Below, piece after piece: positions 1-64,000 of a stretch of 64,000 nt of DNA (position 1 is its first letter; each line of letters begins with the position of its first letter). Source of the stretch: Halorarum halophilum (GTDB taxonomy: Archaea; Halobacteriota; Halobacteria; Halobacteriales; Haloferacaceae). The stretch is from NCBI RefSeq assembly GCF_013401515.1, contig NZ_CP058529.1, positions 3,286,001 to 3,350,000 on the forward strand. Direction: 5' to 3'. The notes beneath the pieces are model-generated. The model was not told where the DNA came from and made no database searches. It saw only the letters and a program-made list of their open reading frames with translations. The translations under genes were made by a program, and so were the position numbers.

Positions 1-93
1 GAGGCCCGTCGCCTGGAGGAACGTGCGCCTGGAGGTCGTGATCGGCGACGACGTGTGCGATGTGGCCGATGGTCGCGAGCGATCCTTACTCAT
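1..93 (-). CDS. N-terminus of a Tat-exported protein (gene runs off the window)
   Basis: Reading the minus strand from an ATG at 93 gives 31 open codons up to the window edge. They encode a polar leader followed by a twin-arginine motif at residues 21-30 (SRRTFLQATG), with the hydrophobic core apparently just beginning. This is the usual start of a haloarchaeal Tat-secreted protein such as a solute-binding lipoprotein, but nothing of the mature protein is in the window, so the function is unknown. No convincing TATA box is placed at the expected distance, so the exact start is less certain than the signal peptide. Confidence 0.62.
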   Translation of the reverse strand, partial: MSKDRSRPSATSHTSSPITTSRRTFLQATGL

Positions 94-274
94 GAGTCTC
101 ACACGCCGGGCGGCGATCGTGATGGTCTCTCCCTCGACGGATGGTAACACACAGTTTGGTGCACATGCGCCCAAATCAACTCTCGGAGGAGGTCATTAAT
201 CACATCGCTATACTAATAGGAAATAAGGGGGTTCGACGGGGTTCGGGAACGACGAGTGACCGACTGTCGACGCG

Positions 275-1459
275 CTACGCGGGGTCGAGTCGAACCAGCG
301 ACGTGCGCTGTTCGTCGCCCCTCCCCTGGCTGACGGCCGCGTACAGCGAACCGTTCGCCGCGGAGAGCTGACCGACGTGGGTCCCCACCTCGGCGGTGAA
401 CCGCGCGGGTTCGACGCGGAAACCGTCCGTCCCGATTCCCCCATCCGGTTTGAGCGCCCGGAGCCGGTCGCCGCCGGTGTAGACCGTGTCGCCGACGATG
501 ACCGGTGGGTGGTCGCCGGTGGTCCCGACGTCGACGTGCCACCGTTTCTCCCCGCTATCGGCTGAGAGGGCGTGGAGTGTCCGTCCACCGTCTACGTACA
601 CCGTCCCGTCGGCGACGCCGATGCCACCTTTCGCGAAGCCGCCGATCTCCGTGGTCCACTCGATCTGTCCCCGCCTTCCGAGTGCGTACAGGTTGCCGTC
701 GAAGCAGCCGACGAAGGTTCGCCCACCGACGGTGGTCGGGCCACACTGGCAGTAGTCCGGCAACGCCGTGCGCCAGAAGCCATCACCAGTGCTCGGGCTG
801 AGTGCGTAGACGTCACCAGCTTCAGTCGCCACCACGAACGGCACCGACTGGGTACCCGCGATCCCCTGGATCTGACCGAACAACCGGCGCTCCCACTCCA
901 CAGCTCCAGTCTCTCCATCGAGTCTGACGATCGTCTCGCCCGTGCCGACGAGCAGTGAGGTCCCGGACCCGCTGACGATCGGCGGCGCGGTGGTGTGTCT
1001 ACTCGACTCGTGCACCCACCGCTGCTCGCCGGTCTCGACGTCGAACGCGCGGACCATCCTGTCCCCGGCGACGTACGCGGTGCCGTCGTGTACTGCCGGT
1101 GGCGCCCAGTACACGGCAACCCGGTTCTCGGGCGCGACCGACCACCGTTCCTCGCCGGTCTCGATATCGAGTGCCAGCACGTCGTGGCTGACCGTCACGA
1201 AGGCCGTCTCCCCGGCAACGATGGGTTCGGCGGTGTGCCTTCCGGTCTCGACCCGCCAGCGTTCCGTCACGCCCGACCGGGGGCCCGTCCCGTCGGGAAT
1301 GTACCGAGTGTGCTGGCGGTCGTGGCCGGCCGTCGGCCAGTCGGTCGCGTCGCCGGCGTCCTTGGCCGCTCGATCGTACCCGCTGTTCGACGAGCAGCCG
1401 CCCAATCCGGCTACGCTGGCGGTTCCGATTGTCGCGAGGAGGGACCGTCTGGAGGGCAT
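275..1459 (-). CDS. PQQ-like beta-propeller repeat lipoprotein, Tat-exported
   Basis: This 394-residue protein starts with a Tat signal (SRRSLLATIG) followed by a lipobox (LGGC, Cys about 22), so it should be exported folded and lipid-anchored outside the membrane. The rest is a series of blades carrying the PQQ/quinoprotein-type signature, such as ALDIETGEERW, AFDVETGEQRWV and ALSADSGEKRW. Such propellers in haloarchaea are usually binding or scaffold proteins; there is no sign of an alcohol dehydrogenase active site and PQQ binding is not implied. An AT-rich TATA-like element (minus strand GGATAGTTA, 1487-1495) lies about 28 bp upstream of the ATG, fitting a leaderless transcript. A second, divergent propeller lipoprotein of the same kind lies at 30436-31785. 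Confidence 0.85.
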   Translation of the reverse strand: MPSRRSLLATIGTASVAGLGGCSSNSGYDRAAKDAGDATDWPTAGHDRQHTRYIPDGTGPRSGVTERWRVETGRHTAEPIVAGETAFVTVSHDVLALDIETGEERWSVAPENRVAVYWAPPAVHDGTAYVAGDRMVRAFDVETGEQRWVHESSRHTTAPPIVSGSGTSLLVGTGETIVRLDGETGAVEWERRLFGQIQGIAGTQSVPFVVATEAGDVYALSPSTGDGFWRTALPDYCQCGPTTVGGRTFVGCFDGNLYALGRRGQIEWTTEIGGFAKGGIGVADGTVYVDGGRTLHALSADSGEKRWHVDVGTTGDHPPVIVGDTVYTGGDRLRALKPDGGIGTDGFRVEPARFTAEVGTHVGQLSAANGSLYAAVSQGRGDEQRTSLVRLDPA

Positions 1460-2020
1460 CTGGTGCTCGCTCTCTCGTCGTCCCTAACTATCCTCTGATT
1501 TCACGCTGACAGGAGTCTGAACGAGCTCCCGACGAATGGAGGTACTAGAAATGACGAATAACGACTATAGAAAGTAAATAGATATTTTTCTGGTGGGTCC
1601 GCCGGCGTACGCGAACCGGAGAATCCAATCAGCGGACGAGTCAGTGTCTTCCCAACCCGTGCGTCCGAGCTCCGTCGATGTGGGCGTCACGGCTTCGACG
1701 AAGCAGCCCCATCGTCCAGACTATTAGCCGAGAGCGGCGCTGTACCCCGATCGGACGCTGTTGCGTCGACGAGGTTCCGATCGAGTGCAGACTCCGAGCC
1801 GTCGCCGATCGAGTCGGTGCGGACGGATCGGGCCGACAGATGCGGGAGACGAGGACAGCCAAGACAGTAGCCGAACACCACGACTCATAACAAAAGAAAT
1901 CATTACGGGTTAGATATAGGAAGGAGAAGATAATAGAAAGGTAGTACTACCTCCGCCGGCCGTGGTGCTGAAGCGAATCGTCCGTCGGTCCGTCGTAGAG
2001 TTCCCCGATGCGATCCGGAA
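1460..2020. other. Intergenic region, no gene seen
   Basis: No convincing coding sequence was found in these 560 bp; short open frames here have neither haloarchaeal amino-acid composition nor family resemblance. It holds the promoter of the upstream propeller gene near 1487-1495, an AT-rich block at about 1545-1592, a second AT/purine-rich block at about 1884-1938, and the palindrome described separately as a terminator. Confidence 0.6.
1908..1952 (-). terminator. Putative transcription terminator of the GH3 gene
   Basis: Downstream of the GH3 stop codon, the minus strand reads a perfect 14-bp palindrome (AGGTAGTACTACCT, 1939-1952) followed by a pyrimidine-rich tract containing TTTCTATTATCTTCTCC. 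Archaeal termination depends mainly on U-rich tracts, so the tract is the stronger part of the evidence. The palindrome has no unpaired loop and could also be a protein-binding site. Confidence 0.45.
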
Positions 2021-4351
2021 TCAGGCGTCCTCGACGTGAGTCTCGGCGAAGTAGGCGCGCCCGTTGCGCGGCACGACCTTCGACTCGCTCACGTCGACCG
2101 TCTCCGTCGCGACGACGTCCGCGGCAGAGCGGCCGATGCGCAGTTCGTACGAGCCCTCGTGGACGACGAGGTTCATGTCGCGGTCGTGGTACGCGAGCAG
2201 GGAGGCGGGGAGCTCGAACGTCACGCGCTTCGATTCGCCGGCGTCGAGCGCCACGCGCTCGAAGCCCTTCAGCTCCTGAACCGGGCGGGCCTGGTCGGGC
2301 GACTCGGGGCGGACGTACAGCTGGACGACGTCGCGCCCGGCGCAGTCGCCGACGTTCGTGACCGTGACGCTCGCCGCTACCGTCCCGGCCGGGTCGACGC
2401 GGTCGGCCGCGAGTTCGAGGTCGTCGTAGTCGAACTCGGTGTAGCTCAGCCCGTGACCGAACGGGTACAGCGGCGCGCTCCCCGTGTACACGTGGTCGTT
2501 GGTCGCCGAGTTGGGTCGGCGGCTGTAGTGGACGGGGAGCTGCCCGACCGACCGGGGAACCGACACCGGGAGGTGGCCGCTCGGGTTGTAGTCGCCGAAC
2601 AGCACGTCGGCGATGGCCGTGCCGCCCTCCTCGCCGGGGAGCCACGCCTGGAGGACGGCCGGTACCTCCTCGGCGACCCACTCGATGGAGTGGGGCTTGC
2701 CGCTGACGACGACGACGACGAGCGGCGTACCCGTCCCGTGGAGCCGTACGAGGAGCTCCTGCTGGACGCCCGGCAGGCCGAGGTCGGTCACGTCCGACCC
2801 TTCGCCGCTGGTGGGGAGGCTCGGGTTGGTCGCGTCCGCCTCGTCGGCGTCCAAGAAGTCGACGGCGGAGCGGGCGCCGACGAACGCGAGCGCGACGTCG
2901 GCGTCGGCCGCGACGTCCGCGGCCGCGTCGAAGCCGCTCGTATCCGGACCGGTCGTCGTACACCCCTCCTCGTACGGGACGTCGACCCCGACTCCTGCAC
3001 GCACTCGGATGGCTTCGAGGGGCGTCGTCGCGTCGACCGACACCTCCTCCTCCGGGTAGTGTGCGGGATAGGCGTAGTCGCCCATCATCTCCTGGACGTC
3101 GTCCGCCTTGGGGCCGACCACGGCGAGGGTGTCCACGTCGTCGAGCGGGAGGAGGTCGCCCTCGTTCTTCAGCAGGACCTGCGACTCGCGCGCGGCGCGC
3201 TCGGTGAGCGCCGTCGCCTCGTCGGTTCCGAACGCGTCGGCCGCGGCGTCCGCGTCGACGGTCGGGTCCTCGAGGACGCCCTTCCGGAGCTTCATCCGGA
3301 GGACGCGCCGGACGCTCTCGTCGAGCGTCTCCTCGGCGAGTTCGCCGTTCTCGACCGCCTCGACGAGGTGCTCGCCGTAGCAGTCGGTGGCCGGGAGTTC
3401 GACGTCGATGCCGGCCTCGAGTGCCTGCACGCCGGCCTCGCGCTCGTCGGCCGCGACGCCGTGCTCACTCCGCAGAAACTCCACGCTGTAGTAGTCGGAG
3501 ACGACCGTCCCCTCGAACCCCAGCTCGCCGCGGAGCACGTCGGTCAGCAGCCACTCGGAACTCGCGCAGGGGATGCCGTCGATGTCGTGGTAGGCGTTCA
3601 TCACCGACTCCACGCCCGACCTCCGGATCGCGGCCTCGTACGGGTACAGGTGCGTTTCGCGGAGCTCCCGTTCGCCGAGATTGACCGAGGCGCGGTTCTT
3701 CCCGCCCTCGGAGACGCCGTGGGCGACGAAGTGCTTCAGCGTCGCCGAGATGCCCTCCTCGACCGAGTCGCCCTGGAGCCCTGAGACGTACGCGCAGGCC
3801 ATCGCCGCGACGAGGTACGGGTCCTCACCGAACGTCTCCTCGACGCGCCCCCACCGGAGATCGCGCGCGACGTCCAGCACGGGTGAGAGCGCGTGGACCG
3901 TCCCGATCGCCTCCATCTCGGACCTGATCTGCTCGGTAACCTCGGCCATCAGGTCGGGCTCCCACGTGCTCGCCATCCCGATCGACTGGGGGAACGTCGT
4001 CCCCTCGGGGCCCATGTAGCCGCTCAGGCACTCCTCGTGCGGGATCGCCGGGACACCCAGTCGCGTCTCGCCGAGGATCTCCTGTAACTCGTTCGTGATC
4101 CGGGCGGCATCGGTCGGGGAGAGACTCCCCTCCCCACCGATGCGGGTGAGGTGACCGATCCCCTCGGACAGGAGTTCCTCGGCCGCCTCGCGGTCGAGTT
4201 CGCCGTCGTCGAGTAGCTTCGCCGCGTTGACCGAGCCTAGCTGGGCGGCCTTCTCCCGTAGCGTCATTCGCGAGAGCAGGTCGTCGATGCGTCGCTCTGG
4301 CGGCGCGGCGTCGTCGGTGTACGTCGCGCCCTCCGGAACCTCTGCTGTCAC
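2021..4351 (-). CDS. Glycoside hydrolase family 3 beta-glucosidase/beta-xylosidase
   Basis: About 776 residues, typical for three-domain GH3 enzymes. It opens with the family start RIDDLLSRMTLREKAAQL, continues with the N-terminal barrel (KHFVAHG) and carries the catalytic nucleophile Asp (about residue 286) in GTVVSDYYS. A C-terminal fibronectin-III-like domain follows (near QELKGFERVALDAGE). No signal peptide is seen, so it should act in the cytoplasm on imported oligosaccharides, releasing glucose or xylose; the substrate cannot be told from sequence. The frame is open to an ATG at 4489, but that would sit 25 bp from the divergent GH42 gene. The GTG at 4351 is preferred because a TTAAGAT element lies about 28 bp upstream; GTG 4366 is an alternative. 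It flanks the uronate-catabolism locus. Confidence 0.9.
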   Translation of the reverse strand: MTAEVPEGATYTDDAAPPERRIDDLLSRMTLREKAAQLGSVNAAKLLDDGELDREAAEELLSEGIGHLTRIGGEGSLSPTDAARITNELQEILGETRLGVPAIPHEECLSGYMGPEGTTFPQSIGMASTWEPDLMAEVTEQIRSEMEAIGTVHALSPVLDVARDLRWGRVEETFGEDPYLVAAMACAYVSGLQGDSVEEGISATLKHFVAHGVSEGGKNRASVNLGERELRETHLYPYEAAIRRSGVESVMNAYHDIDGIPCASSEWLLTDVLRGELGFEGTVVSDYYSVEFLRSEHGVAADEREAGVQALEAGIDVELPATDCYGEHLVEAVENGELAEETLDESVRRVLRMKLRKGVLEDPTVDADAAADAFGTDEATALTERAARESQVLLKNEGDLLPLDDVDTLAVVGPKADDVQEMMGDYAYPAHYPEEEVSVDATTPLEAIRVRAGVGVDVPYEEGCTTTGPDTSGFDAAADVAADADVALAFVGARSAVDFLDADEADATNPSLPTSGEGSDVTDLGLPGVQQELLVRLHGTGTPLVVVVVSGKPHSIEWVAEEVPAVLQAWLPGEEGGTAIADVLFGDYNPSGHLPVSVPRSVGQLPVHYSRRPNSATNDHVYTGSAPLYPFGHGLSYTEFDYDDLELAADRVDPAGTVAASVTVTNVGDCAGRDVVQLYVRPESPDQARPVQELKGFERVALDAGESKRVTFELPASLLAYHDRDMNLVVHEGSYELRIGRSAADVVATETVDVSESKVVPRNGRAYFAETHVEDA

Positions 4352-4514
4352 AGAGGCCGGGTTCACGGCGCCGCATCTTAACGATTCTGACGGCGTCTGG
4401 TATCGCCCCGGACGGGCGACTGTCCCGACTTCGGCGGACACGGTGTCGCCCGGAACGGTCCTATCCGGGCGGCCGAGGGGAAGGTTCAACTAACCCGGCC
4501 AGGACTGGAAGCGC

Positions 4515-6500
4515 ATGTCGATCGGAGTCTGCTACTTCCCGGAACACTGGCCAGGCGAGCGGTGGGAGCGCGACGTCGAACAAATGGCCGAGGCGGGGTT
4601 CGAACACGTCCGGATGGGCGAGTTCGCCTGGGACCGGCTCGAGCCCGAGCGCGGGCGCTTCGAGTTCGGGTGGCTGGACGAGATCCTCGACCTGCTCGCG
4701 GAGCACGACCTGACGGCGGTGCTGTGCACGCCGACGGCGACGCCGCCGAAGTGGCTGGTCGACGAGCGCCCCGGGATCCTCCAGGAGACCGCGGACGGGA
4801 CGGTGAGGGGGTTCGGTGGACGTCGCCACTACTGCTTCAACTCGCCCGCGTATCGCGAGGAGACCGAGCGCGTCGTGTCGGAGCTGGCCGACCGGTACGC
4901 CGGCGACCCGCGGGTCGCCGGCTGGCAGATCGACAACGAGTTCGGCTGTCACGACACCGTCCGGTGCTACTGCGACGACTGCGCGGCCGCCTTCCGTGAC
5001 TGGCTCCGCGAGCGGCACGACGACGTCGACGCGCTGAACGAGGCCTGGGGCACCGCCTTCTGGAGCCAGTCGTACCCGTCGTTCGGGTCGGTCGATCCGC
5101 CCTGCGTGGCGACCGCCGACCACCACCCGTCGCGGCTGCTGGCGTACTACCGGTTCGCCAGCGACAGCGTCCTCGACTACAACCGGCTCCAGGTGGCGCT
5201 CCTGCGGGACGCGGACGACGACTGGTTCTTCACGCACAACTTCATGGGGAACTTCGGCGACCTCGACGCCCGCGCCGTCGCCGAGGACCTGGACTTCGCC
5301 TCGTGGGACACCTATCCGACGGGCGGGTTCGCCCGCGGCGGTGACGCGTCGCTCCGGACCGGCGCGTTCGACACTGTGGGGATGAACCACGACCTCTACC
5401 GGGGGATGAGTGACGAGCGCTTCTGGGTGACGGAGCTCCAGTCGGGCGAGAAGGACTACCCTGCCGACAGCCCGCAGCCGGCCGAGGGCGCGATGCGGCT
5501 GTGGGCCCACCAGGCGGTCGCCCACGGCGCGGGCGCGGCGCTGTACTTCCGCTGGCGGCGCTGCCGGAGCGGCCAGGAGCAGTACCTCGCCGGGTTGCGG
5601 AAACACCACGGCGGCCCCGACCGCGCGTACGGCGACGCGCGCGAGACCGCGGCCGACCTCGCGGACCTCGATCCCGGCCCGGTCGACGCCCCGGTCGCCC
5701 TCCTCCACGACTACGAGGACGCCTGGGCGCTCGACATCCAGCCCCGATCCTCCTCGTTCGACTACTGGGCGCACGCACGGACGTACTACAGCGCCCTCCG
5801 CCGGCGGGGACTCGACGTGGACGTGGTCGGGACCGACGCGGACCTCGACGGTTACGGCGCGGTCGTCGCCCCGACGCTGTGCCTCGCGGACGCGGCGCTC
5901 GCCGACCGCCTGCGCCGGTACGCGGAGCGCGGCGGCTCCCTGCTCGTGACGATGCGGTCGGGCGTCAAGGACGAGTACGACAAGCTCCGGAACGATCCGG
6001 CTCCCGGGCCGCTCGCGGGGACCGTGGGCGCGACGCTCGACCAGCGCGAGAGCTTCCCCCGCGACGAGGACGGGCTGGACCTGACGTACCGCGGCGAGTC
6101 GTTCGCGTACCGGACGTGGGCGGAGTGGCTCGACGTCGACGGCGCCGACGTCGTCGGCGAGTACGCCGCGGGCGTCGGCGAGGGCCGCGCCGCGATCACG
6201 CGGAACCGCGTCGGCGACGGCACGGTCCTGTACAGCGGCGTCTGGCCGGGGGCGGAACTGGCCGACGCGCTCGTCGCGGACGTGCTCGACGCGGGCGGTG
6301 TCGAGTGCGCGGACCGCCTCCCACGGGACGTTCGGTGTTCGACCCGAGGAGACGCGGTCTGGGTGCTCAACTTCGCGCTCGATCCGGTGACGGTCCGGGC
6401 GGACGGGGACGCGGAGTGGCTCGTCGGGGACGAGGAGGTCCCCCCCGCCGGCTGTTCGGTCGTTCGCGCCCCCCTCTCGGAACTGGCGTTCGAGCGGTAG
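4515..6500 (+). CDS. Glycoside hydrolase family 42 beta-galactosidase
   Basis: This 661-residue enzyme shows the GH42 start (GVCYFPEHWPGERWERD), acid/base Glu142 in QIDNEFG and nucleophile Glu307 in WVTELQSG, spaced as in characterised GH42 enzymes. Four cysteines (C107, C151, C153, C156) match the structural zinc site of the family. After the barrel come the trimerisation domain and a small beta domain. It hydrolyses terminal beta-galactosyl or related bonds (alpha-L-arabinopyranosides are also cleaved by some members), consistent with side chains of plant hemicellulose or pectin. No signal peptide is present, so the enzyme is intracellular. A TTCAACTAAC element lies about 25 bp upstream of the ATG. 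It is divergent from the GH3 gene. It resembles the Haloferax BgaH family. Confidence 0.93.
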   Translation: MSIGVCYFPEHWPGERWERDVEQMAEAGFEHVRMGEFAWDRLEPERGRFEFGWLDEILDLLAEHDLTAVLCTPTATPPKWLVDERPGILQETADGTVRGFGGRRHYCFNSPAYREETERVVSELADRYAGDPRVAGWQIDNEFGCHDTVRCYCDDCAAAFRDWLRERHDDVDALNEAWGTAFWSQSYPSFGSVDPPCVATADHHPSRLLAYYRFASDSVLDYNRLQVALLRDADDDWFFTHNFMGNFGDLDARAVAEDLDFASWDTYPTGGFARGGDASLRTGAFDTVGMNHDLYRGMSDERFWVTELQSGEKDYPADSPQPAEGAMRLWAHQAVAHGAGAALYFRWRRCRSGQEQYLAGLRKHHGGPDRAYGDARETAADLADLDPGPVDAPVALLHDYEDAWALDIQPRSSSFDYWAHARTYYSALRRRGLDVDVVGTDADLDGYGAVVAPTLCLADAALADRLRRYAERGGSLLVTMRSGVKDEYDKLRNDPAPGPLAGTVGATLDQRESFPRDEDGLDLTYRGESFAYRTWAEWLDVDGADVVGEYAAGVGEGRAAITRNRVGDGTVLYSGVWPGAELADALVADVLDAGGVECADRLPRDVRCSTRGDAVWVLNFALDPVTVRADGDAEWLVGDEEVPPAGCSVVRAPLSELAFER

Positions 6501-6553
6501 CCTACCGATATCGGGGTCACGGCCGACGCGCGAACGATCGGCGTAAACCGACG

Positions 6554-6581
6554 AAACCGGTCCGCGGCATCCGCGGATTTA
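6554..6581 (+). promoter_or_regulatory. uxaC promoter with candidate regulator half-site
   Basis: A GGATTTA TATA-like element ends at 6581, about 33 bp before the uxaC ATG. Just upstream is AAACCGGT (6554-6561), inside the 12-base string GAAACCGGTCCG that also occurs in the left arm of the palindrome on the iclR promoter at 20773-20784. A CCGCGG-CAT-CCGCGG pair (6562-6576) lies between it and the TATA box. The shared string suggests a common regulator, but one short match is weak evidence. Confidence 0.4.
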
Positions 6582-6611
6582 TGGCGGTCTCGGCTGTGAC
6601 CTCTACCAACG

Positions 6612-7979
6612 ATGGGCTTCCTCGACGAGGACTACCTGCTCGAAACCGACGCCGCACGCGACCTGTACGACGCCGTCGCCGACCTGCCGATCCGCGACCC
6701 GCACAGCCACGCCGACGTGGTCGAGATCGTGGAGGACGACGGCTGGGGCGACATCTGGGAGGTGGAGGGCGCCACCGACCACTACGTCTGGGCGATGATG
6801 CGAAAACGTGGCGTCCCCGAGGAGAAGATCACCGGCGACGCCTCCAACCGCGAGAAGTGGACCGCGCTGGCTGAGGTGTTCCCCGAGTTCGCAGGCAACC
6901 CGACCTACGAGTGGGTCCACCTCGACCTGAAGCGCCGGTTCGGCATCGAGAACCCCATCTCGGCCGCGACGGCCGACGAGATCTGGGAGGAGACCGCGGC
7001 GCAACTCGAAGACGACACGATGCGACCGCAGCGCCTCCTCGAGGAGATGGGCGTGGAGGTCGTCTGCACCACCGACGACCCGACCTCGTCCCTGGAGTAC
7101 CACGAGCGCGCCGCGACCGAGGTCGACGGCACCGACGTCCTCCCGACGTGGCGGGCCGACCGGGCCGTGCACATCGGCCACGGGGACTGGGACGACTTCG
7201 TCGACGAACTGACCGACGCGACCGGCATCGACACGGGCAGTCTCGACGGGTTCCTCGACGCGCTCGCGGCCACCCACGACCGCTTCGCCGACCACGGTTG
7301 CCGCGCGAGCGACCTGAGCGTGTACGAACCCGTCTCCCGACCCGTGAGCGAGACGCGGGCGCGGCGGATCTACGAGGCCGCTCGCCGGGGCGAGTCCCCG
7401 AGCGAGCGCGAGGTCGAGGATTTCGAGGCGTTCCTGCTGGAGTACATCGGCTCGCTGAACGTCGAGAAGGGGTGGGTCACCCAGCTCCACATCGGGCCGG
7501 TCCGCGACTATCGCGAGGACCTGTTCGAGCGGCTGAGCTCTGCCGCCGGGGGCACCGTCACGTCGGGCGACGTCGAGATCGCGGAGAACCTCCGCCACTT
7601 CCTCAACACGTTCGACGGCGAGGGGGAGATCGTCCTCTACTGCGTCGACCCGACGCACTACCCGACGCTGGCGACCATCGCCCGGGCGTTCCCCAACGTC
7701 TGCGTGGGGGCGGCGTGGTGGTTCAACGACAGCCCGTTCGGCATGGAACACCAATTGGAGTACGTCGGCACGGTCGACCTCCTTGCCAACCACGCGGGCA
7801 TGGTCAGCGACTCGCGGAAGCTCCTCTCGTTCGACTCGCGCTTCGAGATGTTCCGGCGCTCGCTCGCGAACGTCGTCGGTCGGCAGGTCGAGCGCGGCCG
7901 GATGCCGATGGACGTCGGACTGGACCTGGTCGAACACGTCGCCTACGATCGACCTGGCCGCCTCTACGGGTTCGCCTAG
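6612..7979 (+). CDS. uxaC: Uronate (glucuronate/galacturonate) isomerase
   Basis: This 455-residue protein has the UxaC family layout. A metal-binding His pair lies near the N-terminus (RDPHSHAD), and the late family motif AAWWFNDSPFGMEHQL is clear. UxaC interconverts D-glucuronate with D-fructuronate and D-galacturonate with D-tagaturonate in the cytoplasm; it is the first step after uronic acids are set free. It sits between GH42 and the divergent uxuA, and the locus also encodes GH67 and a CHEV-type GH4, which would make exactly these two sugars. The length is close to that of bacterial UxaC and no key residue appears missing. The start is the first ATG after the TATA box. Confidence 0.93.
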   Translation: MGFLDEDYLLETDAARDLYDAVADLPIRDPHSHADVVEIVEDDGWGDIWEVEGATDHYVWAMMRKRGVPEEKITGDASNREKWTALAEVFPEFAGNPTYEWVHLDLKRRFGIENPISAATADEIWEETAAQLEDDTMRPQRLLEEMGVEVVCTTDDPTSSLEYHERAATEVDGTDVLPTWRADRAVHIGHGDWDDFVDELTDATGIDTGSLDGFLDALAATHDRFADHGCRASDLSVYEPVSRPVSETRARRIYEAARRGESPSEREVEDFEAFLLEYIGSLNVEKGWVTQLHIGPVRDYREDLFERLSSAAGGTVTSGDVEIAENLRHFLNTFDGEGEIVLYCVDPTHYPTLATIARAFPNVCVGAAWWFNDSPFGMEHQLEYVGTVDLLANHAGMVSDSRKLLSFDSRFEMFRRSLANVVGRQVERGRMPMDVGLDLVEHVAYDRPGRLYGFA

Positions 7980-8028
7980 CTGTCGTCGTTCGCTCCGGGT
8001 TATCGCGCCGTTCGGTTAGGTGCGGCCG

Positions 8029-9138
8029 TCACGTCCGCTCCGACTGTTCGACCTGCTCCGCCAGCATCACCTGCTCCACCTGCTCGCCCTGCTCCGCCCG
8101 CATCGCCTTCAGCATCCCGTTCAGGTAGCCGACCGTGTACGCGCGGCCGCGGTGTTCCCAGTCGGAGTCGCCCTCCAGTTTCGGGGTGTGGTCCGGGATC
8201 ATCATCCCCTCGAAACCTACCTCGTCCAGGAGTTTCAGTACCCCGTACTCGTCGAAGTTTCCCTCGCCGAGGAACGTCTCCCTGAACGAGGGGATCGTCC
8301 CCTCGACGTCCCGGAAGTGCACGTAGAACAGCTCGTCGCGTCCGCCGAAGTGGCGGATCACCTCGTTCAGGTCCTCGCCCATCTCCGACCAGCAGCCCAG
8401 ACAGAACTCCAGCCCGTGGTTGTCGCTCGGGACGAGCTCCATCGCCCGCTTGAAGTTCTCGAAGTTCCGTGCGAGCTGCGGGACGCCGCCGAGCGTCTCC
8501 ATCGGCGGGTCGCTCGGGTGGAGACACAGTTTGATCCCGGCGTTCTCGGCGACCGGGAGCACCTCGCGCAGGAAGTACTCGTAGTTCTCCCACATCTCCT
8601 CCTCGGTGTACTCGCGCCCGTGCGTGAAGCTCGTGTCCGCCTCCTCGGCGTCGAACGCCGACACCCGCGCGCCGCCGCGGACGGTCTCGGTCCCGGTCCG
8701 CCAGACGCCCGCGGGCGCCCAGTGGTACCCGAAGATGGGGATGCCGGCTTCCCCCATGTTCCGGATCGTGTTCTTGAGCTTGGCCAGCTGTTCGTCGCGC
8801 CCGGGCCGGCCGAGCATCACCTTGTCGTAGAACGACGTCGGGAAGTTCTCGATGGCGTTCAACCGGAGGCCGTGGTCCTCGATCCGCTCGCGCAGCGCGA
8901 CCAGGTTCTCGACCGACCACTCGCCGTCGCCCTCCAGGGGCATCCGCTCGTCGTCGGGCATGTGCTCGTAGTCGGGGTCGTCGTACTGGTACATGTTAAG
9001 GAGGACGTCGTCGACCCCGAGCTGTTTGATGAACCGGAGCCGCTCCTCCGTCGGTTCCATGAACTGTCCGAGACCGACCCGCATAGGGAGATCGTCGGGT
9101 CGCTCCGCAGCCGCGTCTCCGCCGTCGACGGTAGCCAT
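8029..9138 (-). CDS. uxuA: D-mannonate dehydratase
   Basis: About 369 residues, a TIM-barrel enzyme that dehydrates D-mannonate to 2-keto-3-deoxygluconate. The four residues known to bind the catalytic metal in this family can be seen in context: His in CLHPSDPP, Cys in FCLGC, His in YVHFRDV and Asp in MIPDHTP. The N-terminal half has the usual motifs (GLGQF, LLNMYQYDD, AIENFP, IFGYHWAP). Two in-frame ATGs exist at 9147 and 9138; 9138 is chosen because an ATTAAAA element lies about 28 bp upstream. It is divergently transcribed from the GH4 gene across a 114-bp region. The C-terminus ends in a Glu/Gln-Val-Glu-Gln run without apparent function. A paralogue lies at 10794-11861. Confidence 0.93.
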   Translation of the reverse strand: MATVDGGDAAAERPDDLPMRVGLGQFMEPTEERLRFIKQLGVDDVLLNMYQYDDPDYEHMPDDERMPLEGDGEWSVENLVALRERIEDHGLRLNAIENFPTSFYDKVMLGRPGRDEQLAKLKNTIRNMGEAGIPIFGYHWAPAGVWRTGTETVRGGARVSAFDAEEADTSFTHGREYTEEEMWENYEYFLREVLPVAENAGIKLCLHPSDPPMETLGGVPQLARNFENFKRAMELVPSDNHGLEFCLGCWSEMGEDLNEVIRHFGGRDELFYVHFRDVEGTIPSFRETFLGEGNFDEYGVLKLLDEVGFEGMMIPDHTPKLEGDSDWEHRGRAYTVGYLNGMLKAMRAEQGEQVEQVMLAEQVEQSERT

Positions 9139-9252
9139 CGATTTCACTTTCTTCGTGTGCGGTTTTAATGGTATGGTGTATCGGCCATCCGCGACCGACC
9201 CGTCTTGCAGCTTCCCACACCTCTATGCTGGGTCCCGAACGTGTGCGATTCG

Positions 9253-10719
9253 ATGACAACCACTCGGGCCAAAGCGACGGCTACGGACGACACGGACCGG
9301 ACGGACGACGTCACCATCGCCTACGTCGGCGGCGGGAGTCGCCAGTGGGCGCCGGCGCTCATCCGCGACCTCGCGCTGTCGGACCTGAACGGGAACGTCC
9401 GCCTCTACGACGCGAACCACGAGAGTGCGGAGCGGAACGCGCGGTTCGGCAACTGGGTGCAGGACCGCGAGGAGGCGGTTGCCGACTGGTCGTACGACGC
9501 GACCGAGACGCCGGCAGCGACGCTCGAGGGCGCGGACGTCGTCGTCCTCTCGACGCAGTACGACCCGACCGAGACGTTCGTCCACGACCTCGATATCCCG
9601 AAGGAGTACGGCATCTACGGCGCAGTCGCGGCCACCATCGGCCCGGGCGGCATCTTCCGGGCGATGCGGACGATCCCGCTCTACCGTGAGTTCGCGGCTG
9701 CGATCCGGGAGCACTGCCCCGACGCGTGGGTGTTCAACTACACGAACCCGGTCACGTTCGCCACCCGCGCGCTGTACGACGAGTACCCCGACGTCAACGC
9801 GATCGGCCTCTGTCACGAGGTGCTCGGGACGCGGTCCTGCCTCGCGCGCTACGCCCGGGAGCACCTCGACGTGGACGCCTCACGGGAGGACGTCTCGGTC
9901 AACGTCAAGGGGATCAACCACTTCACCTGGGTCGACGAGGCGCGCTGCAACGGGGTCGACCTCTGGCCGCTGCTCGAGGACCTCGCGGAGCGCGAGGAGG
10001 CCCGCCAGGAGTTCACCGCCGAGGACCTGGAAGGCGAGAGCGTGTTCGTCGACAACTGGCAGGTCACCTGGGAGCTGTTCCGCCGGTTCGGCGTGTTACC
10101 GGCCGCCGGCGACCGCCATCTCGTCGAGTACGCCACGTGGTTCCTCCAGGGCGGACGAGAGACGCTGAACCGCTGGGGGGTCAAGCGCACCGGCAGCGAC
10201 TACCGCGCAAAGCACTGGTCGCCCGCAGAGTCCGACCAGACGACCGACGTCGAGGCGTGGATGAACGGCGAGCGGGAGTTCTCTCTGGAGTCCTCCAACG
10301 AGACGTTCATGGACATCCTGACGGCGCTGACCGGCGACGGCACCTGCGTCACGAACGTCAACCTCCCCAACGAGGGGCAGGTGTCGGACCTGCAGTCGGA
10401 CGCGGTCGTCGAGACGAACGCGGTGGTGCGGACCGACGAGGTGACGCCGGTCGCCGCCGGCGGCTTCCCGCGGCCCGTCCGGGGGCTCGTCCGCGGTCAC
10501 GTCGACACGCAGGAGACGATCGTCGAGGCATCCCGCGAGGGCGACCTCGACGCGGCCTTCGAGGGGTTCCTGCTCGACCAGCAGGTCCGCACACTGTCGC
10601 CCGACGACTCGCGGGAGCTGTTCGCGGAACTGGTCGCCGCCCAGGAGCCGTACCTCGACGGCTGGAACCTCGAGGACTCGGCGGTGCTCGCGGAGTCGTC
10701 CGCCTACCCGGGCGAGTAA
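9253..10719 (+). CDS. GH4 glycosidase with CHEV motif, predicted alpha-galacturonidase
   Basis: This 488-residue protein is a family 4 glycoside hydrolase, an NAD- and metal-dependent group that works by a redox-elimination mechanism. Visible features are the Rossmann start (VTIAYVGGGSRQW, residues 20-32), NYTNPV (162-167), the active-site motif CHEV (187-190) and GINHFTW. In GH4 the four residues around the active-site Cys track substrate type; CHEV was described as unique to alpha-galacturonidases such as Bacillus subtilis LplD, whereas alpha-glucosidases have CHSV. I therefore predict release of D-galacturonate from pectin-type oligosaccharides, feeding UxaC. The ATG at 9253 has a CTCTATGCT TATA-like box 28 bp upstream; longer starts are unlikely. 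No signal peptide, so cytoplasmic. Confidence 0.82.
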   Translation: MTTTRAKATATDDTDRTDDVTIAYVGGGSRQWAPALIRDLALSDLNGNVRLYDANHESAERNARFGNWVQDREEAVADWSYDATETPAATLEGADVVVLSTQYDPTETFVHDLDIPKEYGIYGAVAATIGPGGIFRAMRTIPLYREFAAAIREHCPDAWVFNYTNPVTFATRALYDEYPDVNAIGLCHEVLGTRSCLARYAREHLDVDASREDVSVNVKGINHFTWVDEARCNGVDLWPLLEDLAEREEARQEFTAEDLEGESVFVDNWQVTWELFRRFGVLPAAGDRHLVEYATWFLQGGRETLNRWGVKRTGSDYRAKHWSPAESDQTTDVEAWMNGEREFSLESSNETFMDILTALTGDGTCVTNVNLPNEGQVSDLQSDAVVETNAVVRTDEVTPVAAGGFPRPVRGLVRGHVDTQETIVEASREGDLDAAFEGFLLDQQVRTLSPDDSRELFAELVAAQEPYLDGWNLEDSAVLAESSAYPGE

Positions 10720-10793
10720 CCCCGTCTCGGGCGTCGGTACCGTGGGGGGTTGGACGTCAGTGGTGTTTTATCGTCCCGCAGTGATTCCGAACC

Positions 10794-11861
10794 ATGACCG
10801 ATCGAAGCACGGGCGACGAGCACGACCGGAACGCCGACGTCCGTGTCGGCGTCAGGACGCGCTCGCTCGCGGAATCGCGACTGCAGTACGTCCGACAGCT
10901 CGGCGCGACGGACTTGTTCGTCGACCACGCCGACACCGACGAGGAGCCAGACGAGTTCAACGACCGCGACGGGACGGACACGCTCGCCGTCGGGCGGGAC
11001 GCCATCCCCACCGTCGCAGAACTCGAGGACGCACGCGAGCGAGTCGAGGGCGCCGGGCTCCGGCTCGCGGGAATCCAGTCGCTGCCGTACTCGCTGTACG
11101 GCGACATCATGTTCGGGCAGGACGGGGCGGACGAGGCGCTCGAGCAGATCACGACGCTCGTGCGTAATCTCGGCGCGGCCGGGGTCCCCATCCTCGGCTA
11201 CCAGTGGAACCCGCGTGGCGTCGTCCCCATGCGGACGACCCCGGTCGAACTCCGCGGCGGCGCGATCGGCACGGCGTTCGACCTCGCGGAGGTCGACGAC
11301 CCCCACGCGCTCGCGCCGGGGCTCGACCGGGAGTACACGGAGGCGGAGTTCTGGGAGAACTACGGGGGGTTCCTCGAGGCGGTGCTCCCGATCGCCGAGG
11401 AGGTGGGCGTCGACCTCGCGCTGCACCCCGTCGACCCGCCCGGCCTGGAGTCGCTGGGCGGAATTCCGCGGCTGTTCCGGAGCGTCGAGAGCTTCGAGCG
11501 CGCGATGGAGCTCGTCCCGAGCGACAACCACGGGCTGAAGCTCTGTCTGGGCTGTTTCTCGCAGCTGGGTGCGGACGTGCACGACGTCGTCCGCCGGTTC
11601 GGCGAGCGGGACCAGATCGTCTTCGTCCACTTCCGCGACGTCGCGGGCACCGTGCCGCGCTTCCACGAGACGTTCGTCGACGAGGGGAACTTCGACGCGG
11701 TCGCGGCCGTCCGGACGCTCCACGACGTCGGCTTCGACGGCGTCGTCATCCCCGATCACGTGCCGGAGATGGTCGGCGACGACGACTGGCGCCACCGCGC
11801 CCGCGGGTTCACGGTCGGCTACCTCCGCGGCGTCGTCGATACGGTCCGGACGGAGTACTGA
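10794..11861 (+). CDS. uxuA2: Second mannonate dehydratase paralogue
   Basis: This 355-residue protein is homologous along its length to the UxuA at 8029-9138. The metal-binding positions are kept (LHPVDPP, KLCLGCF, VHFRDV, VIPDHVP). The first 130 residues have drifted: the substrate-side motifs of typical UxuA (NMYQYDD, ENFPTSF, YHWAPAGVW) are replaced by less similar sequence (VDHADTDEE, QSLPYSL, YQWNPRGVV). It may have a different substrate, for example altronate or another sugar acid, or be a diverged duplicate. A GTTTTATC box lies 26 bp before the ATG, so it is probably transcribed separately from the GH4 gene that ends 75 bp upstream. Confidence 0.85.
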   Translation: MTDRSTGDEHDRNADVRVGVRTRSLAESRLQYVRQLGATDLFVDHADTDEEPDEFNDRDGTDTLAVGRDAIPTVAELEDARERVEGAGLRLAGIQSLPYSLYGDIMFGQDGADEALEQITTLVRNLGAAGVPILGYQWNPRGVVPMRTTPVELRGGAIGTAFDLAEVDDPHALAPGLDREYTEAEFWENYGGFLEAVLPIAEEVGVDLALHPVDPPGLESLGGIPRLFRSVESFERAMELVPSDNHGLKLCLGCFSQLGADVHDVVRRFGERDQIVFVHFRDVAGTVPRFHETFVDEGNFDAVAAVRTLHDVGFDGVVIPDHVPEMVGDDDWRHRARGFTVGYLRGVVDTVRTEY

Positions 11862-11900
11862 GACTGCGGCTGCCACTCCGACGGTTCGGATTCGACTCGA

Positions 11901-13979
11901 CTACTCGTCGAGCGGGACCCGTCCCTCGTCGTCCGGCACGCAGGAGTAGTCGTGGAAGAACTCGCTCAGAGCGTCGGCCCACCGCCCCGCCTGCAGGACC
12001 TGCTCGTCGAACCGCTCGGCCACGTGACGGTGCCGCTCGTCGTCCACCTTCCCCTCCAGGGTGCGCCACCGCTCGCGGAGTCGTTCGGCCTCCTCGACGC
12101 CGGCGTAGCAGTTGTCGTACAGCGTCTGCACCACGGTCCGGCCGTCGTCGAGCTCGTGCTCCCACGGCAGGTGGTGGAAGAACAGGAGCAGTTCCCTCGG
12201 GCACGTCTCGGGGTCGTCGTACATCTCGGCGAGCGCGTCGGGATACTGCTGGGCATAGCCGTTCCCATTCGAGTTGCGGTCCTTCCCGATGCCGTCCTCG
12301 GTGGCCCCGTGGTAGCCGGGCCACTCCTCGGGGCCGGGGTCGTAGTGGTTCTCCAGGCGTGCGCTCCCGTTGTACATCATGTGCATGAGCCCGAGGCCGC
12401 CGGTGGAGTAGCCGATGACCGCCGGCCAGGTGTCGTGCAGGATGTCCGTGACCGTCTCGACGACCGCCGGGTCGCCCCCGAACGTCTGGCGGACCCACTC
12501 GTCGGTTATCGTCGCGGTCTCGAGGTCGGGGTCCCAGGCGAGGCGGCCGTAGCCGTAGAGGTTGGCCTGCGCGAGGTAGTGGCCGGTCCAGTTCGGGTCC
12601 TCGCCGGGACCGCCGACGCCCGCCAGGCCGGTGCCCTCCTCGGTGAACAGCTCCTTCACCTTCCTCCCGTGGCCGTCGGGGTCGGTGTCGAACTCCAGGA
12701 CCTCCTTCCACATTGGGACGTGGTAGCAGGCGTGGACGTGCTGGCCGGTGTACTCGCCGGTGATCTGCAGTTCCAGCCCCAGACCGGTGTCGGGCATCTG
12801 CCCGAACACCGGCGAGACGGGCTCGCGGGGCTGGAAGTCGATCGGTCCGTTCTTCACCTGGACCGTGACGTTGTCGTGGAACTCGCTGTCGAGCGGTTCG
12901 AAGGTGTCGTACTGCTGGACGGCGCGGTCCTCGTGTGACCCGTACACGAATGCCCGCCACCAGACGCGCCCGCCGTACGGTTCGAGCGCCCGGGCGAGCA
13001 CGTTCGCGCCGTCGACGTGGTCGGCGTCGTAGTTGTAGGGTCCCGGCTGGCCCTCGGAGTCGGCCTTGACGAGGAAGCCGCCGAAGTCCGGGACGAGGTC
13101 GTACACCTCGTCGGCCTTCGCCGCCCACCACTCCGCCACCCGCTCGTCGTTCGGGTCGGAGGTGTCCAGGCCGCCGACCTTCTCCGGCGCGCCGAAGTTG
13201 ACCGAGAGGTACGTCCGGATGCCGTACCGTCGGAAGGCCGACGCGAGGCCGGTCAGCTTCTCTAGATGCCGGGATTCGAGGAGCTGCCAGCCCGCCAGTT
13301 CGCCCATCGCTTCGTTGGCGCCCTCCCGATCCGGGATCTGCGTGTTGACGTTGTTGACGACGATGCCGTTGATGCCGACGGAGGCGAGCAGCCGGGCGTA
13401 GTCGAAGTACCGCTCCCGGAGGTCGGGGAGCCGCTCCCAGTCGAAGATCGATTGCCCGGCGTAGCCCCGTTCGACCGACCGGCGGAACGGGTTGTCCCAG
13501 TGGTTCACGATCCGTTCGGCGTTCGTCGGCTCCTCGGAGACGTCGAGGTCGTCGATGGGCCGGCCGAGCGCCATGTGGCGGAGCAGGTGGAAGGTGCCGT
13601 ACACCAGCCCCCGGTCGGTCGAGGCCGTGACGACGACGCAGTCGGCACCCTCCCACTCCACCGAACGGAGGTGGAACCCGCCGTCGTCGAGTGCCTCGAC
13701 CGCATCGACGTCGACCGAGTCGGCCACGACCTCCATCTCCCCGGGCGTACCGACGGCGAGGAAGCCGTCGGCCGATCGGGGCGGGTGCTGCCAGAGGTGG
13801 GGTTCGCGGCCGAGGAGCCCCTCGATTCCGCGTCGCAGTTCGTCGCGGACGGCGCCCAGTTCCGGCGCTCCGGTGGACGCGTACACGTTCGCACAGCGCG
13901 TCCGGTACGAGGCCAGGCGGTCCTCGTCGGCGACCGCGTCGTACCGTAACCAGCAGTCGTCGTACTCCTCGATGGGCAT
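11901..13979 (-). CDS. aguA: GH67 alpha-glucuronidase
   Basis: About 692 residues, the normal size for GH67. The family hallmark around the catalytic Glu is present (GGFLVKADSEGQPGP), together with NFGAPE, YGRLAWDPD and HHLPWEHEL. These enzymes remove (4-O-methyl)-D-glucuronic acid from the non-reducing end of xylo-oligosaccharides, and work in the cytoplasm because there is no signal peptide. The open frame extends to 14165, but the upstream part is Arg-rich and unlike the family; the ATG at 13979 starts directly with MPIEEYDDCW, the normal N-terminus. It converges on the second uxuA with a 39-bp gap. With UxaC and UxuA it makes a complete front end for glucuronoxylan side chains. Confidence 0.93.
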   Translation of the reverse strand: MPIEEYDDCWLRYDAVADEDRLASYRTRCANVYASTGAPELGAVRDELRRGIEGLLGREPHLWQHPPRSADGFLAVGTPGEMEVVADSVDVDAVEALDDGGFHLRSVEWEGADCVVVTASTDRGLVYGTFHLLRHMALGRPIDDLDVSEEPTNAERIVNHWDNPFRRSVERGYAGQSIFDWERLPDLRERYFDYARLLASVGINGIVVNNVNTQIPDREGANEAMGELAGWQLLESRHLEKLTGLASAFRRYGIRTYLSVNFGAPEKVGGLDTSDPNDERVAEWWAAKADEVYDLVPDFGGFLVKADSEGQPGPYNYDADHVDGANVLARALEPYGGRVWWRAFVYGSHEDRAVQQYDTFEPLDSEFHDNVTVQVKNGPIDFQPREPVSPVFGQMPDTGLGLELQITGEYTGQHVHACYHVPMWKEVLEFDTDPDGHGRKVKELFTEEGTGLAGVGGPGEDPNWTGHYLAQANLYGYGRLAWDPDLETATITDEWVRQTFGGDPAVVETVTDILHDTWPAVIGYSTGGLGLMHMMYNGSARLENHYDPGPEEWPGYHGATEDGIGKDRNSNGNGYAQQYPDALAEMYDDPETCPRELLLFFHHLPWEHELDDGRTVVQTLYDNCYAGVEEAERLRERWRTLEGKVDDERHRHVAERFDEQVLQAGRWADALSEFFHDYSCVPDDEGRVPLDE

Positions 13980-14202
13980 ACGACGCGATTGCCCGACCGG
14001 TACCATAGGCGTGACGGTCGTTGCCATTGGGGCCGGCGGCCAGCCGAACCGCCTCCGCAAAGCCGTCGCCTCGCCCGATCGCCGACGGTGCCATTCCCAT
14101 CCTGCGACCCCGCGCACCACCCTACTCCGACCCTCCACACCACCGTACTGCGACCGAACCAGCACCGTAACGACCTAACGTGCGGTGCCTGTAGGGCACG
14201 CC

Positions 14203-14430
14203 ATGAGCTCACGTCGGGACCGGTTCTGGGACTTCCTCTGCCTGTTCTCCACGCAGGCGTACGTGTTCCTCGCGATCTCGGTCGCGCTGCTCTTCTTCAT
14301 GGGGTTCGCCTGGATCAACGGTCCGGGGCCGGAGACACGGGCGCTCATTCCGCTGAACGTCGCCGTGCTGTCGGTCAACGCGGTCGTGCTGTACGCGATC
14401 ATCCGCCATTGTCGGTCCCGGGACCTCTGA
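14203..14430 (+). CDS. Small two-helix membrane protein
   Basis: A 75-residue protein with two hydrophobic segments (about residues 17-41 and 52-67), a positive N-terminus (SSRRDRF) and a basic C-terminus (IIRHCRSRDL). I do not recognise the family. The ATG at 14203 is chosen over 14185 because TAACG elements at about 14167-14179 lie near 28 bp upstream. It stands alone between the divergent GH67 gene and the convergent ABC permease gene. Confidence 0.6.
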   Translation: MSSRRDRFWDFLCLFSTQAYVFLAISVALLFFMGFAWINGPGPETRALIPLNVAVLSVNAVVLYAIIRHCRSRDL

Positions 14431-14493
14431 GCCGTCGGCCGGTCCGACCGTCGCAATCGAACGGAAAAACGACGAAGCGGGGCGGTCGGGCCG

Positions 14494-15447
14494 CTAGTCC
14501 TCGTGGCGGGCGTGCACCCGCGGGTTGAACAGTCGGTCGGTCGACTGCGAGACCAGGATGAGGCCGATCGAGAGCAGGACGACCGTGACGATGGGCCAGA
14601 GGATCCAGTGGAACATCGACCCGGCCGTCAGTGCGCCGCCGGCGTAGGCCTGGCGGATGAGGACTCCCCAGTGGTCCTGATTGTACGGCAGAACGCCCAG
14701 GTAGTAGAGCCCGATGGCGGCGAACAACACGCCCCGCATGGAGCTCATGAAGTTGTACATGACGTACGGCATCACGTTCGGCATCACGTCCTTCAGGAGG
14801 ATGCTCCGCATCGGGATCCCCATCGCGTCGGCGGCCTCCACGTAGTCCTCCTCGCGGACGCTGAGCACCTGCGATCGGAGGTTCCGGGCGAGCCCGGCCC
14901 ACCCGTTGATCCCCAACAGAACGCCGATGAGAACAGGGTTCTCCGGCTCGAGCGTCACCGCCAGGACGATGATCAGCGGGAGCCCCGGGATCGTCAGCGC
15001 GACGTCGGTGATCGTCGAGAGCACGTCGTCGAGGCGCCCGCCCGAGAAGCCGGCGACGGTGCCGACGACGGTGCCGACGACGACGACGAAGAGGCCGCCG
15101 CTGAATATCATCGTCAGGATGGGTGGGGTGCCGAAGATGATCATCTTCAGCAGGTCGCGGCCCTGCGGGTCCGTCCCGAGCGGGTGGTCGAGCGTCTGGA
15201 ACGGCTGGACCAGGCGGCCGCCGGCCCACATCTCGGTCGGCTCCAGCAGCCACACCCCGACGGTCCCGATCAGGAGGTACGCGATGACGACGCCGAACCC
15301 GAACAGGGCCCTGGGGTCCGTGATAAGGATCCGTCCGGGGACGACGACGTACGTCAGGAGGAGGTCCCTGATCCGGTCCTCCCGCGTCCGGTCGACGTCG
15401 GACACCACCTCGAGCGGGATGTCCTCGTCCACCTGTCGGTCGCTCAC
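14494..15447 (-). CDS. dppC: ABC importer permease, DppC/OppC type
   Basis: This 317-residue protein is the second permease of a peptide/oligosaccharide-type ABC importer (BPD_transp_1 with an OppC-type N-terminal segment). An N-terminal transmembrane helix is followed by an external loop with the typical GTDPQGRD motif and five further helices; the cytoplasmic coupling loop (EEDYVEAADAMGIP) contacts the ATPase. The ATG overlaps the stop of the upstream dppB-type gene by 4 bp, so translation is probably coupled. In this locus the cargo is likely uronate-decorated oligosaccharides rather than peptides; that is inference from context. Confidence 0.92.
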   Translation of the reverse strand: MSDRQVDEDIPLEVVSDVDRTREDRIRDLLLTYVVVPGRILITDPRALFGFGVVIAYLLIGTVGVWLLEPTEMWAGGRLVQPFQTLDHPLGTDPQGRDLLKMIIFGTPPILTMIFSGGLFVVVVGTVVGTVAGFSGGRLDDVLSTITDVALTIPGLPLIIVLAVTLEPENPVLIGVLLGINGWAGLARNLRSQVLSVREEDYVEAADAMGIPMRSILLKDVMPNVMPYVMYNFMSSMRGVLFAAIGLYYLGVLPYNQDHWGVLIRQAYAGGALTAGSMFHWILWPIVTVVLLSIGLILVSQSTDRLFNPRVHARHED

Positions 15448-16451
15448 CGTCCCTCACCCCCCGTCTCGATACGCGGATCGAGCCGTCCGTACGTGAGGTC
15501 AGCGACGAACACGCCGACGACGACGGCGATGGTGATGACGAGGAACGCCCCCATCATGACCGGGTAGTCCCGGCGCAGCGCCGAGTCGAGCATCAGGTAG
15601 CCGACCCCCCGGTAGCTGAAGATCTGCTCCAGGATGACCGACCCGCCGAACAGGAACCCGATCTGGATGAGCAGCCCCGTGTACAGCGGGAGGATGGCGT
15701 TCCTCGCGACGTACCGGTAGGAAATGCGGTGGTCCGACAGGCCGCGCAGGCGGGCCCCGCGGATGTAGTCGGACCCGAGCGTCTGGATGCTGTTGGCGCG
15801 CATGCTCAGCGCGATGCCCCCGAAGCCGGTGGCGACGAGCGAGACGACGGGGAGTGTCGCGTGGTAGAGTACGCTCCGGTACCACGCCAGCGACCCGGGG
15901 TTGAGCCCCGCCGCGAACTTGCCGCCCTGGGGGAAGATCCCCCACTGGAAGACGAAGAAGAACACGAGGATGAACGCGAACACGTAGAACGGCACCGAGA
16001 CGACGAACGTGCTGAGCGCGGAGGCGGACAGGTCGAACCGACTCCCCTCCGTGTAGGCCATCATCGCGCCGAGCAGGATGCCGATGACGTACTGGAACGT
16101 GATGGCGACGCTGAGCAGGAACACCGTCCAGGGGAGGACGTCCGCCAGGAGCACCGACACCTCGACGCCCTGGATGTACGAGTAGCCGAGGTCGCCCTGG
16201 AACGTCTTGATCACGTAGTCGAAGTATTGCACGTGGAGCGGTTCGTCGGGTTTGACGTTCAGGTAGAGCCGCACCTGCCGGTTGATCTCCGCCTCGCTCA
16301 TCGTCGCGCCGTAGCGCTGGTAGAGCTCCGCCCGCATCCGGTCGATGGGGCTGCCCGGCATCAGCCGGATGAGGAAGAACGTGAGCGTGATCGTCGTGTA
16401 GATGACGACGAACGCCATCCCGATGCGGCGCGCCAGCCAGCGTCCGTTCAC
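15444..16451 (-). CDS. dppB: ABC importer permease, DppB/OppB type
   Basis: A 335-residue integral membrane protein with the OppB/DppB pattern: an N-terminal helix (ITLTFFLIRLMPGSP), a long external segment with the substrate-independent motif YFDYVIKTFQGDLGYS, then five helices and the coupling motif SDYIRGARLRGLSD. It pairs with the DppC-type permease immediately downstream (4-bp overlap) and follows the fused ATPase gene, also with a 4-bp overlap, forming one operon read 18592 to 14494. Confidence 0.93.
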   Translation of the reverse strand: MNGRWLARRIGMAFVVIYTTITLTFFLIRLMPGSPIDRMRAELYQRYGATMSEAEINRQVRLYLNVKPDEPLHVQYFDYVIKTFQGDLGYSYIQGVEVSVLLADVLPWTVFLLSVAITFQYVIGILLGAMMAYTEGSRFDLSASALSTFVVSVPFYVFAFILVFFFVFQWGIFPQGGKFAAGLNPGSLAWYRSVLYHATLPVVSLVATGFGGIALSMRANSIQTLGSDYIRGARLRGLSDHRISYRYVARNAILPLYTGLLIQIGFLFGGSVILEQIFSYRGVGYLMLDSALRRDYPVMMGAFLVITIAVVVGVFVADLTYGRLDPRIETGGEGR

Positions 16452-18592
16452 GGGGCGTCACCCCCGACGCCGACGACTTCGTTGTCGAGCGGCTCGCTGT
16501 CCCAGTATGGGTGGTCATCGTCGCGGTCGCGGAAGCAGGCGGCGGTGTGACCCTCCTGGAGTTCGGGGTTCGTCTCGGTACAGGCCTCCCGGGCCTTCGG
16601 GCACCGCGGGTGGAACCGACAGCCCGACGGCGGGTCCACCGGGTCGGGGATGTCGATGTCGCTGATCGGCGCCTCGTCGTGCGTCTCGTCGCCGTCCGTG
16701 ATGTCGGTCGTCGCCCAGTGGAGCGCCTGCGTGTACGGGTGCTTCGGGTTCCGGACGATCTCCTCGGCGGGGCCGATCTCGACGATCTCGCCGAGGTACA
16801 TCACGGCGATGCGCCCCCCGGCGCGCCCGGTCAGGTAGCGGGCGTTGGTGAGGTTGTGCGAGATGAACAGGTACGACGTGTCGAACAGGTCCTGCAGCGT
16901 CAACATGAGGTCCATCATGTCGACCCGCATCGACACGTCGAGCGCCGAGACCGCCTCGTCGGCGAGGATGAGGTCGGGGTTCATCAGCAGCGCGCGGATG
17001 AGCGCGACGCGCTGCTGTTCGCCGCCCGAGAGCTGGTGTGGGAACCGCTCCGCGTAGTCCTCCGGCGGCGACATCCCCGCGGATTCCAGCATGGCGAGCA
17101 CGCGCGCCCACCGGTCCTCCTTGTCGAGGTCGGGTTTCCAGCGCTTCATCGGCACCTGGAGGATCGCCGAGACCTTCCGGTTGGGGTTGAGCGAGCTCCC
17201 CGGGTCCTGGTGGATGATCTGCAGGGCCCGCCTGATGTCGTCGTACGATCGTTCGCCGTCCCCCGCCTTCCCCTTCTTGGCCTCCCAGACGTCCTGGCCG
17301 CGGTAGTTGACGCTCCCACCGGTGGGCTCCTGGAGCCCGACGGCCGTCTTCCCGAGGGTCGTCTTCCCGCAGCCGGACTCGCCGACCACGGCGACCACGT
17401 CGTTCTCGTAGATGTCGAGGTCGACGCCGTCGACCGCGCGGACGACGTTGGGGTCGCTGAACAGGCCGAAGAACCCCCCGCCGTCGTCCTCGAAGTGGAC
17501 CTCGACGTCGTCGAGGGTCACCACCGGCTCGTCCGACTGGCGCCCCTCGATCCGCTCGTACTCGGACGAGTCGTCCTCGAGGATCAATGGCAGTTCCCCG
17601 TCTACCTCATCGTGGTGGAAGCAGGCGACCTCCTGACCGGGGCCGAGCGGCTCCAGGGGAGGTTCCTCGCGGCGACACTCCTCGGTCGCGAGCGGGCAGC
17701 GGGGGTGGTACGAACAGCCCGGCGGCACGTCGACCGGGTCCGGGCTCGAGCCCTCGATCGCCTTCAGTTCGTCGAGCGGCGTCGTGAGGTTCGGCACGGT
17801 GTTGAGGAGCGATCTGGTGTACGGGTGCTGGGAGTTCGAGAGGTCGTCGGCGTGGAACACCTCCACGACGTCGAACGCGTACATCACCGCGATGCGGTCA
17901 CAGAGGTCCTGCACCAGCGGGAGGTCGTGGGTGATGAAGACGATGGTCAGGTCGTACTTCTCCTGGAGGTCCTCGAGCAGCGTGAGGATCGAGCGTTGCA
18001 TCAGCAGGTCCAGCGCCGCCGTCGGCTCGTCCATCACGAGCACCTCCGGATCGAGGATGAGACTGAGCGCGATGAGCGCCCGCTGTTTCATCCCCCCGCT
18101 GAGTTCGTGCGGATACGTGTCGAGCACGCGCTCGGGTTCGAGGTGGAGGTCGGTGAGCAGTTCGCGTGCGCGCTCCATGCCCGCGTCGACGTCCTCGTCG
18201 TGGGCCTTGAGCGTCTCGAGGAAGTGCCCCCGGATCCGCATCGTCGGGTTGAAGAAGCTCATCGCGCCCTGGAACACCATCGCGATGTCCCCCCATCGCA
18301 GTCGCTTCAACTCCTCACCCTCGAGGTCGAGGACGTTCATCGAACGGCCGCTCCCGTCGTGGTAGGTGATGTCGCCGTCGACCTTCCCTGGGTTGACGAC
18401 CGCGTCGAGCATCGCCGACGCGAGCATCGACTTCCCGCTCCCACTCTCGCCGACGACGCCGAGTATCTCCCCCCGGCGAACGTCCAGCGAGACGTCGTCG
18501 AGCACCCTGGACGTCCCGCGGTCCATGTCGAAGGTGACGTCGACGTCCCGAACTTCGAGGACGTTCTCGTGCGATACCGCCTGTTGTGACAT
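16448..18592 (-). CDS. dppDF: Fused double ATPase of a peptide/oligosaccharide ABC importer (DppD-DppF fusion)
   Basis: The 714-residue protein contains two complete ABC nucleotide-binding domains. Domain 1 (about 1-330): Walker A GESGSGKS, signature LSGGMKQR, Walker B VMDEPTAALD. Domain 2 (about 360-690): Walker A GESGCGKTT, signature LSGGEQQR, Walker B ILADEAVSALD. Each ends with the Oligo_HPY tail and its cysteine motif (GCSYHPRCP and GCRFHPRCP), which in some relatives holds an iron-sulfur cluster. It energises the two permeases downstream, whose genes overlap by 4 bp. DppD and DppF are usually separate; the fusion fixes a one-to-one heterodimer. A GATATTAC element (about 28 bp upstream of the ATG) gives the operon its own promoter, separate from the binding-protein gene 125 bp upstream. 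Confidence 0.93.
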   Translation of the reverse strand: MSQQAVSHENVLEVRDVDVTFDMDRGTSRVLDDVSLDVRRGEILGVVGESGSGKSMLASAMLDAVVNPGKVDGDITYHDGSGRSMNVLDLEGEELKRLRWGDIAMVFQGAMSFFNPTMRIRGHFLETLKAHDEDVDAGMERARELLTDLHLEPERVLDTYPHELSGGMKQRALIALSLILDPEVLVMDEPTAALDLLMQRSILTLLEDLQEKYDLTIVFITHDLPLVQDLCDRIAVMYAFDVVEVFHADDLSNSQHPYTRSLLNTVPNLTTPLDELKAIEGSSPDPVDVPPGCSYHPRCPLATEECRREEPPLEPLGPGQEVACFHHDEVDGELPLILEDDSSEYERIEGRQSDEPVVTLDDVEVHFEDDGGGFFGLFSDPNVVRAVDGVDLDIYENDVVAVVGESGCGKTTLGKTAVGLQEPTGGSVNYRGQDVWEAKKGKAGDGERSYDDIRRALQIIHQDPGSSLNPNRKVSAILQVPMKRWKPDLDKEDRWARVLAMLESAGMSPPEDYAERFPHQLSGGEQQRVALIRALLMNPDLILADEAVSALDVSMRVDMMDLMLTLQDLFDTSYLFISHNLTNARYLTGRAGGRIAVMYLGEIVEIGPAEEIVRNPKHPYTQALHWATTDITDGDETHDEAPISDIDIPDPVDPPSGCRFHPRCPKAREACTETNPELQEGHTAACFRDRDDDHPYWDSEPLDNEVVGVGGDAP

Positions 18593-18716
18593 GTACAGTG
18601 TGGTTCGAGTACGAACCGTAATATCCCTATCGATTAATTATGGTCGATACGACGACGTGACGGAATCCGGACGGTCCGGGCCGGTTTCGAGATCGACGTC
18701 TCGGATTATCGACCGG

Positions 18717-20603
18717 TCACTTCGGGCTCATCGCGGGGATGGACATGAACGTCCGGTTGGTGTAGTTGATGCCCCATAGCGGGTCGTCCTTGGCCGGCCA
18801 GTTCCACTCGTCGGTCCAGTACATCATCCCCCAGTTCTCGACGTTGGTGGGGATCGAGGGCAGCGCGTAGTTGTACACCCACGCGAGCAGTTCGATCTGC
18901 GTGGTGTACTCCTCGCCGGTGAGCTTCGCGAGGCCGTCGACCTCCTCGCGGACGTTGATCTCCTGCAGGTCGCCCTCCCAGTTACCGACCGGCATCGGGA
19001 CCTCGATCGTCTCGGGGAAGTAGACCATGCTGTCGCCGTCGAACATCGTTCCCAGGTACGACACCGGCGACTGCGCGTTGGTGTGCGTGCGTAGGGAGTT
19101 CCAGGTGTCGTCCGAACGACCCCAGAGGATCGAGCCGAACTGCTCGTTGACCGAGAAGTTCGTGCTGAAGCCGAACTGCTCGAGCTGGTTCATCGTCGCC
19201 TGACCCGTCGTCGGCCAGTGGTGGTAGTTCGGCGAGATGTGGTCGATGACGAACTCCTCGCCCTGGTAGTACCAGGTGCCGTCCTCCTTGGAGAAGCCGA
19301 CCTCCTCGAGCAACTGTGTGGCCTTCTCGTGGTCGGTCCCGTACGTCCGGAGCGTGTCGTGGATGTTCGGCAGGGCCTCCTCGGTCTTGAAGAAGACCCC
19401 GTCGGCCCGCTCGAGCGCGGTCGTGCGGGTCGGGTGGGCACGCGAGATCTCCTCGTTGTTGAGGACGTACGCGATCGCCTGCCGGAACTTGGGCTCGGCG
19501 TACACGTCGGGGACGCCGTCGGCGTCCGTGTTCCAGTTGAACGCGAGCCCCTGCACGGCGGTCCCCGCGCGGATCACGATCTCCATGTTCTCCTCCTTCT
19601 GGATCCGCTCGATGTGCTCGGGCTGGGGGAGCGGCCCGGCCTCGATGTTGCCCGAGAGGGCCGCCGAGATGGGCTGCGAGCGCCCGCCCGCGGCGTCGAA
19701 GTTCTCGATGCGCCCCGAGAACTCCGGCGGGGAGTGGAATCCGTCGTGGGGCTCGAGCACCGCGACCGTCTCGGTCGAGTCGCTGATCTTCCACGGCCCG
19801 CACGTGACCGTCTCGTCGATCGGCCACTGGTGGTCGTCGGTGAGCTCCTGGTCGATCTTCGTGATCGCGTCGGTCGTGGTCGCGTCCTGCAGACGCTCGA
19901 GGTAGTCGACGAACACGGTCTCCTCGCCGTCGATCTCGCGCGGCGGGGAGAGCTGGTAATCCTGGGTGAACATCTGTTTCGCCGCGTAGTCGGTGTTCAG
20001 CTCCCCCAGCTCCATGACGACGGTCTTGTCGCCCTCGGCGGTGATCGCGTCGACGTTCGACCACATGACCGAGTCGATCTTCCCGAGTTCCTTCTGGATC
20101 TTGAGCCGCAGCGTCAGGTCGTCGGCCGTTACCTCGTCCCCGGACGTCCACTGCCAGTCGTCGTACAGGCCCATCGTGATGGTCCCGTTCCCCTGGTCGA
20201 TGTCGAGCGACTCCAGGCCCAGCGGGACGAACTGGTCGTACGTGTTGCTGGTCTCCTTGTTGAACTCGGCGGACGTCGACCATCGCGCGAGTTGCGGGTG
20301 GATGGACCACGCGAGCGCGTGGAGGTTCGCCCCCCACGGGTTCTGGATCTGCGACTGGGACTCCATCGCGCCCGGCAGGAACGTGTGGAACTCCCTGTTC
20401 CCGCCGTTTCCGCCGTTCCCCCCATTTCCGCCGCCGTTCCCGCCGTTGCCGTTGACGGGCGTGACGTCCTCGTCGTCGCCGCCGGAACAGCCGGCGAGGA
20501 AGACGGCGGTCGCCGCACCGGCCCCCTGCATCATCCGTCTGCGGCTGAGGCGGTTACTGGCGTGCCCGTTCCGGTCCGACGGCGTGTAGTCGTCGTTGAC
20601 CAT
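18717..20603 (-). CDS. ABC importer solute-binding lipoprotein, SBP_bac_5 family
   Basis: About 628 residues. The N-terminus has a Tat motif (SRRRMMQGAG), a lipobox (FLAGC) and a Gly/Asn-rich linker, so the protein is exported folded and anchored outside the cell. The mature part belongs to the family 5 extracellular binding proteins that serve peptide, nickel and, in hyperthermophiles and haloarchaea, plant oligosaccharide importers. Motifs such as VTADDLTLRLKIQ, FRQAIAYVLNNEEI and ATQLLEEVGFSKEDGTW are typical. The ATG at 20603 follows an AGAAGG sequence that may act as a ribosome-binding site; the open frame continues to 20732 but loses family features. It lies between its regulator (iclR, divergent) and the ATPase/permease operon. 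Confidence 0.92.
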   Translation of the reverse strand: MVNDDYTPSDRNGHASNRLSRRRMMQGAGAATAVFLAGCSGGDDEDVTPVNGNGGNGGGNGGNGGNGGNREFHTFLPGAMESQSQIQNPWGANLHALAWSIHPQLARWSTSAEFNKETSNTYDQFVPLGLESLDIDQGNGTITMGLYDDWQWTSGDEVTADDLTLRLKIQKELGKIDSVMWSNVDAITAEGDKTVVMELGELNTDYAAKQMFTQDYQLSPPREIDGEETVFVDYLERLQDATTTDAITKIDQELTDDHQWPIDETVTCGPWKISDSTETVAVLEPHDGFHSPPEFSGRIENFDAAGGRSQPISAALSGNIEAGPLPQPEHIERIQKEENMEIVIRAGTAVQGLAFNWNTDADGVPDVYAEPKFRQAIAYVLNNEEISRAHPTRTTALERADGVFFKTEEALPNIHDTLRTYGTDHEKATQLLEEVGFSKEDGTWYYQGEEFVIDHISPNYHHWPTTGQATMNQLEQFGFSTNFSVNEQFGSILWGRSDDTWNSLRTHTNAQSPVSYLGTMFDGDSMVYFPETIEVPMPVGNWEGDLQEINVREEVDGLAKLTGEEYTTQIELLAWVYNYALPSIPTNVENWGMMYWTDEWNWPAKDDPLWGINYTNRTFMSIPAMSPK

Positions 20604-20637
20604 GTGTGAACCTTCTACTGGGCATGTGCACACACAC

Positions 20638-20650
20638 CATATATAATTTA
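20638..20650 (-). promoter_or_regulatory. Strong TATA box of the solute-binding protein gene
   Basis: The minus strand reads TAAATTATATATGG, the most AT-rich TATA match in the locus. It lies about 40 bp upstream of the ATG at 20603, predicting a short leader of roughly 12 nt containing AAGG. Binding-protein genes are usually the most highly expressed of an importer, in keeping with this. Confidence 0.6.
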
Positions 20651-20773
20651 TGTTGGTGCTCTTTGCTGTCGAACCCGTACGGGGGCATTCTGGCTCCCAT
20701 CGGGCGGCGCGGGCCTCCACGGAGCGGGTCACTCATCACCGCTTTTCGCTCCCGTTCTGTCCAGGATGGTTGG

Positions 20774-20804
20774 AAACCGGTCCGATTACCCAACCGGTTT
20801 ATAC
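20774..20804 (+). promoter_or_regulatory. Perfect inverted repeat on the iclR promoter (candidate operator) with TATA box
   Basis: AAACCGGT (20774-20781) and ACCGGTTT (20793-20800) form a perfect inverted repeat with an 11-bp spacer, so the arm centres are about two helical turns apart, as expected for a dimeric winged-helix regulator. The right arm runs directly into the TATA element TTTATAC (20798-20804), 26 bp before the iclR ATG. A protein bound here would block the archaeal basal factors, so negative autoregulation by IclR is the simplest reading. Confidence 0.6.
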
Positions 20805-20825
20805 GATGGTTCCCCTCGAATACCC

Positions 20826-21590
20826 ATGGAAGACGGGTCCGAGGGACAGACGCTCCAGGGGGTTCGGAAGGCGTTCAAGATAGTTAGACACATCAAGGAG
20901 ACGGGACCGACGACGGTGACGGGGCTCGCGGACGCGCTCGACCTCCCCAAGAGCACGGCCCACATCCACCTGAAGACGATGGCCGAAGCGGGGTACCTGT
21001 ACAAGGACGACGGGACGTATCGGCTTAGCCTCCACTTCCTCAGCCACGGCACGGTCGTCCGTCGCGAGTTCGAGATCTACCAGGTCGCCAAGGGGGAGAT
21101 CAACAGCCTCGCCGAGGAGACGGGGGAGGTCGCGAGCATCGGGGTCGAGGAGGGCGGCAAGCGCGTGCTACTCTACAAGTCGGAGGGCGGCGACGCGGTC
21201 TACGACAACTCCCACACCGGTGAGTTCACCGAGATGCACTGGACGTCACTGGGGAAGGCGCTGCTCGCGCACATGCCCCGGGAGCGGGTCGAGGCGATCG
21301 TCGACGAGCACGGGCTTCCCCGTGCGACGGAACACACGCTCACCGAACCGGAGGCGCTCTACGACGAGCTCGAACGCATCCGTGAGCAGGGATACGCGCT
21401 CGAGGACGAGGAGCACTGGGAGAACATCCGCGCCGTCTCCGTTCCGGTGCTCTCCGAGCAGGGCATCATCGGGGCGATCTCCCTGTCGGGGCCCAAAGCC
21501 AGGTTCTCGGACTCGCTCATCGAGGAGCGCATCCTCGACCCCCTGTACGACAAGGCGAACGTGATCGAACTCCGCCTCAAACACTACTGA
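20826..21590 (+). CDS. IclR-family transcriptional regulator of the uronate locus
   Basis: A 254-residue protein with an N-terminal winged helix (about 12-75; TGLADALDLPKSTAHIHLKTM) and a C-terminal IclR effector-binding domain (about 90-250; TSLGKALLAHMPRE, VPVLSEQGIIGAISLSGP). IclR proteins commonly control sugar-acid catabolism genes such as KdgR. Its position, divergent from the solute-binding protein and between the importer and the oxidoreductase, makes it the probable local regulator, with a uronate or 2-keto-3-deoxygluconate as a plausible ligand (inference). The ATG at 20826 is 26 bp after the TATA box. The start at 20766 would include the operator in the coding region and is rejected. 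Confidence 0.92.
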   Translation: MEDGSEGQTLQGVRKAFKIVRHIKETGPTTVTGLADALDLPKSTAHIHLKTMAEAGYLYKDDGTYRLSLHFLSHGTVVRREFEIYQVAKGEINSLAEETGEVASIGVEEGGKRVLLYKSEGGDAVYDNSHTGEFTEMHWTSLGKALLAHMPRERVEAIVDEHGLPRATEHTLTEPEALYDELERIREQGYALEDEEHWENIRAVSVPVLSEQGIIGAISLSGPKARFSDSLIEERILDPLYDKANVIELRLKHY

Positions 21591-21919
21591 CGGTACGTCG
21601 GGCTGCCCTGTTCACCGGGCGACGATGGCATTACAAGCGTACGGCTGTGAGAGTCACGACGCTGAACGGACCGTTCCAGCGACGAGACTTGCCATCCACG
21701 TCATCTGTCCAAGATAGCTGGACACTTCCATCGCCACGACGTCCGTCCTGTCCCTCAGCCGGCATCAATGGACACTCCGCACCACCGATGGTTACTAGCG
21801 GACGGGGGTCATCACCGTCGAGGAGAGAGCACATCGCTCGCCGACGAGAGACGGATTCTCGGGCACGCTCCCGGTCGACCCGGAGAATTTAAGTCTCGCG
21901 CGTATGGGCGTCTCTACAT
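21591..21919. other. Intergenic region with promoter of the UspA gene
   Basis: No gene is seen in these 329 bp. A perfect inverted repeat TGTCCA-N7-TGGACA lies at 21706-21724 and may help terminate the iclR transcript or bind a protein. Near the right end, GAATTTAAG (about 21885-21893) is a TATA-like element about 30 bp before the UspA start. Confidence 0.5.
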
Positions 21920-22375
21920 ATGCAACGAGGCCTAGTGGTAGTCGACAAGACGGACGCGCACAGGGGGCTGATCCGGGAGGCTGCCGAGCACGCAGTCGGC
22001 GCCGACGCCGAACTGGTCCTGTTCACGACGATGACCAGGGAGGAGTTCGAGTCGAACGCGGAGACGCTGGAGACGATCGGCTCGGTCGAGAACGTCAGCT
22101 ACGACAGCGACACCGCGCTCGACGCGGCGGCGAACGATGTCCGCGAGTTCGCCGCGGACCTGCTTCCCGCCGGCGTCGACGTCGACGTGGTCGCGAGGGC
22201 GACCGACGACGACGAACGCGCGGACGCCGTGCTCGACCTGGCGTCCGAGCGTGACTGCGACCACGTCTTCGTCCTCGGCCGTCGTCGGTCGCCGACGGGC
22301 AAGGCGCTGTTCGGCGACATCGCCCAGCGGATCGCCCTGAACTTCGACGGCTACGTCACGCTGGCGACGAGCTGA
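21920..22375 (+). CDS. UspA-like protein
   Basis: A 151-residue single-domain universal stress protein (alpha/beta, HUP-type fold). The N-terminal strand MQRGLVVVDKTDAHRGLI and the late segment DHVFVLGRRRSPTGKALFGDIAQRI are recognisable; the nucleotide-binding glycine motif is only partly kept (G-R-R-R-S instead of G-x-x-G), so ATP binding is uncertain. Function cannot be assigned; it may simply be a neighbour of the uronate genes. Possibly a leaderless transcript from the TATA box near 21889. Confidence 0.8.
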   Translation: MQRGLVVVDKTDAHRGLIREAAEHAVGADAELVLFTTMTREEFESNAETLETIGSVENVSYDSDTALDAAANDVREFAADLLPAGVDVDVVARATDDDERADAVLDLASERDCDHVFVLGRRRSPTGKALFGDIAQRIALNFDGYVTLATS

Positions 22376-22445
22376 ACCGGCGGTCGATCCCGATCATCCA
22401 TCGCGTTTTCAGGTAAAGATAAGGCCTCTCGGACGGACCCACGCG

Positions 22446-23222
22446 GTGTCCATGGCCAGTGACTCCGAACCAGCCGTGAGTGTCGAGGACCGATCCGCCG
22501 TCGTCATCGGGGGGACGACCGGAATCGGTCGCGCGATCGCCCTCGCGTTCGCCGACGAGGGTGCCGACGTCGTCGCGACCAGTCGCACCCGGGAGGCGGT
22601 CGAGGACGTCGCGACGGAGCTGCGAGACCGTGGCGCGACGACGGCCGAGGTCACCTGTGACGTCCGCGACCGCGAGTCGATCGAACGGCTCCGGGACGTC
22701 GCCGAGGAGACGCTCGGATCGGTCGACGTGCTCGTCAACTCCGCGGGAACGGTCGCACAGAGCCCCATCACCGAGATGTCCGAGGAGGAGTGGGCCCGGG
22801 ACATCGACGTGTGTCTCACCGGCGTGTTCCGGGCGTGCCAGATCTTCGGCCGGACGATGACCGAGGGGAGCATCGTCAACGTCTCCTCGATGTCGGCGGG
22901 CCAGGCCCGCGAGGCCAGGGCGGCCTACTGCGCCGCGAAGAGCGGCGTCGACGGGCTCACCCGTGCCGCCGCCGCCGACCTCGCCCCGGACGTCCGCGTC
23001 AACGCCGTCGCCCCCGGCTTCGTCAAGACGCCGATGGCCGGCCCGAAACTCGACGACGGGTCGTCGTTCCGCGAGACCGTCGACGAGCGAACGCCGATGG
23101 AGCGCGTCGCGACCCCGGAGGAGATCGCCGGGACGGTCATCTACCTCGCGAGCGACGCGGCCTCGTTCACCACTGCGCAGGTGGTGACGGTGGACGGCGG
23201 CTACGACGTCAGTTCGCTGTAG
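22446..23222 (+). CDS. Short-chain dehydrogenase/reductase, candidate fructuronate reductase
   Basis: A 258-residue classical SDR: nucleotide-binding motif GGTTGIG (about 22-28), NSAG, catalytic Ser in NVSSMS, catalytic YCAAK (about 161-165) and the C-terminal VTVDGGYDVS. It reduces or oxidises a hydroxyl/keto group with NAD(P). The locus encodes the steps before (UxaC) and after (UxuA) fructuronate reduction but no UxuB homologue, so this SDR is the best local candidate for D-fructuronate to D-mannonate; many other SDR activities are possible. The GTG at 22446 lies about 28 bp after an AAAGATAAG element; an ATG at 22452 is the alternative. Confidence 0.88.
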   Translation: MSMASDSEPAVSVEDRSAVVIGGTTGIGRAIALAFADEGADVVATSRTREAVEDVATELRDRGATTAEVTCDVRDRESIERLRDVAEETLGSVDVLVNSAGTVAQSPITEMSEEEWARDIDVCLTGVFRACQIFGRTMTEGSIVNVSSMSAGQAREARAAYCAAKSGVDGLTRAAAADLAPDVRVNAVAPGFVKTPMAGPKLDDGSSFRETVDERTPMERVATPEEIAGTVIYLASDAASFTTAQVVTVDGGYDVSSL

Positions 23223-24023
23223 GGCGACCAACGGCCGACGACCAGTTTTCGCAGGGAGCGGAATTCGGCTATCGTCGAGATGATGGCGAACGTCCGTGAT
23301 GCACACGACGTCCCAGGGGGAATCGAAATCGGGGGTTGATATAACAAATCTTGAACCATTCTTGAAAACTACCAGATTATTTATCATATTTCACTTACTC
23401 CGATATGTCGTCGAGGGACGTGTGAGTATCGTCACCCACAGTCGCACGCGCGCAAACCCTCTCGCGACGGCCTCGGGAGCGTCAAGACGGTACTGTGGCG
23501 GTTCGCCCGACGACTATCCGGACGACGGAGTGTCTCCGGCCGAACCGTCGGATGGCGTCGGTCAGAGGAACGTACCGCGCGGGTGTCCCTTTCTCGCAGC
23601 CTTTCACGGATCGTCATCGGTCGAGAAAGGGTCGGCCAACCGTCCAGCACGTTAGAACTGACCATCCCAGCGCCGTAGTGCCCTCTCGGTGTGGAGCGAT
23701 CTCGGCCGACGGTCGAGCAGGTAGAGCCCGCGACGACAGAACGCACCTGGTCAGGACCGGATGCGTTCCCCGCTCTATCGCCATCACGGGTACCGTCGAC
23801 GGGGGCAAGGCCCGGACTGATTTGCGGCAAACGGCGATGGAGGGAGTAGACGATTCACCAAACTGGCATACATATCTAATTTAGATAATATTAATCGAGA
23901 TGCCTTTTCTGTCTACATGGTATGCTTGTCCTGCCGCCTCGATACGGGAGCGAGGTCGCGGCCGAGTTCGGACCTCCTGTCCGTCGTCGCGAGCCCTCTT
24001 TTTGGAACTGGAGCGCCAACCGG
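23223..24023. other. 800-bp region without a supported gene; AT-rich promoter-like tracts
   Basis: Open frames here are Ser/Arg/Pro-rich and do not look coding. Two AT-rich islands stand out. At 23333-23405 there are GATATAAC and GATTATTTATCATATTT, with TCTTGAA repeated at 23349 and 23360 (11 bp apart). At 23871-23895 a perfect palindrome ATCTAA-T-TTAGAT (23874-23886) runs into TAATATTAATC, a good TATA region that probably serves the downstream CapA-type gene. The first island has no evident gene behind it. Confidence 0.5.
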
Positions 24024-25025
24024 ATGACGATGCCCTACCAGATCGGGCTGACGGGCGACGTGATGCTCGGCCGCCTCGTCGACGAGCACCAGCGCCGCCG
24101 GCCCGTGACTGCGGTGTGGGGCGATCTCCTGGAGTACCTCGAGGGCCTCGACGGGCTCTTCGTCAACCTCGAGTGCTGCCTGTCGAGCCGGGGACGACCG
24201 TGGCGGCGGACGCGGCGAACGTTTCACTTCCGCGCGCACCCAGACTGGGCAGTCCCGGCCCTCGAACGCGCCGGCGTCGACTGCTGTGCACTGGCCAACA
24301 ACCACGTCCTCGACTTCGAGGAGGAGGCGCTTCGCGACACGCTGGACCACCTCGACGGCGGCGGTATCGCTCGCGCCGGCGCGGGTCGGACGCGCGAGGA
24401 GGCGTTCGAACCGGCGTCGGTGACGGCGAGCGGCCTCGACGTCGGGTTCGTCTCCCTCACCGACAACACGCCCGAGTACGCCGCATCGGGGGCGTCGCCA
24501 GGGACGGCGTACGTCGAGATCGACGTCGACGACGAGGGGACGCGCAGGGCCGTCTCCGGGGCCCTCGAACGCGCGCGCGAACGGGACCCCGACCTGCTGA
24601 TCGCCTCGCTCCACTGGGGGCCGAACATGGTCGAGACGCCCCCCGATTCGTTCCGCGAGTTCGGCCGGTGGCTCGTCGACGAGGGGGTCGACCTGGTTCA
24701 CGGCCACAGCGCGCACGTCTTCCAGGGGATCGAGGTGTACGAGGGGCGACCGATCCTCTACGACACGGGCGACTTCGTCGACGACTACGCCGTCGACGAT
24801 CGGCTGCGGAACGACCGGAGTTTCCTGTTCGAGGTGTCGGTGACGGACGATGGCGATTCCGTCGAACTCCGCCTGCTGCCGACGGAGATCGACGATTACT
24901 CGGTCCACCGCGCGGGCGCCGAGGCGGCCGAGTGGAGTCGCGAGCGAATGCGCGAACTGTCCACGGAGTTCGGGACCTCGTTCGAGCGCGACGGCGAACA
25001 GCTCGTGCTCGACCTCGACAGTTGA
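24024..25025 (+). CDS. CapA/PgsA-family putative metallophosphoesterase
   Basis: About 333 residues with the CapA fold: GLTGDVMLGRL near the N-terminus, VNLECCLS, the LANNHVLDF motif (metal-binding Asn-His), ASLHWGPNM, and GHSAHVFQGIEVYEGRPILYDTGD. Relatives take part in poly-gamma-glutamate or capsule synthesis or act as phosphoesterases; the exact reaction is unknown. No signal peptide is evident. The ATG at 24024 (or 24030) places the first strand at the usual distance. An in-frame ATG at 23922 lies about 30 bp after the TAATATTA box and would add 34 residues of unfamiliar sequence, so a roughly 100-nt leader or a longer protein are both possible. Confidence 0.85.
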   Translation: MTMPYQIGLTGDVMLGRLVDEHQRRRPVTAVWGDLLEYLEGLDGLFVNLECCLSSRGRPWRRTRRTFHFRAHPDWAVPALERAGVDCCALANNHVLDFEEEALRDTLDHLDGGGIARAGAGRTREEAFEPASVTASGLDVGFVSLTDNTPEYAASGASPGTAYVEIDVDDEGTRRAVSGALERARERDPDLLIASLHWGPNMVETPPDSFREFGRWLVDEGVDLVHGHSAHVFQGIEVYEGRPILYDTGDFVDDYAVDDRLRNDRSFLFEVSVTDDGDSVELRLLPTEIDDYSVHRAGAEAAEWSRERMRELSTEFGTSFERDGEQLVLDLDS

Positions 25026-25099
25026 GGCACGGGCGGCCGACGCGGACGGGAGCGTCGGCGACGACCCCGTCGAGGCTGGCAGAGATGTACGGCGTGAAC

Positions 25100-25570
25100 T
25101 CAGTCGTCCCGCGGGGGTTTCGTGTCGGAGGCGGCGTCCACACCTCTCATCGCGTCCCGGCCGCCGGTCGCGGACTGCCGCTCGGCGACGGTGTACGCGT
25201 CGTAGATGGCGAAGAGCCAGACGGCCGGGTAGAGGACGAACCCGACGAGGATCACGGCGGACAGCACCGCGAGGATGCTGGCGGCGATGACGAGGAGTCC
25301 CTTCTCGAGTTCGCGGTTGTAGAGCTGTCCGAGGCCGGGGAACACCGCCGAGAGGACGGCCGCGACGAACGGGTTGCCGCCCTCGAGGAGGTCGTCCAGC
25401 GCCGTGTCGAGCGATGAGGTCGCGGACGACGGGGAGGGGCCGTCCTGCGGGGCGCCGCACGTCGGGCAGTATCGGGCGTCGGCGTCTATGAGGACCCCGC
25501 AGCTGCGGCAGTACGCCTCGTCGGGACCGCGACCCTCCGCGGAGGGCTCGTCGGCGGAATCGGCGGACAT
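25100..25570 (-). CDS. Zinc-ribbon membrane protein (TM2-like)
   Basis: A 156-residue protein. Residues about 20-40 form a zinc ribbon (YCRSCGVLIDADARYCPTCG). A linker leads to a membrane region of about two to three helices with FPGLGQLYNRELEKG, a TM2-type signature. The C-terminus is polar. Such proteins are common and uncharacterised in haloarchaea. A TTTAGCC element about 26 bp upstream of the ATG supports the start. It converges on the CapA-type gene. Confidence 0.8.
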   Translation of the reverse strand: MSADSADEPSAEGRGPDEAYCRSCGVLIDADARYCPTCGAPQDGPSPSSATSSLDTALDDLLEGGNPFVAAVLSAVFPGLGQLYNRELEKGLLVIAASILAVLSAVILVGFVLYPAVWLFAIYDAYTVAERQSATGGRDAMRGVDAASDTKPPRDD

Positions 25571-25684
25571 ACACCGCTATCGTTCCCGGCTGCGGCTAAA
25601 GATGTCGGTCGATTCGATGTTCTGATCGACCCGCCGTCCCGCTCCCCCGTCGGCGGGGGAGGCTCCGGTGGTGCCGACTCGGGG

Positions 25685-26011
25685 TTACTTGCGCCTCCTG
25701 CCGAAGCCCCGCAGCGCGACCGCGATCAGGACGAGCGCGAAGAACGCGACGACGAGCCAGCGCCCGACCTCCGTCGCGAGGGCGTCCCCAACCATCCCGA
25801 GCAGGTCCACGCCGACCGCCTGTCCGAGCGCGAACAGGAGGAGGACGATTCCGAGGAACGCCAGGCCGATCCGGAACGAGGACGCCGCGAACCGCTCCGC
25901 CGTCTCTCCACCGGGAGTCGGCTCGCCGGCGGCCGGCTCACCGGCGGTATGTTCGGCCGACTGGTTCCGCTGAGTCGTCTCCGCGTTCGGTTGGTTCTCG
26001 GATTGGGACAC
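25685..26011 (-). CDS. Small membrane protein with two helices
   Basis: About 108 residues. A polar Glu/Gln/Thr-rich N-terminal half is followed by two hydrophobic helices (FRIGLAFLGIVLLLFAL and WLVVAFFALVLIAVAL) and a basic tail (RGFGRRRK). The GTG at 26011 is chosen over the ATG at 26050 because a TAATAAC element lies about 28 bp upstream of the GTG and inside the longer version's coding sequence. The family is not recognised. Confidence 0.65.
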   Translation of the reverse strand: MSQSENQPNAETTQRNQSAEHTAGEPAAGEPTPGGETAERFAASSFRIGLAFLGIVLLLFALGQAVGVDLLGMVGDALATEVGRWLVVAFFALVLIAVALRGFGRRRK

Positions 26012-26172
26012 GTTCCCCGTTCGGACGGAACTCACGTTATTACAGACCACTTAACGCCCGCAAGATGGGGGAATTCGACGGGTTCGGCGGAATCGGCCGT
26101 GGGCGATGGACGCGGCGACTGGGTTCGTCTCCGCCCGCTCGGGTTACTCTGACGACCTCCTTCCGCCGCCCG

Positions 26173-27327
26173 TCACTCCGTCGACGCCGATTCCGAACGC
26201 GCGTCGAACACCGCGTCGGCCAGCGTGTTCCGGTGGAGTTCGTTCGGGCCGCCGGCGATGGTGAGCAGCCGCGCGTCGCGGAGGTAGCGCTCCACGTGGT
26301 GTTCGTTCGTGTACCCCTTCCCGCCGTGGAGCTGGAGCGCGTCGTTCGCGTTCTCGACGGCCGACTCCGTCGCGCGGATCTTCGCCATGCTCAGCTCCCG
26401 GCCGACGTCCGCCCCGCGATCGGCTCGTGCGGCCGCGCGGAGGGTCAACAGCCGGGCTGCGTCGACCCGCTCCGCCATCTCCGCGACCCGCCAGCGGACG
26501 CCCTGGAAGTCGCCGACCGGCTGGTCGAACTGCTCGCGTTCGCTCGTGTACGCGACCGTGTCCTCGAGCGCCGCCCGCGCGATGCCGACCCCGCGTGCGG
26601 GGACGTTCACGCCGGTCTTGACCTCCCCGCGCTGGACGTACGCCTCGCCCTCCTCGCCGACGAGTCGGTCCGCAGGGACTCGCACGTCGTCGAGGCGGAC
26701 CCGGGGCGACTTCACGCTCCAGGCGCCGAGCGTCTGCCACTCCTCCTCCACCTCGAACGCGTCGGTCGGGACGAGGAACGCGCTCACGTTGTTGGGGGCG
26801 TCCCCGTCGGGACCGGTCTTCGCGTAGGTGAGGACGACGTCGGCGTCGAGGAAGTTCGTCACCCACTCCTTGTGGCCGTTCAGGACCCACTCGTCGCCGT
26901 CGCGCTCGGCGGTCGTCTCCATCGCGAGCTTGTCGCTCCCGGCGTTCGCCTCGCTGAGCCCGAGCGCGCCGACCCGGTCGAACGTCGCCATCCCCGGCAG
27001 GAACGTCTCCCTCTGCGCGTCGGTGCCGAACCGCTCGACGACGGCGGCGACGCCCAGGTGGAGCGCCGTCGCGCTGGCGACCGACATGAGCCCGGCCGCG
27101 AGCTCCTCGGTCACGAGCGCGAGTTCGACCAGCCCCTCCCCGCGACCGCCGTACTCCTCGGGGATGGTGAGTCCGGTCAGGCGACGTTCCCCGAGTTCCT
27201 CGAGGATCTCGTCGGGGTACTCCCCGTTCCAGTCGAGTTCGATCGCCGCCGGGCGGATCTCCTCCCGGGTGAACGCCCGGACGTCCTCACGCAACGCCCG
27301 CTGATCGTCGGTGAGCCGGAAGTCCAT
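26173..27327 (-). CDS. Acyl-CoA dehydrogenase family flavoprotein
   Basis: About 384 residues with the ACAD layout: N-terminal helices (MDFRLTDDQRALREDVRAF), the FAD/substrate motif GLSEANAGSDKLAM, NGHKEWVTN, and the C-terminal GGKGYTNEHHVERYLRDAR. It would oxidise the alpha-beta bond of an acyl-CoA and pass electrons to ETF. In a hand comparison the catalytic Glu of the MCAD type (Y-E-G-T) is replaced by AGGPNE, and the alternative Glu of isovaleryl/long-chain enzymes (L-E-R) also seems absent (GVNVPARG), so the chemistry may differ. The ATG at 27327 is the normal family start; the upstream extension is Arg/Pro-rich. It is divergent from an Lrp-type regulator with a shared 9-bp promoter motif. 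Confidence 0.88.
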   Translation of the reverse strand: MDFRLTDDQRALREDVRAFTREEIRPAAIELDWNGEYPDEILEELGERRLTGLTIPEEYGGRGEGLVELALVTEELAAGLMSVASATALHLGVAAVVERFGTDAQRETFLPGMATFDRVGALGLSEANAGSDKLAMETTAERDGDEWVLNGHKEWVTNFLDADVVLTYAKTGPDGDAPNNVSAFLVPTDAFEVEEEWQTLGAWSVKSPRVRLDDVRVPADRLVGEEGEAYVQRGEVKTGVNVPARGVGIARAALEDTVAYTSEREQFDQPVGDFQGVRWRVAEMAERVDAARLLTLRAAARADRGADVGRELSMAKIRATESAVENANDALQLHGGKGYTNEHHVERYLRDARLLTIAGGPNELHRNTLADAVFDARSESASTE

Positions 27328-27346
27328 ATCGGCAATCTCTCGTCGG

Positions 27347-27448
27347 ACAATGAAAGGCCTTGCCGGCCGTGTGGGGTGCGTTCGGTCCCTCGTTCGAGAC
27401 CTGTCCGATGTCGGCGACGACACGACGACTAAGGGTACGTTTCATTGT
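27347..27448. promoter_or_regulatory. Divergent promoter region with inverted TTTCATTGT copies
   Basis: TTTCATTGT occurs on the plus strand at 27440-27448, 30-38 bp before the regulator's ATG, and in inverse orientation (ACAATGAAA, 27347-27355) 20-28 bp before the acyl-CoA dehydrogenase ATG. Both copies lie where a TATA box is expected. They may be matched weak promoters or binding sites of the Lrp-type protein. Confidence 0.45.
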
Positions 27449-27477
27449 GCAGGAGGGTCTATTGCTAGCACCCCCCC

Positions 27478-27951
27478 ATGGCTGGTCTCGATCAAGTCGA
27501 CCGCGGGATCCTGTACCTGCTCCAGCGAGACGCGCGCAACAGCACCACGGCGGGGATCGGCGAGGCGCTCGGCGTCTCCTCGACCACGGTCGGGAACCGG
27601 ATCAACAACCTCGAGAACGAGAACGTCATCACGGGGTACCTGCCGACGGTCGACTACGAACGGATGGGGCTCGATCATCACCTGCTCGTCGTCGCGACGG
27701 TACCGTTCGGCGACCGCGAACGCCTCGCCGACGAGGCGCTCGAGGTTCGCGGCGTCGTGAACGTTCGGGAACTGTTGACCCACCGCCGGAACCTCACCGT
27801 CGAACTCGTCGGAACGGCGCGCAGCGACGTCGAGGCGGCGCTCACCGAACTCGGCGAACTCGGCCTCGAAATCGCCAGCGTCGATATGCTCAAGCGCGAA
27901 CTCGACCAACCCGTGGACCACTTCGGCAGCGACGTCGTCGACGGGAACTGA
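27478..27951 (+). CDS. Lrp/AsnC-family transcriptional regulator
   Basis: A 157-residue protein with an N-terminal helix-turn-helix (LDQVDRGILYLLQRDARNS...IGEALGVSSTTVGNRINNLE) and a C-terminal RAM-like ligand-binding domain (HLLVVATVPFGDRERL...VELVGTARSDVEAAL). Haloarchaeal relatives respond to amino acids or control metabolic enzymes. Being divergent from the acyl-CoA dehydrogenase gene over a 150-bp gap, it probably regulates that gene and itself. Confidence 0.9.
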   Translation: MAGLDQVDRGILYLLQRDARNSTTAGIGEALGVSSTTVGNRINNLENENVITGYLPTVDYERMGLDHHLLVVATVPFGDRERLADEALEVRGVVNVRELLTHRRNLTVELVGTARSDVEAALTELGELGLEIASVDMLKRELDQPVDHFGSDVVDGN

Positions 27952-28071
27952 CCGACTCGGACGATTTCCGCTTCACCCGTTCGTTCCCGGAAATCGGACG
28001 GGAGTAATGCGCCACGCTTGCAAATGTAAATTATAGAGTAGGTTTATCCGTGATGGGCGGCTTCTCACAGT

Positions 28072-28344
28072 GTGAGTGCTTCGACGATGGGGAAGGTAAG
28101 TAACGCTGTAGTGGAACGAGTTGCGAAGGCCGAGAACGTCGATCCGCGGGAGCTGAACGTCTCGCTCTACGAGGTGATCGACCCTGACGCGCTGGACGCC
28201 CTGTTCGCGCCGACGTGCAACGGTCCCCGACCGGTCGGGAAGATCACGTTCGAATTCTGCGGCCACACGGTGGTCGTCACCGGGGATCGGACGGTCTCGC
28301 TGGCCGACGAGCGATCGGCCGCTGTGAGTCCCACCGACGACTGA
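28072..28344 (+). CDS. HalOD1 output-domain protein
   Basis: A 90-residue stand-alone HalOD1 domain, a haloarchaeal module thought to act as an output or regulatory domain. Typical features are VSNAVVERVAKAENVDP, LYEVIDPDALDALF and ITFEFCGHTVVVTGDRTV. The GTG at 28072 is chosen because GTTTATC lies about 28 bp upstream; an ATG at 28087 would give 85 residues. Molecular role unknown. Confidence 0.85.
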   Translation: MSASTMGKVSNAVVERVAKAENVDPRELNVSLYEVIDPDALDALFAPTCNGPRPVGKITFEFCGHTVVVTGDRTVSLADERSAAVSPTDD

Positions 28345-28390
28345 TTTCGCCGCTCCGAGGGGAGATAGTTCGGCGACGGCTGGACCTCGG

Positions 28391-28888
28391 TTACACCGGC
28401 AGCGAGTCGACGACGGTCGTGAGCGTCGGGTTCCGGAGGAGCTCGGCACGGCCGACGTGGACGAGACCGGCGACGACCGCCAGTTCGAACGCCGTGACGA
28501 GCAGCGTGACGACGTCGGCCCACTTGCTCGTGACGGGGACGCCGACGGGGATGTCGTACATCTCGGGGTAGGGGTACAGCACGGCCATCCCCTTGACGTT
28601 GCCCAACAGGTCGAGCGCGTAGTGGGTCGCGATGCCCAGCCAGACGTACTGGAGGTTCCCCGTGTAGTAGGGGAAGGCGACGAAGATGGCCAGCACCCAG
28701 ACGTTGTGGAACGTCTTCCGGTGGGTGCCGAACTCCGTGTCGATGTCGGGAAACAGCGCGCCGAGGACGATCGGGATCCCGACCACGAACACGCTCCGGA
28801 GGGTCGCGATCGACCCGGACGGCTCGAGCAGGTAGCCGATCCCGGCGCCGAGCAGGACCGCGTTGACGATGTGGCCTCGCTTGTTCAT
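28391..28888 (-). CDS. YdjM-type membrane metal-dependent hydrolase
   Basis: A 165-residue protein with about four transmembrane helices and the family histidine motifs HRKTFHN and THYALDLLG, with DID in LFPDIDTEFG. This matches the YdjM/LexA-regulated inner-membrane hydrolase family, thought to bind a metal at the membrane surface; the substrate is unknown. It is convergent with the HalOD1 gene. Confidence 0.85.
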   Translation of the reverse strand: MNKRGHIVNAVLLGAGIGYLLEPSGSIATLRSVFVVGIPIVLGALFPDIDTEFGTHRKTFHNVWVLAIFVAFPYYTGNLQYVWLGIATHYALDLLGNVKGMAVLYPYPEMYDIPVGVPVTSKWADVVTLLVTAFELAVVAGLVHVGRAELLRNPTLTTVVDSLPV

Positions 28889-28996
28889 CGAGTCGGTCCC
28901 CTCTCGGGCAACCGGTGATAGGACTCTTCCGGCTCGTCGTCCGACGCGCGTCAGACGAACGGGGTGGCAACTGCCCTCGACACGGCGGTTCGTCCG

Positions 28997-30295
28997 CTAT
29001 CGGTCCCGCGCGACGACGGTCCCCCGCTCACCGACCGCGACCGCGCGCGACTGGCCGATGGCGACGCTCCGGAGGTCGCCCGCCGCGGGTGGGAACGTCC
29101 GCGTCCAGTCGCCGTCCGAATCCGATCGGCCGTGGAGCGCGTCGTCCCCGCAGGCGATGGCCGCTCCACCGGCACGTGAGACGGCGTGCAGCGGCCCGTC
29201 GGCGAGGTCGAGCGGCGTCCAGTTCGACCCGTCGTACCGGTGGAGGACGCCGTCGTCGGCGCTGACGAGACAGTCGCCCTCGCCCGCCGTCGCGACGTCC
29301 GTGAGCGTCCCGTCGGCGTCGACGCCGACCGTCCGGAAGGAGCGCCCGTCCGTCGTCTCGAACACGCCGTCGTTCGTGTCGCAGAGGTGGCCGGCTTCGG
29401 GAGTGGCGAGCGTCGCCCCGCTCAGGCTCGACCCGCTCCCGGGCGTTATGGGGTCCTCCCAGACGACGTCGCCGTCGCGGTACCTGCCGCGGAGCGCCTC
29501 GCCGGAGCCGTTCACGAGGAGGACCGTCTCCTCGCCGGCCTCCCCCGCGACGGCGACGTCCGTCCAGGTGTCGGTCACGCCGTCCGGCGCGGAGTGGTCG
29601 ACGTGGCGACCGGATCCGACGTCGAGGCGACCGAGCGCGCCGCCGTCGCCCGCGAACCAGACCGCACCGCCGTCCCCCGTCTCCGACGCGCCCCGGAGCG
29701 TGTTCGCGTCCGCGCCCGGCCCGCTCTCGAGGAGCACGTCCCACTCGTCGTCGCCTGCGACGACGACGCCACCGGCGCCGACCGCGACGGCGCGCCCATC
29801 GGCGAGCGCGACGTCGTGGAGCGTCGCTTCGGTGGGGACGTCGACGGCGGACCAGTCGTCGGGCGTCCCGGCTCCGGTATCCCCGCCGCCGTCTTCGTCA
29901 TCACCGCCGCCCTCGTCACCCTCGCCGCCAACATCGTCCTTCCTGCCGTCGACTTCGACATCCGCCCGGTCGAGGTCCGCGCCGGCGGGCTCAGCCGTCA
30001 TACCCGCGTCCGTCCGTTCCCCGTGACCGCCCTCCGTACTTGCCTCGCCGCCGGCGACCCCCGCCGACGACTCTGTCCGGACAGGTCCATCGGCCGGCGC
30101 CTCCGCCTCCGGTGCCCCGTTCCCGGTGAGGTAGAGGACGATCGGCGGGAGGAGGTACGCCGCGATGGCCAGCGCCGCGAACCCGCGGTGGACGAACGTG
30201 AGCGTGCCCAGCGCGGTCATCGCCGCCGCCGCGAGCGCGTGAACCCACGTCCGCGCATACCCGCGAACGAACGTCGGGACGTCCTGGCGGCTCAT
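28997..30295 (-). CDS. Membrane-anchored beta-propeller protein with acidic linker
   Basis: About 432 residues. Two hydrophobic segments near the N-terminus (ALAAAAMTALGTLTFVH and ALAIAAYLLPPIVLYLT) are followed by about 100 residues of Asp/Glu/Gly low-complexity sequence. The C-terminal 270 residues consist of about six short blades with the pattern 'x-D-V-A-x-A-x-G-x-x-x-x-V-x-x-D-G' (for example LHDVALADGRAVAVGAGG and LRSVAIGQSRAVAVGERG). These resemble BNR/Ycf48-like propellers. Role unknown, probably binding on the cell surface. The ATG at 30295 starts with MSRQDVPTF; the longer frame to 30400 is rejected because it overlaps the region divergent to the next gene. Confidence 0.75.
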   Translation of the reverse strand: MSRQDVPTFVRGYARTWVHALAAAAMTALGTLTFVHRGFAALAIAAYLLPPIVLYLTGNGAPEAEAPADGPVRTESSAGVAGGEASTEGGHGERTDAGMTAEPAGADLDRADVEVDGRKDDVGGEGDEGGGDDEDGGGDTGAGTPDDWSAVDVPTEATLHDVALADGRAVAVGAGGVVVAGDDEWDVLLESGPGADANTLRGASETGDGGAVWFAGDGGALGRLDVGSGRHVDHSAPDGVTDTWTDVAVAGEAGEETVLLVNGSGEALRGRYRDGDVVWEDPITPGSGSSLSGATLATPEAGHLCDTNDGVFETTDGRSFRTVGVDADGTLTDVATAGEGDCLVSADDGVLHRYDGSNWTPLDLADGPLHAVSRAGGAAIACGDDALHGRSDSDGDWTRTFPPAAGDLRSVAIGQSRAVAVGERGTVVARDR

Positions 30296-30435
30296 TGTCC
30301 CCCCTAGCGGGTCGCAGTAGTCATGTCTTGCGGGCGGGACGGACGTGGTGGTGCGGCTCCAGCCGTCGTCCGACCGCTGCCGCCGTGCCGACGGGGACAC
30401 ATATGTAACCCCGGTTCGAACTCCGCTCGTCTACC

Positions 30436-31785
30436 ATGGTGTCCCCCCGTGACGGCCGACAGCCCGACTCCCCGTGGACGAGCAGGCGACGGCTCCTCCG
30501 GCGGGCCGGCGTCGGGGCGACCGTCGGGCTCGCCGGCTGTACCTCCCTCCTGAGCCGTCCGACCGGGTACGACCGGCCCCAGGCGGACTTCGACCCCGAG
30601 GTCCTCCCGTACGACGAGACGTACCCCGGCGACGGGGTCACGATGTTCCGTCGCGGCCTCCGTCGGCTCGGCTACTACCCCGACGCGGTCGTCCCCGACG
30701 CCGTGACGGTCGACTGGCAGCGCCCCGTCAACTACGACGACCATACGGCGGCCAAGGCGAGCCCCCGCCCAACGCCCGACGGCGGGACCGTCCTGATCCC
30801 GTCCGACACCGGTCGCGTCCACGCGGTGACGCCGACGGGCGAACAGCGCTGGACGGCCGAGACCGGGGCGACGCGGATGGGCATCCACGGCACGCCGACG
30901 ATCGTCGACGGCATCGCATTCATCGGCGGCTACGACGGTGACCTCTACGCGTTCGACGTCGAGACAGGCGAGACGGTCTGGCGGACGAGGCGGTGGGCGC
31001 TGGACGGGTCGATCGCGATCGGGTCGAGCCCCGCCTACTGGGACGGCGTCGTCTACGTGGTCGCGGAGTACAGCACCCCGGACGCGGGGACGATGTGGGC
31101 CATCGACGCGGAGACGGGCCGACCGATGTGGTGCGACGACAGGCTCCTCGGCATGCCCCACCCGTCGACGGCGATCGACCCGGTCTCCGAGCGCCTGGTC
31201 ACCGGGTCGAACGACGGCGTCGTCTACTGCTGGGAGTTCCCCTCGATGGAGTTCGCCTGGGAGTTCCAGACTGACGGCCACGTCAAGGGGACGACCCCGC
31301 TGTACGACGGGAGCGCGTTCGTCGGCTCCTGGGACGGCAACGTCTACCGGCTCGACCTGGAGGACGGCGCCGAGCGGTGGCGGTTCGAGACCGGCGAGGT
31401 GGTCATGTCGAACCCGGGGATCGACCCCGACGCGGGGGTCGTCTACGTCGGGGGCGACGACCACCGCGTGCACGCACTGGACGCCGACACCGGCGAGGAA
31501 CTGTGGGCGCGGAACGTAGGCGGCCACGTCATCGGCTCGCTGACGGTCACCGCCGAGTCGGTCCTGGTCGGCTCGTACGACGCGCACCTCTACGCGCTCG
31601 ACAAGGGAACGGGGACGGTCCGCTGGCGCGTCCGGAACAACGGCCACGTCACGAGCGAGGCGGTCCCCCACGACGGGCGCATCTTCTACGCCGAACGCGC
31701 CGTCTTCTCTGGCGAGCGGGACGGGAACGACGAGCCGGTTGCCGAGACGCCCGGACACGCGTACTGCCTGGTTCCCGACGAGTGA
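30436..31785 (+). CDS. PQQ-like beta-propeller repeat lipoprotein, Tat-exported
   Basis: A 449-residue protein with a Tat motif (SRRRLLRRAG), lipobox (LAGC) and then about seven blades with the PQQ-type signature (AFDVETGETVW, AIDAETGRPMW, RLDLEDGAERW, ALDADTGEELWA, ALDKGTGTVRW). It should be anchored on the outside of the cell. Similar proteins in haloarchaea have no proven enzyme activity. It has an ATATG-TAAC TATA-like element about 32 bp upstream and is divergent from the other propeller gene. It shares fold and export route with the protein at 275-1459. Confidence 0.87.
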   Translation: MVSPRDGRQPDSPWTSRRRLLRRAGVGATVGLAGCTSLLSRPTGYDRPQADFDPEVLPYDETYPGDGVTMFRRGLRRLGYYPDAVVPDAVTVDWQRPVNYDDHTAAKASPRPTPDGGTVLIPSDTGRVHAVTPTGEQRWTAETGATRMGIHGTPTIVDGIAFIGGYDGDLYAFDVETGETVWRTRRWALDGSIAIGSSPAYWDGVVYVVAEYSTPDAGTMWAIDAETGRPMWCDDRLLGMPHPSTAIDPVSERLVTGSNDGVVYCWEFPSMEFAWEFQTDGHVKGTTPLYDGSAFVGSWDGNVYRLDLEDGAERWRFETGEVVMSNPGIDPDAGVVYVGGDDHRVHALDADTGEELWARNVGGHVIGSLTVTAESVLVGSYDAHLYALDKGTGTVRWRVRNNGHVTSEAVPHDGRIFYAERAVFSGERDGNDEPVAETPGHAYCLVPDE

Positions 31786-31830
31786 CGGGTTCGGGCCGGT
31801 GACGGTGGCGGGGTCCGTCGCGCAAGTCGG

Positions 31831-32739
31831 CTACTCGTCGGGGCCTCCCGCCCGAATCTCCACGACGGGGGCGTTCGCTCGCTGGATGAGTGCATCGAGT
31901 AGCGACTCGGTCAGGTACGACCGCAGCCCGCTCGACTCCCGGACGCCGAGGACGATCAGGTCGACGCGCTCGGTCGTCGTGTAGTCCGAGACGACCTCGT
32001 CGACGGGACCGAAGCCGGTGAGGGTCTCCAGCTGGACGCCCCTCCGTTCCGCGATCCCGCGCGCCCGGTCCAGGATCTCCTCGCTCCGCTCGCGCTGTTC
32101 GCCCACCCAGGCCGAGCGGTCTGCCTCGTCGTCGGTCCACTTCCGGATCGCGCTTCCGCGCTTGTGGGAGTCGACGTGCATCGCGACGACGTCGAGGTCG
32201 GGGAACGTGTCGCAGGCCCACTCGAGCCCGATCTCGGCGCTCGGCGAGCCGTCGAACGGCACGAGCACCCGTCGCGGCCCCTCCGCCGGTCGCTCGACCC
32301 ACGACTCGCGGACGCTCACCGCCGGCACGTCCGAGGACCTGACCAGTCGCTCGTAGATGTCCCCGGCGAGCACCGCATCGATACGGGACCGCCCGTGGCG
32401 ACCGACGACGACGAAGTCGGGGTCGTACTGGTCGTGGTAGTCGACGATCGCCCGGTTGACGCGGCCGAACCCGAGTCGGGGTTCGGTCGAGACGCCGTAC
32501 TCGCCCGCGATCCCCGACGCCCGGGCGAACACGTCCTCCGCGTACTCGGTCCGGGAGTCGATCCACTCCTCGAACTCGTCCGTCGTGTTCCCCCACCCCG
32601 TGGCCGCGGTCGGGTCGGTGTGGGAGTCGATCACGAAGAGGACGGCGATCTCGTCGTCCGGGAACGTGGAGCACGCGAACCGGAGCGCGCGCTCCGAACG
32701 GGGCGTGTCGTTGAAGCCGACGAAGACGTTTCGGGTCAT
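31831..32739 (-). CDS. Tandem UspA-domain protein
   Basis: A 302-residue protein with two universal stress domains. Domain 1 (about 1-145) keeps the nucleotide-binding glycines (VVGRHGRSRIDAVLAGDIYERL). Domain 2 (about 155-295; VLVPFDGSPSAEIGLEWA) has a degenerate loop (LGVRESSGLRSYLTESLLDAL). One active and one decayed site is common in tandem UspA proteins. Function unknown beyond stress or energy sensing. Confidence 0.9.
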   Translation of the reverse strand: MTRNVFVGFNDTPRSERALRFACSTFPDDEIAVLFVIDSHTDPTAATGWGNTTDEFEEWIDSRTEYAEDVFARASGIAGEYGVSTEPRLGFGRVNRAIVDYHDQYDPDFVVVGRHGRSRIDAVLAGDIYERLVRSSDVPAVSVRESWVERPAEGPRRVLVPFDGSPSAEIGLEWACDTFPDLDVVAMHVDSHKRGSAIRKWTDDEADRSAWVGEQRERSEEILDRARGIAERRGVQLETLTGFGPVDEVVSDYTTTERVDLIVLGVRESSGLRSYLTESLLDALIQRANAPVVEIRAGGPDE

Positions 32740-32837
32740 GGGGTTCCGTCCGTAGCTATCGGCCCGAACGACGGTAAATGGGGGTGCCGCCGGCCGGCGC
32801 GTCCGCGATCGGCCTCGCCGTGTGAACCCGTACCATC

Positions 32838-33578
32838 ATGCCGCCCCAGTTCGTACCGACGGGTATGAGCGGAGGCATCACCGAGGCCGGGACCCGGCTG
32901 ACGCTCGACCTGTGGCATCCCAACTGCTGGGCGATCCAGGCGACCGAGGGGCGGCCCGGCGGGATCCTGGCACACGCGGTCTACGACACGCCGGTGATGG
33001 GGACTGCGACGGTCAACGGGCTGTTCACCGCGTACGGCGACACCGAAGCGGAGGTGGAGGCGCTCCTCGGGGAGGTCGACTCGTCGGCGCTCACGGAGAC
33101 GCTCAACGAACTCCACACGAGCTTCGACACCCGGAGGCAGCGCGTCGTGCCCGGCACCGTCTCCCGGGAGTTCTTCCTCGAGTACGACCCGAACGACATG
33201 ATCTGTCCCCTGCTGCTCGAACACGGGTTCGTCCACAGCGCGCCCTGCAGGATCGAGGATGGGCGGGAGTACTGGGACGTTCGCTACGCCGGCGAGCGCG
33301 GCGAGATCGACTCACAGATCGACGCGGTCCGCGAGAAGACCGGTGCCGAAATCGAGATCGCGAGCATCGGGTCGGTCGGTCGGGAGTCGCCCCGCGCCCG
33401 CCGACTCGACACGTTGACCTCGAGCCAGCGGGAGGTCTTCGAACTCGCGCGCGACCGTGGGTACTACGAGTGGCCACGCGAGGTCTCGACCCGCGAGCTG
33501 GCGGACGAACTGGACATCTCGAAGACGACGCTGCTCGAACACCTGCGGACGGCGGAGACGAAGATTCTGGACCCGTAA
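32838..33578 (+). CDS. HTH-10 (Bat-type) transcriptional regulator
   Basis: About 246 residues (237 if it starts at the ATG at 32865). The N-terminal 180 residues are a haloarchaeal sensor-like region with conserved Cys/His (WHPNCWAIQ, DMICPLLLEHGF, SAPCRI). The C-terminus is the bacterio-opsin activator-type helix-turn-helix (LTSSQREVFELARDRGYYEWPREVSTRELADEL, split here by a loop). Members regulate diverse genes; the target is unknown but the amino-acid importer genes start 166 bp downstream on the same strand. The Cys/His content of the N-terminal region could bind metal (inference). Confidence 0.88.
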   Translation: MPPQFVPTGMSGGITEAGTRLTLDLWHPNCWAIQATEGRPGGILAHAVYDTPVMGTATVNGLFTAYGDTEAEVEALLGEVDSSALTETLNELHTSFDTRRQRVVPGTVSREFFLEYDPNDMICPLLLEHGFVHSAPCRIEDGREYWDVRYAGERGEIDSQIDAVREKTGAEIEIASIGSVGRESPRARRLDTLTSSQREVFELARDRGYYEWPREVSTRELADELDISKTTLLEHLRTAETKILDP

Positions 33579-33744
33579 CCCCGACTCGCCGCAGGGTACC
33601 GACCCGGAACGAGACGGGGCGAACCAGGCGTCGCTCGAACCCGCTGAACGTCCGATCCGGGGACACGTGTCGGGTCGCCCACGGTTACACCCGACCATGG
33701 TCGGCTAGGGGTATTTCCTGTTCTCCGGGAGACTGTCGAGTGTC

Positions 33745-35040
33745 ATGATACCGAATGGCACGAACACTGCTGATCGCAGGACGTTTCTCAAGGTCGCCGG
33801 TGCCGGGGGACTCACCGCCACGGCGGGTTGTATCGGCCTCGGAGGGGACGGCGGGTCGGGCGATACGATCGTCTTCGGTCAGCCCGCGGCCCAGACCGGG
33901 GACTGGGACTTCCTCCAGCCCGGCGTCTCGCAGGCGACGGACGTCGCACGCCAACGCATCAACGACGCCGGCGGTCCGCTCGACAGGGAGGTCGAAGTGG
34001 TCCGACGGGACACCGCGGTCAACCCGGAGGAGGCCCGGACGGTGGTCACCCAGTTGGTCGACAACGACGACGCGGTAGCGCTGCTGGGGCTGTTCTCGAG
34101 CGAGATCAACCCGTTGTTCGACTTCCTACAGGAACAGGCCGTCCCGGTCGTGACGCCCTGGCCGGGGTCGGGCTTCCTGGACACCCGCGGGGGCGACCGG
34201 GGGACGCCGGGGAACATCGACGACGACGAGTGGATCTGGCGGACCGTCATCGGCGATACGGTCCACACCGGCGGCGGCGCGAGGCGCGCGCTCGACCAGG
34301 GTCACGACACCCTCGGCGTCATCAACGGCAACTCCGAGGGGGCGCGGAGCTGGGCCGACGGCTTCATCAGCGCCTACGAGGAGGGCGACGGCACCGTGGC
34401 CGAGCGGGTCGAGGTCGCTCTGGGCGAGTCGAACTACCAGTCCGCGCTCGACCGCCTGTTCCAGGCCGAGTTCAGTGCGTTCGCCGTGAGCATCCCCCTC
34501 GAGGACGCCACCACCCTGTTGAGCGACTGGGCCGACGGCGGCTACGGTCGCCAGCCCATCCTCTCGGACCCGCTCGCCCAGAACGACCTCGCGGAACAGG
34601 TCGGGAGCGACCTCGACGGCGCCTGGGCGGCCAGCCCCGGACAATCGGGTCCGAACTACGACACGTTCCTCGACGCCTACGAGGATGGCGGCGACGCCGA
34701 ACTCAACGGCTGGACGCCGCCGGCGTGGGACGCCATCAACGTGACCGCGCTGGCGATCGAGCGGGCCGGCGAGGCGACCCCCGAGGCCATCGAGCGCAAC
34801 CTCGGGCCGGTCAGTCGCGATGGCGGGACCGAGGTCGCCACGTTCGAGGAGGGGAAGGAGGCCCTGGCCGACGGGGACGAGATCAACTACACGGGCGCCG
34901 CCACGCCGGTGAACTTCACCGACTTCGGCAACGTGTTCGGTCCCGTCGCGATCAACGTCGCGAGCGGCGGGGAGTTCTCCCAGGAGGAGGTCATCCCGGC
35001 TGAGGACGTGCGTGCCCTCGTCCCCCAGGACGAGTACTGA
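33745..35040 (+). CDS. livK: Branched-chain-type amino-acid ABC importer, substrate-binding lipoprotein
   Basis: A 431-residue family 6-type periplasmic binding protein with a Tat motif (DRRTFLKVAG) and lipobox (TAGC). The mature part begins with IVFGQPAAQTG and shows RQRINDAGGPLDREVEVVRRD, typical for LivK/HAAT proteins. It captures an amino acid or related compound outside the cell for the permease genes that follow 3 bp downstream. A GTATTTCC element is about 30 bp before the ATG. The ligand is not defined by sequence; downstream oxidases suggest an amine or amino acid. Confidence 0.92.
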   Translation: MIPNGTNTADRRTFLKVAGAGGLTATAGCIGLGGDGGSGDTIVFGQPAAQTGDWDFLQPGVSQATDVARQRINDAGGPLDREVEVVRRDTAVNPEEARTVVTQLVDNDDAVALLGLFSSEINPLFDFLQEQAVPVVTPWPGSGFLDTRGGDRGTPGNIDDDEWIWRTVIGDTVHTGGGARRALDQGHDTLGVINGNSEGARSWADGFISAYEEGDGTVAERVEVALGESNYQSALDRLFQAEFSAFAVSIPLEDATTLLSDWADGGYGRQPILSDPLAQNDLAEQVGSDLDGAWAASPGQSGPNYDTFLDAYEDGGDAELNGWTPPAWDAINVTALAIERAGEATPEAIERNLGPVSRDGGTEVATFEEGKEALADGDEINYTGAATPVNFTDFGNVFGPVAINVASGGEFSQEEVIPAEDVRALVPQDEY

Positions 35041-35043
35041 TCG

Positions 35044-35958
35044 ATGGGCCTCGCACAGAACCTCGTCTTCGGCCTGGTGACTGGCTCGTACATCGCCATC
35101 GCCGCGATCGGCTTCACGCTGATCTACGGCATCGTGAACATGATCAACTTCGCCTACGGCGAGTACCTCACCGTCGGGGCGTTCGTCGGCGTCCTCGTGG
35201 CGGGAGCGCTCCCCCTGCCGCTTCCGGTCGCCGCGCTCGTGGCCATGGCTGCCGGCGGCCTCGCGAGCCTCGTCCTCGCCCGGGCGTTCTTCACGCCCAT
35301 CAACCACACCGGCCCGGTTCCGATGCTGTTGACCTCCATCGGCCTCGGCCTGGCGCTGCGCAACGGGATCAGGTTGGCCGGGGGGCGGAGTGCCCGCTAC
35401 TTCGACACCGACACCACCACCTTCCGGTTCGAGGGGCTCCCGGACCTTCCCGTCGGCCCGGTCGACCTCCTCGGCGATCTGTTCGTCACCACCGAGCAGC
35501 TCGTGGTGGTCGGGAGCGCGGTGGCCGTCTTCCTGGCGCTGCACGCGCTGTTGACGCGGACCGACGTCGGCATCGCGATGCGCGCGATGGGCGACGACGA
35601 GGACCTGGCGCGGGTCCGTGGTATCGATACCCAGACGATCCGGGACAGCGTCTGGGTGCTTGCCGGGGTGCTCGCCGCGCTGGCGGGCGTCCTCATCGGG
35701 ATGCAGACGAACGTCAGCGCGGGGACCGGGTTCAGCTACATCCTCCAGATCCTGGCGGCCGCCATCCTCGGCGGCGCCGGGAGCCCCTACGGCGCCATCG
35801 CCGGCTCGTACATCATCGGGCTCGTGCTCGCACTCTCGACCGCGTTCCTCCCCACGGGCATGACCGGCATCTCCACGGCCATCGCGTTCCTCATCCTCGT
35901 GGTGGTGCTGCTCGTCAAACCGAGCGGCATCGCGGGACAGGAGGTGCGCGAGGCGTGA
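35044..35958 (+). CDS. livH: Branched-chain-type amino-acid ABC importer permease
   Basis: A 304-residue membrane protein with eight or so helices and the LivH start (GLVTGSYIAIAAIGFTLIYGIVNMINFAYGEYLT). The cytoplasmic coupling region (TDVGIAMRAMGDDEDLARVRGID) and the ILGGAGSPYGAIAGSYIIG motif are clear. It forms the channel together with LivM. It starts 3 bp after the livK stop codon. Confidence 0.94.
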   Translation: MGLAQNLVFGLVTGSYIAIAAIGFTLIYGIVNMINFAYGEYLTVGAFVGVLVAGALPLPLPVAALVAMAAGGLASLVLARAFFTPINHTGPVPMLLTSIGLGLALRNGIRLAGGRSARYFDTDTTTFRFEGLPDLPVGPVDLLGDLFVTTEQLVVVGSAVAVFLALHALLTRTDVGIAMRAMGDDEDLARVRGIDTQTIRDSVWVLAGVLAALAGVLIGMQTNVSAGTGFSYILQILAAAILGGAGSPYGAIAGSYIIGLVLALSTAFLPTGMTGISTAIAFLILVVVLLVKPSGIAGQEVREA

Positions 35959-36060
35959 CCCCGGCCGGTTCACTCTTCGCACGCTCGCGGTCGAGGTGGT
36001 TGGCGTGAGTCTCCCCGCACTCGCGGCGTGCTCGGAACACACGTGTGGAGGTGTCTGCTC

Positions 36061-37104
36061 GTGAGCCCCCTCGATCGGCTCCCGGGCGGCGACGCCGAGC
36101 GGGCGATGCTGGTCGGCGTCGTCTGTATCCTCCTGGCCGCGTTGTTCGCGCTGACGCCGCTGGTGGCGTCGGTGCCGGGCGGGTTCTACGTCGTCTTCGA
36201 GGTCGGCATCCTCTTCGTCGTCTACGGCATCCTGGTGCTCGGACTCGACCTACAGTACGGCCACACGGGGCTGGTCAACTTCGGCCACGTGGTCTTCTTC
36301 GCGGTCGGCGCCTACACCGTCGCGATGCTGTCGGCGCAGGAGCCGTTCGCCGGGATCGGCCTCGGCTACCCCTGGCCGCTGGCGCTGGTGGCCGGCGTCC
36401 TCGTCGCGACGCTGCTCGGTGCCGTCGTCGGCGCGACCTCGCTGCGCCTCCGCGACGATTTCCTCGCCATCGCGACGCTCGCGACTGCCGAGATCTTCCA
36501 CACGCTGTTCGTCAACTTCCGGGGGGTCTTCGGCGGCAACGTCGGTATCATCGGCGTCCCGCAGCCGGTTTCGAACCTCGCCGCCGACAGCGACACGACG
36601 CTGGTGGCCACCCTACTGTTGTTCGGGGGTCTCACCGCGGTCACGTTCGCAGCCGTGACCCGGCTGACCGAGGCGCCGTACGGCCGGGTGTTGCGGGCCA
36701 TCCGTGCGGACGAACTGGTCACTCGGTCGGTCGGAAAGTCCACGTTCACGTACAAGATGCAGGCGTTCGTCTACGGCGCCGCGCTCGCGGGGTTCGCGGG
36801 AGGGCTGTTCGCGTTGTACAACGGCGCCGTCGCGCCAGGCTACTTCACCATCCAGGTGACGGTGACGATCTGGATCGGGATGCTGCTCGGCGGCGCGTCG
36901 AACCACCGCGCGGTGCTCGCGGGGCTCGCGATCATCATGGGCCTCCGACTGTTCTCGCGGTTCGCCCTCGGCGTGGCTCCGGTGTCGGCGGACGCGTTCG
37001 CCTCCATCCGGCTCATCGTCGTCGGTCTGATCCTGGTGGCTGTCATCCGCTACCGGCCGGCCGGCATCTGGGGCGACGCCAGAGAGTTGGGGGTGGACTC
37101 GTGA
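36061..37104 (+). CDS. livM: Branched-chain-type amino-acid ABC importer permease
   Basis: About 347 residues with the LivM features LGLDLQYGHTGLVNFGHVVFFAVGAYT, LRLRDDFLAIATLATAEIF and the coupling segment YGRVLRAIRADELVTRSVGKS. The GTG at 36061 (sequence VSPLDRLP) is preferred over the ATG at 36028 because livG and livF in the same operon also begin with GTGAGC; this is inference. The stop overlaps the livG start by 4 bp (GTGA). Confidence 0.9.
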   Translation: MSPLDRLPGGDAERAMLVGVVCILLAALFALTPLVASVPGGFYVVFEVGILFVVYGILVLGLDLQYGHTGLVNFGHVVFFAVGAYTVAMLSAQEPFAGIGLGYPWPLALVAGVLVATLLGAVVGATSLRLRDDFLAIATLATAEIFHTLFVNFRGVFGGNVGIIGVPQPVSNLAADSDTTLVATLLLFGGLTAVTFAAVTRLTEAPYGRVLRAIRADELVTRSVGKSTFTYKMQAFVYGAALAGFAGGLFALYNGAVAPGYFTIQVTVTIWIGMLLGGASNHRAVLAGLAIIMGLRLFSRFALGVAPVSADAFASIRLIVVGLILVAVIRYRPAGIWGDARELGVDS

Positions 37105-37856
37105 GCCTGCTCGCGACCGACGGGCTCGTCAAGGAGTTCGGCGGGGTCCGGGCGCTCGAGGACCTCTCGGTCTCGGTCGATCGGGGGGAACTCGTCGGCG
37201 TGATGGGGCCGAACGGCGCCGGGAAGTCGACGCTCTTCAACTGCGTCAGCGGAATCGTCGAGCCCGACGCGGGCCGCGTCACCTTCGACGGCGAGGACGT
37301 GACCGGCGACGCCCCCGAGACGCTGGCCCGGTCGGGGTTGGTTCGGACCTTCCAGCTCACGCGCGAGTTGGAGACGATGACCGTCCGGGACAACGTGCGT
37401 CTGGCGGCGCCGGACCAGCAGGGTGAGCGCACCGTGCCAGCACTCCTGCGCACCGACGCGATGCAGGAGCAGGAGCGTCGGGTTCGAGAGCGCGCGGACG
37501 ACCTGATCGAGACGTTCGAACTCGAACGCCTCGCGGACGAGTACAGCAGCGCTCTCTCCGGCGGCCAACGGAAACTGCTGGAACTCGCCCGGGTTCTGAT
37601 GCTGGAGCCGGACCTGCTCCTGCTCGACGAACCGTTCGCCGGAGTGAACCCGACGCTGACCCGCGAGATCGCCGGCCGAATCCGCGACCTCAATGACGGG
37701 GGGATGACCGTCGTCGTCATCGAACACGAGATCGAGACGCTGACCGAACTGGTTGACCGACTAATCGTCCTCCAACAGGGGCGGCTCCTCGTGGAGGGGG
37801 ACCCGGAAGCCGTACTGTCGGACGAACGTGTCATCGACGCCTACCTCGGAGAGTGA
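37101..37856 (+). CDS. livG: Branched-chain-type amino-acid ABC importer ATPase
   Basis: About 251 residues. Walker A GPNGAGKST, Q-loop region RTFQLTRELETMTV, signature LSGGQRKLLE, Walker B LLLLDEPFAGVNP and switch His in VIEHEIE are all present. The C-terminal extension with VLSDERVIDAYLGE is typical of LivG. The GTG start overlaps the livM stop. Together with LivF it powers the importer. Confidence 0.94.
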   Translation: MSLLATDGLVKEFGGVRALEDLSVSVDRGELVGVMGPNGAGKSTLFNCVSGIVEPDAGRVTFDGEDVTGDAPETLARSGLVRTFQLTRELETMTVRDNVRLAAPDQQGERTVPALLRTDAMQEQERRVRERADDLIETFELERLADEYSSALSGGQRKLLELARVLMLEPDLLLLDEPFAGVNPTLTREIAGRIRDLNDGGMTVVVIEHEIETLTELVDRLIVLQQGRLLVEGDPEAVLSDERVIDAYLGE

Positions 37857-37938
37857 CCATGAACACACGATATCCCCGTCTCCGTGACCGCCCGGGTGCC
37901 GCCCGCAGGACGAACGCACGCCGTCGGAGGTGGGTCCC

Positions 37939-38643
37939 GTGAGCCTGCTGGACGTCTCGGCGCTCGACGCGGGCTACGGCGACCTGCAGGTGCTCTTCGA
38001 CGTCGATATCCACGTCGATTCCGGCGAGTACGTCGCCATCGTCGGCCCGAACGGCGCCGGCAAGTCCACCGCGATGAAGGCCGTCTTCGGCCTCGCCGAC
38101 CGGCTGGATGGGTCCATCGTCTTCGCCGGGACCGACATCACCGGACTCCCGCCGGAGGACGTCATCCACCAGGGGATGAGCTACGTCCCCCAGACGGGGA
38201 ACGTCTTCCCCTCGCTGACGGTCGCGGAGAACCTCCGTCTCGGGGCGTACATCCTCGAAGGGACGCCGGAGGAGCGTCGTCGGGCCGTATTCGATCGGTT
38301 CCCGATCCTCGAAGAACGCCTCGACGAGACGGCCGGAACGCTCTCGGGCGGGCAACAGCAGATGCTCGCGATGGGGTGTGCGCTGATGCTCGACCCGGAC
38401 CTCCTGCTCCTCGACGAGCCGTCGGCCGGCCTCGCACCGGACCTCGTCGACGAGATGTTCGAACGCGTCGACGCGGTCAACGAAGCAGGGACGGCGGTCC
38501 TGATGGTCGAGCAGAACGCGAAGGAGGCGCTCCGGCGCTGCGACCGCGGCTACGTGCTGGCGAACGGCGAGAACCGGTACGAGGGCTCCGGTGACGACCT
38601 GCTCGACGACGAGGAGGTCCGCGAGCAGTTCCTCGGCGGCTGA
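37939..38643 (+). CDS. livF: Branched-chain-type amino-acid ABC importer ATPase
   Basis: About 234 residues, starting GTG (VSLLDVSALDAGYG) like livG. Walker A GPNGAGKST, PQTGNVFPSLTVAENL, signature LSGGQQQML, Walker B LLLLDEPSAGLAP and VEQNAKEAL are the classic LivF motifs. An 82-bp non-coding spacer separates it from livG, unlike the tight spacing in the rest of the operon. Confidence 0.94.
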   Translation: MSLLDVSALDAGYGDLQVLFDVDIHVDSGEYVAIVGPNGAGKSTAMKAVFGLADRLDGSIVFAGTDITGLPPEDVIHQGMSYVPQTGNVFPSLTVAENLRLGAYILEGTPEERRRAVFDRFPILEERLDETAGTLSGGQQQMLAMGCALMLDPDLLLLDEPSAGLAPDLVDEMFERVDAVNEAGTAVLMVEQNAKEALRRCDRGYVLANGENRYEGSGDDLLDDEEVREQFLGG

Positions 38644-38676
38644 TTCAAACCCCCGTCCACGCCGTTCACCGCTCGT

Positions 38677-39516
38677 TCAGCGATCTGCCCCGATCACGCC
38701 GAGGTACGGGCGACCGACAGGGGCGGTCGGCGAGAGCCACCCGAAATCGCGCCCGGCGATCGAGTCGCCCGCCTCCACGTCGAGGGTCGACTCGATACCT
38801 CCCTCGACCCCCAGCAGGTACGCGGCGGGTCGGGGTCCGAACCGGTCGAGCCTGTCGGCGAGCCAGCCCTCGTCGCGGGGTTCGGCCAGCGCGACCGGCG
38901 TCCCGGGGAACGAGGCGACGTCCGCGTCGAGCGAGTGGAGCCGACCGCGCTCGGGACCGTCGAGACGAAACGCCGTCCGAACGCGGTCGACGGCCGCCTC
39001 CAGGTCCGCCACGGCGAGCACCACGGTGTCCACGCCGCGGATCGGCGACGTGGCGAGGTCGCCGGTCGGTGTCACGCGGCGTTCCCGGGGCGTCCGGTCC
39101 GCGATGAGGAACGGGAGCGTTGACCCGGGGTCGCCCTCCTCCAGGAAGGAGAGTTCCCACTCGACGAGCGTTCCGTCCGGCCGTTCCCGTTCGTACTCGT
39201 GTGGCCCGTCGACCGCGACGCCGCGCTCGCGGAACGTCCCGCTCGCGGTCGCGATGTCCTCGACCTGCACGGCCCACGCGCACGGCCCGCCGTCCCCGTG
39301 AATCGGGTCGTGCCACCACGGTGACGCCGCGTCCGGATCTATCGTCGAGACGAGTTCGAGGTAGGTCCCGTCACGGAAGCCGACGACGGCCATGTGGGTG
39401 ACGCCGTTCGAGTGGCTCCCGCCGTACTCGGCCGGGAACCCGGCGTCGGTGAACGCCTCGATAAGCGCGTCGAGATCGCGGCCGGCGACCGTGACGTGGT
39501 CGATGTCGAGGTCCAT
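38677..39516 (-). CDS. Glyoxalase-like (VOC fold) protein
   Basis: A 279-residue protein opening with LDIDHVTVAGRDLDALIEAF, followed by GGSHSNGVTHMAVVGFRDGTYLELV, which matches the glyoxalase-like domain found in the extradiol-dioxygenase/methylmalonyl-CoA epimerase superfamily. The potential metal ligands are His in DHVTV and Glu in YLELV. The second half repeats the fold (VDTVVLAVADLEAAV). Substrate unknown. It faces the liv operon and is followed by genes of amino-compound oxidation. The ATG at 39516 is the family start; the longer open frame is Arg-rich. Confidence 0.82.
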   Translation of the reverse strand: MDLDIDHVTVAGRDLDALIEAFTDAGFPAEYGGSHSNGVTHMAVVGFRDGTYLELVSTIDPDAASPWWHDPIHGDGGPCAWAVQVEDIATASGTFRERGVAVDGPHEYERERPDGTLVEWELSFLEEGDPGSTLPFLIADRTPRERRVTPTGDLATSPIRGVDTVVLAVADLEAAVDRVRTAFRLDGPERGRLHSLDADVASFPGTPVALAEPRDEGWLADRLDRFGPRPAAYLLGVEGGIESTLDVEAGDSIAGRDFGWLSPTAPVGRPYLGVIGADR

Positions 39517-39626
39517 ACCCGCGTCTCGGGGGGCGTTCGGAAGGGCGTGTCGGCATCGAGCGTCTGACGGGAGCGCGGCGGCCGACCGGTCTACTACCCG
39601 CGAGAGGGAACACGATCCAGGTAGCC

Positions 39627-39803
39627 ATGCGGCCGGGGATGATCGCCGTGATTGAGCGCATGCTGATGCGGTGTGAGAGCTGTGGCAGGGGGTACGCCGC
39701 GCGGCGTCTCGAGGACGAGACCGTCCACCTGCTCGGCGGGAAGGACGCCTGCAAGTGCGGTCACACCGCGTTCTCGGAACTGGTGTGGGACGAGGTGCTG
39801 TGA
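39627..39803 (+). CDS. Zinc-binding microprotein (CxxC...CxC)
   Basis: A 58-residue open frame with RCESCGRGYAARRLEDE and ACKCGHTAF: a CxxC and CxC pair about 25 residues apart, a likely zinc site. Haloarchaea encode many such small zinc-finger proteins, some shown to be regulators or cofactors. ATG 39660 would give a 47-residue version beginning directly before the finger. It ends 64 bp before the convergent FAD oxidase stop codon. Function not known. Confidence 0.6.
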   Translation: MRPGMIAVIERMLMRCESCGRGYAARRLEDETVHLLGGKDACKCGHTAFSELVWDEVL

Positions 39804-39867
39804 GGGCGAGCGGTCGAAGTCGGAGCGGACGCCTCCGACACACAGCGTCCGCGGCGACCCGTCCTCC

Positions 39868-41031
39868 TCACGCGACGTTCCGCTCGACGAGTTCCTCGCC
39901 GTCCGCCTCGAAGCGGCGGCTCGACAGCGGAGTCACGTCCACGAGCGACGCCTCGCCGTCGACGCACAGTTCCGCGACCAGCCGCCCGGTCGCGGGCGCG
40001 TGCTGGAACCCGTGGCCCGAGAACCCCGCCGCGGTGACCAGCCCGGGAACCGTCTCCTCGACGATGGGGTGGTGGTCGGGCGTCACGGCGTACAGGCCGG
40101 CCCACCCGCTCTTGATGCGCGAGTCGCCGTCGAAGTACCGCGCGCAGTCGGCCGCGCGCTCGACCGCCGTCGCCGCCCAGTCGATGTCCATCGACTCCGT
40201 GTAGGCGTCAGCGTCGACGTCGGGGTCGTCCCCGGCGAAGTGCCCGCCGACGAGCGCGGTGCCGTCGCGCTCGGGCCGGAAGTACGACCCCGTGTCGAGG
40301 TCGATCGTCAGGGGGACGTCCTCCGGGAGCGTCAGGCTCGGGTCGACCATCGAGATTTGGCGGCGACGCGGGTGGATCGGCAGGTTGACGCCCGCCATCC
40401 CGGCGATCCGCGCCGCCCACGCGCCGGCCGCGTTGACGACGAAGTCCGCCTCGATTCTGCCGTCCTCGGTCTCGACTCCCGTGATGATCCGCTCGTCCGC
40501 CCCCTCGTCGACGAGCACGTCGGTCACGTCGGTCTTCGTCCTGACGTCGACGCCGGCGTCGCGCGCCTTCGCGGCGTAGCCCTGCACGGCGAGGTTCGGG
40601 TCGGCGTAGCCGTCCGCGGCGTTGTACGTCGCCGCGACGAACCGGTCCGCCCGGAGTTCCGGGCAGTGCTCGCGCGCCGCCTCGGGGGTGATGTACTCGC
40701 TGCCGACGCCGAGGTCGTTCTGCATCGCGACGTTCCCGCGGAACGCCTCGGCCGTCTCCGGGTCGCGGGCGAGGAAGAGGTAGCCGTGCTTGCGGTACGC
40801 CATGTCGACGCCGAACTCCTCCTCGAAGGCGTCCCAGACCTCGCGACTAGCGAGCGAGAGGCAGACGTTGATCTCGGTCGAGAACTGCGACCTGATCCCC
40901 CCGGCCGAGCGGGCGGTGCTCCGGGTTCCGAGGGCGCCCTTCTCACAGAGCGTCACGTCGGCGCCCGCGTCGGCCAGGTAGTACGCCGACGAGAGCCCGA
41001 CGATCCCGCCCCCGACGACGACGACGTTCAT
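39868..41031 (-). CDS. FAD-dependent amine/amino-acid oxidoreductase (DAO family)
   Basis: About 387 residues. FAD-binding motif VVVGGGIVGLSSAYYLADAGADVTLCEKG at the N-terminus, then ARSAGGIR, FVVNAAGAWA and the C-terminal GFSGHGFQHAPATGRLVAEL. This is the DAO family that includes sarcosine and dimethylglycine oxidases, D-amino-acid dehydrogenases and glycine oxidase. The substrate is undetermined, probably an amino acid or N-methylated amine delivered by the liv importer. The ATG at 41031 has an ACTTATTCC element about 28 bp upstream; it is divergent from the cyclodeaminase-like gene 89 bp away. Confidence 0.9.
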   Translation of the reverse strand: MNVVVVGGGIVGLSSAYYLADAGADVTLCEKGALGTRSTARSAGGIRSQFSTEINVCLSLASREVWDAFEEEFGVDMAYRKHGYLFLARDPETAEAFRGNVAMQNDLGVGSEYITPEAAREHCPELRADRFVAATYNAADGYADPNLAVQGYAAKARDAGVDVRTKTDVTDVLVDEGADERIITGVETEDGRIEADFVVNAAGAWAARIAGMAGVNLPIHPRRRQISMVDPSLTLPEDVPLTIDLDTGSYFRPERDGTALVGGHFAGDDPDVDADAYTESMDIDWAATAVERAADCARYFDGDSRIKSGWAGLYAVTPDHHPIVEETVPGLVTAAGFSGHGFQHAPATGRLVAELCVDGEASLVDVTPLSSRRFEADGEELVERNVA

Positions 41032-41120
41032 ACGCGAACGCACGGTCTCGCACCGGAATAAGTGTACCCCAGCGGGTCATCGGAGGAACACCTAACCCGC
41101 CGGATTCCGTGTCGACGGAC

Positions 41121-42092
41121 ATGGTCCTGTTCCTCTCCGACGACGCGGTCGCGCAGGTGCTCGACCTCGAGTCGCTGGCCCCGGTCGTTGAGCAGGCGCT
41201 CGTGAAGCAGGCGGCCGGCGAGGTCGAACGCCCGGATCGCCCGCACTACCCGGTGGGAACCGGCCTCGACTCCCCGGACCCGCTCGGGACCGGGCTGGCG
41301 ATGCCGGCGTACGTCCACGGGGAGGACTACTTCGCGACGAAACTCGTCAGCATCCACGACGGGAACGAGGCGCGCGGGCTGCCGACGCTGCACGCCCAGA
41401 TCGTCCTCGCGGACGCGCGGACCGGTCAGCCCGTCTCGTTCCTGGACGGCACGCGCATCACGAACGCGCGGACGGGCTGTATCGGCGGTCTCGCGGCGCG
41501 CGAACTCGCGACGAGTCCCGTACGGCTGGGAGTGATCGGCGCAGGCGCGCAGGCACGCTGGCAGACCCGTGCCATCGCGGCGCTTACGGACGTCGAGGCG
41601 GTCTCCGTCTACTCGCCGAGCGACTCGAAACACGACTGCGTCGCCGACCTCCGCGAGGAGGGGATTCCGGCTTCGGCGGCCGACTCGGCGGCGGAAGCCG
41701 TCCGCGACGCGACGGTCGTCGTCACCGCCACCACGAGCACCGAACCGGTCTTCCCGGCGGACGCGCTCGCGCCCGGGACGCTGGTCGTGGCCGTCGGCGC
41801 GTACCAGTCGGGGATGCAGGAGCTCGAACCGGCCGTGTTCGACCGTGCTGCTCGTACCTTCGCGGACGTGCCAGAGGAGGTGGCGACGATCGGCGACGTC
41901 GCCGCGACCGACCTGACCGAGGCCGACCTCGTGCCGATGGCGGCGCTGTTCGACGGGACCGCGGGGCGCGAGTCGGCGGAGGAGATCGTCGTCGTCGAGA
42001 GCGTCGGAACGGCCGTGCTCGACGTCGCGGCGGCCACCGAGGTGTACGAGGCGGCCCGCGAGGCTGGCCTCGGCACGGACCAGCCGATGTGA
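41121..42092 (+). CDS. Ornithine cyclodeaminase/mu-crystallin family protein
   Basis: About 323 residues: N-terminal domain with FATKLVSIHDGNEARGLPTLHAQIVLADARTG, SFLDGTRITNARTG and a Rossmann motif GVIGAGAQARWQTRA (about 135-150). Family members include ornithine cyclodeaminase, alanine dehydrogenase and ketimine reductase (delta-1-pyrroline-2-carboxylate reductase). Paired with the divergent FAD oxidase, an imine-reductase or cyclic amino-acid role is plausible (inference). The ATG at 41121 is 28 bp after CACCTAACC; a GTG at 41109 is possible. Confidence 0.88.
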   Translation: MVLFLSDDAVAQVLDLESLAPVVEQALVKQAAGEVERPDRPHYPVGTGLDSPDPLGTGLAMPAYVHGEDYFATKLVSIHDGNEARGLPTLHAQIVLADARTGQPVSFLDGTRITNARTGCIGGLAARELATSPVRLGVIGAGAQARWQTRAIAALTDVEAVSVYSPSDSKHDCVADLREEGIPASAADSAAEAVRDATVVVTATTSTEPVFPADALAPGTLVVAVGAYQSGMQELEPAVFDRAARTFADVPEEVATIGDVAATDLTEADLVPMAALFDGTAGRESAEEIVVVESVGTAVLDVAAATEVYEAAREAGLGTDQPM

Positions 42093-42328
42093 CGGGCGCG
42101 GGGACCGGCACGAGACCGCGCGAATCGCCGATGAATCGCCGTGAACCGAGCGAAGCGTGGACGTAAGGCGGGCGTACCGTACTCGACGGAATCGCTCGCG
42201 ACGGAATTCTCGCGTCGAGCGGTGCACCCTCGACGGGCCGAGAAATCCGACCGTACTCCTCGCGGCATCGACCGGGACGATGTGAAGGATGGTGGCCCTA
42301 TACTGCCCGAGACGTGGTAGGTGGGTCG

Positions 42329-44542
42329 ATGGATCTGTCCGATATCTCGCGCCGGGGATTCCTCGGCGTGACGGCTGTCGGCGGCGTCGCCGCCGGTCTG
42401 GGTCGAGAGGCGTCCCGAGGGACCGCGAAGGCCGAACGCGCGAACGCACAGTCCGACGACGGGAGCCTCCTCGAGATCGTCACCGAGGAGGAGGGGACCC
42501 TGTTCTACGAGTTCGAGGTCGCAGGCCGGGTCATGAAGGTGTTCGACAGGGGCGACGACTCCGCCGAGCTGCGGAACGACGACGTGGACGAGGAGCGGTC
42601 CGAGCAGGTCACCGTGACCGGCGAGACGGCCAACGGCCAGGGCGACTCCTACCGGTTCTCCGGGACGATGGTGGACTTCGAGTACAACGACGAGAGCGCC
42701 CCGTCGTTCACGGTGCAGCTCGACGGGGAGGACGTGACCGACCGCGTGACGGCCCTGGACACGCCGGACTCGGAGTACGACAGGGACCTGTTCGAGATCA
42801 GGACGGAGAGCGACGGGACGTTATACTACGACTTCCTCGTCGACGGGCGCGTGACGAAGGCGCTCGACGAGGGGGAGAACTCCGCCGAGCGCGGGACGGC
42901 AGATCGCGGCGCGGACGACGTCGACCGGTTCCGCGACGGCACGTGGGGCGTCCTCGGCTCCGCGAGTGACGGCTACGGGGACGCGTTCTACCTGTACGGC
43001 CCGCTCCTCGACTTCGAGTACAAGACGGACGACTACCCGGAGTTCAGGCTGCTCCTGAACGGCGAGGACATGACCGACGAACTCCTCCGCAGGGGCCGCG
43101 TCGAGGACGACGGACGGAACGGCGACAACGGAGACGACCGGGACGACGACGACGATGACGGGGACGACGATGACGACGACGCGCCGGAGGAGCTGGACGC
43201 CGACATTCAGCTGTTCTGTTACGAAGTCAACGTCGACGCGGAGTCGTACGAGGAGGTCGCCCTCCGGATGAGCGACGGGTCGACCCAGCGGTTCACCGGC
43301 GACTACGGCGGGGAGAACCGGTTCGGCTTCTCGGGGAGCGGCAGCGTGCGCGACGAGGACGAACTGTTCACCGAGTACCACGGATGGGTCCGGGAGGCCG
43401 TCGTCTCCGACGGCTCCGCGACGGCGTCGGCGAGTAACGAACCCGGTAGCTGCCTCGACGTGAGCCGGGAGTGCTCCGGCATCACGATGGAAGACCCCGA
43501 CGACGTGAACGTCGACGTCAGCCTCTACTTCGCCGACGGGAGCGCGAAGGGCCTCGACGTGAGGGAGCCGAGCCCGGTCGAATTCGTCTCGCCGGGCCGC
43601 GTGTTCGACCGCGCGAGCTTCGATACGCCGGACGAGGTGGTCATCCGGAACGACGACACGTCGTGTGACCCGGGCGAGTACGCGACGACGTTCGACTGCA
43701 CCGAGGTGACGGTCGGCGAGGAGGAGTTCGGCAGCCTTCCCCCGCAGTTCGCCATGGCGAGACTCCTGTTCGTGGGCGGCGACACCCAGACGTTCGGCGA
43801 CCAGCTCGGCCCCGACGACTTCTCCGCGCCCCGGACGTTCGCCGGGACGGACGAACACGAGGGGAAGGTCATCGAACGCGTCCAGATCGCCGCAGACGGC
43901 GGCGACGTGTTCTTCAACCTCGTGAACCCGGACGTGGACGACTGCGACCCCGAGACCCCTGACGGAGAGAACGGAGCCGACGACATCGAGTGCGCGGAGG
44001 TTAACGCCGAGGCGGAGTATGTCGTGTTTACGAACACGGGCGATAGCGAAGTCGACGTATCCGGCTACGTTGTCGCATTCGAGTACGGAAACAGTGACAC
44101 CGACCAGCGCAGGACGATCCCCGACGGAACAACCATCGACGCGGGAGGGGATTTAATAATCGCCACCGGGGCTGAACCCGTTGATGACGCCGACGTGACG
44201 TTCGACTATGAGGGTGAAGTGCTCAACAACGACGAGACCGATGTCGTCGCCCTGCTCGACACCGGCGGGAACGAAATTTGCACCATCAGCAGCCAGTCCA
44301 CGGCGACCGAGACGGAAACCGAGACCGAGACCGAAACGGAGACGGCGACCGGAACGACGACGGAGACCGAAACCGGGACCGCGACCGACACCCCCACGGA
44401 CACGCCGACCGAGACCCCGACGGATACTCCAACGGAGACTCCGACGGACACCCCCACCGAGACACCGACGGACACCCCCACCGAGACACCGACGGACACG
44501 CCGACGGACACGCCGACGGACTCATCGACCGGGTCCGAGTGA
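42329..44542 (+). CDS. Tat-exported surface protein with repeated module, lamin-tail domain and Thr/Pro/Glu tail
   Basis: A 737-residue protein. Tat motif SRRGFLGVT without lipobox. Residues about 45-145 and 152-261 are two copies of a beta-rich module (YEFEVAGRV ... YRFSGTMVDFEY ... LDGEDVTD; YDFLVDGRV ... FYLYGPLLDFEY ... LNGEDMTD), followed by a short Asp run and a looser third copy from about 291. Residues about 557-652 resemble a lamin-tail domain (EYVVFTNTGDSEVDVSGYVV). The last 80 residues are Thr/Glu/Pro repeats, probably a glycosylated wall-spanning stalk. The lamin-tail part is less GC-rich and uses TTA and ATA codons, unlike the rest. Start ATG 42329 is 28 bp after CTATACTG. Confidence 0.8.
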   Translation: MDLSDISRRGFLGVTAVGGVAAGLGREASRGTAKAERANAQSDDGSLLEIVTEEEGTLFYEFEVAGRVMKVFDRGDDSAELRNDDVDEERSEQVTVTGETANGQGDSYRFSGTMVDFEYNDESAPSFTVQLDGEDVTDRVTALDTPDSEYDRDLFEIRTESDGTLYYDFLVDGRVTKALDEGENSAERGTADRGADDVDRFRDGTWGVLGSASDGYGDAFYLYGPLLDFEYKTDDYPEFRLLLNGEDMTDELLRRGRVEDDGRNGDNGDDRDDDDDDGDDDDDDAPEELDADIQLFCYEVNVDAESYEEVALRMSDGSTQRFTGDYGGENRFGFSGSGSVRDEDELFTEYHGWVREAVVSDGSATASASNEPGSCLDVSRECSGITMEDPDDVNVDVSLYFADGSAKGLDVREPSPVEFVSPGRVFDRASFDTPDEVVIRNDDTSCDPGEYATTFDCTEVTVGEEEFGSLPPQFAMARLLFVGGDTQTFGDQLGPDDFSAPRTFAGTDEHEGKVIERVQIAADGGDVFFNLVNPDVDDCDPETPDGENGADDIECAEVNAEAEYVVFTNTGDSEVDVSGYVVAFEYGNSDTDQRRTIPDGTTIDAGGDLIIATGAEPVDDADVTFDYEGEVLNNDETDVVALLDTGGNEICTISSQSTATETETETETETETATGTTTETETGTATDTPTDTPTETPTDTPTETPTDTPTETPTDTPTETPTDTPTDTPTDSSTGSE
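44311..44524 (+). repeat. Thr/Pro/Glu-coding simple repeat
   Basis: In-frame tandem repeats built on the codons ACN-GAN and CCG. Exact 24-base copies are at 44441-44464 and 44465-44488. It encodes the Thr/Pro/Glu tail of the preceding surface protein and is probably variable in length between strains. Confidence 0.85.
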
Positions 44543-44722
44543 GCGCCCGGACCGGCGCTCCCTGCGCGACGAGTCCGCACGTACCGGCCCCGACTGCTGG
44601 CACCGAACGACTCATACGCGCCACCTGACTACCCGGTCAGTGTGAGCCGGTTCCCGACTCCCCCGAGCGACGGTCCCTCCAGCACCGCGTCGTACGCGGA
44701 CGAGCGTCGCGGGTGGTCCTGA

Positions 44723-45979
44723 ATGGGCGAAGTGCGGCCGCGAGCGGTCGTGCTCGCCGTTATCGCATGCACGTTCTTCGTCGGCTTCGGCGGCGGCGTC
44801 GTCTTCCCAATCCTGCCGAACCTCGGGACGGTGCTCGGCATCTCCCCGTTCCTGGTCGGCATCATCCTGAGCGCGAACCGGTTCGTCCGGATGGTCGCGA
44901 ACGCGCCCGCCGGGGCGCTGGTCGACCGCGTCGGGACCCGCCGGCCGTTCATCGCCGGGCTGCTCATCGAGGGCGTGGCGACGCTCGGCTACAACGTCGC
45001 GCTGGCGTCGTCGCTCCCCGAGTTCTGGTTCCTCCTCTCGCGGGTCGCGTGGGGGCTCGGCAGCGCGCTCGTGTTCGCGACGGCCTACACCATCACGGCC
45101 GACGTGAGCGAGGCGGCCTCGCGCGGGACGAGCATGGGCTTCGTCAGGGCGGGCATCACGTTCGGCTTCCCGGCGGGGCTGGTGCTCGGCGGCGTCGTGA
45201 GCGACCTGTACAGCGTCGCGGTCGCGTTCGCCCTGGCGGCGGCCTTCGCGCTCGTCTCGGGCGGGCTCGCCTTCCTCACCGTCCCGGAGACCCACGCCAG
45301 CGACGCGGGGACGAGCGTGCGCCCCTGGGACATCGACACGAGCACCCCGGCGCTGACCACGGGGCTGGTGAACTTCGGGCTCTACTTCTCGTACGCCGGC
45401 GTGCTGTTCGCGACGCTGGTGCTCCTGCTCGGCCGGCGCGGCATCACCGTCCTCGGCTACTCGGCGCAGGGAACCTCCGGGTTCCTGATGGCCGCGACCG
45501 TCCTCGCGGGGTCGGTGTTCATGCTCGTCGGCGGGAGCGCGAGCGACCGGCTCGGCGCCCGCGTGCCGATCCTCCTCGCGTTCCTCGGGCTGGCGTGCGC
45601 GGGGTTCCTGGGGCTCGCCGTCGCGGACTCCCGCGTCGGCCTGCTCGTCGCCTGCCTCGCCGTCGGCGCCGGCCAGGGCGGCGTGGGCGGTCCGCTGATG
45701 GCCCTGCTGGCCGACCTCACCCCGACCGACCGGATGGGCCGGGCGACGGGGACGAACAACGTCCTCGGCGACGTCGGCGGTGGCCTCGGCCCGATCGTCT
45801 CGCTCCCGGCCGTCGAGGCGCTGGGTTTCGTCCCAGTCTACGCCGCCTGCGCGTTCATCCCCCTGGCCGCCGGCGTCGTCCTCCTCGCGGGGACCTACCG
45901 GCACACCGGCGAACTCAACCCCGACGTGGCGGTGCGGGAGGCGTCGAGCCCCGCCGCCGACCGCGATTCGTCGTCCTAG
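44723..45979 (+). CDS. MFS transporter
   Basis: A 418-residue protein with 12 hydrophobic segments in two halves. The loop 2-3 motif is RFVRMVANAPAGALVDRVGTRRP, close to the family motif A (G-x-x-x-D-R-x-G-x-R-R), with a related motif in the second half (GGSASDRLGARVP). The C-terminus is polar. Probably an exporter of the drug-efflux type; substrate unknown. The spacing from the preceding gene (180 bp) suggests its own promoter, but I see no clear TATA box. Confidence 0.88.
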   Translation: MGEVRPRAVVLAVIACTFFVGFGGGVVFPILPNLGTVLGISPFLVGIILSANRFVRMVANAPAGALVDRVGTRRPFIAGLLIEGVATLGYNVALASSLPEFWFLLSRVAWGLGSALVFATAYTITADVSEAASRGTSMGFVRAGITFGFPAGLVLGGVVSDLYSVAVAFALAAAFALVSGGLAFLTVPETHASDAGTSVRPWDIDTSTPALTTGLVNFGLYFSYAGVLFATLVLLLGRRGITVLGYSAQGTSGFLMAATVLAGSVFMLVGGSASDRLGARVPILLAFLGLACAGFLGLAVADSRVGLLVACLAVGAGQGGVGGPLMALLADLTPTDRMGRATGTNNVLGDVGGGLGPIVSLPAVEALGFVPVYAACAFIPLAAGVVLLAGTYRHTGELNPDVAVREASSPAADRDSSS

Positions 45980-46055
45980 CCACAACCTAGTCGTCGCCGT
46001 CTCCCGCGCACGTGCGCGGCCAGCACTTTTCTCCGGCCGTGGCTAACCGTGGCAC

Positions 46056-46265
46056 GTGCCTGACATTGGTGCCCCCTTCGGGTTCGATCTCTCCACGACG
46101 CTGGTCGGATCGGGGTTCACGCTCCTCGTGTCGAGCGCGGTCCTCCGGTACGGCGATCGGGTGTCGAGGTTCACGAACGAGGAACTGTACGGGGTCGGTG
46201 GCGCCGTCCTCCTCGTCCTCGGGGTGGTCTACGGCCTGTTTCTCGTCCTCCGCGGCGATCGCTGA
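46056..46265 (+). CDS. Small membrane protein
   Basis: A 69-residue protein from a GTG codon with two hydrophobic segments (TTLVGSGFTLLVSSAVL and GAVLLVLGVVYGLFLVL) separated by a charged loop (RYGDRVSRFTNEELYG). A CACTTTTC element lies about 28 bp upstream. No family recognised. Confidence 0.55.
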   Translation: MPDIGAPFGFDLSTTLVGSGFTLLVSSAVLRYGDRVSRFTNEELYGVGGAVLLVLGVVYGLFLVLRGDR

Positions 46266-46378
46266 GCCTCGAATCCGAGTGCTGTCGGAGGTCCGGTTGG
46301 CCGTGAACAGAACGAAATCACTCGATGAACCGTTGCGGTTCGTACCTTCGGAAGCAGCGCCCGCGTGTCACTCCGCGG

Positions 46379-46822
46379 TCACACGTCGGCCTCGTCGGCC
46401 GTCGCCGCGCGCGTGAAGTCGCGCCAGTAGTTCACCGTCCAGAAACTGAGACCGGTGGCAATGAGTCCGGCCGCGATGAAGTAGAAGAGGATCGAGTTGA
46501 GCACCGCCTCGGGCGCCCGGTACGCGTAGACGATCCCCTCGCCCGCGAGCATGCCGACGACCAGCGCGAGGATCGCGACCCCCGTCGCGGCCGACAGCAC
46601 CGTGCGGCCGTCCGCGTCGTAGCGGGCCAACCCGACGATGGTGACGACGAACGCGACCGCCATCACGAGCACGTACACCGGGAAGCGGATCCCGACGTTG
46701 ACGGCGTTGCCTGTCACCAGCGACAGCAGGCCGACGAAGTCGGCCGTCAGCAGGACCGTCGACACCAGGACGAGTGCGGCGATCTGCTTCAGTTGACCCT
46801 CGAACCACCGTGAGGGAGACAT
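46379..46822 (-). CDS. Four-helix membrane protein
   Basis: About 147 residues with four hydrophobic segments (for example IAALVLVSTVLLTADFVGLL, FPVYVLVMAVAFVVTIVGLA, AATGVAILALVVGMLAGEG, LNSILFYFIAAGLIATGL) and a charged C-terminus. The ATG at 46822 (MSPSRWFEGQLKQ) is chosen; the frame continues to 47134 but would run through the upstream region of the divergent ATPase gene. A TACCTTTT element lies 20-30 bp upstream. Function unknown; paralogous small membrane proteins are common in haloarchaea. Confidence 0.7.
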   Translation of the reverse strand: MSPSRWFEGQLKQIAALVLVSTVLLTADFVGLLSLVTGNAVNVGIRFPVYVLVMAVAFVVTIVGLARYDADGRTVLSAATGVAILALVVGMLAGEGIVYAYRAPEAVLNSILFYFIAAGLIATGLSFWTVNYWRDFTRAATADEADV

Positions 46823-46955
46823 GTGCGAGCACAGCCGTCTGGGGGCGAAAAAGGTACCGACCACCGGCCGGGAAACGACCGGTTCCCTTAATTCGCGTAC
46901 GGGATACTCACGACGGAAGGCATATGCCGGGGCCCTCCCCAGATGGGGGTGAACG

Positions 46956-48479
46956 ATGACCAGTATCCCGGACGAGATCAGGATCTCCGAGGACGGTACG
47001 ACGCTGCCCGTCATCGAGCTCCTCACGGGCCGCGGGTTCGTGACCGGCAAGTCCGGGAGCGGGAAGTCGAACACGGCCAGCGTCATCGCCGAGGAACTGC
47101 TGGAACTCGACCTCCCGATGCTCATCATCGACACGGACGGCGAGTACTACGGGCTGAAGGAGCGCTACGAGATGCTCCACGTCGGCGCCGGCGACCTCTG
47201 CGACGTGCAGGTCTCGCCGACCCACGCCCAGCGGATCGCGACGCTCGCGCTCGAGGAGAACGTCCCGGTCATCCTCGACGTCTCGGAGTACCTCGACGTC
47301 GACGACGCCCGACAGCTGATCCACGGCGTCGTCAAGACGCTGTTCGTCCGGGAGAAGAAGGAGAAGAAGCCGTTCATGCTGCTGGTCGAGGAGTGCCACG
47401 AGTACCTCCCGGAGTCGGGCGGTCTCGACGAGGTCGGCGAGATCCTCCTCCAGGTCGCCAAGCGCGGCCGCAAGCGCGGGCTCGGCCTCTGTGGCATGTC
47501 CCAGCGCCCCGCCGCCGTCGACAAGGACTTCATCACCCAGTGCGACTGGCTCGTCTGGCACCGGCTCACCTGGGAGAACGACACGAAGGTGGTCGGGCGA
47601 TTCCTCGACAACGAGTACGCCGAGATGGTCGAGGGGCTCAACGACGGCGAGGCGATCCTCGTGACCGACTGGGACGAGCAGGTGACGCGCGTCCAGTTCC
47701 GCCGGAAGAAGACGTTCGACGCGGGCGCGACCCCCGGTCTCGAGGACGTCGAGCGCCCGGACTTCCGCTCCATCAGCTCCGACCTCGAGGAGGAGCTCTC
47801 GAACCTGGGGTCGACGATGAAGGACCCCGACTCCGGGCCCGGAACCGGCGGAGGGTCGACCGGCGGCGGATCGGCCGGTGGCGGCGGATCAGCCGGGGCC
47901 GAACTAGGTGGCGGATCGTCCGACGCAGGAACGCGATCGCCGGACCTCGATCAGGCGGCGGAAGCGGTCGAGGACGACTCAGGAACGGGTTCGACGGCCG
48001 GATCGGCGTCCTCCGGGGACGCCGGCTCCGCCGACGACTCGGAGTCGGCCGACGATCAGTTCGAGGGTGGTGAGAGCGGCGGGACGATCGTGCGGGCCGA
48101 CTCGGCGACGGACGACCGCTCGACCCCGATCGGCAGGACCCCGTCGCGGACCATCGTCAAGAACCGCGGTCCGAAGCGGCCGAAACCGCCGAGCCGTCGG
48201 AGTCGGCGCCACCGCCGCCGGGGCCGGGACGCCGCCGAGGAGAACATCGTCCTCGAGGCGAGCCACCTTGTCGCCTACGGCGTCGAGTTCACCGTCTGGC
48301 GGATCCGCCGCGCGATCTTCCGCGCCAGGCTCGCCACGAGGCGGTCGGTCGGCCGAACGTGGCGACGAATCAGGCGGTCCGGGGCCGACCACGACCTGGA
48401 CCCGCGACTGCTCGCGGTGCTGCTTCTGGGTTGCGTGACCCTCGCGGTCGGCCTCCTGCTGTCGAGCGTCGTCCTGTAG
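46956..48479 (+). CDS. HerA/FtsK-like ATPase with a C-terminal membrane anchor
   Basis: A 507-residue protein. Residues about 1-275 form a HerA-type (DUF87) ATPase core: Walker A GKSGSGKS (31-38), Walker B MLLVEECHEYLP (about 140-150), sensor-like GLGLCGMSQRPAAVDKDF. The N-terminal HAS barrel of true HerA is missing. A Gly/Ser/Asp-rich linker (about 285-385) leads to a strongly basic region (PKRPKPPSRRSRRHRRRGRD and two amphipathic Arg-rich stretches), and the last 23 residues are a transmembrane helix (LLAVLLLGCVTLAVGLLL). No nurA is adjacent. The ATG has a GGGGTGA ribosome-binding site 5-11 nt upstream and a GGCATATGCC palindrome about 32 bp upstream that may be the TATA region. Confidence 0.82.
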   Translation: MTSIPDEIRISEDGTTLPVIELLTGRGFVTGKSGSGKSNTASVIAEELLELDLPMLIIDTDGEYYGLKERYEMLHVGAGDLCDVQVSPTHAQRIATLALEENVPVILDVSEYLDVDDARQLIHGVVKTLFVREKKEKKPFMLLVEECHEYLPESGGLDEVGEILLQVAKRGRKRGLGLCGMSQRPAAVDKDFITQCDWLVWHRLTWENDTKVVGRFLDNEYAEMVEGLNDGEAILVTDWDEQVTRVQFRRKKTFDAGATPGLEDVERPDFRSISSDLEEELSNLGSTMKDPDSGPGTGGGSTGGGSAGGGGSAGAELGGGSSDAGTRSPDLDQAAEAVEDDSGTGSTAGSASSGDAGSADDSESADDQFEGGESGGTIVRADSATDDRSTPIGRTPSRTIVKNRGPKRPKPPSRRSRRHRRRGRDAAEENIVLEASHLVAYGVEFTVWRIRRAIFRARLATRRSVGRTWRRIRRSGADHDLDPRLLAVLLLGCVTLAVGLLLSSVVL

Positions 48480-48610
48480 GGCGACCGTTCCCTGGACGTC
48501 GGAACCCTCACGAGGCCTCCAGCGGTCGATTCGACGCGACGTCCACGTTCCGACAGCGTCGGCCTCGTCCCCCGTTTCGGCATCCGAGTACGCCCGACCA
48601 ACCGTGCAGC

Positions 48611-48629
48611 GTCCGCCCGAAGGGCGGAC
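48611..48629 (+). terminator. Stem-loop 132 bp after the HerA-like gene
   Basis: GTCCGCCC-GAA-GGGCGGAC, a perfect 8-bp stem with a 3-nt loop. There is no T-tract, so it may be an RNA-stabilising hairpin rather than a terminator. Confidence 0.4.
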
Positions 48630-48684
48630 CTGTTCGCTCCCTCGGTGTCGACTAACTCTCACTTGCGAACCTTCCGAATACACG

Positions 48685-48771
48685 CTTACTGGGGCGTAAG
48701 ACTACCCTTCGAGGGTAAACTGTTTCCGGGGTTTATGCGCTCAGCGGCCGACGAATCGGCCGCAATGGAGG
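48685..48771 (+). promoter_or_regulatory. Promoter of the DUF7282 gene with three inverted repeats and a ribosome-binding site
   Basis: Within 90 bp are CTTAC-N6-GTAAG (48685-48700), TACCCT-N3-AGGGTA (48703-48717), a TATA-like GTTTAT (48731-48736), GCGGCCG-N6-CGGCCGC (48744-48763) and GGAGG (48767-48771), 7 nt before the ATG at 48779. The two upstream repeats flank where activators bind; the third lies between the TATA box and the predicted transcript start. The layout suggests regulated expression. Confidence 0.5.
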
Positions 48772-48778
48772 CTCGGAC

Positions 48779-49783
48779 ATGACAACGCGGAACGCGGTCG
48801 TATCGCTCGTCGCGGCGCTGGTGGTCGTTTCGGTGCTCGCACCCGCCGCGGCGTGGAGCGCGGGCGCACAGGGTCAACAGCAGCAGGAGCGGCAGGGGCT
48901 CGTCGTCGAGTCGCTCGACGCGCCCGGTGCCGCAACGCCGAACAGCACGATCACCGTGAACGCGACGATCTCGAACCCGACCTCCCAGGAGCTCACCGAG
49001 GAGGTCGCGTTCAGGCTCGTGGGCGACGACCAGGATATCGTGGAGCGCCAGTCCGTCACCGTGGGGCCGGACGGGACGACGTCGGTGAGCTTCACGCTCG
49101 AGACGACGAACTTCGGTACCGGTGACTACATCCACGGCGTCACGACTGCCAACAGTAGCCAGTTCGCTCAACTCGACGTGACCACCGACGCCGACGTCTC
49201 CTTCGACGAGCAGGAGTCCGACGGGACCCAGGTCACCGTGGACGAGGTGTTCGTCCCCGAGGGCGGCTACGTCACCATCCACGACCAGCGCCTCCTGGAG
49301 GGTGACGCGCTCGGCAGCGTCATCGGCGTCTCCTCGTACCTCGAACCAGGCTTCCACGAGGACGTCGACGTGACGCTGTTCGACGTGCCGGGCGCCCAGT
49401 TCCAAACCTCCGAACTGACCGAGAGCCAGGTCCTCTTCGCGATGCCCCACCTGGAGACGAACAACGACAGGACGTACGACTTCGTCTCCTCGAACGGCTC
49501 CGCCGACGGCCCGTACACGGTCGAGGGCGAGGCGGTGACGTCGCCGGCGCCGGTGACGGTCGCGAACGGGACCGCGGGCGGCGGGGCCGACGGCGGGACC
49601 TCCACCCCCGACGCGGGCACCGACGAGCCGACCGGAACCGCGACCGAAACCGAGTTCGGCGGCGCCGACGACGGCGAAACGACCGGAACCGAGATCGTGG
49701 ACGCCGGGGGCGACGAGAACGAGACGACCGGCACCGAGACCGGGAGTCCGTCGCTGGTCGCGGAACTGGGCTCAGGGAACTGA
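48779..49783 (+). CDS. Exported DUF7282-type surface protein
   Basis: A 334-residue protein with a Sec-type signal peptide (VVSLVAALVVVSVLAPAAAWSAGA). Residues about 40-125 look like an extracellular Ig/CARDB-type beta domain (STITVNATISNPTSQEL). Residues about 140-250 carry the haloarchaeal DUF7282 signature (VDEVFVPEGGYVTIHDQRLLEGD cannot be confused with other families I know). The C-terminus is Gly/Thr/Asp-rich, a probable glycosylated stalk. There is no clear C-terminal anchor. It is one of the few genes here with a GGAGG ribosome-binding site. Confidence 0.8.
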   Translation: MTTRNAVVSLVAALVVVSVLAPAAAWSAGAQGQQQQERQGLVVESLDAPGAATPNSTITVNATISNPTSQELTEEVAFRLVGDDQDIVERQSVTVGPDGTTSVSFTLETTNFGTGDYIHGVTTANSSQFAQLDVTTDADVSFDEQESDGTQVTVDEVFVPEGGYVTIHDQRLLEGDALGSVIGVSSYLEPGFHEDVDVTLFDVPGAQFQTSELTESQVLFAMPHLETNNDRTYDFVSSNGSADGPYTVEGEAVTSPAPVTVANGTAGGGADGGTSTPDAGTDEPTGTATETEFGGADDGETTGTEIVDAGGDENETTGTETGSPSLVAELGSGN

Positions 49784-50242
49784 GTCGACGACGGACGAGC
49801 AGGTCCGGAGGGCGGTCAGGGGGACGATGCTGGAGGTCCCCGGATCCCCCTGGCGGCAGATACGCGACCGTGAGCGGCCGTACGCCCGGTTCTATCCGAA
49901 TACGGCGGTTCTCCTCGGGAGCTTCTCGCGCGCACCGGTCTGACAGCCTGATTCGTCGGTCCCGACGCCGGCCCCACACGGTCGACACCGTCTCCGGCCG
50001 AACCGTTGCCGCGGCAGTGAAGAAACGTTTGCAACTATATCCCTCGAAACCGCACGACAGCAGTGAACCGTTTCGTAACCAGTTACCAATCGTTTGTGGA
50101 CTATTTCGACGTGTGCACGGACCGGCGCCCGATTTTCATTCGAGATAACGCGCAACGAAATGAAAGTGTTGTGGCTGTGAAGGGAAATCTGTTGGGACGG
50201 ACATTCCCCTTTTAGTCCGTAGTCACCATCCCTGAAAACGCC
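49784..50242 (+). promoter_or_regulatory. 459-bp intergenic region with promoter of the DUF7504-like gene
   Basis: No gene is seen. Towards the right end lies CCTTTTAG (50209-50216), the likely TATA box 28 bp before the next ATG. Elements TGTGGACTAT (50095-50104) and CTATTTCGACGTGT (50101-50114) recur, with one change in the latter, upstream of the regulator gene at 51146 (51013-51022 and 51047-51060). Confidence 0.5.
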
Positions 50243-50836
50243 ATGTCAGGAACGTCGCACCCGTCGGTTCTGTACGAGAACGGCCACGAGCCGGCCGGTC
50301 TCGCGGACGCGCGGAACGTGTTAGTACTGGACGATCCGCGCATCCCGACCGTGGACCACTTCGGTCCCGAACTCGTGACCGACGGGCCGCTGCTCCTGAT
50401 CGCGTTCACCGCGGCCGACGTCCAACTGCTCGAGGGACAGGAGCACCGGGAGCTGTACGTCGTCGACGCGACCCCGCAGGGGAACGTGGTCGACGAGGCC
50501 ACCGACGGGATCACCGTCGAGTCGGTCTCCTCGCCCGCGAACCTCACCGAGATCGGGGTCGCACTCGACAAACTTCTCGCGCGTGCAGGGGACACGAGCG
50601 GACGGCTCGACTGCTGTCTCCCGTCGCTCACCGCGCTCCTCCAGTACGTCGACCGGCAGCGCGCCTACCGGTTCTGCAACGCGATGACGAACCGGCTCGC
50701 GTCCGCGGACGCGTTCGCCCACTACCACCTCAGCGCGGAGGCGCACGACGACATGACCGTCGACACCTTCGCCTCGCTGATGGACGCGGTCGTCCACGTG
50801 GACGCCGACGGCTCGAGCGTCGTTCGCAGTCGCTGA
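50243..50836 (+). CDS. Haloarchaeal DUF7504-like protein (degenerate RecA-like)
   Basis: A 197-residue soluble protein. Sequence such as NVLVLDDPRIPTVDHFGPELVT, GPLLLIAFTAADVQLLEG, LYVVDATPQGN and DRQRAYRFCNAMTNRLASADAFAHYHLS matches my memory of the DUF7504 family, which looks like a KaiC/RecA-type fold without a Walker A motif. Its members are often next to transcription regulators. It precedes the putative membrane-bound regulator at 51146 and shares upstream sequence elements with it. Confidence 0.65.
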   Translation: MSGTSHPSVLYENGHEPAGLADARNVLVLDDPRIPTVDHFGPELVTDGPLLLIAFTAADVQLLEGQEHRELYVVDATPQGNVVDEATDGITVESVSSPANLTEIGVALDKLLARAGDTSGRLDCCLPSLTALLQYVDRQRAYRFCNAMTNRLASADAFAHYHLSAEAHDDMTVDTFASLMDAVVHVDADGSSVVRSR

Positions 50837-50981
50837 CGACCCGACGATTCCGACAACCGAGAACCTGGGCACCCACTCGATCTGACGTGGCCTGGTTCCC
50901 GCAAACGGGCTGCCGGCTCGATCCGGGGGGACGACGCCGGCGCCCCCGAATCCTCCGCCGACGATACGAAAGCGATCTGAT

Positions 50982-51064
50982 TGTTTCGAACGAAACTACC
51001 CCACGTAGCGTCTGTGGACTATCCTCCTTCGGGGACTGTTTCGGCACTGTTTCGACGTGTTTCG
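50982..51064 (+). promoter_or_regulatory. Phased TGTTTCG repeats upstream of the membrane-bound regulator
   Basis: TGTTTCG occurs at 50982-50988, 51037-51043, 51048-51054 and 51058-51064; an inverted CGAAAC at 50991-50996 makes the first copy a GTTTCG-AA-CGAAAC palindrome. The last three are spaced 11 and 10 bp, about one helical turn, so they face the same side of the DNA. They end about 30 bp before the TATA-like AAAAGGTTAAGG (51094-51105), where an activator array would be expected. Confidence 0.6.
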
Positions 51065-51145
51065 TCGTCTACGTTCCGACAGAACTCGCCGCGAAAAGGT
51101 TAAGGCTCTGAACGGAAACGGCAGGACGAACCTGGAGCCCAGTAC

Positions 51146-52918
51146 GTGTCCGATCGCCGAACCCCCCGTAACCCCGCCCGAACTGCGCTCGTAGCGATAG
51201 TGCTGCTCGCCGCGCTCGTCGCGCCGGTTGCGACCGCCGCTGCGCAGGAACCGGGGGAGATCAGGATCGCCCAGAGCGGGTTCGGCGACGCGGATGCGTT
51301 CGCGGAGAGAGGGGAAACGCAGTTCATATGGGCGGACGAGTCCACGACCCTCGAGGTGGCCCTGGAGACGAGCGGAAGCGACGGCGAGGGGCACTACGAG
51401 GTCTGCGTCCGGTCCGAACCGGCCGACGACAGATCCCCGACGGACCTCGAGTGCCGGTCGGAGGTGCTCACGGGTAACAGCACGGAGGAACTGGCGTTCA
51501 CGTTCGACGGCTGGCCCGAGGGGTACCGGGGCGAGCAGACGGTGAGCATCGTCGTCACCGCGGACACGCTCAGCCGTGACGAAGCGGCGCGCGCGACGCA
51601 CGCCGTCTCGGTCGTCGGGAAGGCCGCCGACGCGGACGGCGACGGGGCGTCGAACCGGCGGGAGGTCGACGGCGGCACCGACTTCACTGACCCCGACACC
51701 GACGACGACGGCCTCGCCGACGGCCTCGAACTCGACACGTACAACACGGACCCGACGGGAGCGGACACCGACGGCGACGGGCTCTCCGACGGCGCCGAGG
51801 TGACCACCCACGAGACGGATCCGACCCGCGCGGACACCGACGGCGACGGGCTCGACGACCGGACCGAAGTGACCGAGTACGGGACGAACCCCAACCGCGC
51901 GGACACCGACGGCGACGGCCTGTCCGACGCGCTCGAGGTCAACACCCACGAGACGGACCCCGCTCGGGCCGACACCGACGGCGACGGCCTCAACGACGCC
52001 GCCGAGGTGCGCGAACACGAGACCAACCCGACGGACACGGACACGGACGAAGACGGCCTGAGCGACGCGCTCGAGGTACACACCTACGGCACGGACCCGG
52101 CGAAGACCGACTCGGACGAGGACGGCATCTCCGACGGCGCCGAGGTCAACGAACTGGCCACGGACCCGTCGCTGGCGGACACGGACGACGACGGCCTCTC
52201 CGACGGCGCCGAGGTGAACACCTACGGGACGAACCCCAACCGCGCGGACACCGACGGCGACGGGCTCGCCGACGGCGCCGAGGTGAACCGCTACGACACG
52301 GACCCGATGCGGGCCGACACGGACGGCGACGGGCAGGCCGACGCGAGCGAGGTCGACGTCACCCAGCGGCTCACCCCGTTCGCGCTGCTCCTCGGCATCC
52401 CGTTCGTGGGCGCCGCTGCCGGGAGCGCGCTGTGGGCGACACGGCGCCGGTGGCTCCCGCACGTCCCCCACCGAGTCAGGACCGAGGTCGTGGGGTCGGG
52501 GGCGACCGACCGAGTGACCGGGACCGTCTTGTCCGTCCGCGATTGGGCCGACCGGGTCCGATCGTGGGTCGCGGAGGTGGTCGGAGGCGGGACGAGCGAA
52601 CGGGCGACCGACGAGGCGACCGCGGCGAACGGCGGCCGCGACCGCCCGGACCCCGGCCCGGACGAGGGCCCCTCCGAGGTACCACTCGAGATGCTGAGCA
52701 ACGAGGACGCGGTCCTCGCAGTGCTCCGACGGAACGGGGGGCGCGTCCGACAGTCGGATCTCGTCGAGGAGACGGGCTGGTCGAAGTCGAAGGTGAGCCG
52801 CGTGCTCTCGCGGATGGACGACGCGGGCCGGGTGACGAAGATCAACGTCGGTCGGGGGAACGTCATCACCCTCCCGGGCGAGGAGCCCGACGGCGCCGAC
52901 TCCCCGTTCTCGAAGTAA
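51146..52918 (+). CDS. Putative transmembrane regulator: extracellular TSP3-like calcium repeats, one helix, cytoplasmic winged helix
   Basis: A 590-residue protein from GTG 51146. Signal peptide (ALVAIVLLAALVAPVATAAAQ), a beta-type domain (about 35-158), then about 11 repeats of 23 residues (about 162-405) of the type DTDGDGLSDGAEVNTYGTDP, the thrombospondin type 3/EF-hand-like calcium loop. A transmembrane helix (about 408-432, ALLLGIPFVGAAAGSALW) is followed by a charged linker and, at about 515-577, a winged helix of the haloarchaeal DUF7343 type (VRQSDLVEETGWSKSKVSRVLSRM). The order predicts an outside sensor coupled to an inside DNA-binding domain in one chain. It is preceded by phased direct repeats, possible own binding sites. 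Confidence 0.85.
   Translation: MSDRRTPRNPARTALVAIVLLAALVAPVATAAAQEPGEIRIAQSGFGDADAFAERGETQFIWADESTTLEVALETSGSDGEGHYEVCVRSEPADDRSPTDLECRSEVLTGNSTEELAFTFDGWPEGYRGEQTVSIVVTADTLSRDEAARATHAVSVVGKAADADGDGASNRREVDGGTDFTDPDTDDDGLADGLELDTYNTDPTGADTDGDGLSDGAEVTTHETDPTRADTDGDGLDDRTEVTEYGTNPNRADTDGDGLSDALEVNTHETDPARADTDGDGLNDAAEVREHETNPTDTDTDEDGLSDALEVHTYGTDPAKTDSDEDGISDGAEVNELATDPSLADTDDDGLSDGAEVNTYGTNPNRADTDGDGLADGAEVNRYDTDPMRADTDGDGQADASEVDVTQRLTPFALLLGIPFVGAAAGSALWATRRRWLPHVPHRVRTEVVGSGATDRVTGTVLSVRDWADRVRSWVAEVVGGGTSERATDEATAANGGRDRPDPGPDEGPSEVPLEMLSNEDAVLAVLRRNGGRVRQSDLVEETGWSKSKVSRVLSRMDDAGRVTKINVGRGNVITLPGEEPDGADSPFSK
51629..52360 (+). repeat. 69-bp tandem repeats encoding calcium-binding loops
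   Basis: About 11 in-frame units of 69 bp (23 codons). The unit core GACACCGACGGCGACGG is nearly identical in most copies. It encodes the acidic DxDxDG loop followed by a short linker with T-D-P or T-N-P. Such repeats are prone to copy-number change. Confidence 0.85.
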
Positions 52919-53032
52919 CCCCCGCAGCCCCGGAAGTCGCCAGTCGGGGGACGACGGCTCGCCCGAGTCGTGTGGACGCCGTCGGGTGACGACCGTCGAA
53001 CATTTAACCCCCGCCCCGTGATACGAGGTGAC

Positions 53033-54007
53033 GTGGTTGACCGACGGACCGCCGCCACAGCCCTCCTCGCGGTTCTCGCCGTCCTCGCCCTCGGGGTCGC
53101 GGCGGCGACGCTGGACTCCGCGACGACGACGAGCGACAGCGGCGGCTTCGGCGCCGGCGCCTCCGAGGACGACCGCGGGGTCGGCAGCGACCGGGGCGGG
53201 TCGGTGGACCTCGGGGGGAACACCTCCGCCACCCAGACGGGGATGCGCCTCTCGATCTGCGTCGAGTTCCTCACCCGCCCGCTCGTGCAACTGGCCCTCC
53301 TCGGCCTCGTCGCCCTGTTCTTCCTCGCCGTCTACTACACGACCGGGTCGAAGGTGCTGAGCACCATCTTCGTCTCGTCGGCGCTCGTTCCGTTCGTCAT
53401 CATCTACTTCCTGCTCGTCTCCTGTGGTCGCACGCCGAGCGAAGCCGCCATCGCCGGGGGGAGCCGTGCCACGAACCGGACCGGGTTCGGCGTCGGCGGC
53501 GGCGACGCGGGCGTGGCCGCGACCGGGGAGGCGCTCTCGACCCCGACGACCCTGGTCGGCGTCCTGCTCGTGCTCGCGCTCCTCGGGAGCGTCGTCCTCC
53601 TGTTCGTCTCGACGGGCGACGACGAGGGGGAACCCGCGGAGGAGGAACCCGACCTCCCCCCGGCGGAGCGACGGGCAGCGGTCGGCGCCGCCGCGGGCGC
53701 AGCCGCCGACCGGCTGGAGGAGGACGCTGGGCTCGGCAACGAGGTGTACCGGGCCTGGAGCGAGATGACCGACCTGCTCGACGTCGAGAACCCGGCCGCG
53801 AGCACGCCCGACGAGTTCGCCGACGCGGCCGTCGCCGCCGGGATGGACCGCGAGGACGTGACGGCGCTGACGGCCGTGTTCGAGGAGGTGCGCTACGGCG
53901 GGGCCGACCCGACTCCAGAACGTGAGCAGCGGGCGGTCTCGGCGCTCAGACACCTCGAGGAGACGTACGCCGACGGCGACGCTGGCGACGAGGACGGTGG
54001 GAACTGA
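53033..54007 (+). CDS. Membrane protein with C-terminal DUF4129 domain
   Basis: About 324 residues from GTG 53033, with TTTAAC 28 bp upstream. N-terminal signal/helix (ATALLAVLAVLALGVAAATL), three further helices (VQLALLGLVALFFLAVYY, IFVSSALVPFVIIYFLLV, LVGVLLVLALLGSVVLLF) and a cytoplasmic C-terminal DUF4129 region (GNEVYRAWSEMTDLL ... TPDEFADAAVAAGM ... LTAVFEEVRYGG). In other prokaryotes DUF4129 partners transglutaminase, DUF58 and MoxR proteins. First gene of a four-gene operon. Confidence 0.82.
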   Translation: MVDRRTAATALLAVLAVLALGVAAATLDSATTTSDSGGFGAGASEDDRGVGSDRGGSVDLGGNTSATQTGMRLSICVEFLTRPLVQLALLGLVALFFLAVYYTTGSKVLSTIFVSSALVPFVIIYFLLVSCGRTPSEAAIAGGSRATNRTGFGVGGGDAGVAATGEALSTPTTLVGVLLVLALLGSVVLLFVSTGDDEGEPAEEEPDLPPAERRAAVGAAAGAAADRLEEDAGLGNEVYRAWSEMTDLLDVENPAASTPDEFADAAVAAGMDREDVTALTAVFEEVRYGGADPTPEREQRAVSALRHLEETYADGDAGDEDGGN

Positions 54008-54672
54008 TGCGGAGGACCGTCGTACTCGGACTTGTCGCGGTGGTGTTCGGCTTCACCGTCGTCGTCCAGCGTGGCCTGGCGGACGCGTTCGGCTCGATGA
54101 GCTACACCTTCGTGATGCTGGTCGGCGCGTTCGCGCTCGTCCAGGGGCTCCGCTACGCGAGCGACGCGCGGGACGCCGACGCCCGCGCGACCGACACGGC
54201 CGACGTGGAGGACCGCCACGAGGTGCCCTCGCCCGGGAGCGACGTCGACGAACTGCTCGCCGGCACCGGCGGCCTGACGACGGTGAGCATCAGGGGCAGG
54301 CGGGAGTTCCACGAGCGCATCCGACGCGTCGCCCGGGAGACGCTCCTCGTCCGTGGGGACTACGACGAGACGACGGTGTCGGAGGCGCTGGACGCGGGGA
54401 CCTGGACGGCCGACCCAGTCGCCGCGTGGTTCCTCGGGACCAACCTCGCGCCGCCGCCGGCCGTCCGGATCAGGGGATTCCTCGGCTCGGACGTGGAGTT
54501 CAGGTTCGGTGCCGAGCGGACTGTCGCGGCGCTGGCGGCCGTGCGTGCGGGTGACGTGGAACCTGACGGACACACGTCGGCCGAGGCGAGCGGCCTGCTC
54601 TCCGCGGTCCGGTCGCTCGGCCGCCGTCGGCTCGGTACGCTTCGGGACAGATTCGGGGGTGTCGGTCGATAA
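54007..54672 (+). CDS. DUF7269-type membrane protein of the DUF58/MoxR cluster
   Basis: A 221-residue protein with two N-terminal helices (VVLGLVAVVFGFTVVVQ and YTFVMLVGAFALVQGL) and a soluble domain (about 70-200) with FHERIRRVARETLLVRGDYDET and WTADPVAAWFLG. The family is known only from its constant place between DUF4129 and DUF58 genes in haloarchaea; the DUF number is from memory. Its ATG overlaps the stop of the upstream gene by 1 bp and its stop overlaps the next ATG by 1 bp. Confidence 0.72.
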   Translation: MRRTVVLGLVAVVFGFTVVVQRGLADAFGSMSYTFVMLVGAFALVQGLRYASDARDADARATDTADVEDRHEVPSPGSDVDELLAGTGGLTTVSIRGRREFHERIRRVARETLLVRGDYDETTVSEALDAGTWTADPVAAWFLGTNLAPPPAVRIRGFLGSDVEFRFGAERTVAALAAVRAGDVEPDGHTSAEASGLLSAVRSLGRRRLGTLRDRFGGVGR

Positions 54673-55964
54673 TGTCGACGCTCCCCGAACAGCTCCGACC
54701 GCGGGGCGTCGTCCCGACGGGGCGGTGGGCCGGGATGGCGGCGCTCGCGCTGGTCCCGGTCGGGCTGGGGGCGTTGCTCCAGAGCCCGCCGCTCGTCGTC
54801 GTCGGGGCCGTCGGCGTCGCGTACGCCGCCTACGCCCGGGGGGACTCGGCGCCCCGACCCGACCTCGACGTGACGCGGGAGCTCTCGACTACGACGCCCG
54901 ACCCCGGCGAGGAGGTGACGGTCACGCTCCGCGTCCGGAACGCCGGCGACGGGGTCGTCCCGGACCTCAGACTGGTGGACGGGGTACCGCCGGCGCTCTC
55001 GGTCGAGACGACCGCCCGCCTCGGAACCGCGTTGCGTCCGGGGAAGACCGCGACGCTCCGGTACACGGTGACGGCGGTCCGGGGCGCCCACGAGTGGCAG
55101 CCGGTCCAGGTCATCACGCGCAACGCCAGCGGCTCCCGCGAGCACGACGAGCGCGTGACCGTCGAGACGACGATGCGCTGTGCACCGAACCTGCAGGCGA
55201 GCGCCTCCCTCCCGCTCCGCGGGCTGACGACCCAGTACGCCGGGCGGGTCGCGACGGACGTCGGCGGCGCCGGCCTTGAGTTCCACTCGACCCGCGAGTA
55301 CCGCCACGGCGACCCGGCGAAGCGTGTGAACTGGGCGCGGTACGCCCGGAGCGGCGAGCTGTCGACGCTCCTCTTCCGCGAGGAGCGCGCGGCGACGGTC
55401 GTCCTCTGTATCGACGCCCGGGCGGAGTCGTACCTCGCGCCCGACCCCGACGCGTCGAACGCGGTCGAGCGGAGCGTCGACGCCGCGGCCCAGGCCTGCT
55501 CCGCGCTGCTCGAGAGCGGCGACCGGGTCGGCGTCGCGGCGTTCGGCCCGGGCGAATGCTGGCTCCCGCCGGGGAGCGGCGCCGACCACGCGACCGCCGC
55601 GCGCGAGGTGCTCGGCACCCACCCGTCGCTCTCGCCGACGCCGCCGACCGAGCGGTTCCTCCCGACGACGTGGCTCCGACGGTTCCGGCGGCGGCTCCCG
55701 GCGGACGCGCAGGTCATCCTCTTCTCGCCCGTCGCGGACGACTACGCCGTGACGGTCGCCAGGCGGCTGGACGCCTACGGCCATGCCGTGACGGTCGTCA
55801 GTCCCGACCCGACCGCCGACGACACGCCCGGCCGGACGCTCGCGCGGATCGAGCGGGCGAACCGGCTCTCGGGGCTCCGACGGGCCGGCATCCGCGTCCT
55901 CGACTGGGGCGAGGAGTCGCTCGCGACCGAACTCGAACGCGCCGCCGCGCGGTGGTCGGGATGA
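54672..55964 (+). CDS. DUF58 (von Willebrand-type) protein
   Basis: A 430-residue protein: two N-terminal helices (about 15-55), a beta domain (VTRELSTTTPDPGEEVTVTLRVRN), then the DUF58 hallmark GLEFHSTREYRHGDPAKRVNWARYARSGEL (shown here across about residues 196-225) and a vWA-like fold with VVLCIDARAES. DUF58 proteins work with MoxR-type AAA+ ATPases in assembly or activation of envelope or metal-bearing complexes; the client is unknown. Overlaps neighbours by 1 and 4 bp. Confidence 0.9.
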   Translation: MSTLPEQLRPRGVVPTGRWAGMAALALVPVGLGALLQSPPLVVVGAVGVAYAAYARGDSAPRPDLDVTRELSTTTPDPGEEVTVTLRVRNAGDGVVPDLRLVDGVPPALSVETTARLGTALRPGKTATLRYTVTAVRGAHEWQPVQVITRNASGSREHDERVTVETTMRCAPNLQASASLPLRGLTTQYAGRVATDVGGAGLEFHSTREYRHGDPAKRVNWARYARSGELSTLLFREERAATVVLCIDARAESYLAPDPDASNAVERSVDAAAQACSALLESGDRVGVAAFGPGECWLPPGSGADHATAAREVLGTHPSLSPTPPTERFLPTTWLRRFRRRLPADAQVILFSPVADDYAVTVARRLDAYGHAVTVVSPDPTADDTPGRTLARIERANRLSGLRRAGIRVLDWGEESLATELERAAARWSG

Positions 55965-56455
55965 CGATCACGCGACGGCCGCCGGCTGCCGGGGTCTGGG
56001 GCGCCGCGCTCGCGGCGCTCGCCGGCACGTCGGCGCTGGCCCTCTACTCGCCCGTCGGCGCGGGCATCGGCGCGGTCGGCGTCGTGCTCGTCGTCGCCGG
56101 GTTGCTCCGCCCCTCGCGGCGCGTCCTCGGCGCCGGCGCGGTCGCGATCGTCTGCGCCGTGCTCGCGGCGAGCGCGTTCGACGGGGCGGGCGTCGGGGCG
56201 TCGCTCGCGGGAACGGTCGCCGCCGCCGTCGCCTGGGACCTCGGCGAGCACGCGCTCGGCCTCGGCGAACAACTCGGTCGCGAGACGGACGTGACCCGGA
56301 ACGTCGCAGTCCACACCGGCGCGAGCGTCGCGGTCGGTGCGGTCGGCGCGGGCGTCGCGTTCGGCACCTACAGCGCCGCGACCGGGGGTCAGCCCGTCGT
56401 CGCGCTCGTGTTCCTGCTCGTCGGCGCGGTGCTGCTCGCGAGTGCTGTCCGGTAG
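55961..56455 (+). CDS. DUF7519-type membrane protein
   Basis: A 164-residue protein with about five short hydrophobic helices rich in Ala/Gly/Val (GVWGAALAALAGTSALALY, VGAGIGAVGVVLVVAGLL, AGAVAIVCAVLAASAF, AVHTGASVAVGAVGAGVAF, ALVFLLVGAVLLASAV) and the motif WDLGEHALGLGEQLGRE. It is the last gene of the DUF4129-DUF7269-DUF58 operon, the ATG overlapping the DUF58 stop by 4 bp. The family name is from memory; no function is known. Confidence 0.72.
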   Translation: MTITRRPPAAGVWGAALAALAGTSALALYSPVGAGIGAVGVVLVVAGLLRPSRRVLGAGAVAIVCAVLAASAFDGAGVGASLAGTVAAAVAWDLGEHALGLGEQLGRETDVTRNVAVHTGASVAVGAVGAGVAFGTYSAATGGQPVVALVFLLVGAVLLASAVR

Positions 56456-56543
56456 TGTCGTCGGCTTCCACGGTGCGGACGTGTCGGTTCCGCGCTATCC
56501 TGTCGGGTAGTGTGGCTGTCGCGTGGTCGAGACCGACGACGGC

Positions 56544-57506
<963 letters not shown>

Positions 57507-57577
57507 GCGCTTCGTGAGCACGTCCCGGTGAATAACTCCCGGGGTTCTCCCGCCGCCGGCCCTCGGATACCGAAACC

Positions 57578-57585
57578 GATTAAAC
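57578..57585 (+). promoter_or_regulatory. TATA box of tRNA-Ser
   Basis: GATTAAAC lies 25-32 bp upstream of the first tRNA base, with CGAAACC (57571-57577) as a BRE-like element just before it, as in other haloarchaeal tRNA promoters. Confidence 0.65.
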
Positions 57586-57609
57586 GCTGTCCCCTCTCTT
57601 TGGAAACGA

Positions 57610-57694
57610 GCCGAGGTAGCCTAGCCTGGCCAAGGCGGCAGATTCGAAATCTGCTGTCCATTCGGACTCGGGAGTTCAAATCTCCCCCTCGGCG
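57610..57694 (+). tRNA. tRNA-Ser (anticodon CGA)
   Basis: The 85-nt sequence folds into a complete cloverleaf: acceptor GCCGAGG/CCTCGGC, D stem GCC/GGC, anticodon stem GCAGA/TCTGC with loop TTCGAAA, a long variable arm with stem GTCC/GGAC, and T stem GGGAG/CTCCC with loop TTCAAAT. The anticodon CGA and the long variable arm identify serine; the discriminator base is G. CCA is not encoded. A short T-run (CTTTTC) directly after the gene is the likely terminator. No intron is seen. Confidence 0.95.
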
Positions 57695-57716
57695 CTTTTC
57701 GCGCGATCACGATCCT

Positions 57717-57736
57717 GAGAGCCCTCCGTGGCTCTC
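57717..57736. terminator. Small stem-loop after tRNA-Ser
   Basis: GAGAGCC-N6-GGCTCTC, a perfect 7-bp stem 22 bp after the tRNA. It could support termination of the tRNA transcript or have no role. The remaining 240 bp up to the next gene hold an AT-rich patch (CAATAAACAAAG, about 57848-57860) and no gene. Confidence 0.35.
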
Positions 57737-57979
57737 TCGAGGGGGGGAAGCCGTGAGTACGTCGGGCGCCCCCGCTCGCCGCCGGTCCTCGGACGCGACG
57801 TCGGCGAGGTATTATGGGCGTTCCGCGAGGGGAAACGCAGTATGGCGTCAATAAACAAAGTCCATCCGCCGCATAGCTCTCGTATCGAATCTGGACGTGA
57901 CGCCGTGTGGGCCGGCCGACCTCGACGTCCGACCATCGCTCGGGTCCACGACGATCCTCGACCGCCCCTGTAACAGACT

Positions 57980-59260
57980 GTGAACCAACGCAAGCGACTC
58001 CGAATCGGGGGACTGCTCGTCCTCACCGGGCTCCTGCTCTCGGCAGGGGCCTTCGGCGGAGCCTGGGCGCTCGCGCCCGACCGAAGCAGCCCCGCCTCAG
58101 GCGAAGCCGGGAGTTACGCGAACACGTCCGTGCTCATCGGGGTCCAGGGTCCGGGGGTCGGCGGGAGCGTGACCGAACTCCACGCCAACGGGACGATCGC
58201 GTGGACCTACGCCGGCGGGACCGACGGCGGCGTGATCAGCTACCAGAACGTCCAGTCGCTCGAGGACGGCACCGTGTTGACGACGTTTGCGGACGACGGC
58301 TACTCGGACTGCGGCGACTTCGAACCCCCCTGCAAGCGAACCGGCGTCCGCATCATCGACCCCGACCCCGAGCCCACGGTCGTCTCCGAGTGGAGCTACC
58401 CGGTCCGCACGCGGAAGGACAGCGAGGTGCACGACGCGGAACGGCTCCCGTCCGGCGACGTCCTGGTCGCCGATATGGAGTACGAGAGCATCTTCGTCTA
58501 CGACGACTCGACGGGGGAGCGAACCTGGACCTGGAACGCGAGCGAGCACTACGAGGCACCGCCGGACCCGACGCGGGAGGACTGGCTCCACATCAACGAC
58601 GTCGACCGGATCGGCGAGGACCGGTACCTCGTTTCGGTGCGGAACGTGAACCAGCTGCTGATCGTCGAACGCACCGACGACGGCGGGAGCGAGGTCGTCG
58701 AGGTGATCAACGAGGACCGGGACGCCGACGTGCTGAACCAGCAGCACAACCCCCACTGGCTCGGCCCCGGCCGGGTGCTCGTGGCCGACTCCGAGAACCA
58801 CCGCGTCGTCGAACTCCACCGGAACGGGACCACCGGGGAGTGGGAGGTGGCGTGGACGCTGGCCGGGACCGGCGGCATCGCCTTCGAGTGGCCGCGGGAC
58901 GCCGACCGGCTGCCGAACGGGCACACCGTGATCACGGACACCAGGAACGACCGCGTGGTCGTCGTCGACGAGGACGGGCGGCTCGTCCGGAGCTACGCCA
59001 CCGCGCCGCTCCCCTACGAGGCGGACGTCCTTCCCTACGGCGAGCGGGCGGGACTCGAGGGCGACACCCCTACGGTCCACGGGGAATCGGCCGAGTGGAC
59101 GTCGCGTGACGTGCCCGTCCTGTCGACGCTACTCGCGGGGATGCACCACGTCGTGGCGGTCCCCTACTGGGTATCGGAACTCCACCTGCTCGTGCTGGTG
59201 GTCACGGCCGTGCTGTGGGGCTGGGGCGGCTGGCTCGTCGTTCGGGGCTGGCGGGGATAG
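57980..59260 (+). CDS. Arylsulfotransferase-like beta-propeller membrane protein
   Basis: A 426-residue protein from a GTG codon. An N-terminal membrane segment (LLVLTGLLLSAGAFGGAWAL), a six-bladed propeller-like domain with DWLHINDVDRIGED and LNQQHNPHWLGPGRVLVADSENHRVVEL, and a C-terminal membrane helix (LVLVVTAVLWGWGGWLVV). The DWLHINDVD and QHNPHWL motifs recall the arylsulfotransferase (ASST) superfamily. Known ASSTs move sulfate between phenols outside the membrane; whether this protein does so is not evident, and related haloarchaeal proteins may have other roles. No good TATA box at leaderless distance. Confidence 0.75.
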   Translation: MNQRKRLRIGGLLVLTGLLLSAGAFGGAWALAPDRSSPASGEAGSYANTSVLIGVQGPGVGGSVTELHANGTIAWTYAGGTDGGVISYQNVQSLEDGTVLTTFADDGYSDCGDFEPPCKRTGVRIIDPDPEPTVVSEWSYPVRTRKDSEVHDAERLPSGDVLVADMEYESIFVYDDSTGERTWTWNASEHYEAPPDPTREDWLHINDVDRIGEDRYLVSVRNVNQLLIVERTDDGGSEVVEVINEDRDADVLNQQHNPHWLGPGRVLVADSENHRVVELHRNGTTGEWEVAWTLAGTGGIAFEWPRDADRLPNGHTVITDTRNDRVVVVDEDGRLVRSYATAPLPYEADVLPYGERAGLEGDTPTVHGESAEWTSRDVPVLSTLLAGMHHVVAVPYWVSELHLLVLVVTAVLWGWGGWLVVRGWRG

Positions 59261-59325
59261 CGAGAGAACGAAAAAACCCGTCCCGGCGCGGTAAGGAGGC
59301 GGTACCGTCGGCGACGGGACCGGCC

Positions 59326-59544
59326 TCACACCATCGTCTTGAGGTCGCAGACGAGTCCGGGGTTCGCGACGATGAACGCGTTCTCCCGGAGCAGGTCCTC
59401 GTCCGAGGGGAGCACGAGCGTGTGCTCGTTCTCCCCGTCGGAGGAGTGCAGCACGTCCAGGTCCAGGAGTCGGTACCCGAGATCCGACTCGGGGTCCGGG
59501 TCGCGCGGCATCCGTTCCAGGTCCCGGAGGCTGGGGGTGCTCAT
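59326..59544 (-). CDS. Small acidic conserved-type protein coupled to the beta-helix gene
   Basis: A 72-residue acidic protein (LGYRLLDLDVLHSSDGENEH, LVLPSDEDLLRENAF). Its ATG lies 1 bp after the stop codon of the beta-helix gene on the same strand, so it is probably translated by coupling. No signal peptide or membrane helix. I do not recognise the family. Confidence 0.6.
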   Translation of the reverse strand: MSTPSLRDLERMPRDPDPESDLGYRLLDLDVLHSSDGENEHTLVLPSDEDLLRENAFIVANPGLVCDLKTMV

Positions 59545-59545
59545 C

Positions 59546-61408
59546 TCAGGCGTCGCGTTCGATCGTCACGTCCGCGTCGCCGTCCACGGTCAGGGCCGTC
59601 AGGTGCCCCGAGAAGCGGTAGCCGTCGGTCCCGTTGCCGACGACCCCGATGACCTTGCCGTCCCGCGCGATGTCCTTCATGCGGTCCCACGGCGTCGAGT
59701 CGTCGGCCACGACGCTCGCATCGCTGTCGCGCCCGACGTCGCCGGAGACGGTGAACGTGTACTGGGTGACGTCGCCCTCGCCGGCGACGGTGAGCAGGTG
59801 CGGGTGCGCGTCGTCCTCGCTCGTGCTGTCGTCACCCGAGGAGTCGTCATCGGCGGAATCACCGGCCGACGAGTCGTCGCCAGAGGAATCGTCCCCGCTG
59901 GAGTCGCCGCCGCTCGTCCCGTCGACGAGTTCGTCGGGCGTCATCGTTGTGCCGTCGAGCGAGAGGTCGACCTCGTAGCCGTCGTCCATCACGAAGTCGA
60001 CGACCTCGCCGTCGAACCGGAAGGAGTCCAGTTCGTCGGGGCCGAGGTTGTTGACGTTGATCGTGGACGTTCCGTCGTCGTTCTCGACGATGGAGTCGGA
60101 GCCGGATTCGGCGTGCTCGCCGAGCGTCGCCGACCCAGAGACGGTCACGTCGAGGTCGAAGTCGCCCGGTTTCGCCGACGATGAGACCGGGTTGTCCGGG
60201 CTCCCGTGGAGTGCGAGCACGTGGTCGTACTCGGCCGGGTCCGCCGGTTCCTCCTCCTCCTCGGTAGCGGTGTCGACGGACACCGACCCGTCCCACGGGC
60301 CGATGCCGGAGCCGACGCCCTCGATCTCGTCGGCGGACGGGTAGCCGGTCACGTCCGAGGGGAGCGGGAAGGACACGTCGCCGTCGGCCGCGAGGTCCGA
60401 CTCGCTGACGCCGCCCGCCTCGAACTCCATGCTCCCGGAACCGACGGCGACGCAGTTCTCGACCGTCACGTCGGCGGAACCGCCGGACTTGTCGCGAAGG
60501 ATCGCCTGATCGGAGTCGTTGTAGAACGTGCAGTTGCGGATCGTGACGGAAGCGCCCGCCGCCCCGTCGTGGACCTCAATGGGGTTCGCGGCCCCGTCGA
60601 CGTCGAGGTAGATGAAGTAGCTGTCCTCGATGACGATGTCACCGGGGTGTCGGATGCGAACGCCCCGCGCGTTGGGGGTGTTGGTGTCGTCGTTCGGGAT
60701 GTCCGCAGTGACGGCGATCAGGCTGTTGCGGACGTGGGTCGTCTGGCCGCTGCTCGTCCCATCGCGGTGGCCGATGCGGATGCCCGCGATGTTGTTGTTC
60801 ACCGCCGCGCAGTTCTCGATGGTCACCGGGGGTTTGTCGAGGTACGCGCCGTTGTTGGCCATGAATCCCCATGCGGAGTTCCGGAGCGTCACGCGCTCGT
60901 CGCCCCCCTCGGGCGAGTAGAACGCGCGGTCCTCGCTCTGCTGGCCGCCCTCGGGCCAGACGAACCCGTCGACGGTCGCCCCTGGGGGTAGGTCGATGCC
61001 GGCCTTCGAGCTCGGGTTCGCCCCGCGGACGACGACGTTCTCGAGGGTCCCCTCCACGGTCCCCTGCATCGTCCCGGACTCGAGGTTCAGTACGACGTCG
61101 CCCTCCGTCCCGCCGCCGACGAGCGCCGCGTTCGACCCGATGTCGAGGTCCTCGCCGCTCCACGTGTACTCACCCGGATCGAGCGTGACCTCGCCGTCCG
61201 GACTGAGCGTGAGGGACTCCTGTGCGGCCGCCCCGTTCGTGCTCACGCCGACCGCCCCCAGCGTGGCAGCCGTCGCGGCTGCCCCCTTCAGCAGCGAACG
61301 TCGCGAAGCACCCCCGATTTGGCCGTCTTCCGACGCCCCCTCTAGCCCCTCTGAGTCGTCGGTAGCGTTCCCCTTCTCTTCTCCGTCGTCGGTGTGGCCT
61401 GCTGCCAT
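59546..61408 (-). CDS. Tat-exported right-handed beta-helix surface protein
   Basis: A 620-residue protein with a Tat motif at about 35-45 (SRRSLLKGAA) after an unusually long acidic leader. Residues about 65-370 form a parallel beta-helix (pectate-lyase-like) of stacked turns such as VTIENCAAVNNNIAGIRIG and VTIRNCTFYNDSDQAIL. Residues about 390-500 and 533-620 are two copies of the module also found in the protein at 42329-44542 (FRFDGEVVDFVMDD; YRFSGHLTALTVDG), joined by a Ser/Asp/Gly linker. Such beta-helix proteins bind or cleave polysaccharide; catalytic residues were not identified. A TTGGTAAACC element lies about 28 bp upstream of the ATG. Confidence 0.82.
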   Translation of the reverse strand: MAAGHTDDGEEKGNATDDSEGLEGASEDGQIGGASRRSLLKGAAATAATLGAVGVSTNGAAAQESLTLSPDGEVTLDPGEYTWSGEDLDIGSNAALVGGGTEGDVVLNLESGTMQGTVEGTLENVVVRGANPSSKAGIDLPPGATVDGFVWPEGGQQSEDRAFYSPEGGDERVTLRNSAWGFMANNGAYLDKPPVTIENCAAVNNNIAGIRIGHRDGTSSGQTTHVRNSLIAVTADIPNDDTNTPNARGVRIRHPGDIVIEDSYFIYLDVDGAANPIEVHDGAAGASVTIRNCTFYNDSDQAILRDKSGGSADVTVENCVAVGSGSMEFEAGGVSESDLAADGDVSFPLPSDVTGYPSADEIEGVGSGIGPWDGSVSVDTATEEEEEPADPAEYDHVLALHGSPDNPVSSSAKPGDFDLDVTVSGSATLGEHAESGSDSIVENDDGTSTINVNNLGPDELDSFRFDGEVVDFVMDDGYEVDLSLDGTTMTPDELVDGTSGGDSSGDDSSGDDSSAGDSADDDSSGDDSTSEDDAHPHLLTVAGEGDVTQYTFTVSGDVGRDSDASVVADDSTPWDRMKDIARDGKVIGVVGNGTDGYRFSGHLTALTVDGDADVTIERDA

Positions 61409-61798
61409 GGCCGGGTAGGATGGGGTTTACCAAAAAGCGGTTTTGACCACCTCGAGCGACTTACCTAGTGGGAACGGGTTTCTTTGGGGCAAGTGCAGTT
61501 CGACTGCGAGCCGATTACTGACCACCTGCAGGTTACATCAGGGAACGTGATATTAATTTCGTTGCTCCTCCGTTGACCGGAAGAGGGGGCACAGTTACCA
61601 TCCGGTAAGTGTTTCCTACTCCGATACCGCTGTCGACGCGATTCGAGGCGGCCTGCCCGACACTGTGTAAGGGATCCCTACCTCCGGAAACACGAAGGCT
61701 CTCGGCCGGCAGGGGCCTGTCGTTTACATCAGTCGGCCGGGTGACGAGGCCGCACCTGCACGGTTCGAGTGTGAACGGGAGTGTGCGGCATCCCGAAG
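61409..61798. other. Intergenic region, no gene seen
   Basis: These 390 bp hold the promoter of the beta-helix gene at their left end (about 61425-61440) and an isolated AT-rich GATATTAATTTCG at about 61549-61561 with no gene at the proper distance on either strand. Nothing else recognisable. Confidence 0.5.
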
Positions 61799-62377
61799 CT
61801 ACCCGCTGCCGTGTATCCGGACGGTCGAGCGCATGAAGGGGAACTCGTCGGCGTCGTCGTGGCTCAGCCCGAAGACGTGGCCGAGCTCGTGACGGAGGGT
61901 GTGCCGGGTGATCGAATCGTCGTACCCAGTTCTGACCCACACCGTCGCGTGGGTGACCCTGCCGGTACGCGAGGAGGTCCACTGCCTCGCACAACCGACC
62001 GCGAACCGCCCCTCCCCGCAGCCGACCTCCTCCTGGAACACCACCACCAGGTCGGCCGAATCCCGTTCGTCCACGAGTTCGAACGACACGTTGCTCCCGG
62101 CGTAGCGCTGCGAGTTGGTCTCCCAGTGGTCGAGTTCCCGCTCCGCGAGCGCGTCGAGCGCCGGCGAATCGTCCCCCTCGTGTGCGACGTGGACCCGAAC
62201 TGTGGTCCGCCTCCACGGGTTGTCGGCCGCCGCCGAGTCGGTGAACCGGTCGACCGTCGGGAGCGTGGCCTCCTCCGCGACGGCGGGGTAACCCATCGTT
62301 ACCACCGTACCGAGGAGCGCGAGGAGGAGTCCGAGTTTCGCGACTCCCCGCGCGGACGGGACGGCGGTCCGGGACAT
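61799..62377 (-). CDS. Exported zinc metalloprotease, matrixin-like
   Basis: A 192-residue protein with an N-terminal hydrophobic signal (LGLLLALLGTVVTMGYPAVA). The zincin motif HELGHVFGLSH (163-173) gives three zinc-binding histidines and the catalytic Glu, and Met182 (FPFM) is in place for the Met-turn of metzincins. Cys120 and Cys129 could form a disulfide. There is no long propeptide or hemopexin domain. It probably cleaves proteins outside the cell. It is one of several extracellular proteins at this end of the window; no clear TATA box. Confidence 0.85.
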   Translation of the reverse strand: MSRTAVPSARGVAKLGLLLALLGTVVTMGYPAVAEEATLPTVDRFTDSAAADNPWRRTTVRVHVAHEGDDSPALDALAERELDHWETNSQRYAGSNVSFELVDERDSADLVVVFQEEVGCGEGRFAVGCARQWTSSRTGRVTHATVWVRTGYDDSITRHTLRHELGHVFGLSHDDADEFPFMRSTVRIHGSG

Positions 62378-62594
62378 AGCCTATCAGATGGGTGTCCGGT
62401 CATGAACCTTTGGCAACCACTAATTCGTGAACGAGCCACGAGCCCCCAGTTCACGACAGTATTCGACCGGTGGGTTCCGGGACCGCACGTAGGTTCGTCC
62501 GTCATCGCGCGGCCGCTCACGAGCGAATGCGATGTTCACTCCCGGAAACACACCTCTGTGGGAGGCCCGTGACGTTCGAGAGCGGCGTTCGCCG

Positions 62595-62909
62595 TCAGGA
62601 TTCGAAGGACGCGAGCGTCTCGCGCTCGCTCGACCCGTTGCGGAGGCGCAGGCGGCGCTTGTCGTAGGCGCGGTCGAGGTCGAGCAACTGGCGCTGGCGG
62701 CTGACGAGGTAACCGTCGACGTCGCTCAGGTCGGTCGGATGGGCGGTCCGGATCCACACCGGACGGCGACCCGACTCGGAGAGCCCGCGGGCCCAGGCCT
62801 CGGCGGCGGCGCGGCTCTCGAAGGCGTGCCGGATCCCGTCGCGGTTGACGAGCCCCCCGACCGCGCCGTTGGCCTTCCGGGCCGACGGTTTCACCTCGAC
62901 CTCGTACAC
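62595..62909 (-). CDS. Small basic haloarchaeal protein (DUF2188-like possibility)
   Basis: A 104-residue basic protein from GTG 62909, with ATTTAAA (62932-62938) 26 bp upstream. It begins YEVEVKPSARKANGAVGGL and has a helix AFESRAAAEAWARGLSE, recalling proteins that read 'V-x-P...A-x-A-x-A' in small DUF2188-type domains, then WIRTAHPTDLSDVDGYLVSRQ. The Arg-rich C-terminus could contact nucleic acid. The assignment is uncertain. Confidence 0.6.
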   Translation of the reverse strand: MYEVEVKPSARKANGAVGGLVNRDGIRHAFESRAAAEAWARGLSESGRRPVWIRTAHPTDLSDVDGYLVSRQRQLLDLDRAYDKRRLRLRNGSSERETLASFES

Positions 62910-62948
62910 TGGTGGGGGTTACGCGGCCTGGTATTTAAAAATCCCAGC

Positions 62949-63296
62949 TCAGAGCAGGTGCGAGAGGTTCCAGAGGCCGACCAGCCCGAACCACGTCGCG
63001 CAGCCGAGGTACACCGTCGCTCGTAGCCCCGGAACGTACCAGTCGGGCGTCCCGCCGTCGGTGATCCGGTCGACGAGGACGCCCGACTCGGCGAGCAGCC
63101 CGACCACGACCATCGTGACGACCGTCAGCACCGCCATCCCGCCGACCGGTCCGAACGCGGCCATCAGCGCCCGCGAGAGCGGCACCGACTCCCGGACCGA
63201 GTCGGATAGCGAGAGCACGACGACCGTCGAGACGGCGTCCAGTCCCTTGCCGGCGAGCAGCGCGGCCGCGAGCGTCAGCCGGCGACGTGGGAGCAT
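62949..63296 (-). CDS. DUF5658-type membrane protein
   Basis: A 115-residue protein with three or four helices. KGLDAVSTVVVL and RESVPLSRALMAAFG match the DUF5658 pattern as I recall it (an Asp in helix 1 and an N/R-P-L-x-R segment). Function unknown. It is flanked on the same strand by the basic small protein (40 bp away) and by the acyltransferase-type gene upstream (40 bp), so the three may be cotranscribed. Confidence 0.65.
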   Translation of the reverse strand: MLPRRRLTLAAALLAGKGLDAVSTVVVLSLSDSVRESVPLSRALMAAFGPVGGMAVLTVVTMVVVGLLAESGVLVDRITDGGTPDWYVPGLRATVYLGCATWFGLVGLWNLSHLL

Positions 63297-63336
63297 ACCG
63301 GGGTCGACGACCCCGGAGGAGAAATGTCTACGGGCG

Positions 63337-64000
63337 CTACTCGGCGGGGTCCGCGTCCGACCCGTCGCCTGTCGTCCGGTCGCCGTCCGTCGTTCGCCCG
63401 CCGTCCGCTCGGGCGTCCACTTCCCCGGGACCGTCGGTTGCCTCCGCCTCCTCGGCGAGCAGGCGGTCGAGCGCGTCGACCGCGGCCTCGACGCTGGCGC
63501 GGGTGATGTCGGCGTCCGCGGCCGACACCGTGGCCGTGCGGTCGCCGCGGCGCATCGTCACCTCGACGGCGACGACGGCGTCTGTGCCGCCCGTCACCGC
63601 GTCGACGTGGTACGACTCCAGCGCCGCGTTCGCGTCTGGGCCGAGCGCCGTCCGGACCGCCTCGACAGCGGCGTCGACCGGGCCGCTCCCGGTGCCGGCC
63701 GAGGTCCGCTCCTCGTCCTCGACGCGGAGGCGGACGCTCGCGGTCGGCACGTCGCCGCCGCTCGTCGCCGAGAGCGACAGCAGTTCGACCCGGCGCTCGC
63801 GCTCCTTCCCGAGCACGTCCGTGGCGACGGCGCGGAGGTCCGCGTCCGTGACGCGCTTGCCACGATCGCCGAGGTCCTTCACGCGGGCGACGATCGCGTC
63901 GAGTTCGTCGTCGTCGGGGTCGAAGTCCTGCTCGGAGAGGGCGGCCTTCACGCCGGCCCGTCCGGCGTGTTTCCCGAGGACGAGGCGTCGCTCGCGGCCG
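63337..64000 (-). CDS. 2-isopropylmalate/citramalate synthase family, C-terminal part (5' end outside the window)
   Basis: The frame is open to the window edge; about 220 C-terminal residues are present. The visible sequence starts with GRERRLVLGKHAGRAGVKAAL, the conserved motif linking the catalytic barrel to the regulatory region, and continues through the LeuA dimerisation/allosteric domain (VELLSLSATSGGDVPTASVRLRVED ... SYHVDAVTGGTDAVVAVEVTM). These enzymes condense acetyl-CoA with 2-ketoisovalerate (leucine) or pyruvate (citramalate for isoleucine); which one cannot be told without the barrel. The last 30 residues are an Asp/Gly/Thr-rich tail not typical for the family. Confidence 0.85.
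   Translation of the reverse strand, partial: GRERRLVLGKHAGRAGVKAALSEQDFDPDDDELDAIVARVKDLGDRGKRVTDADLRAVATDVLGKERERRVELLSLSATSGGDVPTASVRLRVEDEERTSAGTGSGPVDAAVEAVRTALGPDANAALESYHVDAVTGGTDAVVAVEVTMRRGDRTATVSAADADITRASVEAAVDALDRLLAEEAEATDGPGEVDARADGGRTTDGDRTTGDGSDADPAE

Follow-up and report, generated by a model that had tools for sequence, protein, structure and literature searches.

A haloarchaeal gene block predicted to import glucuronic-acid-bearing xylan fragments whole and to digest them inside the cell, with a likely enzyme swap at the reductase step

The aldouronate utilization cluster of Paenibacillus sp. JDR-2 and the aldotetraouronic acid cluster of Geobacillus stearothermophilus, as far as the source passages describe them, combine an intracellular GH67 enzyme with an ABC importer for the fragments and a β-xylosidase, and the Geobacillus cluster additionally carries kdgKA-uxaC-uxuAB (PMC4765114, PMC4194401). 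In a passage of a 2011 report on Halorhabdus utahensis, GH67 adjoins a glucuronate isomerase and a mannonate dehydratase (Huta_0869-0871), which rules out a first discovery of the archaeal GH67-UxaC-UxuA group in the present study (PMC3102087). Import followed by digestion is a kind of system already known from the bacterial aldouronate clusters, the Thermotoga xtp locus and Halorhabdus utahensis.

Here, we describe a locus in a window of 64,000 nucleotides from Halorarum halophilum (coordinates below are window positions), which shows haloarchaeal composition, i.e., acidic proteins and G+C-rich third positions. The original prediction listed genes for GH3, GH42, UxaC, two UxuA, GH4, GH67, a Dpp-type importer, an IclR regulator and an SDR between 2021 and 23222, all of which were located by Pfam. 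The gene block likely extends about 10 kb further upstream, including a third and best-scoring UxuA-family gene, UxuA3 (L002:12345-13310, upstream of the window), and a Tat-type GH2, the N-terminal piece of which (LacZ-like plus LamG domain) occupies 1..93 on the minus strand and continues upstream to L002:15354, a start of our own count. This GH2 contains the Pfam domains GH2, LacZ_4, Bgal_small_N and Laminin_G_3, with RRTFLQATGLGALAAG seen when the reading is continued into the neighbouring part of the contig, and a PQQ-type β-propeller gene (275-1459, by Pfam) lies between GH2 and GH3.

We propose, with a probability of roughly 0.7, that this block takes up glucuronic-acid-bearing xylan fragments whole via a family 5 ABC importer and digests them inside the cell. 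As read from the sequence, a Tat-type lipoprotein would bind aldouronic acids and the DppB-DppC-DppDF importer would bring them in, after which GH67 would take off (4-O-methyl-)glucuronate and GH3 would cut the leftover xylo-oligosaccharide. UxaC would convert glucuronate to fructuronate, the SDR, standing in for the classical UxuB, would reduce this to mannonate, and either UxuA1 or the upstream UxuA3 would dehydrate mannonate to KDG, to be fed into the archaeal Entner-Doudoroff route. GH4 may additionally remove terminal α-galacturonate.

The GH67 gene (11901..14165, minus strand, likely start 13979) belongs to its family by its N, middle and C Pfam domains and its conserved catalytic residues, and its closest match is Geobacillus AguA, an intracellular α-glucuronidase, at 600 bits. 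Residues E371/D443/E471 align to AguA E285/D364/E392, which we take to be the catalytic Glu/Asp/Glu, and the protein is likely an α-glucuronidase acting on xylo-oligosaccharides; the usual GH67 product is 4-O-methylglucuronate. The GH4 protein (9205..10719, plus strand, likely start 9253) scores 315 bits against 3fef, the structure of Bacillus subtilis LplD, and 111 bits against the next GH4 of known structure. LplD is reportedly a GH4 α-galacturonidase (Thompson et al., 2013). The expected CHEV motif is present at residue 203, and CHEV is shared by 10 of the 11 GH4 proteins called at the compared loci (this one counted), while the remaining one is a fragment of 182 residues; in sequence, the protein fits an α-galacturonidase of the LplD type. 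GH3 (2021..4489, minus strand; Pfam GH3 N, C and Fn3-like), the true start of which is probably near 4351-4366 by comparison with relatives, finds its best NCBIfam model in β-xylosidase/α-L-arabinosidase at 698 bits, below the cut-off of 1050, and is likely of the β-xylosidase type. GH42 (4515..6500, plus strand) belongs to the β-galactosidase family (Pfam 455.6 and 190.9 bits). The absence of signal peptides from these glycosidases, also predicted originally, is borne out by a simple hydrophobicity and motif check, not a trained predictor, which found neither a twin arginine with a hydrophobic stretch nor a lipobox in GH3, GH42, GH4 and GH67. The doubtful upstream extension of GH67 contains RR pairs without a hydrophobic stretch, and the hydrophobicity value alone fails to separate the groups (1.29 for GH42, 1.45 for the SDR and 1.28 for the binding protein).

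UxaC (6612..7979, plus strand; Pfam 469 bits) scores 498.5 with NCBIfam PRK02925, above the cut-off of 387, and is assigned as a uronate isomerase. UxuA1 (8029..9147, minus strand; Pfam 185.7 bits) and UxuA2 (10794..11861, plus strand; Pfam 146.8 bits) reach 149 and 124 bits with PRK03906 (cut-off 191) and 93 and 75 with TIGR00695 (cut-off 199.55); UxuA3 passes the former at 230 and fails the latter at 164. The two genes first called UxuA thus keep their place in the Pfam family, with the UxuA domain and with His/Cys/His/Asp aligned to the Streptococcus suis enzyme, presumably its ligand positions, but both fall under the curated cut-offs for mannonate dehydratase. These three are the only UxuA-family genes found in the whole genome, all at this locus. 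UxuA1 is of the haloarchaeal GH67/UxaC-linked type and shows 66-83% identity to the linked copies of 11 other genomes. UxuA2 is a diverged paralogue, 47-54% identical to the UxuA1 type and on a long branch in the tree, for which the UxuA genes at the compared loci offer no close counterpart.

Linkage was counted in 21 haloarchaeal GH67 genomes with at least 20 kb read, and whole-genome counts refer to 22 GH67 genomes; the compared loci were selected by GH67, whose own constancy there proves nothing. GH67 and an intact UxaC share a contig and lie no more than 25 kb apart in 17 of the 21 genomes, a UxuA-family gene falls within this distance in 18, and 14 have Dpp-type permeases there. Among 99 genomes, GH67 occurs in 6, UxaC in 7 and both in 5 (Fisher p = 1.7e-6, or 2e-5 without the window's own genome, both uncorrected for kinship), and the co-occurrence exceeds chance. 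The idea of a uronic-acid block with signal-less GH67 and GH4 beside an importer stands, and the arrangement recurs across haloarchaea.

The novel element is likely an enzyme swap at the reductase step, at which UxuB/UxaB appears to be replaced. A whole-genome search at E <= 0.001 for their Mannitol_dh_C domain found none in the 22 GH67 genomes, and the control search gave matches in 7 of 14 well-known genomes. Near UxaC/UxuA, 16 of 17 genomes carry either an SDR, of which there are two types, or an LLM oxidoreductase of the F420 class; L048:8981-9760 is an SDR of the second type, and L016:4288-5370 is of the LLM type. The SDR of the window (22446..23222, plus strand; Pfam adh_short_C2) is likely the fructuronate (D-mannonate) reductase of the locus. 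An SDR with another role, e.g., sugar or polyol oxidation, with fructuronate reduced by an unlinked enzyme, is an alternative that we take seriously while giving it the smaller share of belief. It would agree with a score of 168 bits against the D-mannonate oxidoreductase model PRK08277 (cut-off 281), with scores scattered over many SDR models, with the 14 kb between SDR and UxaC in the window and with the SDR genomes G020, G105 and G106, which also hold an LLM gene elsewhere; however, SDR orthologues recur near UxuA, UxaC or IclR in relatives, and the lack of Mannitol_dh_C in all 22 genomes also speaks against it. We suggest only tentatively, and with some doubt, that in haloarchaea three enzyme types (the window SDR, the second SDR type and the F420-class LLM enzyme) replace UxuB, which would make the LLM enzyme the first F420-dependent hexuronate reductase. 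Within the fetched loci, the candidates are mutually exclusive near UxaC. Genome-wide mutual exclusion is ruled out by LLM orthologues elsewhere in G020, G105, G106 and G111. G107 carries the LLM gene and, roughly 18 kb from UxaC, also an SDR relative (52%).

Neither a GH10 nor a GH11 xylanase was found in the window's genome, and for this reason the archaeon probably lives off fragments set free by others. A tblastn search of the window and L002 recovered none of the xylose-pathway genes of the relatives. A locus for mixed acidic plant heteropolysaccharides (arabinogalactan, gums, rhamnogalacturonan) instead of xylan, in which GH2 and GH42 would remove galactose and GH4 galacturonate, with GH67 as a side activity, is unlikely in our estimation. 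The missing GH10 and GH11 in a genome with two GH28 genes, the Tat-type GH2 and GH42 in or beside the block and the α-galacturonidase fit of GH4 would all suit such a locus, but the GH28 genes, at 3.05 and 3.09 Mb, are at least some 200 kb distant, and the GH67 of relatives is accompanied by GH10 (17 of 22 genomes), GH11 (11 of 22) and, near GH67, a D-xylose dehydrogenase (Gfo6) group (14 of 21, one representative profiled). A GH10 group, signal-less by eye, and a 2,5-dioxovalerate dehydrogenase group also occur near GH67, in 11 and 10 of the 21 genomes (one representative of each profiled). By eye, some genes near the GH28 genes resemble further Dpp-type importer genes. The galacturonate branch is incomplete at this locus; the two UxaA-family genes of the genome are at 1.38 Mb. 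Oligogalacturonides, the other substrate proposed originally, are a weak proposal: GH4 fits, but neither UxaB nor UxaA was found within the locus.

To return to the uptake of xylan fragments, the importer consists of DppC-type (14494..15447) and DppB-type (15444..16451) permeases, both Pfam BPD_transp_1, and both ATPases (DppD-DppF) fused in a single 714-residue ORF (16448..18592) with two ABC_tran and two oligo_HPY stretches and 517 bits to PRK11308, over the cut-off of 408. The family 5 solute-binding lipoprotein (18717..20732, likely start 20603; Pfam SBP_bac_5), on the minus strand like the other three genes, carries RR and LAGC, i.e., a Tat-type signal with lipobox, and has 8 close relatives at 65-94% identity; a PDB sequence search with it gave a single weak match. 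Uronic oligosaccharides are a plausible cargo. The claim that the importer must carry oligosaccharides was too strong, because peptide, chitin-oligosaccharide, mannobiose and nickel binders come out level when the fold of the binding protein is compared with theirs, and because further importers exist in the genome, e.g., a Peripla_BP_6 protein at 33745. That an ordinary peptide or small-molecule importer merely adjoins the sugar-acid genes, with uronate monomers entering by another carrier, we hold to be improbable: the Dpp/Opp family membership of the ATPase and binding protein, the fold tie, the much less similar importer genes at other GH67 loci and Halosimplex aquaticum, whose genome has a relative of the binding protein (72%) although none was found in the 39 kb surveyed at its GH67, favour it, but an orthologous importer (67-80% identity) adjoins GH67 in G000, G105, G106 and G113 (4 of 21, own genome included), the fold class includes proven oligosaccharide binders such as TM1223 and the chitin-oligosaccharide binder, and the glycosidases lack export signals.

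The IclR-family regulator (20766..21590, plus strand; Pfam IclR_C, HTH_IclR) has its best NCBIfam scores all under the cut-offs (108 against 275 for KdgR), and a universal-stress-protein (Usp) family gene (21920..22375, plus strand; Pfam Usp) separates it from the SDR. TGTCCA-N7-TGGACA flanks iclR (20758, 21706) but was rejected as a whole-locus operator, with 3 window matches against 1.35 expected, a number reached in 17 of 100 shuffles of the window, and none in L009 and L002. The palindrome TTACAnnnnTAnnnnTGTAA is real and frequent at related loci; in the window, it occurs once, with one mismatch, as a candidate operator at 21631..21650 (strand not assigned), and a single match also arises in 4 of 100 shuffles. 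It was rejected as a tie between the operons because it has 452 copies in 22 genomes (our own sum) and only this mismatched one in the window. No shared operator joining the operons of the locus was found.

The import and intracellular digestion of xylan fragments is supported by the 600-bit match to AguA, the glycosidases without export signals, the GH67-UxaC-UxuA-permease linkage, the xylan-related genes of relatives and the SDR orthologues near uronate genes, and is weakened by the absence of GH10/GH11, the negative tblastn result for xylose-pathway genes, the scores of UxuA1, UxuA2, GH3 and the SDR below cut-offs, the 14 kb between SDR and UxaC, the methylated usual product of GH67, the fold tie and the lack of a shared operator. 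If true, oligosaccharide import with intracellular uronate removal is not only bacterial, haloarchaea use another importer family than the Gram-positive clusters together with a replaced reductase, and an archaeon without GH10/GH11 lives on xylan fragments from its neighbours. Two SDR types and an F420-class enzyme, left generic by the profiles applied here, would also gain a function open to testing.

The haloarchaeal locus shares the signal-less GH67, an ABC importer and a likely β-xylosidase with the clusters of JDR-2 and Geobacillus, and a uronate isomerase with that of Geobacillus, and we note several differences from them, within what the source passages describe. First, its importer is of the Dpp/family 5 type with fused ATPases, whereas theirs is CUT1. 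Second, it has an SDR, whereas the bacterial clusters have UxuB. Third, it has a likely GH3 xylosidase, whereas JDR-2 has GH43. Fourth, it adds an α-galacturonidase-type GH4, and its host is an archaeon. Intracellular plus secreted GH10 in the same genome, which characterizes the bacterial aldouronate clusters, is not seen here. Bacillus subtilis LplD shares CHEV and is the best GH4 match by sequence among solved structures, whereas the present GH4 is archaeal, GH67-linked and of predicted activity. The Thermotoga xtp locus, in the passages on it, is alike in its cytoplasmic α-glucuronidase, putative xylan-oligosaccharide importer and IclR-family regulator tied to uxaC, and unlike in its secreted endoxylanase, its XylR control and its separate UxaR/UxaE system for galacturonate; the PF08125 family is present in Thermotoga (search control) and was not found in the window's genome. 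Halorhabdus utahensis has the same archaeal GH67-UxaC-UxuA linkage, in a passage that leaves importer, GH4 and reductase unnamed (PMC3102087).

A uronic-acid locus had been predicted at 2021–23222, and this observation is confirmed: all of the genes named in it are present in the window by profile search. In order, the profile matches are GH3 (− strand, beginning at 2021), GH42 (+), UxaC (+), UxuA1 (8029–9147, −), GH4 (+), UxuA2 (10794–11861, +), GH67 (−), two Dpp-type permeases (−), a single ORF carrying both ATPases as a DppD–DppF fusion (16448–18592, −), a family 5 solute-binding lipoprotein (−), an IclR regulator (+), a universal-stress gene (+) and, last, an SDR (22446–23222, +). The two ATPases appear as separate ORFs at some related loci, e.g., in contig stretches L011 and L016. 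The permease and GH67 are separated by a small ORF of 75–81 residues (14185–14430, +), which is encoded on the other strand and has two hydrophobic stretches by eye. The window genes are acidic and G+C-rich, and the host genome (4.28 Mb, 99.85% complete) is haloarchaeal.

The named genes lie within the predicted limits, but the locus is likely larger, extending upstream of the start at 2021. The adjoining 20 kb upstream (L002) encodes a third UxuA (UxuA3, L002:12345–13310), about 10 kb ahead of that start, together with an NAD-dependent epimerase-type protein, a TIM-barrel isomerase-type protein and a GH2 with a LamG domain. This GH2, whose N-terminus is a Tat-type signal, spans the junction and runs into the first 93 bases of the window, and a PQQ-type beta-propeller gene (275–1459) lies between it and GH3. 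A whole-genome search found three UxuA-family genes, every one within the block. Further downstream, the window holds a second importer cluster (33745–42092), of branched-chain amino-acid type by eye (binding protein profiled as Peripla_BP_6, permeases and ATPase assigned by eye), followed by a DAO-type oxidoreductase and an ornithine-cyclodeaminase-type gene.

The GH67 scores 600 bits against Geobacillus AguA, and its E371, D443 and E471 align with AguA E285, D364 and E392, which we take to be the catalytic residues. The GH4 scores 315 bits against LplD, the Bacillus alpha-galacturonidase (next GH4, 111), and carries CHEV, the motif that Thompson et al. (2013) name in their title; CHEV occurs in 10 of the 11 called GH4 proteins of the compared loci, the exception being a fragment in L005. 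UxaC is above its curated cut-off (498.5 vs. 387), whereas UxuA1 (149) and UxuA2 (124) are both under theirs (191), UxuA3 clears one of two cut-offs, and the best GH3 model, beta-xylosidase/arabinosidase, is matched below cut-off (698 vs. 1050). In a tree, the 20 UxuA proteins of the compared loci, left after two rows repeating the same genes were dropped, fall into two deep groups: UxuA1 clusters with the copies from 11 other genomes, and UxuA3 with those from six. Beside the group of UxuA1, UxuA2 forms a long branch, a placement to be read with the joining of long branches being unsure in this tree. Both deep groups occur together in this genome and, in the stretches read, in 0/17 other genomes.

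The original prediction further held that the glycosidases lack signal peptides, and a simple motif and hydrophobicity test agrees: GH3, GH42, GH4 and GH67 show neither twin arginines with a hydrophobic stretch nor a lipobox, and in the doubtful extension upstream of GH67 there are RR pairs with no hydrophobic stretch. Among control proteins from the window, twin arginines near a hydrophobic stretch were found in 4/4 and the lipobox pattern in 3/4; the hydrophobicity value by itself fails to split the groups (GH42 1.29, SDR 1.45, binding protein 1.28). An orthologous importer (67–80% identity) adjoins GH67 in this genome (G000) and in G105, G106 and G113. Elsewhere it is of the same broad kind, with permeases and ATPases 40–65% alike and binding proteins 22–28%. 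Scoring the 7989 candidates that share most words gave 15 relatives of the binding protein, 8 of them at 65–94% identity; Halosimplex aquaticum has a 72% relative, though not within the 39 kb that were read on either side of and including its GH67. The closest folds to a binding-protein model built from 16 sequences (mean pLDDT 67.6) tie among peptide-binding AppA, chitin-oligosaccharide binders, the Thermotoga mannobiose binder TM1223 and nickel binders; from this comparison of a predicted model it follows that proteins of this fold class can carry oligosaccharides, and no more. Overall, we favor import of aldouronates and their intracellular processing, with a probability of roughly 0.7. Genome searches found neither GH10 nor GH11 here, families present in 17 and 11 of the 22 GH67 genomes, respectively (five lack both: G000, G042, G099, G109 and G113), and thus the cell is likely a scavenger of xylan fragments, as far as these two xylanase families go.

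Across 99 genomes (this one and 98 relatives), GH67 occurs in six, neither of the two listed congeners among them, and UxaC in seven, the two together in five (Fisher p = 1.7e-6, or 2e-5 without the own genome, genomes being treated as independent of kinship). A scan of genome contigs added 16 named haloarchaeal GH67 loci, giving 22 GH67 genomes in total, of which the 21 with about 20 kb or more read enter the neighbourhood counts (G044, with 4 kb, was left out). Clustering 469 called proteins at ≥38% identity, which overlooks some copies found by tblastn (e.g., the UxaC of G020), placed near GH67 the UxuA family (18/21), IclR family (16/21), Dpp-type permeases and ATPases (14/21 each), a D-xylose-dehydrogenase (Gfo6) group (14/21), a 2,5-dioxovalerate-dehydrogenase group (10/21), GH3 (11/21), GH11 and an FAH-type group (8/21 each), GH4 (10/21, including this genome) and two GH10 groups (11/21 each), by eye one signal-less and the other with mostly Tat-type N-termini. 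In both the Gfo6 and the dioxovalerate-dehydrogenase group, the one representative profiled passed its curated cut-off. By profile search, with contigs identified by their length, an intact UxaC lies within 25 kb of GH67 on the same contig in 17/21; neither G099 nor G109 has one, G111 has fragments only, and in G114 a fragment adjoins GH67 and the full copy is on a different contig. In Halobacteriales archaeon YIM A00010, the profile match of the UxaC remnant next to GH67 (L018:13190–13483 and G114:C2:937820–938092) has an in-frame TGA. From this neighbourhood content, the block in the relatives reads as a putative xylan programme, comprising exported GH10 and GH11, importer, intracellular GH10, GH67, GH3, a uronate branch and an oxidative xylose branch.

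Fructuronate and tagaturonate are classically reduced by enzymes of the mannitol-dehydrogenase family, whose C-terminal domain was found in 0/22 GH67 genomes by a search that was positive in 7/14 well-known control genomes. Near the 17 intact linked UxaC genes, the SDR type of the window occurs in seven genomes (G000, G020, G042, G101, G105, G106 and G110), a second SDR type in four (G023, G035, G108 and G113) and an LLM-class protein in five (G102, G103, G104, G107 and G112); the neighbourhood fetched in G100 has none of these. G114 is not among the 17; there, the first SDR type adjoins UxuA and the UxaC fragment. The LLM oxidoreductases, of predicted F420 class, lie near UxaC/UxuA where neither SDR type is found (L011:4316–5386, L016:4288–5367, L043:1178–2257, L008:18511–19590 and L042:2083–3162), flanked by UxaC and UxuA in L011 and L016 and by IclR and UxaC at three of the four Halosimplex loci. 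Their nearest solved structures are F420-dependent enzymes, e.g., methylene-tetrahydromethanopterin reductase and alcohol dehydrogenase. However, several observations speak against a clean swap. G020, G105, G106 and G111 carry LLM orthologues at other sites, that of G020 being 1.6 kb from the UxaA pair and thus again tied to uronates, and G107 also has an SDR relative about 18 kb away. In all four Halosimplex loci, a Gfo6-like gene (46–50%) stands next to UxaC and could be the reductase in place of the LLM protein. The window SDR itself scores 168 against the D-mannonate oxidoreductase model, under the cut-off of 281, and lies 14 kb from UxaC. Because of this counter-evidence, we infer a fructuronate-reductase role for the SDR from gene context, and lean only slightly towards it; that three enzyme types (two SDR types and LLM) replace UxuB across haloarchaea is a doubtful extension. 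We found no report of UxuB replacement by SDR or LLM enzymes in haloarchaea in the openly licensed literature searched.

The original interpretation is partly supported, and the predicted use of oligogalacturonides is its weak part. The GH4 fits such use, by its match to LplD and its CHEV motif, but UxaA and GH28 genes lie outside the block. The block has no UxaA-family altronate dehydratase; the two copies of the genome, at 1.38 Mb, neighbour an Ldh_2 protein, a lactonase-type protein, an enolase-type protein, a group 22 nickel-pincer isomerase and, by eye, a sugar importer. The GH28 genes map to 3.05 and 3.09 Mb, with Dpp-type importer genes nearby by eye. Oligogalacturonide use, if any, is therefore probably run from those sites. 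Glucuronoxylan carries a galacturonate residue at its reducing end, which might account for the presence of an alpha-galacturonidase of family GH4 among xylan genes. Group 22 nickel-pincer-cofactor isomerases (cut-off 400 bits) occur near the UxaA pair (L053, G000:C1:1375001–1395000, at 5121–6596, −; 500 bits) and near a GH28 (L065, G000:C1:3040001–3055000, at 1059–2504, −; 493 bits), and in haloarchaea this group may be connected with galacturonate.

A motif search of the window and related loci found no operator common to the operons of the window. The palindrome TTACAnnnnTAnnnnTGTAA has 25 distinct sites in related loci (26 listed, two being one site), of which one falls within a called ORF and another, in L052, was left unjudged. 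Genome-wide it occurs 452 times in about 106 Mb (22 genomes), and the pattern read backwards gives one; the window has a single copy with one mismatch (21631–21650). At several loci it stands just 3′ of an iclR convergent with its neighbour, a position that a promoter operator role does not explain.

Bacterial clusters of comparable kind are well described, for Paenibacillus JDR-2 (PMC4765114), Geobacillus (PMC4194401) and Thermotoga maritima (PMC3750489), and among haloarchaea a 2011 report describes Huta_0869–0871, in which GH67 adjoins glucuronate isomerase and mannonate dehydratase (PMC3102087). For Natronoglomus, a further paper lists GH67 and proposes mannan-oligomer import (PMC10963439). 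Since the bacterial clusters and Huta_0869–0871 are already described, the general kind of this block is known, and the block is a variant of it.
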